From assembly GCF_949628265.1 (NCBI RefSeq), contig NC_088787.1, positions 1,230,501 through 1,294,500 of the forward strand: a DNA stretch of 64,000 nt, given 5' to 3'. Positions 1 to 64,000 of the stretch are shown here, one piece after another. The notes below the pieces were generated by a model. It did not search any database. It was not told where the DNA came from and worked only from the letters and a program-made list of their open reading frames with translations. Position 1 is the first letter of the stretch; every line of letters starts with the position of its first letter. A program made the translations under genes and the position numbers. Origin of the DNA: Cloeon dipterum. Taxonomy: Eukaryota > Arthropoda > Insecta > Ephemeroptera > Baetidae.

Positions 1-780
1 CACATAACGCGTTTTCTCGCACTAAAAATGAACAACTCGCCTCCTGTGAAAGGGCGGCGCGAGACGGTTGACGGCTGTGTGGCATTTAAAAAAAATACTT
101 CCGTCGGATCCGCGATTGTCGCTCCGCATCCGCACACTCGCTTTTCTGCTCGCGTTTCGTCCTGCTAGCGATTTTAGATAACATAATACCGTAATTTACA
201 AAGTGGAACAAGATGAGCGCTTTTATTTTCCAAAAATTCCGCCATACGCAGTGCTCGTCAGGTTAAAAAAATAATATTTTCACATACTGCGAAGGTACGC
301 GAAAGGTCTTAATTCTTTATTGTTGACAATTACTTTGCACTGTCCAAGAAAAAAAAATAAGAGACGGCGGAAGAATTCGTGCTTAAAATCGAATTACTCT
401 CATTATTCGTGAAAAATATGTGTGACTTTGGTGGGGAAGCTGCGACGCTGGTGCTGCCACGCGGCGGAAGAGTGGTCAACCTCCGAGGTGTGAATCGTGG
501 CGCCTCCTTCTGGCAGTTGGCTCAAATGAATAGCTGCTTATCGGCTCCAAGCTCTTTCTGCGTGCACAAAACGAGGAAACTGCTTTCTTTCCAGCGCGCG
601 GCAAAAGTTGTGAACTGGTTGGTCACGATTGTTTGAGTTTTCAACCGGAAGATGGCGCCACAAATTTCGAGTAGGCAATATAAGACACAGCCTGTAAAAG
701 CTTGACTCTTTTACCACCATGTGGCAGCACGCGTGTCCCTTCCACACCGCTTTTCGAAAATAATTCATAGCCGGATATTG
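1..780. repeat. Repeat-derived region (families R7 and R6), no gene seen
   Basis: No convincing coding region. About 60-490 resembles about 43060-43370: both have a GC-rich segment around 'catccgcacactcgc' and later a 'gcggcggaagag' segment leading to 'aatcgtgg'. These are called R7 here. About 600-790 resembles 42080-42240; both carry 'gatggcgccacaaat' and later 'gtggcagcac' or 'ttggcagcac'. These are called R6. The ORFs here are short, overlap on both strands and look like chance. Confidence 0.5.
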
Positions 781-784
781 GAGC

Positions 785-1210
785 GTTGATAAAGTGCCGC
801 TGAAAGGAAATAATTTAATCTCAGCCGCAGAAACATGCGAATGAAAAAAATGCTGAGAAAACTGGAAAGGAAATAAACTGCAGATAATTCTTAAGCAATC
901 CAACGACGGACGCAACTGATTTTTAATTATTCTCATTATCTTAGAAATTAGAGAAACCAATAATAAAATAGATAAGCATTGACAAGCGCTTTGAAATTGC
1001 GCGCCGAATCGGGTGCACGTTCCAACATGACCCGGCAGCGCGGGGGCGGGCGAAGCCGCGGTGCCGAAAAACAGCTTAATCCCGCTCGAAGACCGATCTC
1101 AGGGTGGAGTGGGTGGCGGGGCTCGGCGAGGGAGTGTCGCGTGACCTATTATCCCTCTACCCGTCGAATTATTAGACAACAAAAACCGATTGTCCCCGTC
1201 TGCCGATAGG
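785..1210. repeat. Dispersed repeat R2, copy 1
   Basis: About 420 bp reappears in the same orientation at about 4655-5070 with high similarity. Shared stretches include 'ctgagaaaactggaaagg', 'ggacgcaactgattttta' and a GC-rich end around 'cgaatcgggtgcacgttc'. No protein, tRNA-like or poly-A hallmark was recognised, so the element class is unknown. Confidence 0.75.
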
Positions 1211-2920
1211 TAAATGGCTTGAAAATAAAAAAATATCGATCAAAAATGCCGATCTGCGTAAACTAGAAGAGTCGTTCGGGCGCCGCGCGGCGCCGCACAG
1301 CGCTTTGCCATACAGCGCCCGTGTGCTGTTTGCACTTTGAGGTCTCCGAGCGAGTGCAAAATCGCATTGAGGAACTTCAAAAAAGCCAAATATGAGCGTC
1401 AGCACAGCCGAATATAAGCTACTTCACCGCTTTAAAGGTCGATTGACCTGAGGAAGGTCGTTGACAGCCGAGGGTGAAATATATACCGTCTCCAAGTATG
1501 TGCAAATAAGCTCGAAACTGCAGAAAAATAATTAAAATTCGGCCTAGAAAAGGGTCTCAGGTCAGGGTACCCTGAAAAAGGTTTGTCGGGTGTGTCAGGT
1601 GAAAGCCCTTCCCAAGAAGAGGGGTCGTGATTGACGATCCGACGAACGCACGAATTTGAAACAAAAAATCAACAAAAAGTGTGTGCGAGCCGGCCGAAAG
1701 CACGCTGCACATTTCCGCGAGAGCGAAATCCGCGCAAGTTGAGCACTAATAATCACGGAGAAACCAAAAAGAAGCGAGTAATAACAGTCGTCAAGTAGCG
1801 CGACCTGAGGAGGGTCGGTGACGAGCGAGGTTGAAAAATCACGACACCAAAACGCGGAAAAAGCATTAAAATTCGGCCTGGGCAAGGTCAGGTCGCGGTT
1901 CCCTGAGAAAGTCGTTTGGGCATGCCAGGTCGAAGCCTCTATCCGAGACCTGTCAAATGAGGGGTCGTGGTCGACTCTCCGACTAACGGTCGAATTTTAA
2001 CAAAATTAAAATTACTTTCGTCAACGCCGGCCAACAGGAAATTTGACACACGCGTGTGCTAAACCCAAAAACCCGCATAAAATCAATTTTAGTAAAGCCA
2101 AAATGCTGTAAATCGAGATTTGGGCTTCTTTCCACTTGCTCGTGCTGATCCGATCGCCGAAATCAAAAGAAATTGCCCAGGGGCTCCGCCGGTGTGCCTA
2201 CGCGCGCGTTTGCGACGGCTCTCATTGCCGGCAGTGCAAAATCCGAATTTGTAAAACTGCGCTGTAATTCGCCTATGGGCCCGAAATTTTACAAAATCGG
2301 TTTGCAGTTACTGTTCATCGATTGAAAGAGTTAAGTGTGGTAATCATAGCCGAAATAATTTTTTACTAATTAAAATCATAATTTTCATTTGCCAAATAAT
2401 CTTTTTGGGAAAGGAAGTAAATTAATTTCGCGCCACGCGCCAAATCAATGGCATCCCAGGATTTTGATTCGATCGGGTCGAATTCGGTCTTAAAACACTT
2501 CCAGATGTTTTAATTGTTGCCGCGCGCCAATAACGGAAGTATTATCAGGGAGCGTTGATTTTTTCAGTTTTCACCCTTCGACCCTGAAATGCTCAGGTGC
2601 TAATTACGCGAAAATCAAAATCGGGAATGCAGTTGCAGTGCGTTCTACCCTCCTTCGCTTGAGAAAAAGCGGCGCGTTGGTGGCCGCGAACAGAGTCCCC
2701 GTGAAAAAAATAATTATAACTGTCCAAACCACGTTTTTTATTTATTTTAAAAATTCGAAATCTCGGTTCCTATGGGACGCACGTTCAAAAATTGAAGTTG
2801 GCAAAACTCGCCGTAGAATTTCACGTGTTATAGGCACATTCGCCACCCCATTCCCCCCCGGCAGCCCCAAACCACCGAAAAATGCACGCAAAAAGGCCAA
2901 ACATTTTTTATTAACTTAAC
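1210..2920. repeat. Dispersed repeat R1, copy 1 (with two internal sub-repeats)
   Basis: The longest dispersed family in the window, with relatives at about 6255-7080, 32975-34400 and 58800-60330. It begins with a GC-rich 'gcgccgcgcgg' segment. Two related sub-repeats of about 360 bp follow, starting near 1441 and 1801, each opening with 'gacctgagg' and ending with 'ggtcgtg' and 'cgaattt'. A tail near 2790-2840 contains 'cgtgttataggc'. Within the sub-repeats, ctcagg...ccctga forms a short hairpin. It has no protein-coding signature; it could be a non-autonomous transposon. Confidence 0.7.
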
Positions 2921-2929
2921 AAATTTACA

Positions 2930-4650
2930 AAAGCAACGGCTGCAACTCCAATACTGGATTGTGTTTATTTGCGTCAGAGGTTTGATAAAAAACCACAGAA
3001 ATAATCGAAAAGTCAATCGCTCGCTCGACTCGATTGGAAATAACTCGCAATCTGGCAAACGAAGGAAATTGCGGTCTGATCGCGAGCCTTTGACGCAGGC
3101 TGGCCGACTCAAATTCGCTTTTCAAGCCACCGAGCCGCACCTTAAGGAACAACGCGAACAGAAATTCAGAAAAAGAAATAAGGCAATACCTTTTTTGAGT
3201 AAAAAACCCACAACGCTAACAAAAAATCGATAAAACTGATGCGTCCTATTGAATTTTCACTTTTTAATTTATGGTCTTTGAGCACAGGTGGCAATTCGTT
3301 CCAGGGTTTCACGACCCTGAATGAAAACGCTGCGGGTCGCGGGCGGCTGGGAGAGGTGCAAACCCCTGAGATCGCAACCCTGGATGATTCTCGCGTCAGT
3401 TACTCCCCTTTCACAATTTTTTAATAATTATTCAGGTCTTTTTAATTCCTTTTTTTATTGAGAATGAATGTTTCGCTGGCGGACCGGCGGCGGGTTGCTT
3501 CCGGCCGTCGATAAAAAGTTCACTCTCTGCCTTTTTCGTTCTCTCTCCGCAGCCTCTCGATCCTTTGTTTTGTTGGCGGGTGCCGGGCTTGGACACCCCT
3601 CTGGACGCGGGGTGTGCACCCTCTCCATAATTACGCTTTGCTCTTTCACTTATTTATATTTTCCTGGAGGTGCGGAGGTGTCCCTGACCGCCCTTTTTGG
3701 CTTTCAGAGAGTGAAAATTGCCAAAAACTTTCCTTTTCCTCTATTTCGCCCACAAACAGACGTACATCCAACTACAATAATTCTATTTTCCAGCATAAAG
3801 GGTTTCTCTTTATTAAAAAAATATTTTTTGCCTCTGCAAGTATATGCGTCATAAATTCGCTAGCACAGATAAAGAAACTGCGTTTTACTTTGAAACCGGA
3901 AATTTTTCGCTTGATAAATGCGCTAGAGTTGTGTCAATCGAAAATAGCATGGAAAAACGCTTTTTTTCCACCCCAGAGGCAATATATGGGGATTTTGATT
4001 CGCCTTTAAGAGGTGTCAGCCACGAGATTTTTAAGTCGGGACCGGTTTAGGCTCGGTGGCGGCTGGCGCGGCTTTGATAGTGCTTTTAAAGACATTTTTC
4101 TCCTGCAATTTTTATTTTTTGATTCTTTTTCAACGGTGGCTGGCCGCTGCCCACCTAACAAAATATTTTCCGACAGGCTGAGACCTCTATATTAATATTA
4201 GCAATGGCCAATGCCGTACTAATTTAACGTTTTTAATTTTTATTTCCAAAAGAAAGGATTTATTTGGCATTTTAAATTCTCTTAGCATTGGGACAGCCTT
4301 TTTTCGTTTATTCGCAGCTGATTTTGAGTCGATTATTGCTGCACGGCAAATAAAAATGACGTCACTCTCCCACTCACGTGAAAACCCCCACTACTTTTAC
4401 GTGAATCCGCGGCTGCTCATTGGAGATCGCTGATTGGCCCCAATTTCCCATTTGATTTAACCCGTAGATTCGTGAGGCGCATGCGTCCGTGTGCTTCTTG
4501 CGCTCCAAAAGCGAGCAGGCAGAAAGGGAAATTTAACCAGGAAAATTGGAATTTAGGATTATTCCCTTCCTGCCTTCCATTTAATGACCTCAAGTGACCC
4601 TTGACCCACTTAGATGCACTGATGGCCAATTCTCTGCCCTCTCCAATATA
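2930..4650. other. Intergenic, nothing recognised
   Basis: About 1.7 kb without an assignable gene. Open frames near 3468-3854 and 3614-4009 overlap each other, have no recognisable domain and no credible splice partners. I see no RNA gene or transposon termini. Confidence 0.4.
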
Positions 4651-4654
4651 TAAA

Positions 4655-5070
4655 GTGGCGCTGAAAGGAAATCATTTGATCTCAGCTGCAGAAAAATGCG
4701 AGTGAAATTAATGCTGAGAAAACTGGAAAGGAAATAAACTGCAGATAATTCTTAAGCAATCCAACGATGGACGCAACTGATTTTTAATTATTCTCATTAT
4801 CTTAGAAATTAGAGAAACCAATAATAAAATAGATAGCATCGACGAGCGCTTTGCTCTTGCGCGCCGAATCGGGTGCACGTTCCAACATGACACGGCAGCG
4901 CGGGGGCCGGGCGGAGCCGTGGCGCCGAAAAAACGGCCCAATCCCACTCGGGGACCGATCGCCAGGGTGGGGCTCGGCGAGGGAGGGTCGCGTCACCTTT
5001 CATCCCTCTACCCGTCAAATTATCAGTAAATAAAAACCGATTGTCCCCGTTTGCCGATGGGTAAAATGGA
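4655..5070. repeat. Dispersed repeat R2, copy 2
   Basis: Direct-repeat partner of 785-1210. It follows the first copy nearly base for base through the AT-rich half. It diverges mainly by small indels in the GC-rich half around 4920-5000. Confidence 0.75.
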
Positions 5071-5229
5071 TAATAATTATTGTTATTTTATTGACGCGCT
5101 ACATTTGACGAATATACTGGAAAAATATGTTTCAGTCTAATTCTCTATTACGGAGACTTGAATAAACCTTAAGGAATTCGGTTTTTTGATTCCCCGCTGG
5201 ACGACACACCCCCACCCCAATTTCAAGAT

Positions 5230-5400
5230 ATATCCGTCGATGGGCCGCGCGGGTGGCTGCGGATGAGCAGAGGAGCGAGAGCGAGATCAACACGCGCACG
5301 AAAAGTCTCTCAAATCTCAATGCCGCTCGGTAAATCGCAGCAGTTCTGCAGGCGACAAACAAGATTTTTTTCAACGCAAACTCTGAGGCTAGAAATTAAT
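5230..5400. repeat. GC-rich module of repeat family R4
   Basis: Contains the recurring order 'cgcgcgg..gctgcggatga', then 'gcacgaaaagtct', then a 'cgctcggtaaatc' stretch. The same order recurs at about 17980-18300, 18360-18540, 32140-32400, 34590-35050, 60780-61000 and 62150-62280. The class is unknown. Confidence 0.5.
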
Positions 5401-5449
5401 TCTGCTGAGATAAATGAAAAATAAAATATGAATTTCAAAAAAAGACGTC

Positions 5450-6120
5450 GGTGCGGGGATTAAAAAAATGGCCACGATTGGGCCCAAGCTCCCCTGCGGT
5501 CGCTTGGGCCCCATACAATCCGTGTTATTGGGACCCCACGGGATTTGCTGAGCAAAGGTTTGGGGAAAAAATAAAAATTAAAAGACGAAAAAATTTTACT
5601 TTACAATTAATCTATTTAAATGGGGATGTTATTACATCTGCCTGTTATTTAATTTAACCTCGCGTTGATATCAAAACACGTTGACGCAGTAATTATAATT
5701 TTACTTTGCAAGCGACGAATATAGTAAATTGCAAAGTTACCCTGAAAACAATTGCCCTACCTTATTGTTGATCTGCCATCTAGTCGGACAACTCAGGAAA
5801 ATGTTCAGGGCAGCTTCCCTCCCAATTTTCAGTGAAAGAAACTGGCCGGTCGCCGCGCGGAGAAGCAAACTCGCGACTCGCGGCAGCGATCTGTGAAGTG
5901 TCGTGCGTGCGGAGCGGCTGCTTGCCGAATCGCCTCCCGCGAGAGTAAGACTTTTCGCTAGACTTTTTATTTTTAAAAAAGCGATGTACGTGTTTTCGCT
6001 GTCGTCACTGTCAGTTCCTCGATCGCCCGCGCAGAGGCAGCAGCAGGCAGGCTCGTGTTTCATCCAGCGAACAAGACTTTTATCACCGTGCGCCTATAAC
6101 ATTTCATGAACATTTTGATT
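5450..6120. repeat. Dispersed repeat R3, uninterrupted copy
   Basis: This copy shows the intact order of a repeat that is split elsewhere. Its first part (5450-5600; 'aaaaaatggccacgattggg') matches 19755-19946. Its second part (5600-6120; 'ccatctagtcgga' and a GC-rich 'actcgcgactcgcggcagcg' segment) matches 30640-31140. In that second locus an LTR retrotransposon separates the halves. Partial copies of the second part lie at about 32520-32830 and 61890-62150. Fragments related to the first part lie near 9385-9480 and 17690-17770. Confidence 0.7.
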
Positions 6121-6254
6121 TTTTCATACGCCACAAACTTAAATTAAATTATTTTAAAATTCAACGTTTCCATTTGAATACGCTTGGTCCGTTGAATTAA
6201 AAAGCTACTGTGGGGAAATCACGTTGGTTGAAAGAAAATGTGATTCAATAATTT

Positions 6255-7080
6255 CCCGATCCCGACACAGGTAAAATGGCAGGATATTCGACTTTTGCGG
6301 TCCCAAATTTCTTCTGACTTTAATCTACACGACCTGCTGCTGGATGGAACGCCCGGCGGATATTATGCCTACGTCGCGCCTGGAAAAACAGAAAAGCGAA
6401 ACAGTCCGGCACCGGATCTCAGGTAACGCGACCTGACGAAGGTCGGTGGCTGGCGAGGGTGAAAAATCATGTGCTTGAAATCGCTGAAACAACTTTAAAA
6501 ATCTGCGTCACGGTGTTAAAATATTTTTAATTTTCAATCTTTGGAAATTTAGCTGAAAGAAATTGGTATAGTAATGCGAAAAATTGTTCGATTTGGAAAA
6601 ACAGAACACGGGTAGATAAACCCAACCGAGGGGCGTCGACTGGTGCAAAAATAAGCGCAATCCGGCCCACGCAGCCCCGAAAACAAAAGTTTGAAATGTC
6701 ACAAAACGTGTTTTTTTATAATTATAAATTAAATAACTTGGTTGCTATGGGCCGTATATTGGAAAATTAAATTCCTTCAGATTTTCCATGAAATTTTGCA
6801 TATTTTAGGCTTCGTTGCCACCCCTCCCTGCCCGCCCTAGCCCCTCTGCCTGCCCGTCGATTAATTGTAGTCAGAGACACGACGCCGAGGCCTCGCTTCA
6901 TGATCGAATTGAAAATATTCAGGTCAGCGAATTCAGCCTCAAAGATGGAGGAAATAATTACGGCTTGCGTCTGAAGGTTCGGACCATTTGCGTGAATTGT
7001 TTTAGGACAATTTGCCAATTTTATAAAAAAAAATAGCAGCGATCGAAGAAGAGCAACAGGTTTGGTTTTTTGGTCGCAAT
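6255..7080. repeat. Dispersed repeat R1, copy 2 (shorter)
   Basis: Matches 32980-34400 in blocks: 'aaaatggcaggatattcga' at the start, 'aacagtccggcaccggatct' near 6400, 'atccggcccac' near 6660 and 'aaacaaaagtttgaaatgtc' near 6680. This copy lacks several hundred bases present in the third copy between the sub-repeat and the tail. No coding potential recognised. Confidence 0.7.
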
Positions 7081-7089
7081 ATTCCTCGA

Positions 7090-9110
7090 GAGATTAATCC
7101 AGGCTGCAACCCTGATGGCGTACAGGACTATAGCTCCTCACTGTCTACGTCCTTGCTTAATTTTTTATTAATTTATGGGCAAAAATCTAATCATTCACGA
7201 GCTGGAATAAAAAAACACACCTGGAGATCAGGAAAGTCAAAAACAGCATTGCTGACTCATCTCGCTCGACCGCAGGGTGAGGAAAAGCTTTATTTACCTC
7301 TTCACTTGCCTCCCCAAAAGCGTTCAAGCTTGCTAGTTTTTTTATATAAACGCTTGATATTATTTGCTCTGTCGTGTTCAAGAATTCGCACAAGCAACAG
7401 TAGGCATTTCGCTGTAATGATGATTGGAGATTGGAGAATAGTATGCAACAGCGCTGGACGATGGAGTAACGCAGGTTGCGCTCATATTTATGCAGGTAGG
7501 ATGAACAAAATGATCGTCACCTTGTAAAGCTTCTCGATGGAACAAGAATTAGCAAAGGACCTGTTTTTTTTTCTAAAAAGGTTTGAGCGCCTTTCGCCCT
7601 GCGGGTGCCTGCCCGTCGAGACAATCGCGCTACAGGGATTGTGCTTTGCTTCTTAATTTGCCCCTTTTATGGCGTTAAATAAATGTAGAACAAACACGAA
7701 AATTCCCGATTGGATGTTCACAATCTCGAAAAAGCTTGCAAAAATGCAAAAATCGCGAAAATTGACTTTGGGACTGATCTCGTGAGTTGGAAATTGATTT
7801 TTCTAATTGATTGTAAATTGTCTTTGTAGTTCTACTTACCAAAAGTTGCATGCTAGTCTTCGAACAAGGATGCTGACGAGGAGAGGGATGTGCAGGTCAA
7901 TCATCTCCTGGACCAGATCCTCAACGCCCTTGTGCCAGGGTACAACCAAAAGGAGGCGTCGCTCAAGCCAAGCAGAGTACAAAAGTAGGAAGCATCTCGT
8001 TTCTTTTGTAGTCTAATAGTTTTTTTCATCTGTGAAATTCACATTAGCCAAATAACATGGTTGCCAATTTCTGCAACGCAGCTAAGACGAAAAATATGAT
8101 TCGTGCACCTCCGATCCTTAACTTACAGCTCGCAGAACTACTGGAGCCTGGAGCGGCTCCTAATGAAGTTCCAAACAGCTAGAGCTTCACTGTCGCGTCG
8201 GCCATTTCAGCGTTGCCTGTCGTCACGGCGGCTGCCTCTCACGATCAATCGTCTCTCAGATACTATTTTTCTCTAATTCCTTTAGCAGCCAGAAGGCCCA
8301 AAAAAGATCAATTGAACTAAGGATCCTCGAAAATAATTATGATAAGTTCTTAAGCCATTCTTAATTTTCTCAACGCTGAAGAGCCATATGTGAGGCCGAA
8401 GTAATGTTACTTGAATTTATTCAATGAGCTTAAAAATTGAAAAAGGCTGCTCCTCAGTGAGCCTTTAATTATCGGTGAAATATTTAGATTAATTAATTTT
8501 TCCTTCAAATAATAATGCTGGTCAGGAACAAGGACAAAAACAAAGCAAAAATTATGTTGATTTTGGTTTATTGCTCAAAGTGACTCTAACAGAGAGTTAA
8601 AGTATTTTGGTCGCGAAATTGGCCATTAATTAAGTTACTGCTGAAGGTATAAATTTAATAACGTGGACGAGACTTTGAAAATATAAATCAATTCTTACTG
8701 TGACTGGTAAGGCAAAAGAGGGGAAACTAGTAGGGAGAGGTGCAGGAATGATGACGCGATGCGAAGCCAGTTCCAAGGGTTGGGGAGTGGATAGATTCCA
8801 CTTATTGCGGTGTCAACAAATGGCCCGTAATTAGAATAAATACATTTTGAGGCGTGGAAGATGCAAAAACTACTTTGAATTAAACAGTGCTCGCTCGACG
8901 TTAAAGGCAAAAAGGGAAAAGCCAATTTTGTACATAAAACGGTGGTTCTTGTTTCGAAGACTTGGATCTGCAGGTGCGCGCTTAGGGGCAGATCAGGCCG
9001 AAGAGTGTAACGACACCTCCCTTCAAAAATGCGTGTCAAAATATTATCTATGACAAAAGTTCGTTTATTACCAAAAGAAAGATCGGTTTCTGGAGACATT
9101 TTTTAATTTT
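7090..9110. other. Mostly non-coding; one weak orphan exon inside
   Basis: Apart from the possible exon at 7856-7988, I see no gene. A 134-codon minus-strand frame at 8695-9099 has no recognisable domain, and its start overlaps AT-rich filler. No RNA gene was recognised. Confidence 0.35.
7856..7988 (+). CDS. Possible orphan coding exon, unknown protein
   Basis: Not recognised. After a possible acceptor (gcatgctag) the frame reads SSNKDADEERDVQVNHLL, then DQILNALVPGY, ending in a stop at 7988. The composition (acidic then amphipathic, Leu-rich) looks more like real protein than neighbouring frames do. An internal donor (aaaa/gtagga near 7985) could instead splice to a plus-strand exon starting after 'cttacag' near 8127. 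It could be the 3' end of a gene, a gene fragment carried by a repeat, or chance. No upstream exon was found. Confidence 0.2.
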
Positions 9111-9113
9111 GCT

Positions 9114-9253
9114 TCATTTGGTTGGTCCTAGAAACCACAGATTCTCTACTTCTTCAGGGCCAACAGTTCCCCTCTTGACGTTGTATCTCGTGGAAGTTGG
9201 CTCATCATGAACAATTTCTGAGTCTGAAAAGATTCGAGGTCTCTGATTATCGT
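9114..9253 (-). CDS. Possible orphan 3' terminal exon, unknown protein
   Basis: Not recognised. On the minus strand an acceptor (caaacccag) is followed by a frame reading DNQRPRIFSDSEIVHDEP, then TSTRYNVKRGTVGPEEVENL, ending in a TGA at 9114-9116. The balanced composition suggests a true C-terminal exon. No matching upstream exon was located; the region upstream on this strand overlaps a fragment related to repeat R3. It could be a relic or a short fragment of a longer gene. Confidence 0.25.
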
Positions 9254-9589
9254 CTGGGTTTGCAAAGAAAAATAGTAAGTGGTTTTAAGATTAAATACTT
9301 TTCGCTACTTGCTGGTTTGCACCTTTCCAGCATGCGTGATTTGGCTTCACGGGACAAATGTCTAGCGTTTCAATGCAGTCCTCAGTGCGGAGGCAAGTGG
9401 CCCTTCAGTGGTCTGGGTCCCTGTGCGGCCTGGTGCGCCCATGTTATCCGTTCGCGGTGTTATTGGGACCCGGGTTTCAGCATTCGTGCAAGTGCAGTGC
9501 GCGCCCTTCCCGCTCCAAGGACACGGATAAAAAGAGAAAAAGAAAGAAGGGTAAATTTTAGAAAAAACTGCAACATATCCAAAGAGTAA

Positions 9590-11010
9590 GAGCTATTTAA
9601 AATTTGTGACGAGGTATCACCTTAAATTATATAATTTGAACTTCCAGCAATTAAATCTTTTCTTTTTACCAATGTGTCTCGTAGAAATGATAAATTTTCA
9701 AACCATTAAAATGTGCAGCCTTTCCTTGATTAATAGGCTGTTGAGTCATCACGGAGGAATTGAACAAATAAAAACCTCATAAAAAGAAACATAACTGACA
9801 GGAGTATTTTCAATCTCTCATGCATGGCTGTCGATGGATTCATTGCAGACAATGTTTTGCATTTCTATGGCTTATCCATCAAACATTGAAAAACCTTCCC
9901 TCGACGAATGAATTTACACAGGGAACATTGTGCTGATGGGGGAAACGAATAAGACGCTTTAAAAACCCAAACACTTAACTTTGATCTCTTAGGAAGAGAG
10001 TTAAAAAATTAATTAGTTTTACCCAAGTAAAACTAATTTCCAAGAAAGTGCCGTGTTGTCGCGTCTAGATGCACCCACGGCTTCATCCAAAGGTTTTTGA
10101 GTGTTCGTGATTAAAGCCTGATTGCCTGCTGCACTTCCCCGCCAACTTCAGGGCAATCGCCAAGGTCGGTCCAGCTGGGAGTGTGAAAACTGCTTCTGGT
10201 TACAGTGGCTTCTTGAAATCAGTGGCTGAATGGAAAATCAAAATTGGATTCCCTTCCAAAATTGTCACACCACCTTCAGGGTAATCGAGACTAGATGAGA
10301 GTGTGGAAACAGCTGTTTTCGCGTTGAAAGCTGAGCCATGTATTTAATTTTTGAAGAATTCATTGTAATAAAATTGAATTATTTTTAAGATTTCTTGGAG
10401 GATAGAGATATTTGCTGCACATATGTTTAGCAGTTTCATCTATTTGAAAAAATTAACAGGAATTCTACATAATGAATATTAATTGATTCATATTGCAAAA
10501 TAAATGCACAGGTATCACAAAGATAATACTTTATTTTTTGAAAAACAATTAACAAGTGTTTCAAATTTTATTGAATAACGCTTCCAGTTTATATATTCCT
10601 AAACGCCAGTATAGTACAGAAACTAAAAATTATGTTTGTAATAATTAACAGACATTCATACATAATAACCCTAATTACATAATTTGTCCAAAATAAATTA
10701 CCAATTGGTGTGAAAATGTTAGTCATTGAAATTGATTTATATATTTACATTCCAAAAGCATTTTAAAATTAAATTCTATTTTAAAAATATGATTCCATCT
10801 CAGAAAACACCAGGAAATCAATAATATTAGCTCATCTGAGACTTTCAAACTTAAATTAAGAGTGAATTATGAATTATTCATTCTCAGTCCTCATTTACAC
10901 TGGTGTCGATAATTGAAGGAATCAATTAAGCGTTAGAGCAAGAAAAGCTAAAATGTGCTAAATTTGAACCAAAAAGAGCGTTAACAAGATAAAGCGGTTT
11001 TAATTCACTC
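9590..11010. other. Intergenic, AT-rich; 3' flank of gene A
   Basis: No gene seen. A small imperfect duplication lies at about 10140-10190 and 10265-10310 ('ttcagggtaatcg' and 'gagtgtggaaac' type words). From 10330 the region is strongly AT-rich up to the stop codon of gene A. An AATAAA on the minus strand overlaps that stop codon and could act as a poly-A signal. Confidence 0.4.
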
Positions 11011-11014
11011 GCAT

Positions 11015-14000
11015 TTATTTGCTGGGTGAAGCTTCCTCGAGTTCATCAAACCTTCTAAGTAAATGAGTCGGAAAAGATTCGTCAATGTAGTCACGAGCAG
11101 ATTTCCCCTGAATGTCTCTTATGTTGACATCCACATTTTTTGACAAAAGTATTTCAAAAAATGTGTAATCCCAAAGCTTTTCCTTGCAAGCCAAAATCAA
11201 CGGGGTTTCGTTCGAAGCATTTTTCGCGTTCAAATCAATGACGCCCTGCTCCACAAGCTCAATTAGAAAGTGTTGAATTATGTCTCCTGCATTTAATTTG
11301 ATTGCCAGATGCAGAGATGTGTCTCCATTGTTCAAACGCTGTTTTACCAAATCACCATTCACATTATGAATGAATAACGCCATGTGAAAGTTTCGTATCG
11401 CATGGTGAAAAGCGTTCATCCCGTCGTTGTCTGTCAAAGCAAAATCTGCACCTCTTTTGCACAACTCTTGCACCAAATCAAAAGTAAATAAATCTTCGAT
11501 TCGATGGTTTCCATCCAAATTAACGGCGTAGTGCAGGGCGGTTCTTCCTTTTTTATCTTTCACATGTATATCGACGTTTTTATCCAGCAAAATTTTAGCT
11601 AAATGCCAATCACTCTCCTTGCAAACCAGCAGAAGCGGTGTCTCACCCTCGTTGTTTGTTACATTCAAGTCATTTTCAAAATGCTCAAGGACCCAAAGAA
11701 TAATGTCAGTGTCTCCGAAACTCGATCTTATTGCCAAATGGAGGGTTGTGTTTCCGTCTTTAAAACGCTGTCCCAACAACTCATTGTTTTTCTCGTGAAG
11801 AAATGAAATTACCTCCAAGTGATCTGTTGCGTGGTTCAAGGCATTCATTCCGTTCCTGTCTGTTAGAGTCAAATCCGCACCTTTCTCGTGCAAAAGCTTC
11901 ACTAAATCCAATTTTCCCCATTGTGCGGCGTAGTGCATTGCAGTTTTTCCCCACATGTCCGAGACATTGACCTCAACATTTCTGGTCAGCAGCAATTCGG
12001 CGGCCCTCCAGAACTCTTTTTTGCAAGCCAGTAAGAGTGGTGTGTTGCCAGAAGCATTTTTCGCGTTTAAAACGGAATCGTCTACTTGCTCTATAATCCA
12101 CAGAGCAATTTTATCACTGTGTCCATCACAAAAAGAGTGCAATACCGCATGTAGAATTGTATTTCCATCGTTTGAAGGATGCTTCATAAGATCTCCGTTC
12201 TTCTCATTGAGGAATCGTAACATTCTTTCGTCTCTGATAGCGTAGTGGATTGCATTCTTTCCTTGCTTGTCCGTTAGAGTTAAATCTGCGTTGTTTTCCA
12301 GCAAAATTTCCACCATAGCAACATTTTCTTTTTTTGCAGCAAGATGCAGTGCTGTCCTTCCTTCATTGTCACATCTGTTTACTATCAAGTTCTCTTTCAG
12401 TGTGGATCCAACAGACCCATTACCAATATCTTGATTTTTAGCTTCCTCAGCCGCGCAGGCTAGAAGCTTATCCACAAATTGCAAATGTCCATTTAGAGCG
12501 GCATCATGTAACGATGTCGATCCTATTTTGTCTACCACATCCAAGTCTCCACCGAGTTCAATCCAAGTTTGCAGAGCCTCTAAATCCCCCCTTTCAGCGG
12601 CAAAATGAAGGCACGTTCGTCCCCGTTTGTTTTTTACTCCCAGGTTGATATCTTTGGCCATCAAATAGTCAACGCAATCACGTCGTTTGTAAAATGCAAT
12701 ACGCAACGCAGTGCAGCCTTGGTTGTCCTTTGCTTTTACGTCAACTCCAATCTCTTCGACCAGAAAACGTGCTTCATCATCTGTGGGCCAATTTCCGAAT
12801 TCCACATGAATATGCAGCCCTGTTTGGTTACTTCCGGTTTTCTCCTTGGCCAGTTGACTATCAGTTCTGTGCAACCATCGAATCACGTCCTTTTTATTAC
12901 TACTGTTACTTTTGCAAGCAAAATGAAAAGCATTCCATCCATTCTCGTCTACAGCTCGAATATTCGCGCCAGAATGGATCAAATCTTTGACACGTCGAAC
13001 ATATCCATGTTCCGCAGCACAATGAAGAGCAGTTTTCACTCTTTCATCCGTCATGTTAATGTCACTCTTCTGCAGAATTAAGAAATGATCCATGCATTTA
13101 TTGTCATTCCTGGACCAATCTCTTGGATCTCCACTTGGTCGTAAGGTGTTCACGTTTTCCCCTGCTTCGTCAACAAGCCATCGACACACTTTAAAATTTC
13201 CATTTTTAGCCGAAATTTGTAGAGAACTTCCTTCATTTCCATTTTCCACGATTTTCAATCTTGGACTCTTTTCAAACAAAAATTTTACGATTTCTTTGTT
13301 CCCGTATTCAATAGCAAGTTGTAAAGCATTCAACTCTGTTTTTACTTCATTTATTTCGAACGTTTCTTTGTTGCGTTGCATTCCACTGATATTTTCATCC
13401 AATAACAATTTGACCAGGTCTAGTTTATTTTTTCTTACAGCCATCATCAAAGGGTCCCAACTTTCACCATCTTCATCTATGGCCAATTTTGCACCATGCT
13501 TGAGCAAAATTTCCACGCATTTTATAGCTTGAAAGTTAATAGCACAATGAAGAGCGTTTCCAAATTCCTCTTCCGTAAAATCAGTTATTTTATTTCGTCC
13601 ACGTCTTTTTTCAAAATCTACGTCGACACCGCTTTCCAGGAGTAGTTGAAGGATTTCACCGTGATTCCTTCTTGCTGCAATCAATCCAGCATCTATTACA
13701 AATCTTCTAGAGTGGATCATCTCTGGCAATCTAGGATATTTTGTCTTCAGCTTCTCAAAGAAGACAGTTGCGTTTGATTTAGCTACCGATTTCAACAGGT
13801 AAGGTAAAATGATTAGCAACTCTTCATCACTGTTGGTCAAGTCCGTGTCTAGAATCATGGTTCCAATTTCTTCCGCACTTTTGAATGCTCTGGCCAAAAG
13901 CGTCTTGTCGTTTGCAACAGAAATACAATTACCCTCTCGGTTGTTACTGAAGGTGATATTTTGATAAATCATTTTGAAGATATTAATACAACCACCGTCA

Positions 14001-17000
14001 ACAATCAATTCCAAAAATCTATCAGGATTCAGCTTCATGACTGTAAGAATTGATGTCCTGTCCTCTTCAATCTTTTCCTCGTTAGTGGAATAGAATAAAT
14101 CAACAAACTCTATGCACGACGATGACGATTGCTTGTATAATATGCTTGCACCATCTTCAACACTGGTTTGGGATTCACTTTCGCTAACAACATCGATTTC
14201 AAGCAGAAAATGCTGGGCTGCAAGAAATTCAGCGAAAGTTTGATGAATGAAAAAAACCTTGTTGTTTTCAAACGTGGCAATGCCATAGCAATTGAATTTT
14301 TCAAGCTCTTTTCTTGTGGCATCATCATTTAGTTCAACTTCTGTGATGTGGCAACTTGCTATCTGTTGAAGACGTTTCAAAGCTTCGTCGAATAACCTGG
14401 GAAATGTGTTTTCATTGTCTTTGTCAAATCCTTTATTGATCAGAGAGTCTTCCACTTTCCGTCGCACAACCTGGTCGTAGATTTGGTACAAGTTTCCTTC
14501 TGCCCCGTACTTGGCAACCAAAGAAAGGTGCAAAGGATTTTCCAGGATGCCATTTGAAGAAAAGTTATCGATGAATAATTCACAATCTTCTCGACTCTTG
14601 CCCGTCTCAAGCTTCAAAAACTCGATTTGCTGCTTATAATTCAAGGGAACAATCTTTACTATAACAGCCTTTGATATCCGCTTTTTTATTGTTTCTGCTG
14701 CGTGAGGTCTCGTTCCAACCCATATGGAAATCTGCTTCTTTTCTAGAGCTTCGATAACTTTTAGTACCTTTTGTTGGTTTTCACGACGGATTTCATCAAA
14801 CCCATCAAGAATCACAACACACTGCTTGTTTTCTATCTGCTTTGAGATTTCCTCTTTCGAAATATGAGTGGCATTCGCGAGAAAATCAAACTCGGTCACG
14901 TTCCTCTTCAAAGGGCCAAACGAAACTCTCGGGAGTGAAATACGTAAAATTTGTAAATCAGGATCTAGTTTCCCGAGTTGAAAAGCCATTTCCCTGAGGA
15001 TTGTCGTCTTTCCCGTTCCTGCGACCGAACTCAAAAGCCAAATTTGTTTTTCTGTTGCCGATTCCTTCACCAAGCTGTCGAAGCTGACGTCATATTCTAT
15101 ATATTTTTGAGAATTTATCACTGACGAGAAGCTAAGTTCAACAAAAGAACTGGGCCAGTCGGGAAAATTGAGAGAATACTGGAGCGTCGAGTTAAGAAAA
15201 TCCTTATTTTCTTTTGATTCGGAAATAAGAAGACTTGCGAGCAGTTCTTGAAGACTTTTTTCCTTTTTCAGCTCTTGACCCTTGAAGAGTTCGATCAGCT
15301 TTTGAAGTTCATCTAGAAAGATAAAAATGTATTTCCTGTCAAACAAATTTTGCAGTATTTAGATTAAAAGGTTAGTGATTTGGAGTAGTAAAAAATTACC
15401 TTTGTTGTGCAAAACAAGGACTAACCATCCACTGTGATTTGTTGCAGAAATTTTCATGTTAGACTGCATTTTTCCGATCTTAAAACAAATACGGTGAGAG
15501 TTACTTAAATGTCATTTTATTCAATTTCACAACATATTTTGGAATTGCATTGAAATTAATTGAATACAAAATCACTTACGGCGTCAGACGAGCTCGTTTC
15601 CTGATTAACAAGGAATAATACTTTCGGTTTTCCTATCCACTGGTCGTTTTTTGGCCCGATAAACTCGCGCAGTATTTCTGAAACCACAATTTCTTGACCG
15701 TCCACCTGCACGCAAACCTCATTCATGTCCTTTTTTTCACTCAATCGGCCAAAGAAAATCAGGAAAATGCAGCCAATGTTGGAGTCACACCACGAGGCTG
15801 AAATAACCATTGCATAAATTCCAGCATATCAATATAATTAAGTCGTTAAACCTTCATTTATGGACTCCCATGGATTTCCTCTCAGCAACCTTTCGTTGGT
15901 CTCAAAATCTAGGTTTTGGGACAGAGCTCTTTTAATTTCATTCAGCTGCTCATTTCGCTCTGCATCTACGGAAAATAGGATCGCAAGGCGACGTCGCAAG
16001 TTTTCCCCTGATTTTGATTTCCAATCGTAAAAATCGCGCTTGATGGCAATTTCGTCCAATGTCTTGGAAGCCAAGTTATTTGAAGGGCTTCTGAAATACA
16101 CAATTTTATCATCAAATATTTCTGCATTAAAAGTTGTTAGTCTATACGTTTTAAAATGCGACGGACATCCTATTAAATCACGAAAACTTACTTTGAGATC
16201 ACAAAACCTCTGTCCTGGGAAAACATCTTTACTTCCGGAGTTTGTCCAGTTGTCTCTTTGACTGCAACTTTGTGGCTCTCGTATTGAATAGTTGTCAGGA
16301 CATTAATCAGACTCTCGTCCTTCTGAAGCGAATTTAAGACCTGGCACGTAAGGAAGGCGAATGTTGTTCCTTTCTGGTCTCGTTTGGCCTTGGTCGCTGG
16401 GAAAATTATTGCAATTTAGTTAAAGAATCAAATTTTTATTAACATTTGCCTTACTTTCGACCGTTGAGAAGAACACAACCGTGTTTCTCGTCAAAGGGCT
16501 GTAGGTGATTCGGCAGGAGTTTTCGTTCTCGAACTCGACGTAGTTGTGATTGGCGAAAAAAATTGAGTCTATCAGCTCCCCTCTACATGGCTATAAATTA
16601 TAATTTTATTACATTAATTTGGTGATATTAGCAGAGATACTTACACCAAAGTTAATAAATTTAAGACATTCCTCGAAAGCAGTCAGCTTTTTTAGAGACT
16701 CAAATATCTCCGTTGTTGTGAAGCAAATAAAGTCTTTTTGGTCTTCTTTCTGGTAGTGGTCGGTGAAGATTTTTCCATCTGTGTCGCCGTGGGATAGAAT
16801 GTAAAGCACAAACACTGATGGAACATCTGTAAAACCAATACGATAAATTAGAATTTATCGAACAGTGATTTGGTTTACCTGGACAGCCAAATAATTTTAA
16901 TAGTTCTTTTTGATTTGAAAGAAGTTGAAGCAATTCCTCTTTTTCCGGTGACAAAATACTGCGAAAGTTGCAGTTCCGGTTCACCCTGAAGGTTTTTTCT

Positions 17001-17214
17001 AGATTCTCTACGTCCTGAGCATCGCCTTTCCGAATCCAGGATTCGTCCTTGGTCTTTTCAAAGTTGTAGTGAACGACGAGCACGCAAACACTGATAATTA
17101 GGGGGTTTATATTAATTATGTCGGATAGTTTCCACGATGTTTATACTTGTCTGCGTTTTTTCTTTGTTGGTCTTTCGACACGAAATATCCTAATTTGGCT
17201 GGCCCCTCGGGCAT
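11015..17214 (-). CDS. Gene A: caspase / pseudocaspase / NACHT / ankyrin protein
   Basis: Nine exons in one continuous frame of 1,878 codons: 17147-17214, 16879-17090, 16645-16826, 16455-16590, 16192-16396, 15852-16090, 15580-15797, 15400-15478, 11015-15312. Residues about 1-268 are caspase-like. A p20 start (VCVLVVHYNF) leads to His106 in ILSHGDTDG and Cys156 in PCRGE. A p10-like part contains GTTFAFLTCQ and TPEVKMF. Residues about 268-490 repeat the fold, but the His position is Phe (FFGR) and the Cys motif reads VNQETS, so it is probably inactive. NACHT: Walker A AGTGKTT (Lys548), Walker B VVILDGFDE (Asp616), GTRP, and a winged-helix signature FIHQTFAEFLAAQ. Ankyrin repeats fill the rest. 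Likely role (inference): a cytosolic sensor that assembles and activates its own protease. The start is uncertain. A 61-bp in-frame exon at 17260-17320 could precede this ATG and would need a further upstream exon. Paralogue of gene B. Confidence 0.88.
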
Positions 17215-17329
17215 TTTCTCTGAAAAAATCCGTGAAAACCACTAAATTAAGTTTATTACCTCCAAAAGGTCTTGGATAAATGATTGGTGTCTGCTTCTCG
17301 ACTAGAGTATAATTGTCAACCTGCGGTTT

Positions 17330-17975
17330 TTAGGTAGAGGGCGCTTTGCTCCATACATGGAGGCGCGCACCTTTAACTTGCTGTTGTTTTAACTTGTGGG
17401 GGGATGTGATGGTCGATATATCTGTCCAACAGCTATTGAAACCGTTTGAGGAATTTTTTTTGTTGTTAACCAGCCCGATCGTTCGCATTGTTAATAAGGC
17501 ATTCTCAAGGTGTGTCAAAGCAAAATGGAAAGTATTTTGAGCTGTTCGTGGATCTAATAATATACGGCTTCGTAATGTCAGAGATGCCCAAACGGTGGAT
17601 AGTTTATTGACTCCAAATGCCAAAATGGCTGAACGGGCTGGGAGGAGTCGCCACTTGCTGGTTTTCGCACCTTTCAATCCGCTTAGGGACAGAGCGGGGA
17701 GGCGAAAATATGGCCACGCTCTTCTGCGGCCACTCGAGCCCCATGTTTTCCGCTCAAAGGGACCCGGTGATCTCATAGCCCATGGAAAGTGCTTAGCAGA
17801 CGCTCAGATATAAAATATTAAACACAAAAACATTTTAAACAAGATTTACATGTAAGGAGATAGTTCTCTCGTAATTTGCATCCAATTTTCAAAAAAAAAA
17901 ATTTGGTCGACACAAAAATGGTGACGAGTTAAGTAATAGAAATTTAATTTGGATGATCGATCACCAGCTGAATGA
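17330..17975. other. Gap upstream of gene A with a partial R3-like fragment
   Basis: No further 5' exon of gene A could be settled here. 17690-17770 carries a degenerate piece of repeat R3 ('aatatggccacg...gggacccgg'). A 148-codon minus-strand frame at 17330-17776 overlaps it and has no recognisable domain. A promoter for gene A may lie here, but no core element stands out. Confidence 0.3.
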
Positions 17976-17979
17976 ATTG

Positions 17980-18540
17980 AATCGGTATGGAAAGACTCAG
18001 CCGGCGCGTGGCTGGGCCACTGATGAGGAGGGGAATGAGCAACACGCGCACGAAAAGTCTTAGAACCGATTTCAAGGCCACTCAGTCAGTTAATCGCACT
18101 CGTAATCTGATCAAAACATGTGGCAAATATTATTTTAAAACGGTAGACGCAGATACAGTGGCTAGTATCAATTTTTGAAGAAAAAATTACGGAATGCTGC
18201 ATGAAAAATAAAAAATAATAGACGAATTCCATTGATTCTTGCTTTGTTTCTTCAATTCATTTTATTGAGCACTCCTAAAAAATACACCTATTTGACGGGC
18301 AAGAGCGCCTTTTCAAGTGAAGGAAGTTTTATTTAACATAATAATATTGAATTGATCAAACGCGCAGCTGCTCGGCTTGGTTGATGGGAAAATAGAGGAA
18401 CGCGTTGGCACCAAAATTCAAAGAGCCGCTCTTATGCCTGCTCGGTTAATCTTATCTTATGGCAGCTGTCAGCAGACGGTAAACATTATTTCATTGCGTA
18501 AGCTCTGTGGCTCAATTTTAGACGATAAGAATTCAGCAAA
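17980..18540. repeat. Dispersed repeat R4, two adjacent modules
   Basis: 17980-18180 and 18290-18540 both belong to the R4 group. The second closely matches 60780-61000: both share 'gaagttttatttaaca', 'cgcgcagctgctcgg', 'gagccgctcttatgcctgct' and 'atcttatctta'. No coding function. The element type is unknown. Confidence 0.6.
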
Positions 18541-18937
18541 ATTAAATTATTAAATATCACGGGGAGCCTTCCACGCGTGCCGCCTGTTCTGTCACAGTCG
18601 GGGACTCCCGCCGATGAGCCAAAAGTGTCGAATCATTTATTATTGGTCGGCTGGGTGTCGGAACTTGCATGAATTTAGCATCAATACCAAGCAACTCTTC
18701 CTCAACATAACGAAAAAAAACGAAATCTGTGCTATCTGTGTGACATTCCGTTCTCGCTCAGGAGCTGCACACACAGAGAGCAAAACGAAGTGTCGCGCGC
18801 GCTCTTGTTTATTATTTTCATGATTTACGGCGCAATTTGTACTGTAACCCAAAATGTTATGCATATGAATATATGATTACCTAGAAAAATAAACGAGTTT
18901 TCCAGTGGTGTGATTAAAATTTTTATGGCCTCAAACT

Positions 18938-19331
18938 ATCTAAATATTAGCGCCCGCGCTCCGACAAAATAGGAATTTTTCAAATGTTATTTTTGCAACT
19001 CTAAATCTCGGGGATTCTAACCATTACAATTGCAAAAACTACCCACCGTTGGATTTATGATAACCTGCCCTGACGAGCTAAAAGGGTTTTAACCTTTCGC
19101 CCCTAAGATGCTACAGTCTTTTACTTTTTTCGAGGGGGGTTGAAGAATATCAACTTAGGGGTGGAGGGTTGACACACCTAAACCTTTCAGCTGGTCAGGG
19201 CTGGTCGAGCCTAACGGTGGGTAGTTTTTGAAATTCTGATATTCAGAACCAGAGATTTGGAGTTGCAAAAATTACGATATTTGAAAAATTTCCATTTTCT
19301 CAATGTGCGGGCGCTTATATGTATTTAGAAA
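18938..19331. repeat. Fold-back element or MITE with long terminal inverted repeats
   Basis: About 395 bp with inverted ends of roughly 110-120 bp. The left end runs 'ctaaatattagcgcccgc', then 'gaatttttcaaat', 'tttttgcaactc' and 'aaaaactacccaccgtt'. The right end shows the same words in reverse complement (aacggtgggtagttttt ... gcgggcgcttatatgtattt). The centre also pairs partly (gcccctaag against cttaggggt). No ORF and no clear target-site duplication, so the superfamily is undecided. Typical of a non-autonomous DNA transposon. Confidence 0.75.
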
Positions 19332-19754
19332 GTTAATTAATAACAGCGGAGGACAAATATATTTTTTAATTCGCATAAACGACGGCATCCTCGCGAGTGG
19401 CGAAACAGAGGGAGGTATCAGCTGGGGGGTATCTATTTCTGCCGTACACGCGTCTGACAATGAGTGAGCATTTTTTGCTCTAATTTTGTGCCAGCTGCTG
19501 CCGACACTTTTTGCGAGCCGCGCCAGCCAGCTGGGTACTATTTTAATGCTGCGAATGCAATGGCATAAATACCGTTTATTTACCGCGAATATTCGGCGAG
19601 CCGCCGCAGCCGCCAGATTTAGGCGGCTAAGCCGGTGTAGCCATGCAGCAGCCGGAAAAAATTGGGCGGCTCAGACCGCTACTCGAAATGCTCCAATTTT
19701 TATCGCACCTTTCCAGCGGCTTTCGGACAAATTCGTGCCGTTTCAAAAATATAT

Positions 19755-19946
19755 CTCGGTGCGGGAAGTAAAAAAATGGCCACGATTGGGCTCAAGCTCC
19801 TCTGCGGACCCTTGGGCCCCATACAATCCGTGTGTTTGGGACCCCACTCGATATGCTGAGCAAAGGTTTAGGGAAAAAATAGAAATTAAAGAGGAAAAAT
19901 TTAGCATTACAAATAAAATGTGAATTCGATTAATTTTTGATATTTT
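19755..19946. repeat. Left half of an R3 repeat interrupted by the LTR element
   Basis: Matches 5450-5600 ('aaaaaatggccacgattggg', 'ccccatacaatccgtgt', 'gctgagcaaaggttt'). It stops at the retrotransposon insertion point. Its continuation lies on the other side of the element at about 30594-31140. Confidence 0.65.
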
Positions 19947-19950
19947 CCTC

Positions 19951-20970
19951 TGTGAATTGCAACTTAGTCAGGAGTAATCTAGCTGATTAATTATCCAAAA
20001 ATTTGCCTTTATCTAGAATTACGTTGCAACCTTCGCGTACCCAGGCATTAATTCGGGCCGCAGGACAGAACTCCCCAGTAGTTACCCTCCCGGTGAAGCC
20101 GTGCCCTTTCAGGATTTTTCTGACACCACCAACTTTAATTAGTTCCCAAAGTTGGAAATGGAAGATTTTGAATTTACGTTAAAAGAATAACTTTAGAAAA
20201 TGAAATTTAATAGATAAATATAAGTTTTAGACGAGCGGTTCAAGATCGCGTAGTTTCTTTAATTACTAGGGTAAAATAATGAAAGAGACCAGTTTAGGTT
20301 AAATACAAGTAACATTATTATTTAAGCTGATACTTTAAACGATACAGCAAAATTTATATTTGGTTTAATAATTATGAAATATATTTCACCTTGATATTGA
20401 CTCAGTTAAGAACGTTATTGAAATAACCGAAATACAATCAGGAACTGAATATTAAAGGAATTAAACTTTACAATATTGAATTGGAAAAGAGGAATTAATA
20501 AGCTCAGTTAACTAAAAGTTTCTCACCACTTACTCTACCAATTAAAGAAGAATAGCTGCGGACTTCTCCCACACTAGCCCGTTGTAACGCGTGGAAAAAT
20601 GAACTCTCAAGTAACTCGAGTGTCATTTGGTCCGCGGTTATATAGTGGCAAGTGAGGGGTTTGCCCAATGGATTACATGACTGAGAGTAATCGAGTAAAC
20701 AATAGATTAACTTCACTTTTACAAATTAAAATAAATATCCTCTATTGAAAATACTATTGAATCAATGACATTGAGGATTTAATGGAATAAATATGTTTTG
20801 GTCCTCAATGAGATTACTTTGTATTTAAAACAATAGAATTAGAGTGTTTGGCAATTTAATTGTAATCACTTGTGGTACCATTAGGATTCAGTTATTGTTA
20901 AGCGAACAATACAATTTAAATTAAAGTGATTTTAAATATTTACTGTTATTATTACCACAAGGGATTCACA
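19951..20970 (-). repeat. 3' LTR of the retrotransposon
   Basis: 1,020 bp, starting TGTGAATTGC and ending GGGATTCACA on the plus strand. It is the downstream LTR relative to the minus-strand genes. A short purine-rich stretch (AGTGTGGGAG on the minus strand) adjoins its outer edge next to env and is the probable polypurine tract. Confidence 0.93.
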
Positions 20971-21079
20971 CTCCCACACTGAAATTGTACACGGAGGGTG
21001 CGATTTCAACAAAAGAAACTAAATTGCCTAAGCGTATGTTACAAGAAACAAAGAAAACGATAAAAAAACGTAAAATATA

Positions 21080-22720
21080 CTATAGCAGATGGTCGTCACT
21101 GGGAGATTGGTTTGGTGCATTAAGACGTTCAGCTAATGCGTCTTGATCAACGTAAGTAACCAAGCGAACTCTACCGGATGGTGTGAGGACTGAGCGCTCT
21201 TGAGGAGAAGGAACCGATTGGAGAGGAACTGCTTCTGGCTCAGTAGGGGTATGGTACTCTGGTTCCGCTGGAGACACTGAAGGAGTGCTCTTGTTTGCTT
21301 TAAATGTCCATCCGGAATAATGGTACACCAAAACCAAAGTGACGGCCAATGCTAGAACAATAACTACAAATACGAATACAATATAATATATATACAAATG
21401 GTAGGGTTCTCCAACAGATGTGTCATCTAAGCTAATTCTATTAATTTCATGTAAAAGAGTGTTAATTTCAAGACCAGTATTGTCATCCAAAAGTGTGGAA
21501 TTATCGATTAAAGCGAACAACGTTGACATTTTATCATTTTGTCGCGTTACATTAAAATTCGAGATAGTGGAAAGAACGGTTAAAACAGGAAGTGGCGGAA
21601 ATTTTACGTTTATACTTCCCATATTAAGTCGTCCAGCACCGAAAAGGATTTCATCTCCTACCAAGACGTGACACGATGAGGGGACATGGAAATAACCTGT
21701 GCCCTTAATTGACTGTGGAATTCGGTGCCATTCATTTGCACGAGTACATGTGACATGGAGATTAGTTAGGTTTGCAACATTATAAAGATAAACATCAGAA
21801 TTATCTGGTCTATAGAAAATTGGTTTGAAACTAGCAATGGTAGACACATGACAACTTTTATGGAGATTATCGCTAACTGTTTTGCTGCGGAAAAGTGAAT
21901 ACAAACAATCAGTTGCAGCAGTAGTGCGTATCTTAAAACGGGGTTGGCATAACGTGTAAGATAACTTTTTGCAAGAATTGAGGTCAGCCCACGTAAGATA
22001 AAAGAAACTTTGCGTATGTTCGTTAATGGCCAGCAACTCTTTGTCGGGTATAAACGAATAATATAAATCCGAATTATTAATTGGACTCGGAATAGCGAAT
22101 GACTGATAAACAGTAAAGTTATTATAAATATGCGCAATCGGAAATTTAAGCAACAATTAAATTATCGTTTACTGCAAATGCTGACAGTTGAACTTCATTA
22201 AAATACGTTTGAAGGGAGCCCGATGAATCATGTGTGAGAATACTGGAATCAGGAGGAAGATGGGTCTTCACCTCTGAAGCAAACTTGAGGAAGGTCTCGG
22301 TGTCCAAAAAATAAGGATCCAGTTGACCTCTGGCAGCAGAAACAAAAGCATCACGGAATGTGCGAATTTTTGTTTCTAAAATACTGCATTCGAGCTCGAG
22401 TGACGCGAGGAGCGTTCTGCTTTTCGCCCAATAGTTGAGGCGTGCTTCTGCAGTGGACGAAAGGTCGCGAATTAAACGTGCTATAGTAGTGTTAAAAGAA
22501 TGCATCTCTTGTTCGATAAAAGCCACATGAGAGGCTGTGGTCATCACTTTTTGATACGTGTGATTAAGGATAGTTGCTTGATCATACTGCAAATGCTGAT
22601 AATGATATTATCTATGTGTAAAAACAAAATGCCATTTTGAGGAATTGAGTTGTGAGTTGCTGTTACCAAAAAAGGAATGATTGTCAATAAAGACAAGACA
22701 ATCAAATGCGACCGCCCCAT
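21080..22720 (-). pseudogene. env: env-like gene of the retrotransposon, broken by frame changes
   Basis: Third ORF of the element, downstream of pol. It appears in three frames. A first piece starts at an ATG at 22718-22720 and encodes a hydrophobic signal-peptide-like N-terminus. A middle piece (22592-22146) resembles the central region of baculovirus F-type envelope fusion proteins. A C-terminal piece (22156-21080) has a membrane segment of about 25 residues (near LYIYYIVFVFVVIVLALAV) followed by a cytoplasmic tail. Frame changes near 22600 and near 22150 separate the pieces, so no intact envelope protein is encoded as read. The F-type assignment is inference from general pattern; the membrane anchor and position after pol are seen directly. 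Confidence 0.7.
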
Positions 22721-22793
22721 AACGGTGCTTGATCAATTTGAAGACGGTTACGTAAAGGGTACGGGGAACGAACAGGTTGTGGTGCCTCTGGTG

Positions 22794-25700
22794 CTATGTT
22801 TGCCTCCCCAGGTGTGTTAGGCTGTGAACAAGACTGGGAAAATCAATGTCACCATCTAAATCATCTGAACATTCAATTTCATGTTGTGTATTAATGTCAG
22901 AATAATGAGAATGGGAATCAAGTGAAGTAGTGGGCGCTTTAGATTTTAAAGTGCGAGATGGCTTTTTAGCCGCGCCAGATTGTCGACCAGATTGTGGTTT
23001 TAGTCGATCTATGTGAACCTCGAAAACTTTACCTTTATCATTAGTTATTTCAGCATTGTGGTCCAGAATTTTCGTGATTGTAAATGGACCAGTGAATAAA
23101 GGCTGTAAAAACTTGGAAACTGTGGTTGGAAATTGACCACGTTTGAGAAAAACGGTTTGGCCTATTTCTAAATTTCTCCCTTTAGTGAATTTGTCATATT
23201 GAACTTGATATTTTGCCTCTTGTTGTTTTAAAGTATTTTTGACCATTGCATTTGATTCATGAATTTGTTTGCGAACAAGTGTAGCGTAATTGTCGTTGTA
23301 GACAGGAGCGATGTAATGATGTCGCGGATCAGTAGGCAGATCAAAGGGTAAGAGCGGTGTTCTTTCATAGAGCATCTCAAACGGTGAACGGTTTGTTGAG
23401 GAATGCAATTGCGTCATGTATGCAAATTTGACATAAGGCAAAAGATCTGGCCAGTTGCCATCGTGGTTTTGCACAGTTGCGCGGAGAAGGCTCTTGAGAG
23501 TTAGTGCCAATGACTCGTTCTGCTTGTCCATTAGCCTGTTGATGATAAGGTGTTGTTGGTGTATGCTTCACCTTAAGAAGTTTGTTGACCTCGGAGACGG
23601 TAGCAGCCAAGATGTTGGTGCCTCTGTCGGACACTAATTGAGAGATCATACCGTGCACAAGGTAAACGTGTTCCACTAGAAAGCGCGCCACGGTTTCTGC
23701 GCGGATGTCGGAGACTGCTTGCAGCTCGATCGCTTTAGTGAAACTATCGATGATAACAATTACGTATTTCTCACCGTTTGGTCCTGTAGGGTTACAAGGT
23801 CCAAAAATGTCGAGATGAGCGCAGTGCCATTTTGAACGGTCACGTTTGAATTTATCCATTGGCACTTTTAAAATTCGCTTGTTCGGTTTGGTCAAATTGC
23901 AAGTTAAGCAGCTTTGGACGTATTGGCGAACTGATGAGTTCATTTGTGGCCAATAAAATCGTCCTTGCAAAGTATAAAGCATTTTCTCAACTGATTGATG
24001 ACCACTAAAAGGTGCATCATGAAAAGCATGGAGGAGTCGAAGTCGCATTGCCTCTGGGACAAAGACGAGTGGTTCATCGTTGACAGATTTTGCGAAACGT
24101 ACGACGCCCTCCGGTGTTCGTGTCCAAAACCCATCTGGTGTTTCCAATGTAGTGACTGACGGGTCAGACTGAGACCAAATGTCTGTAAGGAAAGCGTCTG
24201 CGCGTTGGTAAGTAACCAAGTCATCTGCAGACCAGACAGGGGTGATCCCTGTAGAATCGGAATTACCCGAATGAATAGGTGCAGCCACTAAACGAGACAG
24301 AGTATCTGCGTTTGCGTGCTGACTGCCTTTTCTATATTCAAATTTAAGAGGCCAAGAAGAGAGCTCGATGGCCCAGCGTTCCAGTTTGCTGGAGCCACCA
24401 CCTTTCAAATTGCGGAAGTACGCAAGAGCTCGATGGTCACTTAGCACGGTAACTTCGCAAAAATAAAGTAGCGGTTTGAAGTGCCTAAGTGCCAGAATAA
24501 TTGACAGCAATTCTTTTTCAGAAGTTGTATAACGAACTTGGCAACCAGTAAAAAGTTTTGAAAAGAAAGCAATAACTTGTTCGTGACCCTCATCATTTAC
24601 TTGATTTAAAACAGCGCCTGCTGCAAAATGTGAGGCGTCTACTGCTAATATAAAAGGTTTTTTGAAATTGGGCTGAACTAAAACAGGAGCGGTAGTCAAA
24701 GCGGTTTTGAGTTCCTGTATAGCGTTTAAGCGTTCGGGAGTAATTTCAAATTTAACGTTTTTTCTGGTGAGTTCCACTAGCGGTATTGTGAGATCCGCAA
24801 ATCTATGAATGAAAACGCGGTAATAATTCAGCAATGCAAGGAATTGGCGTATTTGAGTAATATTTTCTGGAATAGGAAAATTTTGAATCGCGCTAATTTT
24901 ATCAGGGCAAGGTCGAAGTCCGGTTGTTGTCAACACATACCCCAAAAATTCTAGCTTTTTGCAAAGAAAATCGGTTTTGGCAGGTCCGAGTTTGAGATTG
25001 AATTTAATGACTAATTGGAAGACTTCTTCTAGTAGAGAAAGATGTTCTTCTAAAGTCGGAGTTGCGATGAGGATATCGTCTAAATAGAGGTGAACGCCCT
25101 TTTCATACAAAGGCGAAAAGACCATGTCTGCAGCTCGCATCCAAATTGCAGGGCTACATTTAGCGCCAAAAGGTAGTCGGGTTGGTTCGTATCGTCCAAA
25201 TGGAGTAATAATACTTAGAATTCGTCTTGAATCTTCATCCAATTCGATGGTTTGAAATGCACTGGAGACGTCAACACGACTGAGAAATTTCGCACCGTTC
25301 AAATTGTGCAAAATTTGAGTGATTGATGGAGTTGGGTAGATTTCATCTGTCATTCTGGAGTTGACTTTACGCAAATCAAAAACTAAGCGAAATTCAGGGA
25401 CACGTCCAATTTCTGTCTTCTTCAGTACGACAAGAATGGGTGAGCTCCAACTGCCAGCAGCTGGAACTAAATGTCCTTTTTCAACTTGTTCATCGATGAT
25501 TCTTTTTACTTCGTCCTTGATTTTAACAGGAATGGTGTAGGGCTTGCTAATCACCGGTGGTCCATCAGAGACGGTAATTTTAGCTTTGAAACCGGGAAAA
25601 ACGCCCAAAAGTTTGCGTTTGTCTTGAAAAGCGTCTTTGTAGGACACCAGTAAGTGTTCCAGAATACGTCTGTTGTCGTCTGGTAGATGATCCAATTTGA

Positions 25701-26721
25701 AATGCTGAATGAACTCGTCAAGCGAGTCAGTATTTTTCAATTTCGTTTCCGCAGTCACATAAGCGTGAGGTTCCAGCAGTTCGTCTTGAAAAGGAGTAGG
25801 GTTGTCATCACACTCCTCAATAGAGAGTGAAGCTAGTTGTGCTGGAAAATAGTCGGAAACGTCATCAATGGGTGTCGCTGTCCACGACACTGATGCTGAA
25901 TTAACGGTATAATGCTGTCCATCTTGCAAAATTGGCTTGGCAGAATCGTCTTGAGATAGGAAGTATTGACGTTGTGGAACCAAGTCAGGCGACCCAGGAA
26001 GATCTTGATTGGAGTGCACGGAGACTGTTGTTGCGGGTGCCGCCAATAAAGGGGGATCGCTAAAATCTAATAAGGCAGTGGTAACAACGCCATTTTCGAT
26101 TCTGCCCGGTTTGCAAGGGTAAACAGGAATATCTCTGTTATGTAAAATGAGTTTATCGGGACCCAAAGACATTTTATGTGTTCGTAAAAAGTCAATTCCT
26201 AGCAGTGCATGATAATTAGAGAATAGTGGAGTCTCAGAAATCAAAAAGTCACAGGGAACCGTGAAATTGTCAAAGGTAAGATTAATCGTGGCAATGCCAA
26301 CGAGTTTTAAGTTGGTATCTCCTAGCCCAAATAATTTCCAATTCGTTTCTCGGCAAATTGAGGGATTTTTGAGTAACTTTAAAGGCATTAAGCATACAGG
26401 AGAGCCTGTATCTATCAAAAGTCGAAATTTTGAAACATTGACTTGAGGACTGTGTGCAAGAACGGTAGCTAAATCGTAAATTGATTTGGAGCCATTAATG
26501 GCTATGCATTGAGGAGCCGAGACAATATGCGGAATTAAAATCGGATCTCCTTGATTAGGGTCTGATGAGAGAGGAGAACAAACACCCACCCTATTTAGTT
26601 TCCCGAAGACGAATTTCGTTTTGGAGTGACGCCCATGGCGATGGAAATTGAGTCGTTGATAGCTCTTTTCAGTTTGAAACATCTTTCGACGGTATGGTTT
26701 GCGATGCCACACATCGGACAT
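22794..26721 (-). pseudogene. pol: pol polyprotein gene of the retrotransposon (frameshift in integrase)
   Basis: Main frame 26721-23377 (1,114 codons) overlaps the end of gag by about 127 bp in another frame, which suggests frameshift expression. In order: aspartic protease (LLIDTGSPVCLMP), reverse transcriptase (FRLVFDLRKVNS; YLDDILIA), RNase H (LAVDASHFAAGAVL), an integrase HHCC zinc domain (HDAPFSGHQ ... SCLTCN) and catalytic-core residues (HLDIFGP; SDRGTN; QQANGQAE). The frame is lost just after the last core motif, at about 23490-23520. The integrase C-terminus continues in a second frame (23531-22794) with a GPF module (LFTGPFTI). As read, integrase would be truncated, either by a recent indel or by a sequence error. 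Confidence 0.9.
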
Positions 26722-27944
26722 GGGTCGCGGCGATCCGTTGATCTGGAATCACCACGGGGTTGATTGGTGTTGAAAGTCCTCCGTTGGTTGAAAGGTTTGA
26801 TTGGAGCACGCTGCCCAGCTGTATTACCCGATTTTTGAGGAGATGATTGGAAACGCCGCCCTGTGTTGGGCGCGTTTTGGTGGTTAGTTGAGCTGGGTTG
26901 GTTGGAATTAGACGGCGCACCAGTAGTCTTGAGCTTGTTTAAGTCCACTTTCTTGCCCTTGCGAGGAAAGTTGGTGCGGGATGACGCCGTCCCTCCAGAA
27001 GGAATGAGAGGAGCCGCTACAGCTTCTTTGCCGTCTTTCTTTTCTTGAAGATTTCTAGATTCGCTGAAAATACGGTCCATTTCCATAGCTTTGCGTAGTG
27101 TTTCTGCGTAGCTTTTGGTATCTGCCATGCTGAGGAAGGTTTGCACCTGACCAGGAAGAAGGCCAGCCTTTAAAACTTGAATCTTAGTCTCATCCATTTG
27201 GCTAGTTTGCCATTTCTTCGCTGCACTGTCAGTTACACCCTTCAAATTGAGAATGAGATTCGACAAGGCTACAATGCGATTATTGAAAGCCTCTATCGAT
27301 TCGCCCGTACGTTGACGCATGTTGTGGAGTTCAGTCATCATTGTGTTTTTAGATCTGGTACGGTCGAAATGGTCGATCAAAAGTTCGGATGCCTTGTCCC
27401 AATTGTCCGCCTTAATGAGCGCTTGCATGTCATCAGAGTAATTTACAAAGTCGTAAGCAGTATCTTTAACGCGAGCACACAGTACTTGTAATTTCTTTTT
27501 TCCATCCCAATTGCCAATTTCAGCCATACTATTGATATTGTTAATGAATTGAGTGGCTGTTTTGTTGCCGGTTAATTGACCATGATAAGGTTTTACTTCG
27601 CGCAATAATGACGCGATAGAAGGGTCAAAAGCTGGTGTTAATGCCATGTTCGTGCTGTCAATAGGGAGAATGGGAGGTTCGTTAGGTTCACTTACTACTT
27701 CCGGAGTTTTGCCAACTGGGTGGTTCACCTTTCTTTTGACGACCTTTAGAACAGTCTTAGATGCCGGTGAACGTGTAAAATCTACGACTTGTTTGAGAAT
27801 CTGTTGCTCAAATCTGAAGCCCAGTTGTACCTCCGCTGGATTTGAAGAAGAGGAACTTGGTCCTGCTTTAGGTTTCGGGTCTGGAGTTCGCTCGGATGCC
27901 TTTGCGACTTTGTCGGTAGAGGATGAAGAACCGTGGGAAGCCAC
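26595..27944 (-). CDS. gag: gag gene of the retrotransposon
   Basis: 449 codons, intact, first ORF of the element. The N-terminus is Ser/Pro-rich and low complexity. The central region (about 100-300) has a helical composition typical of retrotransposon Gag capsid regions, including the stretch NWDGKKKLQVLCARV. The C-terminus is basic and Gln/Asn-rich and ends in one CCHC zinc knuckle (CPMCGIANHTVERC). It overlaps the start of pol in a different frame. Confidence 0.9.
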   Translation of the reverse strand: MASHGSSSSTDKVAKASERTPDPKPKAGPSSSSSNPAEVQLGFRFEQQILKQVVDFTRSPASKTVLKVVKRKVNHPVGKTPEVVSEPNEPPILPIDSTNMALTPAFDPSIASLLREVKPYHGQLTGNKTATQFINNINSMAEIGNWDGKKKLQVLCARVKDTAYDFVNYSDDMQALIKADNWDKASELLIDHFDRTRSKNTMMTELHNMRQRTGESIEAFNNRIVALSNLILNLKGVTDSAAKKWQTSQMDETKIQVLKAGLLPGQVQTFLSMADTKSYAETLRKAMEMDRIFSESRNLQEKKDGKEAVAAPLIPSGGTASSRTNFPRKGKKVDLNKLKTTGAPSNSNQPSSTNHQNAPNTGRRFQSSPQKSGNTAGQRAPIKPFNQRRTFNTNQPRGDSRSTDRRDPCPMCGIANHTVERCFKLKRAINDSISIAMGVTPKRNSSSGN

Positions 27945-29555
27945 TGTGTTCTATCTGCTTTGTAAAATAAATTAGAAATTGGAGTCGCAAGCAATTTTTC
28001 GGATCTGGAACGCGACTGTGGGCGCACCCATGGTCGGTTTGTCCGAGTTAAAAATTTCCAAGAAAATAAGAATTTAAATCGCGCCAGTCAAAGTTATGCA
28101 AAATAAAAAAAATTAATCAGGTGCAATAACGAGCGAAATTGAAAGAAAAAAATTTGACCCGATGTGGTGAGAGAGCTTTAAAAAAAATGTTCCTGTTGTA
28201 CTGTTGATTGTATTACGTAACATTGCTGTAGCAATGTGTTTTTGAATTGTTGTTGAGAAATTCCTTTATCAAATAAAATTTAAAGGAAAACAAACATGAG
28301 TAAAACTTTTACAAAACACGAACATATTATACGTTTCTAATAGTTTAATGTGTTTTGAGTAGTATATTAAAAATTGTTTAATGTGTGGGAGAACACTTTG
28401 TCCAGATATTATGCAGACTATTCTTAGGCAGAGATTTTTATTATTAACTAATGATATGCCTTCTCGCATAGGCAATTCACTTAATGCTGGCTTTATGGCA
28501 ATAAACACCCGCTTTGTCTAGCGGCGTGCGTAGCCAATGAGCAAGCTTTGGCAAGCACTCGGCAGCTGCACTTGATACAGTTTCCTTCTCATTCAATTGG
28601 AGATTGGGAAAACTGGACTGAGAGAAGCTTATGTCTGAACTTTGCAGAACATATTAATGCTTTTTAGGGTGAGCCACGGAAAACTTCGACATCGGAGACT
28701 ACAAAGAGTACAACCAGATGTAAAAAAAAATAAGGAAGTGATTTTCAATCAAAAAATCAAAATACCGAGTTAAACTTCCAACAATAGTACGATTATACAC
28801 GTCAATATCGCACATTGAAAAGCTGGCCTCGTCCAGCAAAGTCGCGACGTGAGCGAAAAAGAATTTGAAAGGATTTGAAAAAAAAAATTGAAACGGGCTT
28901 GTTGATAACAATAAGAGCCCGGTGCGAGCAACGTGTCGACTCGTTGAATCGCGTGATAATAAAAGTGGTACCGGAACGGCATAAAGGCACGTTCAAAACG
29001 AGGAATTAATTTTGGACTGGAGAAAAGATTTCCTAGATGCAATTTTCTCATTGTCAGTACCAAAAATGCAACCGCGGGGATCCAAAAAACAAAATAACGC
29101 GGTGCGTCCGTGATTAGTGGTGTAAAAACACCTCCACAGCGTTGAGTAAAATATGAAAGTCGCTCTCTTTCAATTTCAGAGCGCCATTCAAAGTAGATGT
29201 TGGCCAACGGAAAAAAAAATCAACGGGCAATTAGGCAAAGAAAAATAACAAAAATATCTTTGCATTCGATCGATCGATAGGGAACTTTCCCTTTTAAAAA
29301 AGAAAACAACATAATAGTTGAAAAGTTAAATTTGTAAATAGGTGAAATAGAAAAAACACATTAAAAAGAATGGTCTTCTTTCCTAGTAATTAGGTAACAG
29401 TTCTGTCAATCGGTTGTTAAATGCGTGTCGTAAAGCTATCCGGAAGATCAAGTTTACGAAATTTTAATTAAGTTTGTCTCAGCGCCTAGGCCTCTGGCAT
29501 TAGGACATAGTTAATTATTTGAAAAATTATTTAAATATTTACCGATTGAGAGAAA
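27945..29555 (-). other. Long untranslated leader of the retrotransposon
   Basis: About 1.6 kb between the primer-binding site and the gag start. No credible ORF. This leader would be expected to hold packaging and translation signals and the env splice donor, but I cannot pinpoint them. Confidence 0.6.
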
Positions 29556-29569
29556 CACTTCTGACACCA
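29556..29569 (-). other. Primer-binding site (tRNA-Leu type)
   Basis: On the minus strand TGGTGTCAGAAGTG lies immediately inside the 5' LTR. It is complementary to a tRNA 3' end ...CACTTCTGACACCA, which fits animal tRNA-Leu (CAG type) acceptor ends. The match covers 14 bases, then diverges. Confidence 0.85.
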
Positions 29570-30589
29570 TGTGAATTGCAACTTAGTCAGGAGTAATCTA
29601 GCTGATTAATTATCCAAAAATTTGCCTTTATCTAGAATTACGTTGCAACCTTCGCGTACCCAGGCATTAATTCGGGCCGCAGGACAGAACTCCCCAGTAG
29701 TTACCCTCCCGGTGAAGCCGTGCCCTTTCAGGATTTTTCTGACACCACCAACTTTAATTAGTTCCCAAAGTTGGAAATGGAAGATTTTGAATTTACGTTA
29801 AAAGAATAACTTTAGAAAATGAAATTTAATAGATAAATATAAGTTTTAGACGAGCGGTTCAAGATCGCGTAGTTTCTTTAATTACTAGGGTAAAATAATG
29901 AAAGAGACCAGTTTAGGTTAAATACAAGTAACATTATTATTTAAGCTGATACTTTAAACGATACAGCAAAATTTATATTTGGTTTAATAATTATGAAATA
30001 TATTTCACCTTGATATTGACTCAGTTAAGAACGTTATTGAAATAACCGAAATACAATCAGGAACTGAATATTAAAGGAATTAAACTTTACAATATTGAAT
30101 TGGAAAAGAGGAATTAATAAGCTCAGTTAACTAAAAGTTTCTCACCACTTACTCTACCAATTAAAGAAGAATAGCTGCGGACTTCTCCCACACTAGCCCG
30201 TTGTAACGCGTGGAAAAATGAACTCTCAAGTAACTCGAGTGTCATTTGGTCCGCGGTTATATAGTGGCAAGTGAGGGGTTTGCCCAATGGATTACATGAC
30301 TGAGAGTAATCGAGTAAACAATAGATTAACTTCACTTTTACAAATTAAAATAAATATCCTCTATTGAAAATACTATTGAATCAATGACATTGAGGATTTA
30401 ATGGAATAAATATGTTTTGGTCCTCAATGAGATTACTTTGTATTTAAAACAATAGAATTAGAGTGTTTGGCAATTTAATTGTAATCACTTGTGGTACCAT
30501 TAGGATTCAGTTATTGTTAAGCGAACAATACAATTTAAATTAAAGTGATTTTAAATATTTACTGTTATTATTACCATAAGGGATTCACA
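29570..30589 (-). repeat. 5' LTR of the retrotransposon
   Basis: Same 1,020-bp length as the 3' LTR, and effectively identical along the stretches compared by eye. It is upstream relative to gag and followed directly by the primer-binding site. Confidence 0.93.
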
Positions 30590-30593
30590 CCTC

Positions 30594-31140
30594 TGACAAT
30601 GAGCATTTCACAAAAAGTAAATAAATGAATTTTAAGGCCGCCAGTCAATTTAAATGGGGAAGGTATTGAATTAATCCCCGTTGCCATCAAAACCCGTTGA
30701 CGCATTAATTTTAATATTACTTTCCAAGAGACGAATATAGTAAAATGCAAAGTTACCCTGCAAACATTTGACTTACCTTATTGTTGATCTGCCATCTAGT
30801 CGGAGAACTCAGGAAAATATTCAGGGCAGCTGCCCTTGCCCTCCCAATTTGAAGAGAGAGCAACTGGCCGTCGCCGCGCGGAGGAGCAAACTCGCGACTC
30901 GCGGCAGCGATCTGTGAAGTGTCGAGCGTGCGGAGCGGCTGCTTGCCGATTCGCCTCCCGCGAGGCGAGAGTAAGACTTTTCGCTAGACTTTCTATTTTT
31001 AAAAAAGCGATGCACGTGTTTTCGCTCTCGTCACTGGCAGTTCCTCGATCGCCCGCACAGAGGCAGCAGCAGCCAGTCTCGTGTTTCGTCCAGCGAACAA
31101 GACTTTTCTCACCGTGCGCCTGAAACATTGCATTGACATT
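30594..31140. repeat. Right half of the R3 repeat interrupted by the LTR element
   Basis: Continues the R3 sequence begun at 19755. 'aatttaaatgggga', 'ccatctagtcgga', 'cagcgatctgtgaagtgtcg' and 'cttttcgctagacttt' all match 5600-6120 in order. Confidence 0.7.
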
Positions 31141-31149
31141 TTTATTTCT

Positions 31150-32970
31150 TTTATACGCTACAACCTTAAATTCTTATTAAAATAATTTGTTTCCTTTTTT
31201 ATAAGCTTGGTCAAGCGTAGCCAAAAAATTAAACGCCTGGCTGCAAAGCTAAGAAACAAATTAATGGATATTCCAGTCGAACGAAACTCGAATTGAACAA
31301 TTTTCCCCTGATTTACAGGTGCGATGCAATGACAAAATAAAATCGGTTTTTTCCCATGAGTTTCTTTCCTCTGTAATCTTCTCGACCTGGTGCTGGACGA
31401 GACGCTCGGTGGATTTATGCCTTCCTCTAACGAGTAGCTGACACTCCCACAAAGATTAAAGGAGTGAAAACGATAACAATTTTTTTTTGTTTATTTTAAT
31501 AAGCAGCCAAAAAATGCTTTCAACGAATAAAGGGGTGCAAATGGAATTGAAAATCTGAATGATTAATATTTTGCACCCTTTAGTATAATCTCACTCATTA
31601 TTTGCAATTATTTCAAACACGTGTTGCTTCAATTGTTTTTATTTTTGGTTTGTTTTGATATAGAAGAATCGTCTGCTTTCTTTTGTTTTGTTTTCATTCG
31701 TTGTATGGACATTTTGAATATTTGGTCAATCGCATTTTAATCGCAGCAGTCCGCGGATGAAAAGCTCTGTTTCTAAATTCAAGGCTAAAAGAGCGAATAA
31801 TAATAAATGTGTCTTCCATTAATTTTTAGCAGCCTTTTTCTCCATTCGTTCTCCGCAAAAAGTACAAAATCTATTATTTGAAATAAAAAAAGTAGCAAAA
31901 ATATAATTTTATAGAATAGCCTCAATGCTATGATAACATTTGCACGAATTTAATAAATTGCGGAGCCGGCAACAAAAAAGCCTAAACACATTCAACTTAG
32001 CAAGATCAGGGCAGATATTTATGCCCTGACAATGTTAAGAGAGAGAGAGAGAGAGAGAGAGCAACTCGCCGGTCGGCGCGGCGGACGGAAACACTCGCGA
32101 CCCGCGGAAGCTGCTTATCGCTCGTTGATGTGTGGTGAACGCGATTTATGCGTCAATGAGCCGCGCGGCTGCTGAGCAGATGAGGAGAGCAGAGAGCAAC
32201 ACTCGCGCGCACGAAAATTCCCTCAAGGTCAATCGCATTTTTGTCACAGCAGATGATAAAAAATATTTTAATCCGAAAAGCTCTGTCTAAATTCAAGGCG
32301 AAAAAAATTAATCAAGGTTACCAATAAATAAATAAAAAGACGAATTCCATTAATTTTGCTGTGTTTGCTCTATTTATATCGCTCAACTCTCCATAAAAAG
32401 TGCAATACATTTATTTTAAATAAAAAATAAGAATAAATAGTAGTCGCATTCTTTTATAATTTTGCCTCAAAGCCATTCTAACATCTGCACGAATTTAATT
32501 AATAGCGGAGCCGGAAACAAATGGCCTAAAAAATTCGACTTACCGAATAGTTGACCTCACACTCAAGATCAAGCTCCCAATTCGAAGAAAGGGCAACTCG
32601 CCGGTCGCCGCGCGGATGAGCAAACTCGCGGCACCGGCTTCTAGTTGATGTGCTGGCTGGCGTGTCGCCTCTCGCGGGTTGAATTTTCGTAGAAACTGGG
32701 CCACCGCGGTGTCGCTCTCCTCGCTGCAAGTTGCTCTCTCGCCCGTGCAGAGGCAGCAGCTGCCACGGTCTCGTGTCTCATCCAGCGAATCAAAATTATT
32801 ATATCCACCGCGCATTTTATTTTTATACGTGCGGAAACTGTAAATTGAATTCTAATAATTTTTTTGTTTTCATTTTTAAATCCATGGTCCGGTAAATAAA
32901 AAGGCTGATAAATGCAAAGCTATGCCGGTGGAAATAAAATGTAATTAAAATTTATTCCAAGGAAAGTCTT
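31150..32970. repeat. Repeat mosaic: R4 and R3 fragments and a GA microsatellite
   Basis: 32038-32061 is a (GA)n microsatellite. 32140-32400 carries the R4 module and 32520-32830 a partial R3 copy ('cgccggtcgccgcgcggatga', 'gtgcagaggcagcagc'). 31150-32030 is AT-rich with nothing recognised. No gene seen. Confidence 0.5.
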
Positions 32971-32974
32971 TTGA

Positions 32975-34400
32975 TGAACAGGTAAAATGGCAGGATATTC
33001 GACTTTTGCGATTCCAATTTTCTCATGACTTTACTCTACACGACCTGCTGCCTGTCGAAACGCCCGGCGGATGTTATGCCTACATCGCGCCTGGAAAAAC
33101 AGCAAAGCGAAACAGTCCGGCACCGGATCTCAGGTAAAGCGACCTGACGAAGGTAGTTGCAAGGTGAGAGGGTGAAAAATCGTGGCCGAGCGCCGCCAAA
33201 TGTGCTCGAAACCGCTGAAAAACCTTGAAAAACTGGCCTTCGCACAGGATCTCAGGTCGGTTTACCCTGAAAAAGGTCATCAGGGTATTTCAAGTCAAAG
33301 CGCGGATCGAGACCTGTCCGATGAGGGTTCGTGGTCGACGATCGGAAGAACGGCCGAATTTTAACAAAAATAAAACCGATTTAGCGCGTGCCAAAAAAGA
33401 AAAAAATCAATTTTAATTTTGTTATGGGCGGGAAAAATCTGAAAATTGGTTTCCAGACCGGAATGCGATGAAATAGGTAATAACCCATTATTGGTCCCCG
33501 TTCGGAAATAAATTGTGAATATTTCCCTTTCCTGTGCTATTTTTACAGACAAAACGGTAAAAAATTAAATTTCTGCAGTGTCAAAAATAAATTATAAGGA
33601 TTTGCTCGTAATTGGTCCTAAAATGATGCTAGAAAATTCTGCGCTGTGCAGAAGCCATTTTTTGGAATTATTTCCCTGCGCCCGAGACATGATGACCAGA
33701 AGACGGAAGTGTGCCGAAGATTTATCAAAATTTTGTACAAAAGAAACTGAGATTACAAAGTTGATAAAATTTTCACAAAAGTTTATTTGGGCAATGCCAA
33801 GCTGTGGCACATCCGGAAAAATCTACGTTACGGTGAAAGACATTTTTGAAAATTTCTGTTGTTTGGAAATACGGCTGGAAAAAATTCGTAGTATTTCGAA
33901 AATTGGTTCAATTTGCAAAATTCGCACACGGGCGGATGTGCCCCTCTTAGGGGCATAGACTGGAGCCAAAATAAGCGCCATCCGGCCCACACATTCCCAC
34001 CTGGGCCACAAAAACAAAAGTTTGAAATGTCGCAAATCGTGTTTTTTGAACTTTTAATTTAAAAACTCTATCCCTATGACCGCAGAGTGGAAAATTAAAC
34101 TTTTTCAGAGTGTCCGTCAAATTTGTCATATTTTAAGCAGCTTTGTGTTCCCGCCAACGCCCACTGACCGCCGCCGGAACGGTCGATTCCTTTGCACTCG
34201 TTGTCTTAAGATACACGACGTAGAGGTCTGCAAATTGTGCCGCAAGGTGGACGCAACAATTACTGAGCTGCTTGTATCTGGATGTTTGATCAGCTCAGGA
34301 CCAATTGCGTGATTTATTTGGACCGTTTTCATGTTGTTTCTAGCAACGGAGAAGAGCAGCAGGTTTGGTTCCTTTTGTTCGTAATATTCCTTACAGCGAG
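32975..34400. repeat. Dispersed repeat R1, copy 3
   Basis: Blocks matching 6255-7080 occur in the same order: 32980-33150, 33930-34040 and 34040-34200. The sub-repeat with 'gatctcaggtcgg', 'accctgaaaaaggtc' and 'cgtggtcgacgatc' is at 33240-33370. A plus-strand frame at 33578-33958 inside it looks like chance; no domain recognised. Confidence 0.65.
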
Positions 34401-34589
34401 GATTCACTTGCTGAAAAAAAAATTAATTCGCGACTCGCGAGAGGCGACACGGCAGCCAGCCAGCAGCACCGCTCCTTCACCACACATCAGCGATAAGCGG
34501 CGGCCGCGAGTCGCGAGTGTGAACATATCTGCGCGGCAACCGCCGAGTTGACAAAATAATTGAATTAAAATTTGAATTAAACATTTTGT

Positions 34590-35050
34590 TACGATGGCCA
34601 GATGTATTTGTACGTCGATGAGCAGCGCGGCTGCTCGGCGGATGAAGAAGAGAGGAAAGAGCAACGCGCACGCGAAAAGTCTAACAACTGCTCTCAAGGC
34701 CGCTCGTTAAATCACACTCACACTCGGCAACTCACAATCAGCAGATGGCAAACATTATTTTAATACGCGAGCTCTGTGCTTCAATTTTAGACAAAAAATA
34801 TTGCTGATAAAAATTCCGTAATTGTTGCAGTGTTTTCTCTATTGAGCACTGCGCAAAAAACACCTATTTAGCGTGCAAGGAAACCTTTGCGATGTAACAA
34901 GTTCTTTTTAACGCAGCGTGAAAGACGAAAAATATCATTTTTTAAGGTACGAGTTTTATTTAACATCCAACGAACAGCCGCGCGGCTGGTCGGCGGATGA
35001 GGAGAGGAAAGAGCAAGAGGCGCACGAAAAGGCTGCGTCCGCAGTGCAAA
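34590..35050. repeat. Dispersed repeat R4, two modules
   Basis: 34610-34870 and 34970-35050 both contain 'cgcggctg.tcggcggatga' followed by 'gagaggaaagagcaa' and 'gcgcacg'. The first continues into 'attgagcactgcgcaaaaaa', also seen near 58530 and 60600. Confidence 0.55.
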
Positions 35051-35616
35051 GCCGCAGAGATTCAGGATATCAACGCACGGTGAAGCCATTAAAAAAAAGC
35101 GCAACCTGCTCTGCTCTGGAGTTCAGCAAGATGCAAAGCACGTGATTCTACTTGACGCAGTCGACGGCTACTTGCACAAGAATAAAAAAACCGGATATTT
35201 ATGTATTATTTTAAACTTTGAAATCGATTCAATAATAAAAATCTGTCACTTTTATTAGACACTATTTAAATTTAAAAAAAGAATTCTCATGCTTCATTCC
35301 TAACACCGCATGTGATTTGAAATTTGAATGGTTTTCCCTTTTCGATTGTTGCTATTTTATCTGCAAAAGCATTCGCTTTGGACCAAAAAAAGGGTGCAAG
35401 ATATTTATTATCTGAAAGAAACGAATTTTATTTCTGGTCCGTTGCATGGGGAAAATATGAAATGCATCATTTAAAAGTCAGGAATCTGCCGCAATTTTAG
35501 CAAAAAAAAAAAACAAAACAAAAAAAACACCCTAAAATGCAAGGAACCAAAATTTTGGGCTCTGCTGCGAGTGATCGATTTGTGTGAAATTTGCACAAAC
35601 TGCCGGAACAGAATCT

Positions 35617-36975
35617 GTCGAGAAAATCGTGTAAACTAGTTCCCGTGATTTTTAATTGAGACCCTGAGTACCTGAAATATTTAATTAATTAATTTCCCGC
35701 ATCGGAAAACGATTTTATTTACTTCAGTTTGTTTAAATAATTATTTTAGACACGTTACCGTTGAGAAAATCGTGTTCAGTTTGTTTAAATAATTATCTTA
35801 GACACATTCCATTCGAGAAAATCGTGTAAACTAGATCCCGCGATTTTTAATTGCGACCCTGAGTAACTGAAATATCGAATTAATTAATTTCCCTCATCGG
35901 AAATCAATTTTATTGACGTCAGTTTGTTTAAATAATTATCTTAGACACATTCCATTCGAGAAAATCGTGTAAACTAGATCCCATCATTTTTAATTGCGAC
36001 CCTGAGTACCTGAAATATTTAATTAATTAATTTCCCGCATCGGAAATCGATTTTATTTACTTCAGTTTGTTTAAATAATTATTTTAGACAAATTCCTGTC
36101 GAGAAAATCGTGTAAACTAGATCCCGTGATTTTTAATTGAGACCCTGAGTACCTGAAATATTTAATTAATTAATTTCCCGCATCGGAAATCGATTTTATT
36201 TACTTCAGTTTGTTTCAATAATTATCTTAGACACATTCCATTCGAGAAAATCGTGTAAAATAGTTCCCGTGATTTTAAATTGCGACCCTGAGTACCTGAA
36301 ATATTTAATTTATTAATTTCCCGCATCGGAAAACGATTTTATTTACTTAAGTTTGATTAAATAAATATTTTAGACACGTTCTCGTCGAGAAAATCGTGTA
36401 AACTAGATCCCGTGATTTTTAATTGCGACCCTGAGTACCTGATATATCGAATTAATTAATTTCCCGCATCGGAAAACGATTTTATTTACTTAAGTTTGAT
36501 TAAATAATTATCTTAGACACGTTCCCGTCGAGAAAATCGTGTAAACTAGATCCCGTGATTTTAAATTGCGACCCTGAGTACCTGAAATATCGAATTAATT
36601 AATTTCCCTCATCGGAAATCGATTTTATTTACTTCGGTTTGTTAAAATAAATATCTTAGACACATTCCATTTGAGAAAATCGTGTAAACTAGATCCCGTG
36701 ATTTTAAAATTGCGACCCTGAGTACCTGAAATATTTAATTAATTAATTTCCCGCATCGGAAAACGATTTTATTTACTTCAGTTTGATTAAATAATTATTT
36801 TAGACACATTCTTGTCGAGAAAATCATGTAAACTAGATCCCGTGATTTTTAATTGTGACCCTGTGTACCTGAAATAGTGTAAAATTTAAATTCCCGCATC
36901 GTAAATCGGTTTTATTGGCTTCAGTTGGTCCAATTAATTTCGCTAGACACGTTCCCATGAAAAAATCGTGTAAAC
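35617..36975. repeat. Tandem satellite array, 143-bp unit
   Basis: The word gagaaaatcgtgtaaac or a close variant begins at 35620, 35815, 35958, 36101, 36244, 36387, 36530, 36673, 36817 and about 36957. The spacing is 143 bp, with one interval of 144. The copy at 35763 is cut to about 52 bp. Each unit carries 'gaccctgagtacctgaaata', 'ttaattaattaatttccc' and 'gattttatttact'. About nine full units. The last unit is degenerate and abuts the 3' end of the lectin gene. Confidence 0.95.
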
Positions 36976-37055
36976 TAAAAGAAGACTACATGTTTTTGAT
37001 TTCCAGTCTAACATTAATGTTGACAATTTAATTCCCAATTCGAATTTAAAAGCAT

Positions 37056-40000
37056 TTAGTACTCCTCCATCTCGGTTTGCATTATTTTCGAGCACTCGTT
37101 CACCACGAAATCTTGGAAGCGGCAGAAGACGTCGGTTCGGTATTTCAGCTCGTCGGTGGCTTGGACGGCGTGCAGATTTGGCGTCGCACCAGGCAGCGAG
37201 ACGAGCATCACGAAATCCTGTTTCGTCGTCGCGTTCACGGCGACAGGGATCCGAATATTTGCCCCAGGATGGGAGGGACCCAAGTCGCTGCGGCACCACG
37301 TGAATTTGTCGTTCAGTTTGTCGTAAAAGCCTTGGTCCCAGATGATCGTCAGCGTTGGAGCCACACCTTTGATTTAAATTAACGCTTCAAATTGATTTCT
37401 TCCTTGGAATTTGTCACCTCTGATATAATTGTAAATCATTGTAAACTCCTCCTTTGTTTCCGCGTAAGGCAGCGAGCCATTCCGCTCCAAACACGCGGCG
37501 AAAGATGATGTTTTGAACTAGAGAAATTAATAAGAATAATTGAAATGCTAAATTTGTGCAAAAACCATTGTCATGTTGATCGGTCTCAGGGTAAGAAATG
37601 ACCCAGATTCATTCAGCGGAAGCAAGCCATCCGCTTTTAAAAGAAAATTAAAAAAGAGAAATAATATTAAAGAGAAAACTGTACGTGGAATGCAAGAAGA
37701 CGAATCATATTTTAAAAAGTTGTCAAACGTCATGCACGGCGAGTTAAGATCGTGGTCCGCGGGAATCACACTGCCTTGCTTTTACATCGATGGAAAATTA
37801 ATTTTAAAGTTTTGTACGCAAAAATAGATTAAAAAAATACTTCAATGTTGAAATCGTAAAATTTCCAGAAGTGGTCCACCGTTTCGGCCTGAAGGAAGCA
37901 CACCAGGAAGTCAAACGCGAACGTTTCCTCGTTGGTTACTTCAAAAAGAATTATTTAGTGTTCGCAGAGCAACTTTTCAATTATAATTTCTGTTTTATCA
38001 TAATTTTGTTTAAACCACGAGAATTTAAATGGTGCAATATTCTACCGTTTTTTCCACTGAATTCAACAAGAACTATAAATACATACTATTGATTCCTCTG
38101 CATTCGTAGAGTTTGTTCAACATTTCAGAGGCGAAATCAAAGTGGGCCGAGTATAATTCGTCCAGCATTTCATCAAACGCTGCATCTTCAAATATTTTGC
38201 TCTTCTCACCGGTAAGAGGTTCGAATGACGAGATAAACTTTCGGTTCGTCTCCGCTTTGTTCATCGTATCGGCGTCACTTTAGAAAAAAATGGATTTCTG
38301 ATTCAACTGTTTGATTTTTATTTAAATATTTACATGGGATGCATCATTCTTGACAACAATGTCAGGTAAACGTGCAGGTTGATTTTGGTCGAGTTGTACA
38401 CCTAGGTTGTGTTGTTTAAACTATTAATTTATCTTAATTAAACCTTTCCTCGACTTAACCAGTCCTATGTGCTCTGCTAGGCATTGAATCATTTTCTGCA
38501 AGAAGAACTAAATTATTACATCGAATTTGTTTATAAATTTGGCTTCACTTTGGCTGCGTAACTGGTTCTGCTCAAATCGCCAGTGTTCCAAATTTTCTCG
38601 GCATCGCCTTAGTAACATTTAAGAATTGGAAGAGCATCAAAACTAAGTAAGGAAATACTTTCTTTAACTCTGAAATTCCTCCTGCAAGGTTGATAATGCA
38701 TCTGCGATTTGAAGCCCACTCCCATTGGCGCCTTTTTACAAAATTAAATTTAATTCTAATCCCGTTATTCTGACAAAATACCTCGCAGATGATCTGTTTC
38801 TTTTCCGAGCAGTCTGCCAGCGCCAGACTAGGCTCAACTGGATCCCCAAAATCGATGTAAACGCACGAGTTGTTCGCAAATCTCGGATCGTGGCCCTTTT
38901 TCCAAGTCAGGTCGTTTTTCAGGTAGTCGTTCAGGTAGCCGGTGCACCATCGCAATTGTCCGCGGCAAGACTCGATATCCCGCCCCGCTGTCCAGACCTC
39001 CGTCCGAAAAGGCAGATCCCCTTTCTCATTCGGGTTACTATTTTCTGATTTTTTTTATAATTTTAATATCTGAATAGAACTTTAAAAAAGCTAAACTGTA
39101 AGGATTGCCCAAGCAGTATTGCTTGTTTGGATTGTGGACTGAAAGGAGGTCCATTCCAAGGGAGCAGCACCGTTTGTAGGCCTCGTCCCAAGTGCCCTGA
39201 TTTCAGATTTCGTTAAATCCGATGCTTTATTATTGTGAATTCATTACATATTCATCGTGCAGCTCAAGGATCTTGCTGTCGCAACATGAATGCCAATTCC
39301 CGAAACGCCAGGGTGCTTTTAACTGAATTTAAGTATACATTTGAAGGATTTGATTCCCAACTCACCAAGCAAGACTTGAAAGGGTTGCTTGAGGAACAAT
39401 TCATCCTACAGAAAAATACCAATAAATTTTACAATTATTTCTAGGATTCCTAATTGTACCTCCATGACGCAATCAGGTATCCCTGTGCACTCTGGCAGAT
39501 CGCAGTTGTTTATTTTGTCATCCTACCAGACATATTTTAAATCGATTAAATGATCATAGTTTTTGTAACCCTGATTTCGAAGGTCTGTTCCGTTCCTTGG
39601 CAGCCCAACAGCAGTTTGGATGCGCAGACGGTGGTTTTCACCACTAGAGCAGCGCTCTCCTCACTGGTTCCTTTTTCTCGGAACGAAACGGCCACGCAAT
39701 TCCCCCCTTTTCGGATTCCATAGATGGAAATTTCGAAAGATTCTGATGCGTTGTGGAGGAAGTTTTCAAAGTGAAGAGGGCAACCCGCTCGAGTCATTGC
39801 CGACCAGTAAACCACATTCTGCACGGCTGCAAAAAGTGATTTTTAGACAGGGCTCCCTGACACTCCGAATCATGTTATTTTGGAGCCTAGTTCCTCAGCC
39901 AACATGCCGAAAATCGGTGGAAACGTTAAACTTTTGGTCAGGAACGATAAAATACCGTTGCAAGAAAACGACGATTTATGTTTTCACTGATTTTCGTTTT

Positions 40001-41597
40001 AAAAACCGAAATCGACCATCTGTTAATGATTGGTCACGTCAAAAAGTCGCATTTGGGAACGATTTTTAAAGATATTTACAGTTATTCGCTTTGTCGAAAT
40101 GATCCCAAAGATAGTTCGTCACAGCTAAAGGTTTGAGGCCCAGACTGCAGCATGTCATCCAATTCTCCTTCCAGTTCACCTTCGAGAGTATATTTTTAAT
40201 TTGTTTGGGAAATATCTATGAAAAATACCAATTTCTCTCCAAGGAAATAAAATCCTAATTTGGTTCGCTCCCATGTTCCACGGATATCAAGTTCTGTTTT
40301 AAATTAAGACATTTTTCTACGAAAAATTCAAGAGGAACCTTTTCTAAGGTAGGTTTTCCCGCCAATTACTTCAAATAAGGACTCCTGCCAAAATTTCATT
40401 GTTTCATTAAACATTCACATCTCATTAATTTCCATTTACATCTTTCTGGCACTCATTCTGTGGCGGTAAAATGGGCCTCGTGCACGTCGACTAAATTCCA
40501 GAATGCAAATGTATTTATTAAAGAAGCTACGACTTGAATTACCTCGCAGGAAAAAATAGCTTCAAAGGAGCAATCCATCGGTTCAAATTTCTTCTTTCGG
40601 ATTCTGTAAATAATGCAGTAGGGCCGAGTAAAGTTGCTTAAATTCAAAGTGTAGTTCAGCCGAGTTTCCACATTGTTTGGACACCAGGTGACGCTCGAGC
40701 ACGAATTCGTGGCTTTGTTCAGCGGATCGCCCTTCGAACACGGCGCTGCACTCGTCCACAAAAACTCTCTGGCCTCTGAAGCAAGATTATAATTTTCAAT
40801 TTATTTTTATTCCTGTGTAATTACCATATTTTAGTCCTTGAAAGTAAAAATACGAATCGGCGATTTCGTCGGGCGTGTCGAGCGCCAGCAGGTGCAGTTT
40901 CCGGTACAAACACGCCTCCACTGCAATGCCGTACTCGACCTATTTGAAGGGAAAATATCGACTTAATTCTTAGTGGTATATGGAGTAATTTACTTTGTCA
41001 AAGCTTTCAAAAGAAAATCTCAATCCTTTTACGCCTTTTTGGTGGAACGCTCCGAGCTGTCGGTCTCGATCGTCAAGTACTTCGGTTATGACGTCTTAGA
41101 CGCAAATTAATTATGATTGATTTTAATCCTAGATATTTATTACCACGGTTTCCTGTGATGAAATCTTGAATAATTTGTATAAAAATTTAAATACTGTAAA
41201 ATTATAGATAATCGTTGCTAAACCTTCACTTTGTGCCGAGTCTTGTACGTTCTAATTTAATAAAAAACATATTTTAAAAATATTTGCAACAAAATTATGA
41301 ACCAACCTTTTTTATTCGATTGTAATTTCTGCAAAATGGATAATTCGGACTCTCTGTTTTCGGACTGGTAGTCGTTGGCTTGACAATAGTTCTAGTTGTC
41401 GATTTCCTTATTCTATTTTTCAGGGTTTTGGTTGTTGCTTCCGGCCTGCGAGTGGTAGTTGCACCCCAAACCTCTAAAGAAATTAACGTGTGAGTCCAGT
41501 TCCTGCATTAAATAGAAATTCTAAACAAACCTGCAACAATTACGAGGAGGGAGAGCAGAAATAGGACTTGAATAAAGAGCCTTTTCGCCACAACCAT
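37056..41597 (-). CDS. Secreted multi-domain C-type-lectin-like protein
   Basis: Many small exons. Exon 1 (41531-41597) starts MVVAKRLFIQVLFLLSLLVI, a signal peptide or membrane anchor. Exon 2 (41307-41473) is a Thr/Lys-rich linker. Three repeated lectin-like units follow. Unit 1 uses exons 40994-41094, 40825-40939 and 40543-40775. Unit 2 uses 40339-40384, 40229-40293, 40080-40179 and 39570-39826. Unit 3 uses 39097-39196 and 38782-39044. Key words are VNWKENW..CCSLGLKPLAV, TWDEAYKRCCSLGMDLLSV and SCVYIDFGDPVEPSLALADC. A C-terminal part (38087-38277, 37841-37938, final exon 37056-37366) ends in another lectin-like piece (IIWDQGFYDKLNDKFTWC) and stops at 37056. A few small exons (near 41150, 39300 and 37700) are unresolved. 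Typical Ca-binding motifs such as EPN or QPD were not seen, so sugar binding is unproven. Possible extracellular recognition role (inference). Confidence 0.75.
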
Positions 41598-41599
41598 GT

Positions 41600-43850
41600 T
41601 GCGTTTTCACTCTGTTAAAAGTGATGTTCAACACCAGCGACCAGAGAGACTGTTTCCTGTCAGCTTGTGCGTTTCCTGAAAAGCAGTTTTGACGGAAGTG
41701 CTCGTTTCGCTTCGTTGCCTTTATGCGCGCACACCAAGCACATCCAGACTCATAAAATCACGTCCACCACAAAACTTGCTTTCTGTTAAAAGAGATCAAA
41801 CGTATGTTAAACGCAAGCACCACGCAATTGTAGAATATAAAATTTGCAAAGTGATGAGATTGTTTTTACTTTAATTTAATAACTTAACTTTGTGTTATTA
41901 TGACGTGCAGACTGTCATCGTGATTTAATCGCTGATATATTTATTTCCTCTTATACAGAAACGGAGAATTGATTCATACACTGTTTCTTTAAAAATGAGT
42001 CTACGGCACGCTAAAAGGCACATAAAAAATTAATAATCCGCAATTGCTAGCGTTGAAATCTCCAAATTGACGTCCCAGAGGGTGAGGTTGTGCAGTTGAG
42101 TTATCAACCGGATGATGGCGCCACAAATACAATTTTTTAGCTATGCTCTAGAGCTTATCCTCGACTCCACCAGTTGGCAGCACCTGTGCCCCTTTCCCGC
42201 CGTATCAAGGCAGGATGTTGGAGAGTTTGATAAGCGTAGCTGGATGGGAAACATGCGAGTGAATTAATTGCTTGCTCTGTACAAATATAGATGTTCCCCG
42301 CGCTTTTAATGCGAGCTATAGTGACTCGAAACTCATTTCGTTACGTGTGCGCGGAGGCGAGAGTCGCGATATAATTTCATCAGACACGCACAAAGTGGCC
42401 GCCATAAACTGTGCTTATTGATGAAAATTTCAAAATGTCGAGCAGCAACTATAATTATATTGTTTCTCCTAGGATTGATCGCTTTTTTAATTAATTTTAC
42501 GCTGTGTTTCTATTAAACAAAGGGCTGCGTGGAAGCAAAATTTGAGCGAAACTGCGAGCAGTTAAAGGTTTTCGATTCAAGTTTATTCTCTTAAATCATG
42601 AGAAAGGGGAAAATTACCTTTCTTTTCATGCGTCGACCGCAGACTCTTGCAAGCAAACAACTCTGTCGTTAGAGCCACACCCTTTTTAAGACAAAAATCG
42701 AACTGAAATTCAAGAAAGAAGGCAATGAAATTGTCTGAAAAAATCCCTATCTCTTTGGTCTTTTTTAATTTAATGTTTTCCTGAAGGTGCGCAAGAGAAC
42801 GTAAGTCGTCCCTTACAACCTCTTCATGGCTCTTAGAGTGAATAAAAAATTATCATAAACAGGAGAAAATTCATAAGTAATGCGTTCTAAATTTTAATAA
42901 TCCACACGCACAGTTAGAAGAATTTAAACCAACTTCTAATTTGAACCAGGAAATTTTTCAGCGCTTTTGGGATTTCCCTTGATAAATCCAAGAGCCAAAA
43001 AGCAGCAACACATTTTCTGCTTACCTTTTTTATCCAGCGAATGAGTGCGAGACGAGACGGATGTGTGCTCCACTTGTTGCTCTCGTCACATCGGTGATTG
43101 CCGCTTCGCATCCGCGCACACTCGCCTCTGCTCGCGGTTTCTGATATCAGTGTTGCGTGCTTTCCATTTCCACCGCAATCACGTTATTATGCCAAGTGAA
43201 GGGGTTTTCTAGCAGTGATAAAGAGACCAAAGGCTGTTTTTGTTTTCCTAACTTTCAAACTTTATGCTCGTCGAAAAGGATAAAAAAGAGCGGCGGAAGA
43301 GTGCGGTCAATGATCTTTTAGGCGTGAACACGAATCCGAATCGTGGTGCTTGATAGATAAATTTAGAAAACAACAAGGGAATTAAACAAATTCTTTGCTT
43401 AAGTAGGATGGCCGCATTTTCACTTTAAATATTAGCCAATTTTCTATCTTTAAAAATTTAATTTAAATATTCTGGACGGCCTATGATGAGAGAGGAAGAA
43501 ATGCGTGTTGAGATGCACTCTTTAATTTAGTTCCATGCCTTAAAACATTCAAAGTATTTGGTAGATTTGGAAAAATACAAAACAGGATCCTTTTGAACAT
43601 GCGAAAATTTATTAACTGTTACAAAGACTCTTGAATCAAAACGAGGTAAACCAGAAGGATTTTGAATTTTTTGAAGCTGAAGGGCGGTTTCTTGATGGTC
43701 TTACGCTATGGCTTCCAACTGACGTCACCTCTCTATTAAAAAAATCCTTGCACTTTTCTAATAATCACTAAATTCCCCTTTATTTGAACTGAAAATGATT
43801 ATAAGCCCGCTAGTAAAACTACAAAATGGCCATAGCCAAGAGGAAAACGA
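41600..43850. other. Intergenic with R6 and R7 repeat relatives
   Basis: 42080-42240 resembles 600-790 (R6) and 43060-43370 resembles 60-490 (R7). The rest is AT-rich. Upstream sequence of the lectin gene would carry its promoter, but no core motif could be singled out. No further gene seen. Confidence 0.4.
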
Positions 43851-43856
43851 AGTCGA

Positions 43857-45417
43857 TCAGTATTCTTCTTTAGGTGGCTTTCCCGCAACGTTTCCCTCTG
43901 CACCGCTTGAACCATCTATTCTGAAACAGGCGAGCAAATCGGGAGCTAAATAATGCAATGAGTGGAAAGTATAAAATAAGATTATTTTGTTATTGTATCA
44001 ATTATTAAAAATATAGCAGACTTTAAGAAATAGGTGGACTAAGAATTTATTTTGGTTTCGAGAAGTTCAAAGGAATTTACCTGGCGGGGCCTCGAACATG
44101 TACGATTTGGCTCCGACTGCAGCCTTCAAAAGCCTCTGACTTGGCTTTTCTCTGTTCGTGTCAAACACCGTCATCCAAAGGGTTCCATTTTGGTCCAAAG
44201 CAATAGTAAACGGCCAATAACTATCCTTTCCAGCGGCCTAAAAACAAGCAATGAGTGGAAGTTTAGTGAAATTTACAGTTGAAATGCTGGAGGGAAATTT
44301 TTGATGGTGCCTGATCTTCAAGGCTGAGCACAATGCTTTTACTGGCCCACAAAATTATTTATTCTACTGTGAAATATTATTTTAAATTGGCGACTCCTTA
44401 TCCTTACCTCACGAAAACGCTGCTCCTGAAGTGGTTGGGAAGAGTTCCAAGAAGATGCGTAATTCTTCCACAAAAAGGCGGCATACACGGTCCCCTGGTT
44501 GTCCATCAGCATTCTGTATGGTGGTCCGGTCCAGTTTCCGATTAGTTTCGGATTTACTCTTCGAGTTCCGTTGTGAAGTGCGGCAACGGAAAATGAATAG
44601 AGTTCTTTGGATTTGGCAAGGTAGAGCTGTCTTGGTTCCTGATCCTTTGGGGACAGGGCGATGGAAATAAGACGTAATCCTGGCGTGCAGTGTACAAACC
44701 AGCTTTGGTTTCTTTCCAAACTAAAGACGACAATGTGTTCTTCTCTCCACCGCGTGATGTAGGCAAAGGTTCCGTTTGGCGTTTCGTCGAGCACCAAGTC
44801 GTGCATGGAATGGTTAATATCAATCTCATGAATGAGTTTAGTTTGATCGTTGTTGGCCAAGTCGATGGTCCATAGTTTGGCCTTGCAAGTGTTGCTTCCG
44901 CTGTCGAGCACCCACAGCCTTCCAACCGAGTCCACTTCCAGCCCTCTTGCTTCTTCAATTTTGTCGCAGTCTCCTATTTTTCCCTGCAAAATTATGAGAG
45001 TTGTTTTGCACTTTTAAAATAAAAATTATTGGTCCTGTTTTTCATTGAAACTAACTGCGTTTCAAGTTAGATCTATTTTTTCCAATAAAAGAGCATACTT
45101 ACATGCATGTCCCATGAAGGGAATGGAGTGAGCTTCGGGGGTGCGGAGGACGCGCTGCTCGTCGGCAAGGACACCAGAGTCACCGGAATGCCGCCATAAC
45201 TCTCAAGGCTGAGGAAGAGTCTTGAACCGTAGACCGCAATGAAATGAGGAGAAATGTTGTCTGGTTCGAAAGTTTTATCTTTCAAGGCCTTTGACCTGCT
45301 GGCCTCGGACGGCCACTCGTAATCCAATTCTTTCCACTCGTAGACTTGATTGAAGTTGGTCGTGGCGGCCACGGATGAAAGGCCAAGCAAGAAAAAGGTG
45401 GCGAAGAAGGGAGTCAT
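43857..45417 (-). CDS. Yellow / major royal jelly protein family member
   Basis: Four coding exons (45103-45417, 44408-44983, 44081-44237, 43857-43915) joined in frame give 368 residues. A signal peptide (MTPFFATFFLLGLSSVAA) precedes the family's beta-propeller. Family words include ISPHFIAVYGSRLFLSL, ARGLEVDSVGRLWVLDSG, HDLVLDETPNGTFAYIT, PYRMLMDNQGTVYAAFLWKN and SYWPFTIALDQNGTLWMTVF. Insect Yellow proteins are secreted; known members act in melanin and cuticle pigmentation (for example dopachrome conversion) or as secreted ligand-binding proteins. Which subfamily applies here is not decidable by eye. The length is slightly short for the family, with a low-complexity tail ending KPPKEEY. An 18-bp 5' UTR segment starts after an acceptor at 45436, linking to a non-coding exon near 45813. 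Confidence 0.92.
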
Positions 45418-45812
45418 GCTTCCAGCTTCTTCAAACTGTCCACAAAAGGCAGAAAAACATGCATTACAGGAAAATTCGGAACTGACAATGAGCGATGAGT
45501 GAAAAATAATTTAAAACCAGAGGTTCAGATGGCATTGAAACGAACCCAGATTTAACATTTAAATTCCAGATGAACTTGTATTTTTCTTTTACTTTTAAAT
45601 TTTTGATCGGAGGTTAAAAACAAGTCTATGACTTTTGTATGCTTGCTTATTCTTGCGTATAAATTTTATCAATAACCGTTTTTTACCTAATTAGTAAAAT
45701 AAAATTACAATTAAATAAATACAATTTAATACTCAAGTAAAATATGCTTTTAGTGAATACAGCTGTACATTTTAGAGATAAATAAAAAAATATCGCAAGA
45801 CAGCGTACTCAC

Positions 45813-45990
45813 CACGGGCGTGCTTCTCGCGCGGCTCCTCTTCTCGTTGTGAGGCTGTGTGCTGTTGCTGAGCGGAGTGGTGGCGTCGGCCTCGCGAATC
45901 GAGTCACGTGACGTGACGTAATTATTCACGTTTCGGGCGGTGACCTTCTTGGCCCTATGGAAGAGAGGTTGCCGGTTCGCCTCCGCGTTT
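45813..45990 (-). promoter_or_regulatory. Probable 5' non-coding exon and promoter of the yellow gene
   Basis: A strong donor (CCCGTG/gtgagt) ends a candidate exon at 45813, matching the acceptor just before the yellow start codon. Upstream, 45903-45912 is GTCACGTGAC, a 10-bp palindrome with a CACGTG E-box, overlapping a CRE/bZIP-like TGACGTAA at 45914-45921. Binding by bHLH-Zip or bZIP factors is inference. The transcription start is not determined. Confidence 0.45.
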
Positions 45991-46314
45991 CGCTCTAATC
46001 TCAGTCGCTCAGCAGCTTTTTACAATTTAGGACAAGATATATCTGTAAATGTTTACAGCAGCTTCTCTCTGTTATGCTTTTAACTTTTAAAAGAAAAATC
46101 ACGATTCCAAATTTATGTTTCAAATTGTTATGTATTTGTTTAGCTAAGATAGAATTCCAGGGTTTCGCGTTGCAATAAAAAAGTGTTTTTAATGTTACAT
46201 CCTTATCTAAAAAATTACATGCCTTAAACAAAAGATCACAAAAGCAAAAATCACTGTGTGATCAGGCAGAAATTCTTTTTAAATGTGTAAAATCATAAAG
46301 CTTGTTGAATAAAA

Positions 46315-47596
46315 TTAAAACGAGACTTCTTGCCAGATATGTTCATGAATGATATGGTCAAAAACTGTTCTATAACAGGGAAAGATTCTCAGGCAACCGT
46401 CGAAGTCGCAAACCACGAGATGGTTGTGATGACGGGCGACATGTTGAGCAAAATGTCGCTGCAAAGCATCACCTTCGTTGACACATGTGCGGCAAATCTT
46501 TCTGCAAGTTGCAGCGTGAGCATCAATCTCTTCCAGTGTGAAGAATTTCTTGCAATTCTGTACACATTGCACAACAACACCGAAATTGTGAATGTTGCGC
46601 AAATGTTGGGCATATGTTTCTCGCGGAATTTCTCTTTGGCATTCGCTGCACTGGATGGTATGTTTCACGTATCCGATGACCCCGGAAACCTCTAGAAAAA
46701 CGCATAAATGAGATAATTGCATTGACAAATTCCTAGCGGAAGAATTCACACATACCTGTGTACGGATCGGACGTATATTCTTCCGACATTTCTCGACTCA
46801 ATTTGATGAATTCCAAAATTTGCCTCTTTGATGAAATCCTTGACAAATTAATGGTGAAATGGCGGGTTAATCACAATATTTTAAAGAATTGTATATTTAC
46901 TCTGTTCTCTGGAGGCAAAATTGACAAACTTGGGCTATTTCTTCTTCGAGGTAAACCTTCTTCCAAGCGAGATACCCAATTTCAATATAACACCAGGAAC
47001 ATAGTGACGCATAATAATTACTGGACCCTGAAGCATTTCCAGGAGGCGCAAAAGGTTCGGTCCTGCGTGGAATTTGTACAGGTGTGGGTGGCGGAACTGA
47101 AAAATGCCGATCTTGCAATTTCAAAAGAAAATGTTTCTATATACAATAAAAATTACCTGGTAAAAAGAGAACAGGTCCAGATTCGAACGGCATTCCAGGA
47201 AATCTCGGAGGAGCTGAAAAATGCGGCTTTCTAAATAGACATCGTACAAAAATGGGAATAAATAATTTACTTCTACAATACCCTTGAAAATAAGAACCTT
47301 GAGCTTGAGAACCACTGGGAAAAGGGAAATAACTCGGCATGGCTAAAATAAAGAGAATTCATTCTTTTCAAATCTTATTACAAAATAAAAACTCAATTAT
47401 TTACCTCGAGCTTCCTCAACAGGCTGGCGTGGTGGTTGTTGTGGAGCATTCCTGGTAAAATAAATTGTTAAGTGGAAATCAGGAAATTAACTAAAAATGT
47501 TTACCTAAATATTAACTTATTGCAAGTTGGGCAAATTAACGTGTTCTCCGGAAGATTTGAGAAAATTCCGTGGTCACAAGTGCAAAAGCTTTTCAT
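46315..47596 (-). CDS. Zinc-binding protein with Pro-rich repeats and C2H2-like fingers
   Basis: Seven exons read in frame (47505-47596, 47405-47451, 47282-47342, 47157-47230, 46901-47111, 46756-46838, 46315-46691) give 314 residues. The N-terminus MKSFCTCDHGIFSNLPENT is followed by a CPTC pair, suggesting a zinc-binding module. A Pro/Gly-rich middle includes the short exon encoding HFSAPPRFPGMP. Next comes a Cys-pair module (CSWC ... CQFC). The last exon is rich in Cys/His fingers (IQCSECQREI; CKKFF...HAATC; HVARHHNHLVVC; HIIHEHIW). Family and function are not recognised. A paralogue is at the right edge of the window (62873 onward), with exon borders in the same phases. The start was chosen as the first ATG before the first Cys pair; an upstream 5' exon cannot be excluded. 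Confidence 0.72.
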
Positions 47597-47599
47597 TTT

Positions 47600-49015
47600 T
47601 GTAATTTTAAAAGAGAAAGTCGGACTCTGCTTGCGCGTCAAACAGATAAACAGCAACTGGCGTTTGTGCCTTCTGCTTCGTGGGCTGGAAGGTGATAGTG
47701 GGAAATTTCCCCTCCACCTTTGCTAGGCTGCTTACCTGTATAGGAGAGGGAATTGAGGAAGGGAAAGTATAGTATTTGCGTCTGGTTGTGTAAATAGCGG
47801 AACTAACCTTTGGTGGCGCTCTGATCACTTCCAGAGCCTATCAGATTTGTATGCGAAGAAGACCGGCCGGAGATGTGAATATGAGTTCCAGCGTCCAACC
47901 TCCCTGACGAGTTGCTGGGGGCCAGCGTGGATAGAGCGTCATGCCTTGGCTAGTGCCCGGCTGCTCATTATGCTTCTAATCCATAGTGAAGTCAATTTTG
48001 AGAAAACCAATCCGAGCTGAAGATGAAGTCCTTTTGGCCATCATATCCTGATCAGTCGAATAGGCCTCGCGGCTTCTGGTGGGTGATGGCTGCGTACTGG
48101 GACCATGACTGACTGAGAAGTGAGGACCGGCGCCCTGAACTCGCCTTCGGAGATGACCCCGCCGGCTATTCTGATTTGTCCGGGCGCCCATTCCCGACTT
48201 GGCCTCTTTTGTAGGCTCATCGGGTCATGTTTAATTTTAATTATTATTAATCAAAGAGAAAATATCAGAGAATAATAATAATTTTTTTTTATTTTGGCAT
48301 GCATATATAACTCATGGAAATTTTGTTAATAACTTCTTCCTAGATTTATTTTACTACAGCTACTGCATAGATCGAAAAGGCATACGGGTGTTCTAGTCAA
48401 TCATTTACATACATACATGTCTCATATAATTTCTAAGATATTCTAATCATATGAAAATCTCAATTATAACTATTCCGTCTTGACTAAACAATAATTTTTT
48501 TTTCTATTTACCTGGACCAAAAATTATAATTAATTATCCTATAGAAACCCTATAGATTGCTGAAGCACGTTCAATAAAAATTTGTTATTGTAATTAAAGT
48601 GTAATTTATATTCACATCTTTCTTATTTTTTTAATACAAAATTCAACAGCTGAATTACATTGATTTCTTTTCTTACTTGAATCTAAGTTGGCATAAAACG
48701 AATGCGGATATCATAGTTAGCTCTAAAATTAAGTCTATTTGATCGAAATTATCAATCTTATGATGAAAAATAAGCATATATATAAACACACACATACATA
48801 TAGCCTGGAACTCCCATGTCTTAGCGTGAATTATTCAAAGTATGTTAAATTGATCGATAAGACATGGGGGTTCTAGGCAATTGTTTTCACATACATGATA
48901 TACTAAGATATTCAATAACATAGAAAGCTACACTCTGAAATTCAGATTTAACTATGTATTATTCTATCTTGACGAGTCAGTACATTTATCAACACCAAAG
49001 AAAGATCAAAACTAA
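47600..49015. other. Gap between the zinc-binding gene and gene B
   Basis: 47607-48240 holds several overlapping minus-strand frames (for example around 47976-48191) with good codon variety but no consistent splicing. They could be 5' exons of the zinc-binding gene or another short gene; I could not decide. 48240-49015 is AT-rich with two loosely similar stretches (near 48360-48460 and 48830-48930) containing acatacat runs and 'ttctag' words. No gene seen there. Confidence 0.35.
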
Positions 49016-49020
49016 TTAAC

Positions 49021-52000
49021 CTAGATAATGCTATTGACTGGTGAACTACGTTCAATTAAAGCTTGCAATACCTCTTGATCACATTCCTCGGATTCTTTGG
49101 CGTATGACAGGGCAGTTTTCCCTCTTTTGTCTTCAATGTTGACATTAACGTTTTTGTCCAGCAGCATTTGAGCGAGTTCCCACTTTTTAAGTTCGCAAGT
49201 TAGCATCAGTGCAGTCATGCCTATATCGTTTGTTGCATCCAAGTCTACGACACTCTGCTCAACAAGCCACTCAGCGACAGTGAATTCATAGACGGATTTA
49301 AAAACCTTTTCAATTGCCAGATGCAAAATTGTGTTGCCGTCATTCGACCGATGCTTTACCAAATTAGATTTTATTCTATGTATCAATTTGAAAGTGTCGA
49401 GGTCACGTATCGAGTAGTACAAAACATTATTTCCCTCATTGTCCGTCAGAGTCAGATTTGCACCTCTCTCGTGCATTCTTAAAATCAAACTTTGCTTCGC
49501 TTCCTGTGAACGACGAAAAATCAGTGATGCGGCGTAGTGAAAAGCAGTTTTTCCGCGTCTGTTTTTTATGTTGGTATCAACATTTGCATTCAACAGTAAT
49601 TCAGCGACGCTCAATTTGCCGTATCTGCATGCTAGCAGCAGGGGAGTCTCTCTCTTATGGTTCAACGCGTTTAAATCGACTTCGTCACTTTGTAGCATGA
49701 TCGAAGAAACAATCCCAATTCTACATTCCTTATTTTCAACAATCTGATAATCAAACCTTTTGAAATATTTACCCCTCTCTTCTTTAACAGACGACCTGAT
49801 CGCCAAATGCAGAGTGGTATCCCCGCTTTTCAAACGGCAGTGGACTAAATTGACATTTTTCTCGAGAATAAGATGAAACATTTTCAAATCATTTATGGCA
49901 TGGTGCAGAGCATTTTTTCCTTCTTTATCCGTCAGTGACAAGTCTGCACCTTTTTCAAGAAACATTCGGGCAAGATTCAAGTCTCCTGAATGGGCCATGT
50001 GGTGAGAAGCAGTTTTCCCGTCACAATCCACAACATTGACGTCAATGTTTTTGGTTAAAAGAATTTTGGCAACATCCCATCTGCTACGTTTGCAAGCGAG
50101 CAGCAGCGCTGTTTGGTTGGCAGAATTTTTGGCGTTTAAATCGACGCCATCTTGTTCCACTAGCCAACGAATGACGTCATCGTTGCACGTGCCAACCTTA
50201 CGAATAGGTTCATACGATTTGATAGCAAAGTGAAGAATTGTGTCTTCATTAGTGAGTATCTGTTTTGCTAAATCATTGTTTTGCTCGTAAATGCTCTGAA
50301 ACATTTTCAAGTTGGTGACTGCGTAGTGAAGGCAATATTTTCCTCCTTTCTTCGGTTTATTCACACTCATTTCAAACCAATTTTGTGTCAATTTACCATT
50401 TCCGCTCTTTGTGACGTAGTGAATTGCTAATTTTCCTTTACTATTTTCAATATTGGCATCGACGTTTTTGTCCACCAGCATTTGAGTGACTTCCCAGTTT
50501 TTACTCTTGTAAGCCAGCATCAGTGCAGTCATGCCTTTGTCGTTTGTTGCATTCAAGTCTACGACATTCTGCTCAACAAGCCACTCAGCGACATTGAATT
50601 TATCCTTTTCAATTGCCAGATGCAGAATTGTGCTGCCGTCATTCGACCGATTCCTTACCAAATTCGAATTTATTCCATGGAGCAATTTGAAAGTGTCCAA
50701 GTCTTTCATCAAATAGTACAAAACATTATATCCCTCATTGTCCGTCAGAGTCAGATCTGCACCTTGATCGTACATTCTTAAAATCAAATTTTGAATCGCC
50801 GCCTTTGAACGACTAGAAATCGATTGTGCGGCGTAGTGAAAAGCAGTTTTTCCACTTCTGTTTTGAATGTTGGTATCAACATTTGCAGTCAAAAGTAATT
50901 CAGCGACGCTCCATTTGCTGATTCTGCACGCTAGCATCAATGGAGTCATTCCCTTATAGTTTAACGCGTTCAAAACGTCAACTACCCGATAATCATTAGT
51001 AGCAAAACTATCAAAATGTTTATACCTCTTTTCGTCAACAGATGAACTGTTCATAGAACGCAGACTGGTATCTCCATTTTCCAATCGGCAATTTACTAAA
51101 TTGTTAGTGCCTTCATCGTTTGTTGCATTCAAATCATCGATACTCAACAGCTCAACGAGAAGACGAATGACTTTATACTTACAGTGAGATTCAATAGCAG
51201 AGTGAAGAATTGTGTTTCCGTTTTCCAGCTGCTGTTTCACCAAATTGACATTTTTTCTGTGAATGAGCATGAAAGAATCAACGTATCCTTTTAACAATAG
51301 TTCGTGAATAACATTCCTTCCTAGGTAATCTACCGTCAGTGGGACATCTGCTCCTTTTTCAATGATCGAACGAACCAAATTCCTTAAATGAACTTTATTA
51401 AATCTATTCCATATACAAGAAAGCGATTCTGCGGTGTAGTACAAAGCGGTTTTTCCATCTTTACCTATTGCGTTGACTTCAACGTTTTTTGTCAAAAGTA
51501 ATTCGGCAACATTCCATTTGTTCTCCTTGCATGCTAGAAGCAGAGGAGTCTCATTTTGATTGTTCATTGCGTTTAAATCGAAGCCATTTTGATTTATGAT
51601 CGAAAATATAATACCATTCCTATATTCCTTAGAATAGTGTGAAGTTGGCCGAGAAAGACAATATGTAACAATTCCATCACTTATAGATACACTGATCGCT
51701 AAATGCAGAATGGTATCTCCATTTTCCAACCGGCAATGTACTAAACTGTTATTTTTCTCAAGTATTAGATGAAACATTTTGAAATCATGTATGGCGTGGT
51801 GCAAGGCATTTTTGCCTTCCTTATCCGTCAGTGACAAGTTTGCACCATTTTCAATAAACTTTTGGGCAAGATCCAAGTCTCCTGAAAGGGACATGTGGTG
51901 AAAAGCAGTTTTCCCGTCACAATCCACAACATTGACGTCAATATTTTTGGTTAGAAGAATTTTCGCCGCCTCCCATCTGCAAAGTTGGCAAGCGAGCAGC

Positions 52001-55000
52001 AGCGCTGTTTTCCCGGATGCATTTTTGGCGTTTAAATCGACGCCATCTTGCTCCACAAGCCATCGAATGACGTCATCGTTGCACGTGCCAACACTACCAA
52101 CTCTACGATAAGGATCATACGATTTGATTGCTAAGTGAAGAAAAGTTTCTTCGTTGCTCAATAGCTGTTTCACGAGGCCATTGTTTATTTTGAAAATCAG
52201 CTTGATAATTTGCAAATTTGATGTTGCGTAATGCAGGTAATTTTGTCCACTCTTATCAACAACAGTTAAATCTGCCCCGCTCTCGAGTATCATTTGCACC
52301 AAATGAACTTTTTTACTTTCTATGACGTAGTGAAGTGCCGATTTTTTATCTCCGTCTAGGACGTTGACGTCAACGTTTTTGGTCAGCAGCATTTCAACAG
52401 TTTTCCAATTCTCCTTTTTGCAAGCCAGCAGCAAAGGAGATTGGTTCTCATTGTTTACAGCGTTCAAATCAACAACTTGTTGCTCAATGAGCCACTGAAT
52501 GACATCAAACTCACCAGATTCAATTGCAAGATGAAGAGATGTGTTTCCGTTTTTCAGGCGCTGTTTTACCAAACGACCATCTTTCTCGTGAATGTATTTC
52601 ACGATCTGCAAATTGTCCATAGCGTGGTGAAAGGCATTCATTCCGCAGTGGTCCTTAAGTGTTAAATTCGCTCTGGCTGAAATCAATTTTTGCACCAAAT
52701 CCAGGTCACCAGATCGTACTGCAAAGTGCAGAGCGGTATTCCCATCACGGTCAGTAAGGTTGACGTCAACATTTTTGTCCATCAGCATTTTAGCGAATGC
52801 CCACTTTTTTTCCTTGAATGACATAAGAAGCGCAGATTTGTTCTTGTTGTTTTTCGCGTTCAAATCGACTTCACTTTGTTGCAACAACCAATCAACGACT
52901 TTAAAGTCAGAGTTTGCTTGAATTGCCACGTGCAGGATCGTATCTCCGTTTTTAAGTCGTTGTCCTAGCAAATCAGGGTTTTTTTCATGGATAAACAGAA
53001 AAACATCTATATTCGATAATGAATGGTGTAAAGCGTTCCACTCTCTCTTGTCTGCCACAGCTAAACGAGCTTTTTCTTCTGCAATCGAAATTCGAGGAGC
53101 TTTCCAGTCCAAAATACATTTGATGACCTCGAGACGACCGTGTTGACATGCAACATGGAGTGCGGTTTGCCCTTCAAAATCTGTAGCGTTGGAGTTCGCA
53201 CCGTTGCCAAGAAGCTTCTTAACGAAATCTAATTGTCCTCTTTGTGCGGCGTAGTGCAACGCGGTTAACCCTTTATAGTCTTCGATGTTCAAGTCTTCGC
53301 CCGAATCGAGCCACATTTGCAGAAACTTCGTGTCATCTCTTTCTGCAGCAAGATGCAAACACGACTGTCCAACGTTATTCTTGATCGTTGGGTCGACATC
53401 TTTTGACATCAACATCGTCATCAAGTAATCAAAGTCAGGGATACATTTATTTTTGGCAGCGAAACTTAAAGCTGTTCTGCCTCTGTTGTCCTTAACACTA
53501 ATGTCGACACCATACTCTTCGATGAGAAGACGAAGTACTTCGCTAATATCATCATCATCATCACTGTTCTCGATTAAAATGTGCAGGCTGGTTTTGCTAC
53601 TTTTGGTGTTCTCCTTGGCCAGCTGGCCGTCTGTGTTGTGCAGCAATTTTAACACTTTTTCATTATTCTCTTGATCCAAATCCCTTCCAACCTCTCCATA
53701 ATTCTTGCATGCAAAATGAAAAGCATTCATTCCATTTTCGTCTTTGGCTTGAACATTAGCACCGCGATCGATTAGACTTTGGACAAGTTCATCAAAACCG
53801 TATTCTGCTGCGCAATGAAGTGGAGTTTTTCCCCTTGCGTCTTTTTTGTTGACATCGCTTTGAAGCATCAGGTAAAAGTCCATTTGTTCTTCATACTCTG
53901 ACCAGTCATTTCGATCGCCACTCTGAAACAAAGTGTTTGCGTCAACGCCTGCTTCATTCACAAGCCATTGACATATTTCAAAATTTCTTTCAAAGATTCT
54001 TTCAAAACTGCTAAAACAATAATATCCACGCACTGCTAATTGCAGAGGACTCTCTCCTTCCATTGTGTTTACATTTTTTATGCTCGGGCTTTTGCTCAAC
54101 AAATATTTTGCAATATCTTTGTATCCTTCAAACACGGAGCAGTGAAAAACATTTCGGTTTCCTTTGAATTGTTCTATTTCAAATGTTTCACCGTTGCGTT
54201 CAAATCCTTCGACTTTTTCCTCCAAAAGGAATCGGACCATGTCTAGGTGCCCCGAGAGAACAGCCACTTTCAGAGGGTCATTCGATTTACCCTTATCGTT
54301 GATAGCCTCATACATGCCATGATTTAGCAAAGATTTTACAAATTCAATATTGCCAGTAGTAATTGCAACGTAAATCAGTCTGCTTCCATATTCTTTGTTT
54401 TCTTTTAGAACGCCGTTCTGCAAGAGGAAGTCGATAATTTGGAAATGTCCTTCTTTAGCTGCACTCCGTGCAATGTCAAAGATGACATGACTTCCAGAGC
54501 GGATCAGCTCTCGCCACGAAGGAAATTTCTCCATTATCTTTTGAAAAGTGGATATCGCGTCATGAAATGCCACTAATTTAAACAAATAAGGCAGGACATT
54601 GAGCAACTGGTCTTCATCTTTGATTATATCCAATTCAATCAACTGAGAAGCAATTTCTTCAGCGTTCTTTGTCGCATCTTTAAACAGACTCCAGTTTCTC
54701 ACAAAGCAAATTGAACCAGTTTGGGATTCATTGAATTTGATAAAAGGTTTCAATATTCGGAGCGTGTGCACTAAGCCATCACGAACAACTATTTTCAAAA
54801 ATTCATTTGGTTTCCATTTGGCAGCCAATTGAATTGCGTCACTGTGGATTTCGATAATGTCATTGTCTTTTAAAGTGGAATAGTAGTGGTCAACAAACTC
54901 CCTGCACTTTTTTAGCCGCTTTCCGTAAAACAGGTTTGAACTTATCGACCCTTCATCGAAACTCAGGAAAGCTTCATTGTCTTCCATATCTCTGATATAT

Positions 55001-58000
55001 TTCTGTGCTGCGAGGAATTCGGCAAACGTCTGATGAATAAAATAGATGTAATGGCCCTCAAATGTAGCAATGCCCAAGGAATTTATTTTTTCCGAGTCTT
55101 CTTTACTCTTGTCAGGCCCTACGAGATTTTCTCCATTCATGAAGCGATATGCAACCTCTTGGAGGAGTTTCATCGCTAATTTGAATTTTTCTTCAAATTT
55201 TTCCTTCTGGCTTTTGTCAAATCCTTTTCGAACTAACGCCAATTCAACTTTTTGCCTCACAACCTGGTCGAAAATTTGGTACAAGTTTCCTTCGCTGTCG
55301 CATTGAGCAACCAAAATGAGGTACAAAGGGTTTTCAAGAATGCCCTTCTGTTTGAATTTTTTTATGAATAGTTCGCACTCGTCTTCAGTTTTGCCGGTAT
55401 GAATCTGCAATAATTCAAGCTGTTGTTCTTTACCCAATGGCTTGATTTGCACACGAACTGCATTTGATGCTACTTTCTGGATCGCTTCTGCTTCGTGTGG
55501 TCTCGTTCCGATCAATACGCAAATATTCTTTTCATTCAAATATTTGATCAGCTTAAGGATCATCTCTCGGCTTTCAGAACTGATTTCGTCATAGCCATCT
55601 AGCAAAATCATGCATTTTTTGTTATCAACCCATGTTTCAATTTCTTCTTCTGAATAAAGTGAGGCTGCTGCTAGGAAATTTAATTCTTTTCCTATTTTTT
55701 TCTTCGATGCAAACGAGCTAAATGATACTTTTGGTAATTGTAAAAAGAGTATATTATAAGAATTAATACATCTTCCGAGATGAGAAGCTAATTCTCTCAG
55801 GAAAGTTGACTTTCCCGCACCAGCGATAGAACTCAAGAGGTAAATTCGGGCTTCTTTTGTTACTTTGTTCAATAGCTTGTCAAAAGTCAATACCGTACTT
55901 TCTTTGTTAGATTCCTGCACTGAAAAATGAAGTTTGACAAAAGACTTAGGTTGGTCTGGAAAACTTAAAAGAAACTGCAGCGTTGAGCATAGCAAATTTT
56001 TGTTGCTCTTTGTCCCAGAAATGAGCAAAGTTTCGAGCTCTTCTTGTAGGCTTTTCCCCCTTTTCAGATTTTGGTCCATGAGGATGTTGATCAGCTTTTC
56101 GAGGCTTTCTACGATTTGGATTAAAGAGTTATCAATGGTGATAGGTTTAAAATCATGTTACCTTTGTCATGCAAAACCAGAACGAGCCATCCACTATGAT
56201 AGGTGGCAGATATTACCGGGTTGTGATTCGGTGGTAGCTGAAGATAATAAAATATTAGATTATTAATATTCTTCTCTTAGTTCAAAGCTACATATTTGCT
56301 TGCATGAACTAAACTAACTGTTATTTTATTAAAATACTTACTCCGTCATCGGTTCCTGTTGCACTTTGATCGATGATAATAAATAGCTTGGGCTTTCCAA
56401 TCCACTTTTCATTCTTTGGGCCCACGAATCGTTGCAGAATGTCGGAGAATTTCATCTCTGAGTTGTCTACAAGAACACAAACCTCATTTGTGTCTTCGTG
56501 CTCGCATACTTGTCCAAAGAAAATTGATAAAACGCAGCCGATGTCAGATTCCAAGCGCGATACTGCATATAGAAACTGTTAGCTTAAAAATTATATGATT
56601 CACGAGAAATATCAAACCTTCTTGAAAGTACCGCTCCAATGAGGAAGTATTTAGTATCCTCTCGGTGGTGTCAAAATCAAGGTTATTTTGGAGGGCATTT
56701 TTGATTTGATTGATATATTCATTGAAGTCTGTGAATAGAAGGAACGCCCGGCGGTGTCGTATCATTTCTCCCGAGCTTGCTTCCCAAGGATAAATGCCTT
56801 GTTTTGTCCTAACTCCAGAAGCGTCAGAGGTTGATCTAGATGAGGGTGACGCACTCCTACAAATTTATACAAAATTCAATTGGTTCAAGGTTTGTCATGA
56901 AAATAGAAAGAACTTACTTGGAGATCACAAACTTCTTGCTTAAGGAAAACATTTTGACCTCTGGAGTTTGACCCACTATTTTGCTCTCGAAAATTTCCGT
57001 ATCTTTGTGAATGTGGTATTGAACCATAGCTAGGATATTTATCAAGGGCTCGTCCTTTTCCATTGAATTTAAGACCTGGCAGCTACTGAGACCGAAAGTT
57101 GTTCCGCTTGGGTTGCGTCTAGCTCTTGTCGCTGCGGGAGTGAAACGTAGAGTGTTTGAAATTTTAGTAATTTGACTTAAATTACACTCGACTGAAGAGT
57201 AGAAGACGACCAAGTTGTGCATCTGCGGGGAATAAGTGATGCGACATGAATTTTCGTACTCATGATCCTCTTTCTGTTGGTTGGCACTATAAACCATGTC
57301 GAACCAGTCTCCTCGACATGGCTATCGATGAGATTTGAATTCAATTTTTTTATGAATATTGTAATTACTTACTCCAAAATTGATGATTTTTAGGCAGTTC
57401 TCAAAGCCAGGTAACTTTTTTAAAGACTCGAATATTTCAGTCGTTGTAAAAGAAACAAATTCTGCAGAGTCGTCGCTCTTATAGTGGTCTGTCATAATCA
57501 CCCCTTCTGTACCTCCGTGTGATAACACGTAAAGCACAAAGACTGATGGAACTTCTAAATGAATAAAATAAATAATATTTATAATAAACTAAGATTTGAT
57601 AACGTGCTTCATACCTGTGGAGCTGAAGTATCGCAGTAGATTGTCTTTGTCTGCAAGAATAGTAAGCAAAAACTCTTTGCTTGGCGAAAAGAGTCTACGA
57701 AAGTTACAATTTCTCCTCTTCTTGAAGGTATATTCCAAATTTTCCACATCTTTTTCATTACCCTCTCGAGAAAGATTGATGCTTTTTACCCTTGTGGCCT
57801 CTTTAAAGTCGTAGTCGACTACGAGAACGCAAACGCTTTGACGAGAGTTCAAATTAGTCACTTATCTTGCAATTATTGAGCATTTTCTTACTTTTTAGCA
57901 TTTACGTTTTTTCCATCTTCTATGAAACATCCTAGTTTCGCTTCCCCTTCAAGTTGACCCCTATTCTCCCCTGAAATGTTTTAATGATCCAATAAATGTT

Positions 58001-58076
58001 GCTTACGGAAAGACCATCAAACTTTTTGTATGCAATGCTTACCTTCTTTGATAATATCTTCATAATCCTCCTTCAT
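49021..58076 (-). CDS. Gene B: caspase / pseudocaspase / NACHT / long ankyrin protein
   Basis: Ten exons in one frame of 2,829 codons: 58043-58076, 57892-57970, 57615-57835, 57373-57554, 57186-57321, 56918-57131, 56618-56856, 56342-56562, 56162-56237, 49021-56108. The start is the ATG of a short first exon (MKEDYEDIIKEG). The first caspase-like domain has His124 (YVLSHGGTEG) and Cys174 (PCRGDWFD), then p10-like GTTFGLSSCQ and GQTPEVKMFS. The second caspase-like domain (about 295-510) lacks both residues (IFFGQ; FIIIDQSATG). NACHT: Walker A AGAGKST (Lys567), Walker B MILLDGYDE (Asp638), GTRP, FIHQTFAEFLAAQ. The rest, about 1,800 residues, is ankyrin repeats in blocks of about 130 residues, nine recognisable by the NVDVN-type word. 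Three exons have exactly the same length as in gene A (182, 136, 239 bp). Proposed role (inference): sensor with a built-in protease. Confidence 0.9.
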
Positions 58077-58079
58077 TTT

Positions 58080-58795
58080 TTATCAATTGCAGAACTGGAA
58101 GATAAAGGCTTATTTTTAATGATCTGATTGTTTAAAAATATTTCATTCTAGCTCATTTATGTCTTAGAAAATTATGAAAGCTGTCCAAATAAATAACGAT
58201 TTTAATATTTATATAAACCAGCAAAATAAAGTGGTTCAGTCCGCGTTTAGTCAATCGTTAATAAATTTCTAATTTTTAATTACACTTGAAATCTTTCCAT
58301 TGCAGTTTTTTCTCTAAAACAACATAAAGCAAAAATCGTTTAAGCGTAATTTAATGGCGACCAGTTTAAAAGGCTTTTAATTTGGGCGATTAGTTGCAAT
58401 CTGAATATTTTTAATCGGTAATGTGGCAAGATTATACAAATTATCCGCATCCATCAGATCGATAAGGGAAATTAAGCCCTTCCTCCAATGACTTCCTGCT
58501 GTGACATCATTGGAGGAGGAGCTTAATATTTTGCACTGAGCACTCTACAAAACACCTATTTAACGTGCAAGGAAACTTTTATGATACAAGGAGTTATACA
58601 AGTGCTTTGAGGTTGCGCGTCGATGTAGGAGAAATTTCGACCCCCCCCCCCTCCCCCCCGAAACCACGCGTGGGCCCGGCGGTTCCAGAAAGAAAAAATA
58701 TATTGATCTCTGGTTGGGGCAAACCTTTAAAACGTCGCCAGGTTACATTGGTAAACTTGTTAAAAATTATCGTTGCGATGGCTGAATGTCATCAA
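58080..58795. other. Upstream region of gene B
   Basis: AT-rich to 58560, probably containing the gene B promoter, with no distinct core motif. 58440-58540 shows a short inverted pair (aagcccttcctccaatga and tcattggaggaggagctt) that can form a hairpin. 58641-58659 is a nearly pure C tract. No gene seen. Confidence 0.4.
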
Positions 58796-58799
58796 TGTG

Positions 58800-60330
58800 G
58801 TTTTCAATGAACGGCGTTATTTCAATTAAGGGTTGTTTGGGTGCCGCGTTGCGCCGTTACTCGCAGCGCCGCTACGCGCTTCGACACGCCGCCGAAAATC
58901 GCTTCGCTGCAGAGCGCTCCTCCGCACGCAGTGGAAAATTAGAGAAAGAGTTAGCGGCGCCGCGCGGTGCCGCATAATGCTTCGCCACCCCGTGCGCCGC
59001 TGCAACGTCGCGCTGCACATTGCTGCTCAGCGCTGCGGAAAGGTGCTCTGCTGAAACGTGGTTCGCCAAAAATATGAGCGTCGGCGCTGCCAAAACTATT
59101 TAAAAGTAGTCATCAGGTCACGCGATCTGATGAGGGTCGGTGGTGGCGAGGGTGAAATATTATCGCCAAGTGTGTCCAAATAAACTCGAAACTGCAGAAA
59201 AAGCATTAAAATTCGGGCTTGGAAAGAGTTTCAAGTTTCAAGTCGCGATACCCTGAAAAGGTCATTCAGGTATGTTAGGTGTAAGCCCTACGCGAGACGC
59301 GTCGGATGAGGGGTTGTGGTCGACCATGTGACAAATGCACGAATTTAAAACAAAAATCAACTAAAAGTGTATGCGAGACGGCCAGAAGTCCCTGCGCACA
59401 CTGAACATCTTGGCGAGTATGAAATCTAAGTAAAATAAGCGGAGGAGCCGATAATAAGGAAAGAACCCTAAAAATCCACGTAATTACAGCAGTCACCTGA
59501 GGAAGGTAGGTGGTGGCGAGGGCAAAAAAATCGCCATTGAGCACTGTCAAATAAAAACATGTAAATTTGGCCTGGAGAAGAATCTCAGGTCGCGGTACCC
59601 TGAGAAAGGTCGTTTGGTCAAGCCAGGTTGAAGCTCTTTGCGAGCCCTGTTGAATGAGGGATCGTGGTCGACTATCCGACGAACGGTTGAATTTAGCCAA
59701 AATTAAATCCATATTCGTCTCGGCCGGCACTCCGAACGCCTTTTGCTGCGCACGCACACAAACCCAAAAACTTTTACTTACTAAAACGCTAATTTAAATT
59801 TCCTATATTATCCTAATGGGAGGCACAAAAACCATTCCGCGACGCGCGCCAAAAATTTGCGTCTCAGGATGTGAAATTTGGCCTTAAAACACTCCCAGAT
59901 AAATTGCGCATCGATTAATGAGCTCTATTTTAAATTTTTACCCAGGGACGTCCGCATACCTGACGAAAATTACTCAGGGTGCAAATGGGCAAATTTGCTC
60001 GGGTAATCATTTTAGCGCTATGGGCCCGCACACCGTTAGCTTTGTCTCTGCAAGCCCTATCCGAATCTTTGGTTTCGAGTCCCTGGGAGCCGAAAAATTG
60101 TGAATTGAACCTTTGAAACATCGCCCAGGACCTCTAGGAGGTCGCACGGCTCTAAAACTCTCTGGGAAGTCTTGCAATAGGCCAAATTGATTTAAATTAC
60201 AGCCAAAAACCGGTGCTGCCCAAACTCGCCGTAAAATTCTACGTGTTATAGGCGCATTCGCTAACCCCGTCATCCCCAACCTCCGCAAAAAGGCCTACTC
60301 TTGTTTATTCTGTTTTAATTCTCCAATGGG
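58800..60330. repeat. Dispersed repeat R1, copy 4 (with two internal sub-repeats)
   Basis: Follows the order of copy 1: a GC-rich 'gcgccgcgcggtgccgc' segment (58960), 'aaatatgagcgtc' (59070), sub-repeats starting near 59114 and 59505, a 'cttaaaacactcccaga' block (59880), and the tail 'aaactcgccgtaaaattct' with 'cgtgttataggc' (60220-60250). The paired sub-repeats seen here and in copy 1 indicate that they belong to the element itself. Confidence 0.7.
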
Positions 60331-60389
60331 CCCGATCGAGATTTAAACAACCCTGCACACCTAATGAATTCCGCGAATTGTTGCAGCGT

Positions 60390-61000
60390 TTCCTCTAATT
60401 ATGAGGAAAATGAAAGAACCGCTCTTATGGCCGCTCCTTTAATCTTATCTTATTTAAACAGTCAGCGTCAGGAGACGGCAAATATTATTTTACGCAATCT
60501 CGGAGGCTAAATTTGGGACGAAAAAATCCGCAATGATGTATGAAAAATAAAACATGAATTCCATTAATTTTTGCTGTGTTTTATCTATTCATTTTACTGA
60601 GCACTCTGCAAAAACAAACCATCTATACGTGCAAGGTAACTATAAAAATGGAGGAAGTTTGATTTACGGTGCAACAATGCCTATATAAAGTGCATAAAGT
60701 TATTTTTAAAGAACAAAACAACTTTTGAATGTGATAAGTTTTATTTGACGTGCAAGAACGCATAATTTCCAGTGAAAGAAGTTTTATTTAACAAATATCC
60801 ATTGATCAGACGCGCAGCTGCTCGGCGGATGCGGGCAGGATAGAGGAACGCACGTGTACACGAAAATTCAAAGAGCCGCTCTTATGCCTGCTCGGTTTAT
60901 CTTATCTTATTTGAACACCCAGCAGACGACAAGCATTATTTTATTACGTATGCTCGCTGGATTAATTTTACAAGGGAAATTTTTTTCTAATTTTGTACAA
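60390..61000. repeat. Dispersed repeat R4, two modules
   Basis: 60390-60620 and 60780-61000 share 'gccgctcttatg' and 'atcttatcttat' words and a '..cagacg.caa.cattatttta' stretch. The second closely matches 18300-18530. Confidence 0.6.
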
Positions 61001-61216
61001 AAATCAAAATATGAATCCCAATAATTCTTGCATTTTTTCCCTATTCAATTTCCCTGGAGCACTCCGTAAAATGCCCGATACATTAATTTTAAATTAACAG
61101 TCAATTATAATGGAAGAGTCATTATTTACTTTCTTTTTTCATTTAGCCTCGATGCTATGAAAACGATAACAAAGGAATAATACTTTTAGTTTTCAAGCGA
61201 CGGATATAATAAATTT

Positions 61217-61840
61217 CACCGGGGGCTAGATTAGCGATCTGTGTTAGTTTCCGCAGGTCAGAACTCAATATGGCGTCGAAATAGCCTCACTCACTATAGA
61301 TTTCAAGGTGCTTTAATTAACTTATAGTTTTTTTTAAATATTTGCCCATTTTGAAGCTGCGCAGTAAACTTGTGCGCATTGTAATAATGCGCAGTATGTT
61401 CAGATCACTTCAACATCTCACAGGGAGGCTGAAACTCAACACTGCGCATGCGTGACCTGAATTAAAATCTTTTGCGCAGTCGCAATTCCCACAGGGGGCC
61501 AGATTGCGATCTTTGTTGGTTTTTCCGCCAGTCAGAAGTCAAACTGGCGTCGAAATAATGGAGGCCAATCAGCAGAAGGTACAGCGGCCAATCAGAAGCG
61601 TCTAAGAGAGTTGTGCCGACTTAATAGTTTTATAATTTTGTTACATTATTTCCATTTGCCTGAGGTAACATCTAACGGTCGACTCGCCAATTATGGGCTA
61701 ATCAGCTGTTAGTTAAAAGGAACAACAACAAAAATATTCATCCTGCTGAAGCTATCATGATATTTTTACGTTTGTATCATTCCCGCCGCACTCAACCAGA
61801 TACGCCATATCTGACCATCACGTGAATCCGGCCCCCGGTG
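61217..61840. repeat. Putative TIR element with an internal copy of its own end
   Basis: The outer ends are caccgggggctagatta (left) and, in reverse complement, caccgggggccggattc (right). Starting at 61488, 'cacagggggccagattgcga' plus about 60 bases repeats the left end, including 'tggcgtcgaaata'. No ORF; no convincing target duplication. Probably a non-autonomous DNA transposon, perhaps two nested or one truncated. Confidence 0.5.
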
Positions 61841-61889
61841 ATAAGTTGCATATTCAATGGCTTTTGTACAGCCGCCGGGAACAAATGAA

Positions 61890-62280
61890 CCCTAAAAACA
61901 TTCCACCTACCTTATAGATGATCTCACATGTAGTCGGACGACTTGAGGAAATTTTCAGGGCAGCTGCCCTCACAATTTGAAGGGTGACCAACTCTCCGTC
62001 GCCGCTAGGATGTGCACACCCGCGACTCGCGAAAGCTGCTTCTCCTTGTGGGGTGCGTGCGGAGCGGCTGCCTGGCGATGCACCTCTCGCGAGTCACATG
62101 CACGCAGAAAGTGAGGCACCGCGGCTTCGCTCTCCTCACTATCAGCAATGTGTCAATATGAGGAGAAGAAAGAGCAGCCGCCGCGCACGAAAGTCTAAGA
62201 ACCGCTTGGTTAATCTTATCTTATCTGTCACCAGATGGTGAGCATCATTTTACCTTTCAGCTGTTTCTATGCCGAACATT
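61890..62280. repeat. R3 and R4 fragments
   Basis: 61900-62150 resembles the GC-rich half of R3 ('agtcgga', 'cagggcagctgccct', 'cgcgactcgcgaaagctg'). 62150-62280 resembles R4 ('gaggagaagaaagagca', 'gcgcacgaaa', 'ttaatcttatcttat'). Confidence 0.5.
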
Positions 62281-62619
62281 TCGCATTACGGTTTCACGCA
62301 CATAAAAAAAGATCCGGTAATTTAGTTGCAATTATCGCCAACAGCTTGATTGTAAAGAATAAAGTTTTAATGTTCCAATTGTAGTGTGTCTCCCCTCGTT
62401 CTTAAAAAACAAACGCATGTTTATCATGATCTTTTTGCTCGTTAGTTCAAGCAAACTCTTGTCCCTCTCGAGATTTTTCAGCCTAGTCTTGGTCAAATGT
62501 AGTTTCATCTTGTCATCCATGGTGGAAAATGTTCTTATGACTTTGATGAATAACAAACTGACAAAAACATTGCCATCATTGTAAAAATATTATTCTCTTT
62601 TTAAGGACCATGTAATTCT

Positions 62620-62870
62620 TTTTGTTATGCTTCTAACGTCTAAAAGACAATTCAAAGAGCAGATATCACGATTCGATATTTATGTTTCAAATTGTTATAT
62701 TTTTTTAGCAAAGATAGGATTCCAGGGTTTCACATTGAAATAAAAAGGTGTTGTTATTGTTACATAGTTTAATCAGTCTTATCTAAAAATTGCATGACTA
62801 AAACATGACGATCACAAAAGCAAAAAGCACTCTGTGATCAGGCAGAAATTCATTTTGTTATAAATATTAT
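62620..62870 (-). repeat. 3' flank shared by the two zinc-binding paralogues
   Basis: Matches about 46060-46290: 'tatgtttcaaattgttat', 'ttccagggtttc' and 'gatcaggcagaaattc' occur in the same order. This shows the two genes come from a segmental duplication that included downstream DNA. 62290-62620 has nothing recognised. Confidence 0.65.
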
Positions 62871-62872
62871 TA

Positions 62873-63930
62873 TTAAAGTTTCCAAATATGTTCATAAACG
62901 ATATGGTTGAAAATGGTTTGAAAATCGGTGAAGGTTCTGAAGCATAAGTCGAAGACGCAAACCGCGAGATTGCTGTGATGACGGATGACATGTCCTGCGA
63001 AATCTAGCTCCTGTGACACTTTGCCTTTGGCGAGACAAACTTTGCAAATCTCTTTGCAAGTTGCACTGTGAGCATCCATCTCTTCCAGTTTGAAGAATTT
63101 CTTGCAATTCCGTGGACATTGCACAACAAAACCAAACTTGTGAATGAATTCTAAATGCACAGAAAGTATTTCTCCGGGAATTTCTCTTTGGCATTCGCTG
63201 CACTGGACCGTATATTTCACGAATCCGACGAACTCGTCAGCATGAAGCCCTAGAGGCATCTGCATTATACATTGACAAATTCCATGCTAAAGAATTCACA
63301 TACCTTCGAACGACTCCATGAATTGTTCACTCGCTTTGATGAATTTCAAAACTCCCCTGCTGTATATCCTAGAAAAATTAATGGTGAAAAGGGTTATAGT
63401 GGCTTTATTTTTAAGAATTTTATATTTACTCTGTTCTCTGGAGGCAATAATGACAAACGTCGGCCGTTTCTTGTTTGCGGTAAATCTTGTTCCATGGGAC
63501 TATCCCAAGTTCCCAATAACACCAGGAACATTGTGGCACATTGTAATAATTATACATGAGACTCATTTCTCGGTCTCGATCCCATGAAGTAGTTTCAGAA
63601 AGCTTAAAATATTGTTGAGGCAGCGGGAAAACAGGTCTGGGAGGAAGCTGGAATCTCATGCGTGGAATTTGTACAAATGAGGGCCGGGGAACTGAAAAAT
63701 TCCGGTCTTTGAATTACAAAAGAAAATGTTTCTATACACGATAAACCTTACCTGGAAAATAATGGAGAAACATTACAGGCATTCCAGGAATTCCCGGGGG
63801 AGCTGAAAAATGCCGATCTTTAAATTAAAAAAAAAAAACGTTTCTATATGCAATAAACGTTACCTGGTAAATAATGGCGCAACATGGCAGGTCTACATCC
63901 GATCGGCATTCCAGGAATTGTCGGGGGAGC
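62873..63930 (-). CDS. Partial paralogue of the zinc-binding protein gene
   Basis: 3' exons of a gene that continues beyond the window. Exons 62873-63249 (C2H2-like fingers: VQCSECQREIPGE; CKKFFKLEEMDAHSATC), 63304-63368, 63430-63706 (CSWC ... CHYC) and 63752-63817 (HFSAPPGIPGMP) join in the same phases as at 46315-47596. A further copy of the Pro-rich exon ends at 63864 (PPTIPGMP). Its upstream acceptor is not in the expected place; an internal TTTTTCAG could serve instead. The 5' end is missing. Function unknown. Confidence 0.7.
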
Positions 63931-64000
63931 TGAAAAATGTGGTTTATTAAAAGATGAACCAAAATGTGTGGCGAAATTTACCTATATTATACCCTTGGAA

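Follow-up and report, generated by a model that had tools for sequence, protein, structure and literature searches.

A mayfly gene family predicted to join caspase-like, NACHT and ankyrin domains in one chain

Gene structure and domain order at the locus

The window, a 64-kb stretch at contig C2:1230501-1294500 of the 190.1 Mb, 10-contig genome of Cloeon dipterum, a mayfly of the family Baetidae (Ephemeroptera), holds two genes, A and B, both on the minus strand. (Below, C1 and C2 denote protein domains unless preceded by the word contig.) With GT..AG splicing throughout, gene A encodes 1,878 residues in nine coding exons separated by eight introns, and gene B encodes 2,829 residues in ten exons separated by nine. 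The original prediction had proposed uninterrupted frames of these lengths, which were reproduced exactly; its count of nine introns is right for gene B and becomes eight in the coding part of gene A, where acceptor-like sequence ahead of the first coding exon suggests a further intron in the 5' UTR. The spliced product of gene A is identical to the NCBI model LOC135937067 (uncharacterized protein, Cloeon dipterum) at 1,878/1,878 residues, and no exact counterpart of the gene B product was among the matches from protein searches with gene A, with gene B residues 1-520 and with a profile. Over their first 900 (A) and 950 (B) residues the two products are 48% identical (440/910 alignment positions). 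Both chains follow one domain order: a caspase-like domain (C1), a degenerate caspase domain (C2), NACHT, a winged-helix-like end and ankyrin repeats. The features are as follows.

16192..17219, minus strand: gene A exons 1-5 (17219-17147, 17090-16879, 16826-16645, 16590-16455, 16396-16192; ATG 17214-17212), C1 with SHG and NFGPCRG; GT..AG splicing, Pfam Peptidase_C14 E=2.6e-10, identity to LOC135937067
15400..16090, minus strand: gene A exons 6-8 (16090-15852, 15797-15580, 15478-15400), C2, with neither catalytic His nor Cys; splicing, family alignment, C2 profile
14195..15312, minus strand: gene A last exon, first part, NACHT and winged-helix-like FIHQTFAEFLAAQ, end approximate; Pfam NACHT E=2.1e-9, motif conservation, NLRC4/NLRP3 profile matches
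11015..14194, minus strand: gene A last exon, remainder, linker and ankyrin repeats, stop codon 11015-11017; Ank_2 E=1.6e-104, open frame 11015-15358
56918..58076, minus strand: gene B exons 1-6 (58076-58043, 57970-57892, 57835-57615, 57554-57373, 57321-57186, 57131-56918), start and C1 with SHG and NFGPCRG; splicing, Pfam Peptidase_C14 E=2.3e-17, PDB caspase-8 E=1.7e-5
56162..56856, minus strand: gene B exons 7-9 (56856-56618, 56562-56342, 56237-56162), C2; splicing, single-sequence and profile PDB matches, family alignment
54931..56108, minus strand: gene B last exon, first part, NACHT and FIHQTFAEFLAAQ, end approximate; Pfam NACHT E=2.9e-9, motif conservation, NLR profile matches
49021..54930, minus strand: gene B last exon, remainder, linker and long ankyrin array, stop codon 49021-49023; Ank_2 E=1.4e-198 in 29 stretches, open frame 49021-56157

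The order of motifs claimed at the outset is present in A and B alike: SHG and NFGPCRG, then a NACHT domain with P-loop and DGFDE or DGYDE, then FIHQTFAEFLAAQ and finally the ankyrins. The domain searches that had been proposed as a check, made with Pfam, matched Peptidase_C14, NACHT and Ank in both. Chance open frames are ruled out by the identical NCBI model and by the 92 genomic loci, described below, that keep the same order. An intervening retroelement was also considered as a source of the domains and rejected, its frames matching gag, polymerase/integrase and envelope models only. Searches for tRNA genes and Rfam families gave zero matches within the window.

Caspase-like and NACHT domains

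A profile of nine C1 sequences matched caspase-3 in PDB (E=7.8e-15) across both p20 and p10, and the best 60 of its 160 PDB matches were all animal caspases 3 and 7, rather than the metacaspase type; judged by sequence profile, a caspase fold for residues 1-268 is supported. The alignment to caspase-3 places the family's SHG and GPCRG over the catalytic motifs and two Arg over the pocket Arg. Among 70 members with a mean pairwise identity of 0.50 and a median column identity of 0.59 in C1, the catalytic His is retained in 69 and the Cys in 68, A and B keeping both; the exceptions are P0052, in which the Cys is missing, and P0067, which lacks both residues. These members were chosen out of 86 proteins by match length (several rejected models had no C1 core), and the set contains near-copies, seemingly from two assemblies.

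The residues of the caspase pocket for P1 Asp are given as Arg, Gln and Arg (PMC11121540). In the mayfly family the first Arg is found in 64/68 members, the Gln preceding the catalytic Cys is Gly in 66/70, and the second Arg position holds Arg in 43/70 and Thr in 22/70; genes A and B have both Arg and lack the Gln. A canonical caspase piece from the same genome (L001) has QACRG intact. Going by these residues, C1 falls outside the Asp-pocket definition (Arg, Gln, Arg) of the caspase family, and because the Gln is replaced and the second Arg variable, Asp-specific cleavage is doubtful: the predicted cleavage site of C1 need not follow Asp.

The second domain is more degenerate. A profile of 13 C2 sequences gave 122 matches in PDB, of which the best 60 were all caspases (lowest E=5.8e-7), and single C2 sequences gave weaker caspase matches; since direct alignment of the C1 and C2 profiles gave no match, the identity of C2 as a caspase is drawn from this profile and from those weaker matches. 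In none of the 70 members does a His fall in or close to the column of the catalytic His; where the Cys would be expected, 66/70 have Gln, Val or Thr and not one has Cys. A caspase profile with neither catalytic residue is the mark of a pseudocaspase, and C2 may be classed as a putative one, in agreement with what had been claimed for these genes.

A 12-sequence NACHT profile retrieved NLRC4 and NLRP structures, mostly NLRP3, as the first 19 of its 44 PDB matches, at a modest best E of 3.7e-4; one member, P0096, compared with PDB as a single sequence, matched no NLR and a caspase only weakly (E=0.0081). The Walker A Lys and the Walker B Asp are each present in 75/75 members and the winged-helix His in 70/74. 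Two of the features by which NLRs are recognised are found, a NACHT domain in which Walker A, Walker B and the winged-helix His are present (the NLR profile match being modest) and a C-terminal repeat arm, the putative sensor, here formed by ankyrin repeats; LRR, the repeat usual in NLRs, had no model among the Pfam matches of the window. No Pfam match to CARD, PYD or Death was found in A or B, C1 and C2 standing in that place, and an exon-wise search of the genome gave a single CARD match. With NCBIfam, P0096 gave no match, P0095 one weak unrelated match, and P0055 matches in the ankyrin part and a weak match to an antiphage NACHT model (EruA, E=4.7e-9); with PADLOC, P0096 gave none and P0055 three, all inside the ankyrin part. 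A gasdermin search gave no match in any control and was therefore uninformative.

One relative departs from this pattern. In P0067, which has lost the catalytic His and Cys, the ankyrins are followed by two BIR domains and a weak match to RING. Matches to NACHT (one) and BIR (two) at contig C4:8.636-8.639 Mb each lie in a 1,288-residue frame, consistent with one exon and with this being the locus of P0067. NAIP likewise joins BIR and NACHT in one chain. P0067 may be a brake.

Family size, distribution and divergence

Genes A and B belong to a large mayfly (Baetidae) family of about 100 loci. Queried with the NACHT domain of gene B, the genome gave 115 matches, which collapse into 107 loci (contig C4, 51; contig C2, 34; contig C3, nine; contig C1, seven; contig C5, six); stop codons fall inside one of the 115 matches, and most matches lie within open frames of many hundred to more than 2,000 residues. 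The exon carrying SHG (C1) gave 107 genome matches and the C2 exon 108. Both lie upstream on the same strand at 92/107 NACHT loci, at median distances of 1.47 kb (C1) and 0.42 kb (C2); seven further loci have C1 only, four C2 only and four neither, so that a C1 match is absent at 8/107. Conversely, 0/107 C1 matches are without a NACHT match within 8 kb downstream. Two clusters hold 30 loci in contig C2:0.79-4.7 Mb, which includes the window, and 49 in contig C4:29.2-36.1 Mb. All genome match counts are lower bounds, and the locus tally covers the C1, C2 and NACHT exons. The Pfam NACHT model gave 101 genome matches and was also matched in 11/14 control genomes (three over the cut-off), and the loci were therefore counted with the NACHT of the family itself.

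Relatives with the caspase part were found only in Cloeon and Neocloeon, both genera of Baetidae, in three protein searches that scored only the candidates sharing most words and in which other mayfly genomes may lack gene models. At a threshold of E<=1e-3, 92 proteins matched gene A; C. dipterum and Neocloeon triangulifer supply the first 69, and the other 23 match via ankyrin-type stretches and have no Peptidase_C14. The profile retrieved 63, of which 35 came from the two mayflies and 28 were others lacking Peptidase_C14; and residues 1-520 of gene B retrieved 16, all from C. dipterum or N. triangulifer. The Neocloeon models carry the same list of domains. C. dipterum is seemingly represented in the protein set by two assemblies, so that numbers of proteins do not equal numbers of genes. 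A quick tree of 66 C1-C2 sequences, 17 of them from Neocloeon, from which 10 near-duplicate or multi-copy models had been removed by hand, places 43 sequences in a Cloeon-only clade (support 87), nine in a Neocloeon-only clade (96) and 12 in a clade of both genera (95), where two pairs are one-to-one; these clades imply that the family is older than the split between the two genera and has expanded in each. Transfer of the whole gene from bacteria or fungi was rejected, the introns, the animal-type caspase matches, the NLR matches of the NACHT domain and the lack of Peptidase_C14 in the non-mayfly matches all speaking against it.

Across 55 pairs of 11 paralogues from the same genome, dN/dS ranged from 0.18 to 0.58 in C1 and from 0.11 to 0.62 in C2 (L048 had too few codons and was left out), and intron divergence was broadly similar to that at synonymous sites in the 11 paralogues. 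Within the last exon, dN/dS in the 15 pairs with the lowest ankyrin dS was 0.30-0.70 over NACHT and 0.55-0.78 over the ankyrins, which had the higher value in 12/15 of these pairs; the pairs share sequences. Of 17 protein pairs, 12 had their lowest identity among the four parts in the ankyrins and five did not; the recent paralogues P0031 and P0039 are 100% identical in C1, 99% in C2, 98% in NACHT and 76% in the ankyrins. Surface positions vary more in any repeat, also for lack of constraint.

The changes within the repeats are concentrated at positions 2, 3, 5, 13, 14 and 33, the ones randomised in designed ankyrins. Pooled over five pairs, dN/dS at these positions was 1.28, with a bootstrap interval (0.92-1.90) that spans 1 and 92% of resamples above 1, as against 0.50 (0.43-0.60) at the remaining repeat positions of the same pairs. 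By pair, the highest value was 3.63, for gene A and L041, on three synonymous differences, and L034-L035 gave 0.79. Amino-acid difference was 0.450 at the six face positions compared with 0.228 overall, and among 55,225 sampled sets, each of six repeat positions, not one differed as much. These patterns give good support, and not proof, to the view that the ankyrin face is a binding surface under pressure to change.

Proposed mechanism and comparison with known systems

That one insect chain unites sensor, oligomeriser and protease was the central claim of the original prediction, and as a statement about architecture it is supported by the domain profiles, the identical NCBI model, the 92 loci that share this order of exons and the substitution patterns of the paralogues. 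In our best reading, the chain would work like an NLR inflammasome that dispenses with the adaptor, as a single-chain receptor-protease. The placement of substitutions suggests that the ankyrin arm recognises a ligand, and the intact motifs of NACHT, together with the winged-helix His, point to nucleotide-controlled oligomerisation and opening. C1, with its His and Cys retained, would be the cysteine-protease effector, gathered by oligomerisation and then cleaving, and C2 a catalytically dead, built-in partner or brake of C1, much as cFLIP-L is for caspase-8. The likely output would be proteolytic signalling or cell death in defence, with no CARD or ASC adaptor step. We consider it probable that A and B are members of a Baetidae family encoding one-chain, NLR-like receptor-proteases of this kind, with ankyrin recognition, NACHT oligomerisation, C1 as effector and C2 as partner or brake, and proteolytic signalling or cell death in defence as the likely output. 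A bolder version is advanced tentatively: that a single-polypeptide inflammasome evolved in mayflies as some 100 fast-evolving receptors, each fusing the sensing and oligomerising parts with a caspase-pseudocaspase pair that forms within the molecule and has changed substrate specificity, a fusion that replaced adaptor recruitment, with the member that combines a dead protease with BIR and RING acting as a brake.

C1 might bind without cleaving, or cleave too weakly, so that the chains would be scaffolds or decoys recruiting or sequestering ordinary caspases or IAP proteins, and the replaced pocket Gln (66/70), the variable second Arg and the composition of P0067, with two BIR domains, a weak RING and neither catalytic residue, are all in keeping with such a role. 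A scaffold would not, however, need the His (69/70) and Cys (68/70) that persist at a mean pairwise identity of 0.50, and we regard this explanation as improbable. The family could be real and active and serve a purpose other than immunity, such as allorecognition, reproduction, symbiont control, restraint of mobile elements or tissue remodelling; the sensor-switch-effector design has been tied to non-self recognition in fungi (PMC4986451), but the copy number and the fast ankyrin face suit pathogen sensing as well or better, and a non-immune role seems unlikely.

It is highly improbable that gene prediction has joined what are really two neighbouring genes, one with the caspase exons and one with the NACHT-ankyrin exons, or that these two sets of exons mostly go into different transcripts. 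A NACHT match is indeed absent from 8/16 short database models, retrieved by a search that returned only proteins of about 286-910 residues; against this, in-frame splice sites join the parts in A and B, the NCBI model spans them all, the order is kept at 92/107 loci, every one of the 107 C1 matches has NACHT downstream, and the Neocloeon models have the same domains.

Should the receptor-protease reading be true, an NLR-like repertoire of about 100 loci with the protease fused to the sensor would mean that insects can evolve cytosolic immunity of this type, and that animals as well as bacteria make use of the one-chain plan. The mayfly chain would offer a natural test of whether oligomerisation alone activates a caspase in the absence of adaptors, and of the role of a tandem pseudocaspase. 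According to a survey (PMC11508797), D. melanogaster has no NLR, and arthropod NLRs have no N-terminal effector domain. None of the words caspase, NACHT and ankyrin occurs in the main text of the paper describing the C. dipterum genome (PMC7250882), and a caspase-NACHT fusion in animals was not found in open-access papers by title, abstract opening or phrase, the one paper matched by phrase being on prokaryotes.

Expansions of NLRs have been described in the sponge, the sea urchin, the lancelet (120, 92 and 118 genes) and zebrafish (PMC4852459). The mayfly chains resemble animal NLRs such as NLRC4 and NLRP3, and their inflammasomes, in NACHT motifs, a C-terminal repeat arm, an N-terminal signalling part and a large lineage-specific expansion; unlike them, they hold a protease and a pseudoprotease in place of CARD, PYD or Death, have ankyrin repeats instead of LRR, and occur in an insect. 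Judged by predicted domains and residues, they are members of neither the NLR nor the caspase family as usually defined, differing from the former at the N-terminal adaptor and from the latter at the Asp pocket. The Apaf-1/Dark-Dronc apoptosome is likewise built from an NTPase switch and a caspase, as two chains meeting via CARD. The proposed mayfly mechanism shares the switch that brings the caspase together, whereas the mayfly protein is one chain with NACHT for NB-ARC and no CARD match.

An active caspase paired with a pseudocaspase is known from the caspase-8/cFLIP-L heterodimer (PMC11121540), which is the product of two genes, while C1 and C2 stand in tandem in one chain and would pair within it. 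Fungal NACHT-ankyrin proteins (named matches among P0117-P0126) combine NACHT-like NTPase models with ankyrins, as in the mayfly, but none has a caspase model. A similar plan is seen in the prokaryotic metacaspase-NACHT-WD40 proteins, called widely distributed (PMC3501461), alongside further bacterial caspase-STAND fusions (PMC8195603). They too place a caspase-fold protease, NACHT and repeats in a single chain; the mayfly protease differs in being of animal caspase type and followed by a pseudocaspase, and the mayfly genes in having ankyrins, introns and about 100 paralogous loci. Because bacteria have this arrangement, the mayfly family is better regarded as a variant of a known one-chain plan than as a new one.

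Sequence between the two caspase-NACHT-ankyrin genes

Genes A and B are separated by a stretch that contains a retroelement with matches to gag, polymerase/integrase and envelope models.

Retroelement and its frames (window coordinates)
19951-29869: retroelement, between genes A and B
21083-22156: frame matching the Baculo_F envelope model
23380-26748: frame matching the polymerase/integrase model
26598-27950: frame matching the gag model

The element is bounded on both sides by a 300-nt repeat (19951-20250 and 29570-29869), and the identity of the two copies suggests that the insertion is recent. Elsewhere in the window, a 143-bp unit is repeated in tandem at positions 35775-36977 (8.4 copies with 89% matches), and a fragment that matches major royal jelly protein (MRJP, E=4e-17) lies between genes A and B at 44342-45013 on the minus strand. 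MRJP and caspase domains are listed together in two database models, P0013 and P0016.

Variation among the related protein models

The paired models P0024/P0025, P0010/P0011 and P0020/P0023 each look like the same gene from two C. dipterum assemblies; about 9-11% of aligned residues differ within pairs, a divergence for which cryptic species or rapid change may be the cause. In a further subgroup (P0030, P0036, P0038, P0043-P0046, P0048, P0049, P0051, P0052 and P0058), about 87 to 285 residues precede the first caspase-like domain, C1; in P0046, the member examined, no Pfam domain was found in this extension.

A member with BIR domains, and BIR and CARD in the genome

P0067 (NCBI LOC135942178) lacks the catalytic His and Cys; C-terminal to its ankyrin repeats it has a pair of BIR domains, and RING is weakly matched there as well. 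Its locus is probably contig C4:8635629-8639210 of the C. dipterum genome, where the NACHT and BIR matches each fall within a frame of 1,288 aa. A six-frame search of the whole genome, in which further CARDs may be hidden by introns, returned a single CARD match (C3:11478003-11478242). BIR-domain matches number 102 genome-wide, and some of them form a dense cluster at C3:7771000-7878000, which suggests an expanded IAP family in C. dipterum.
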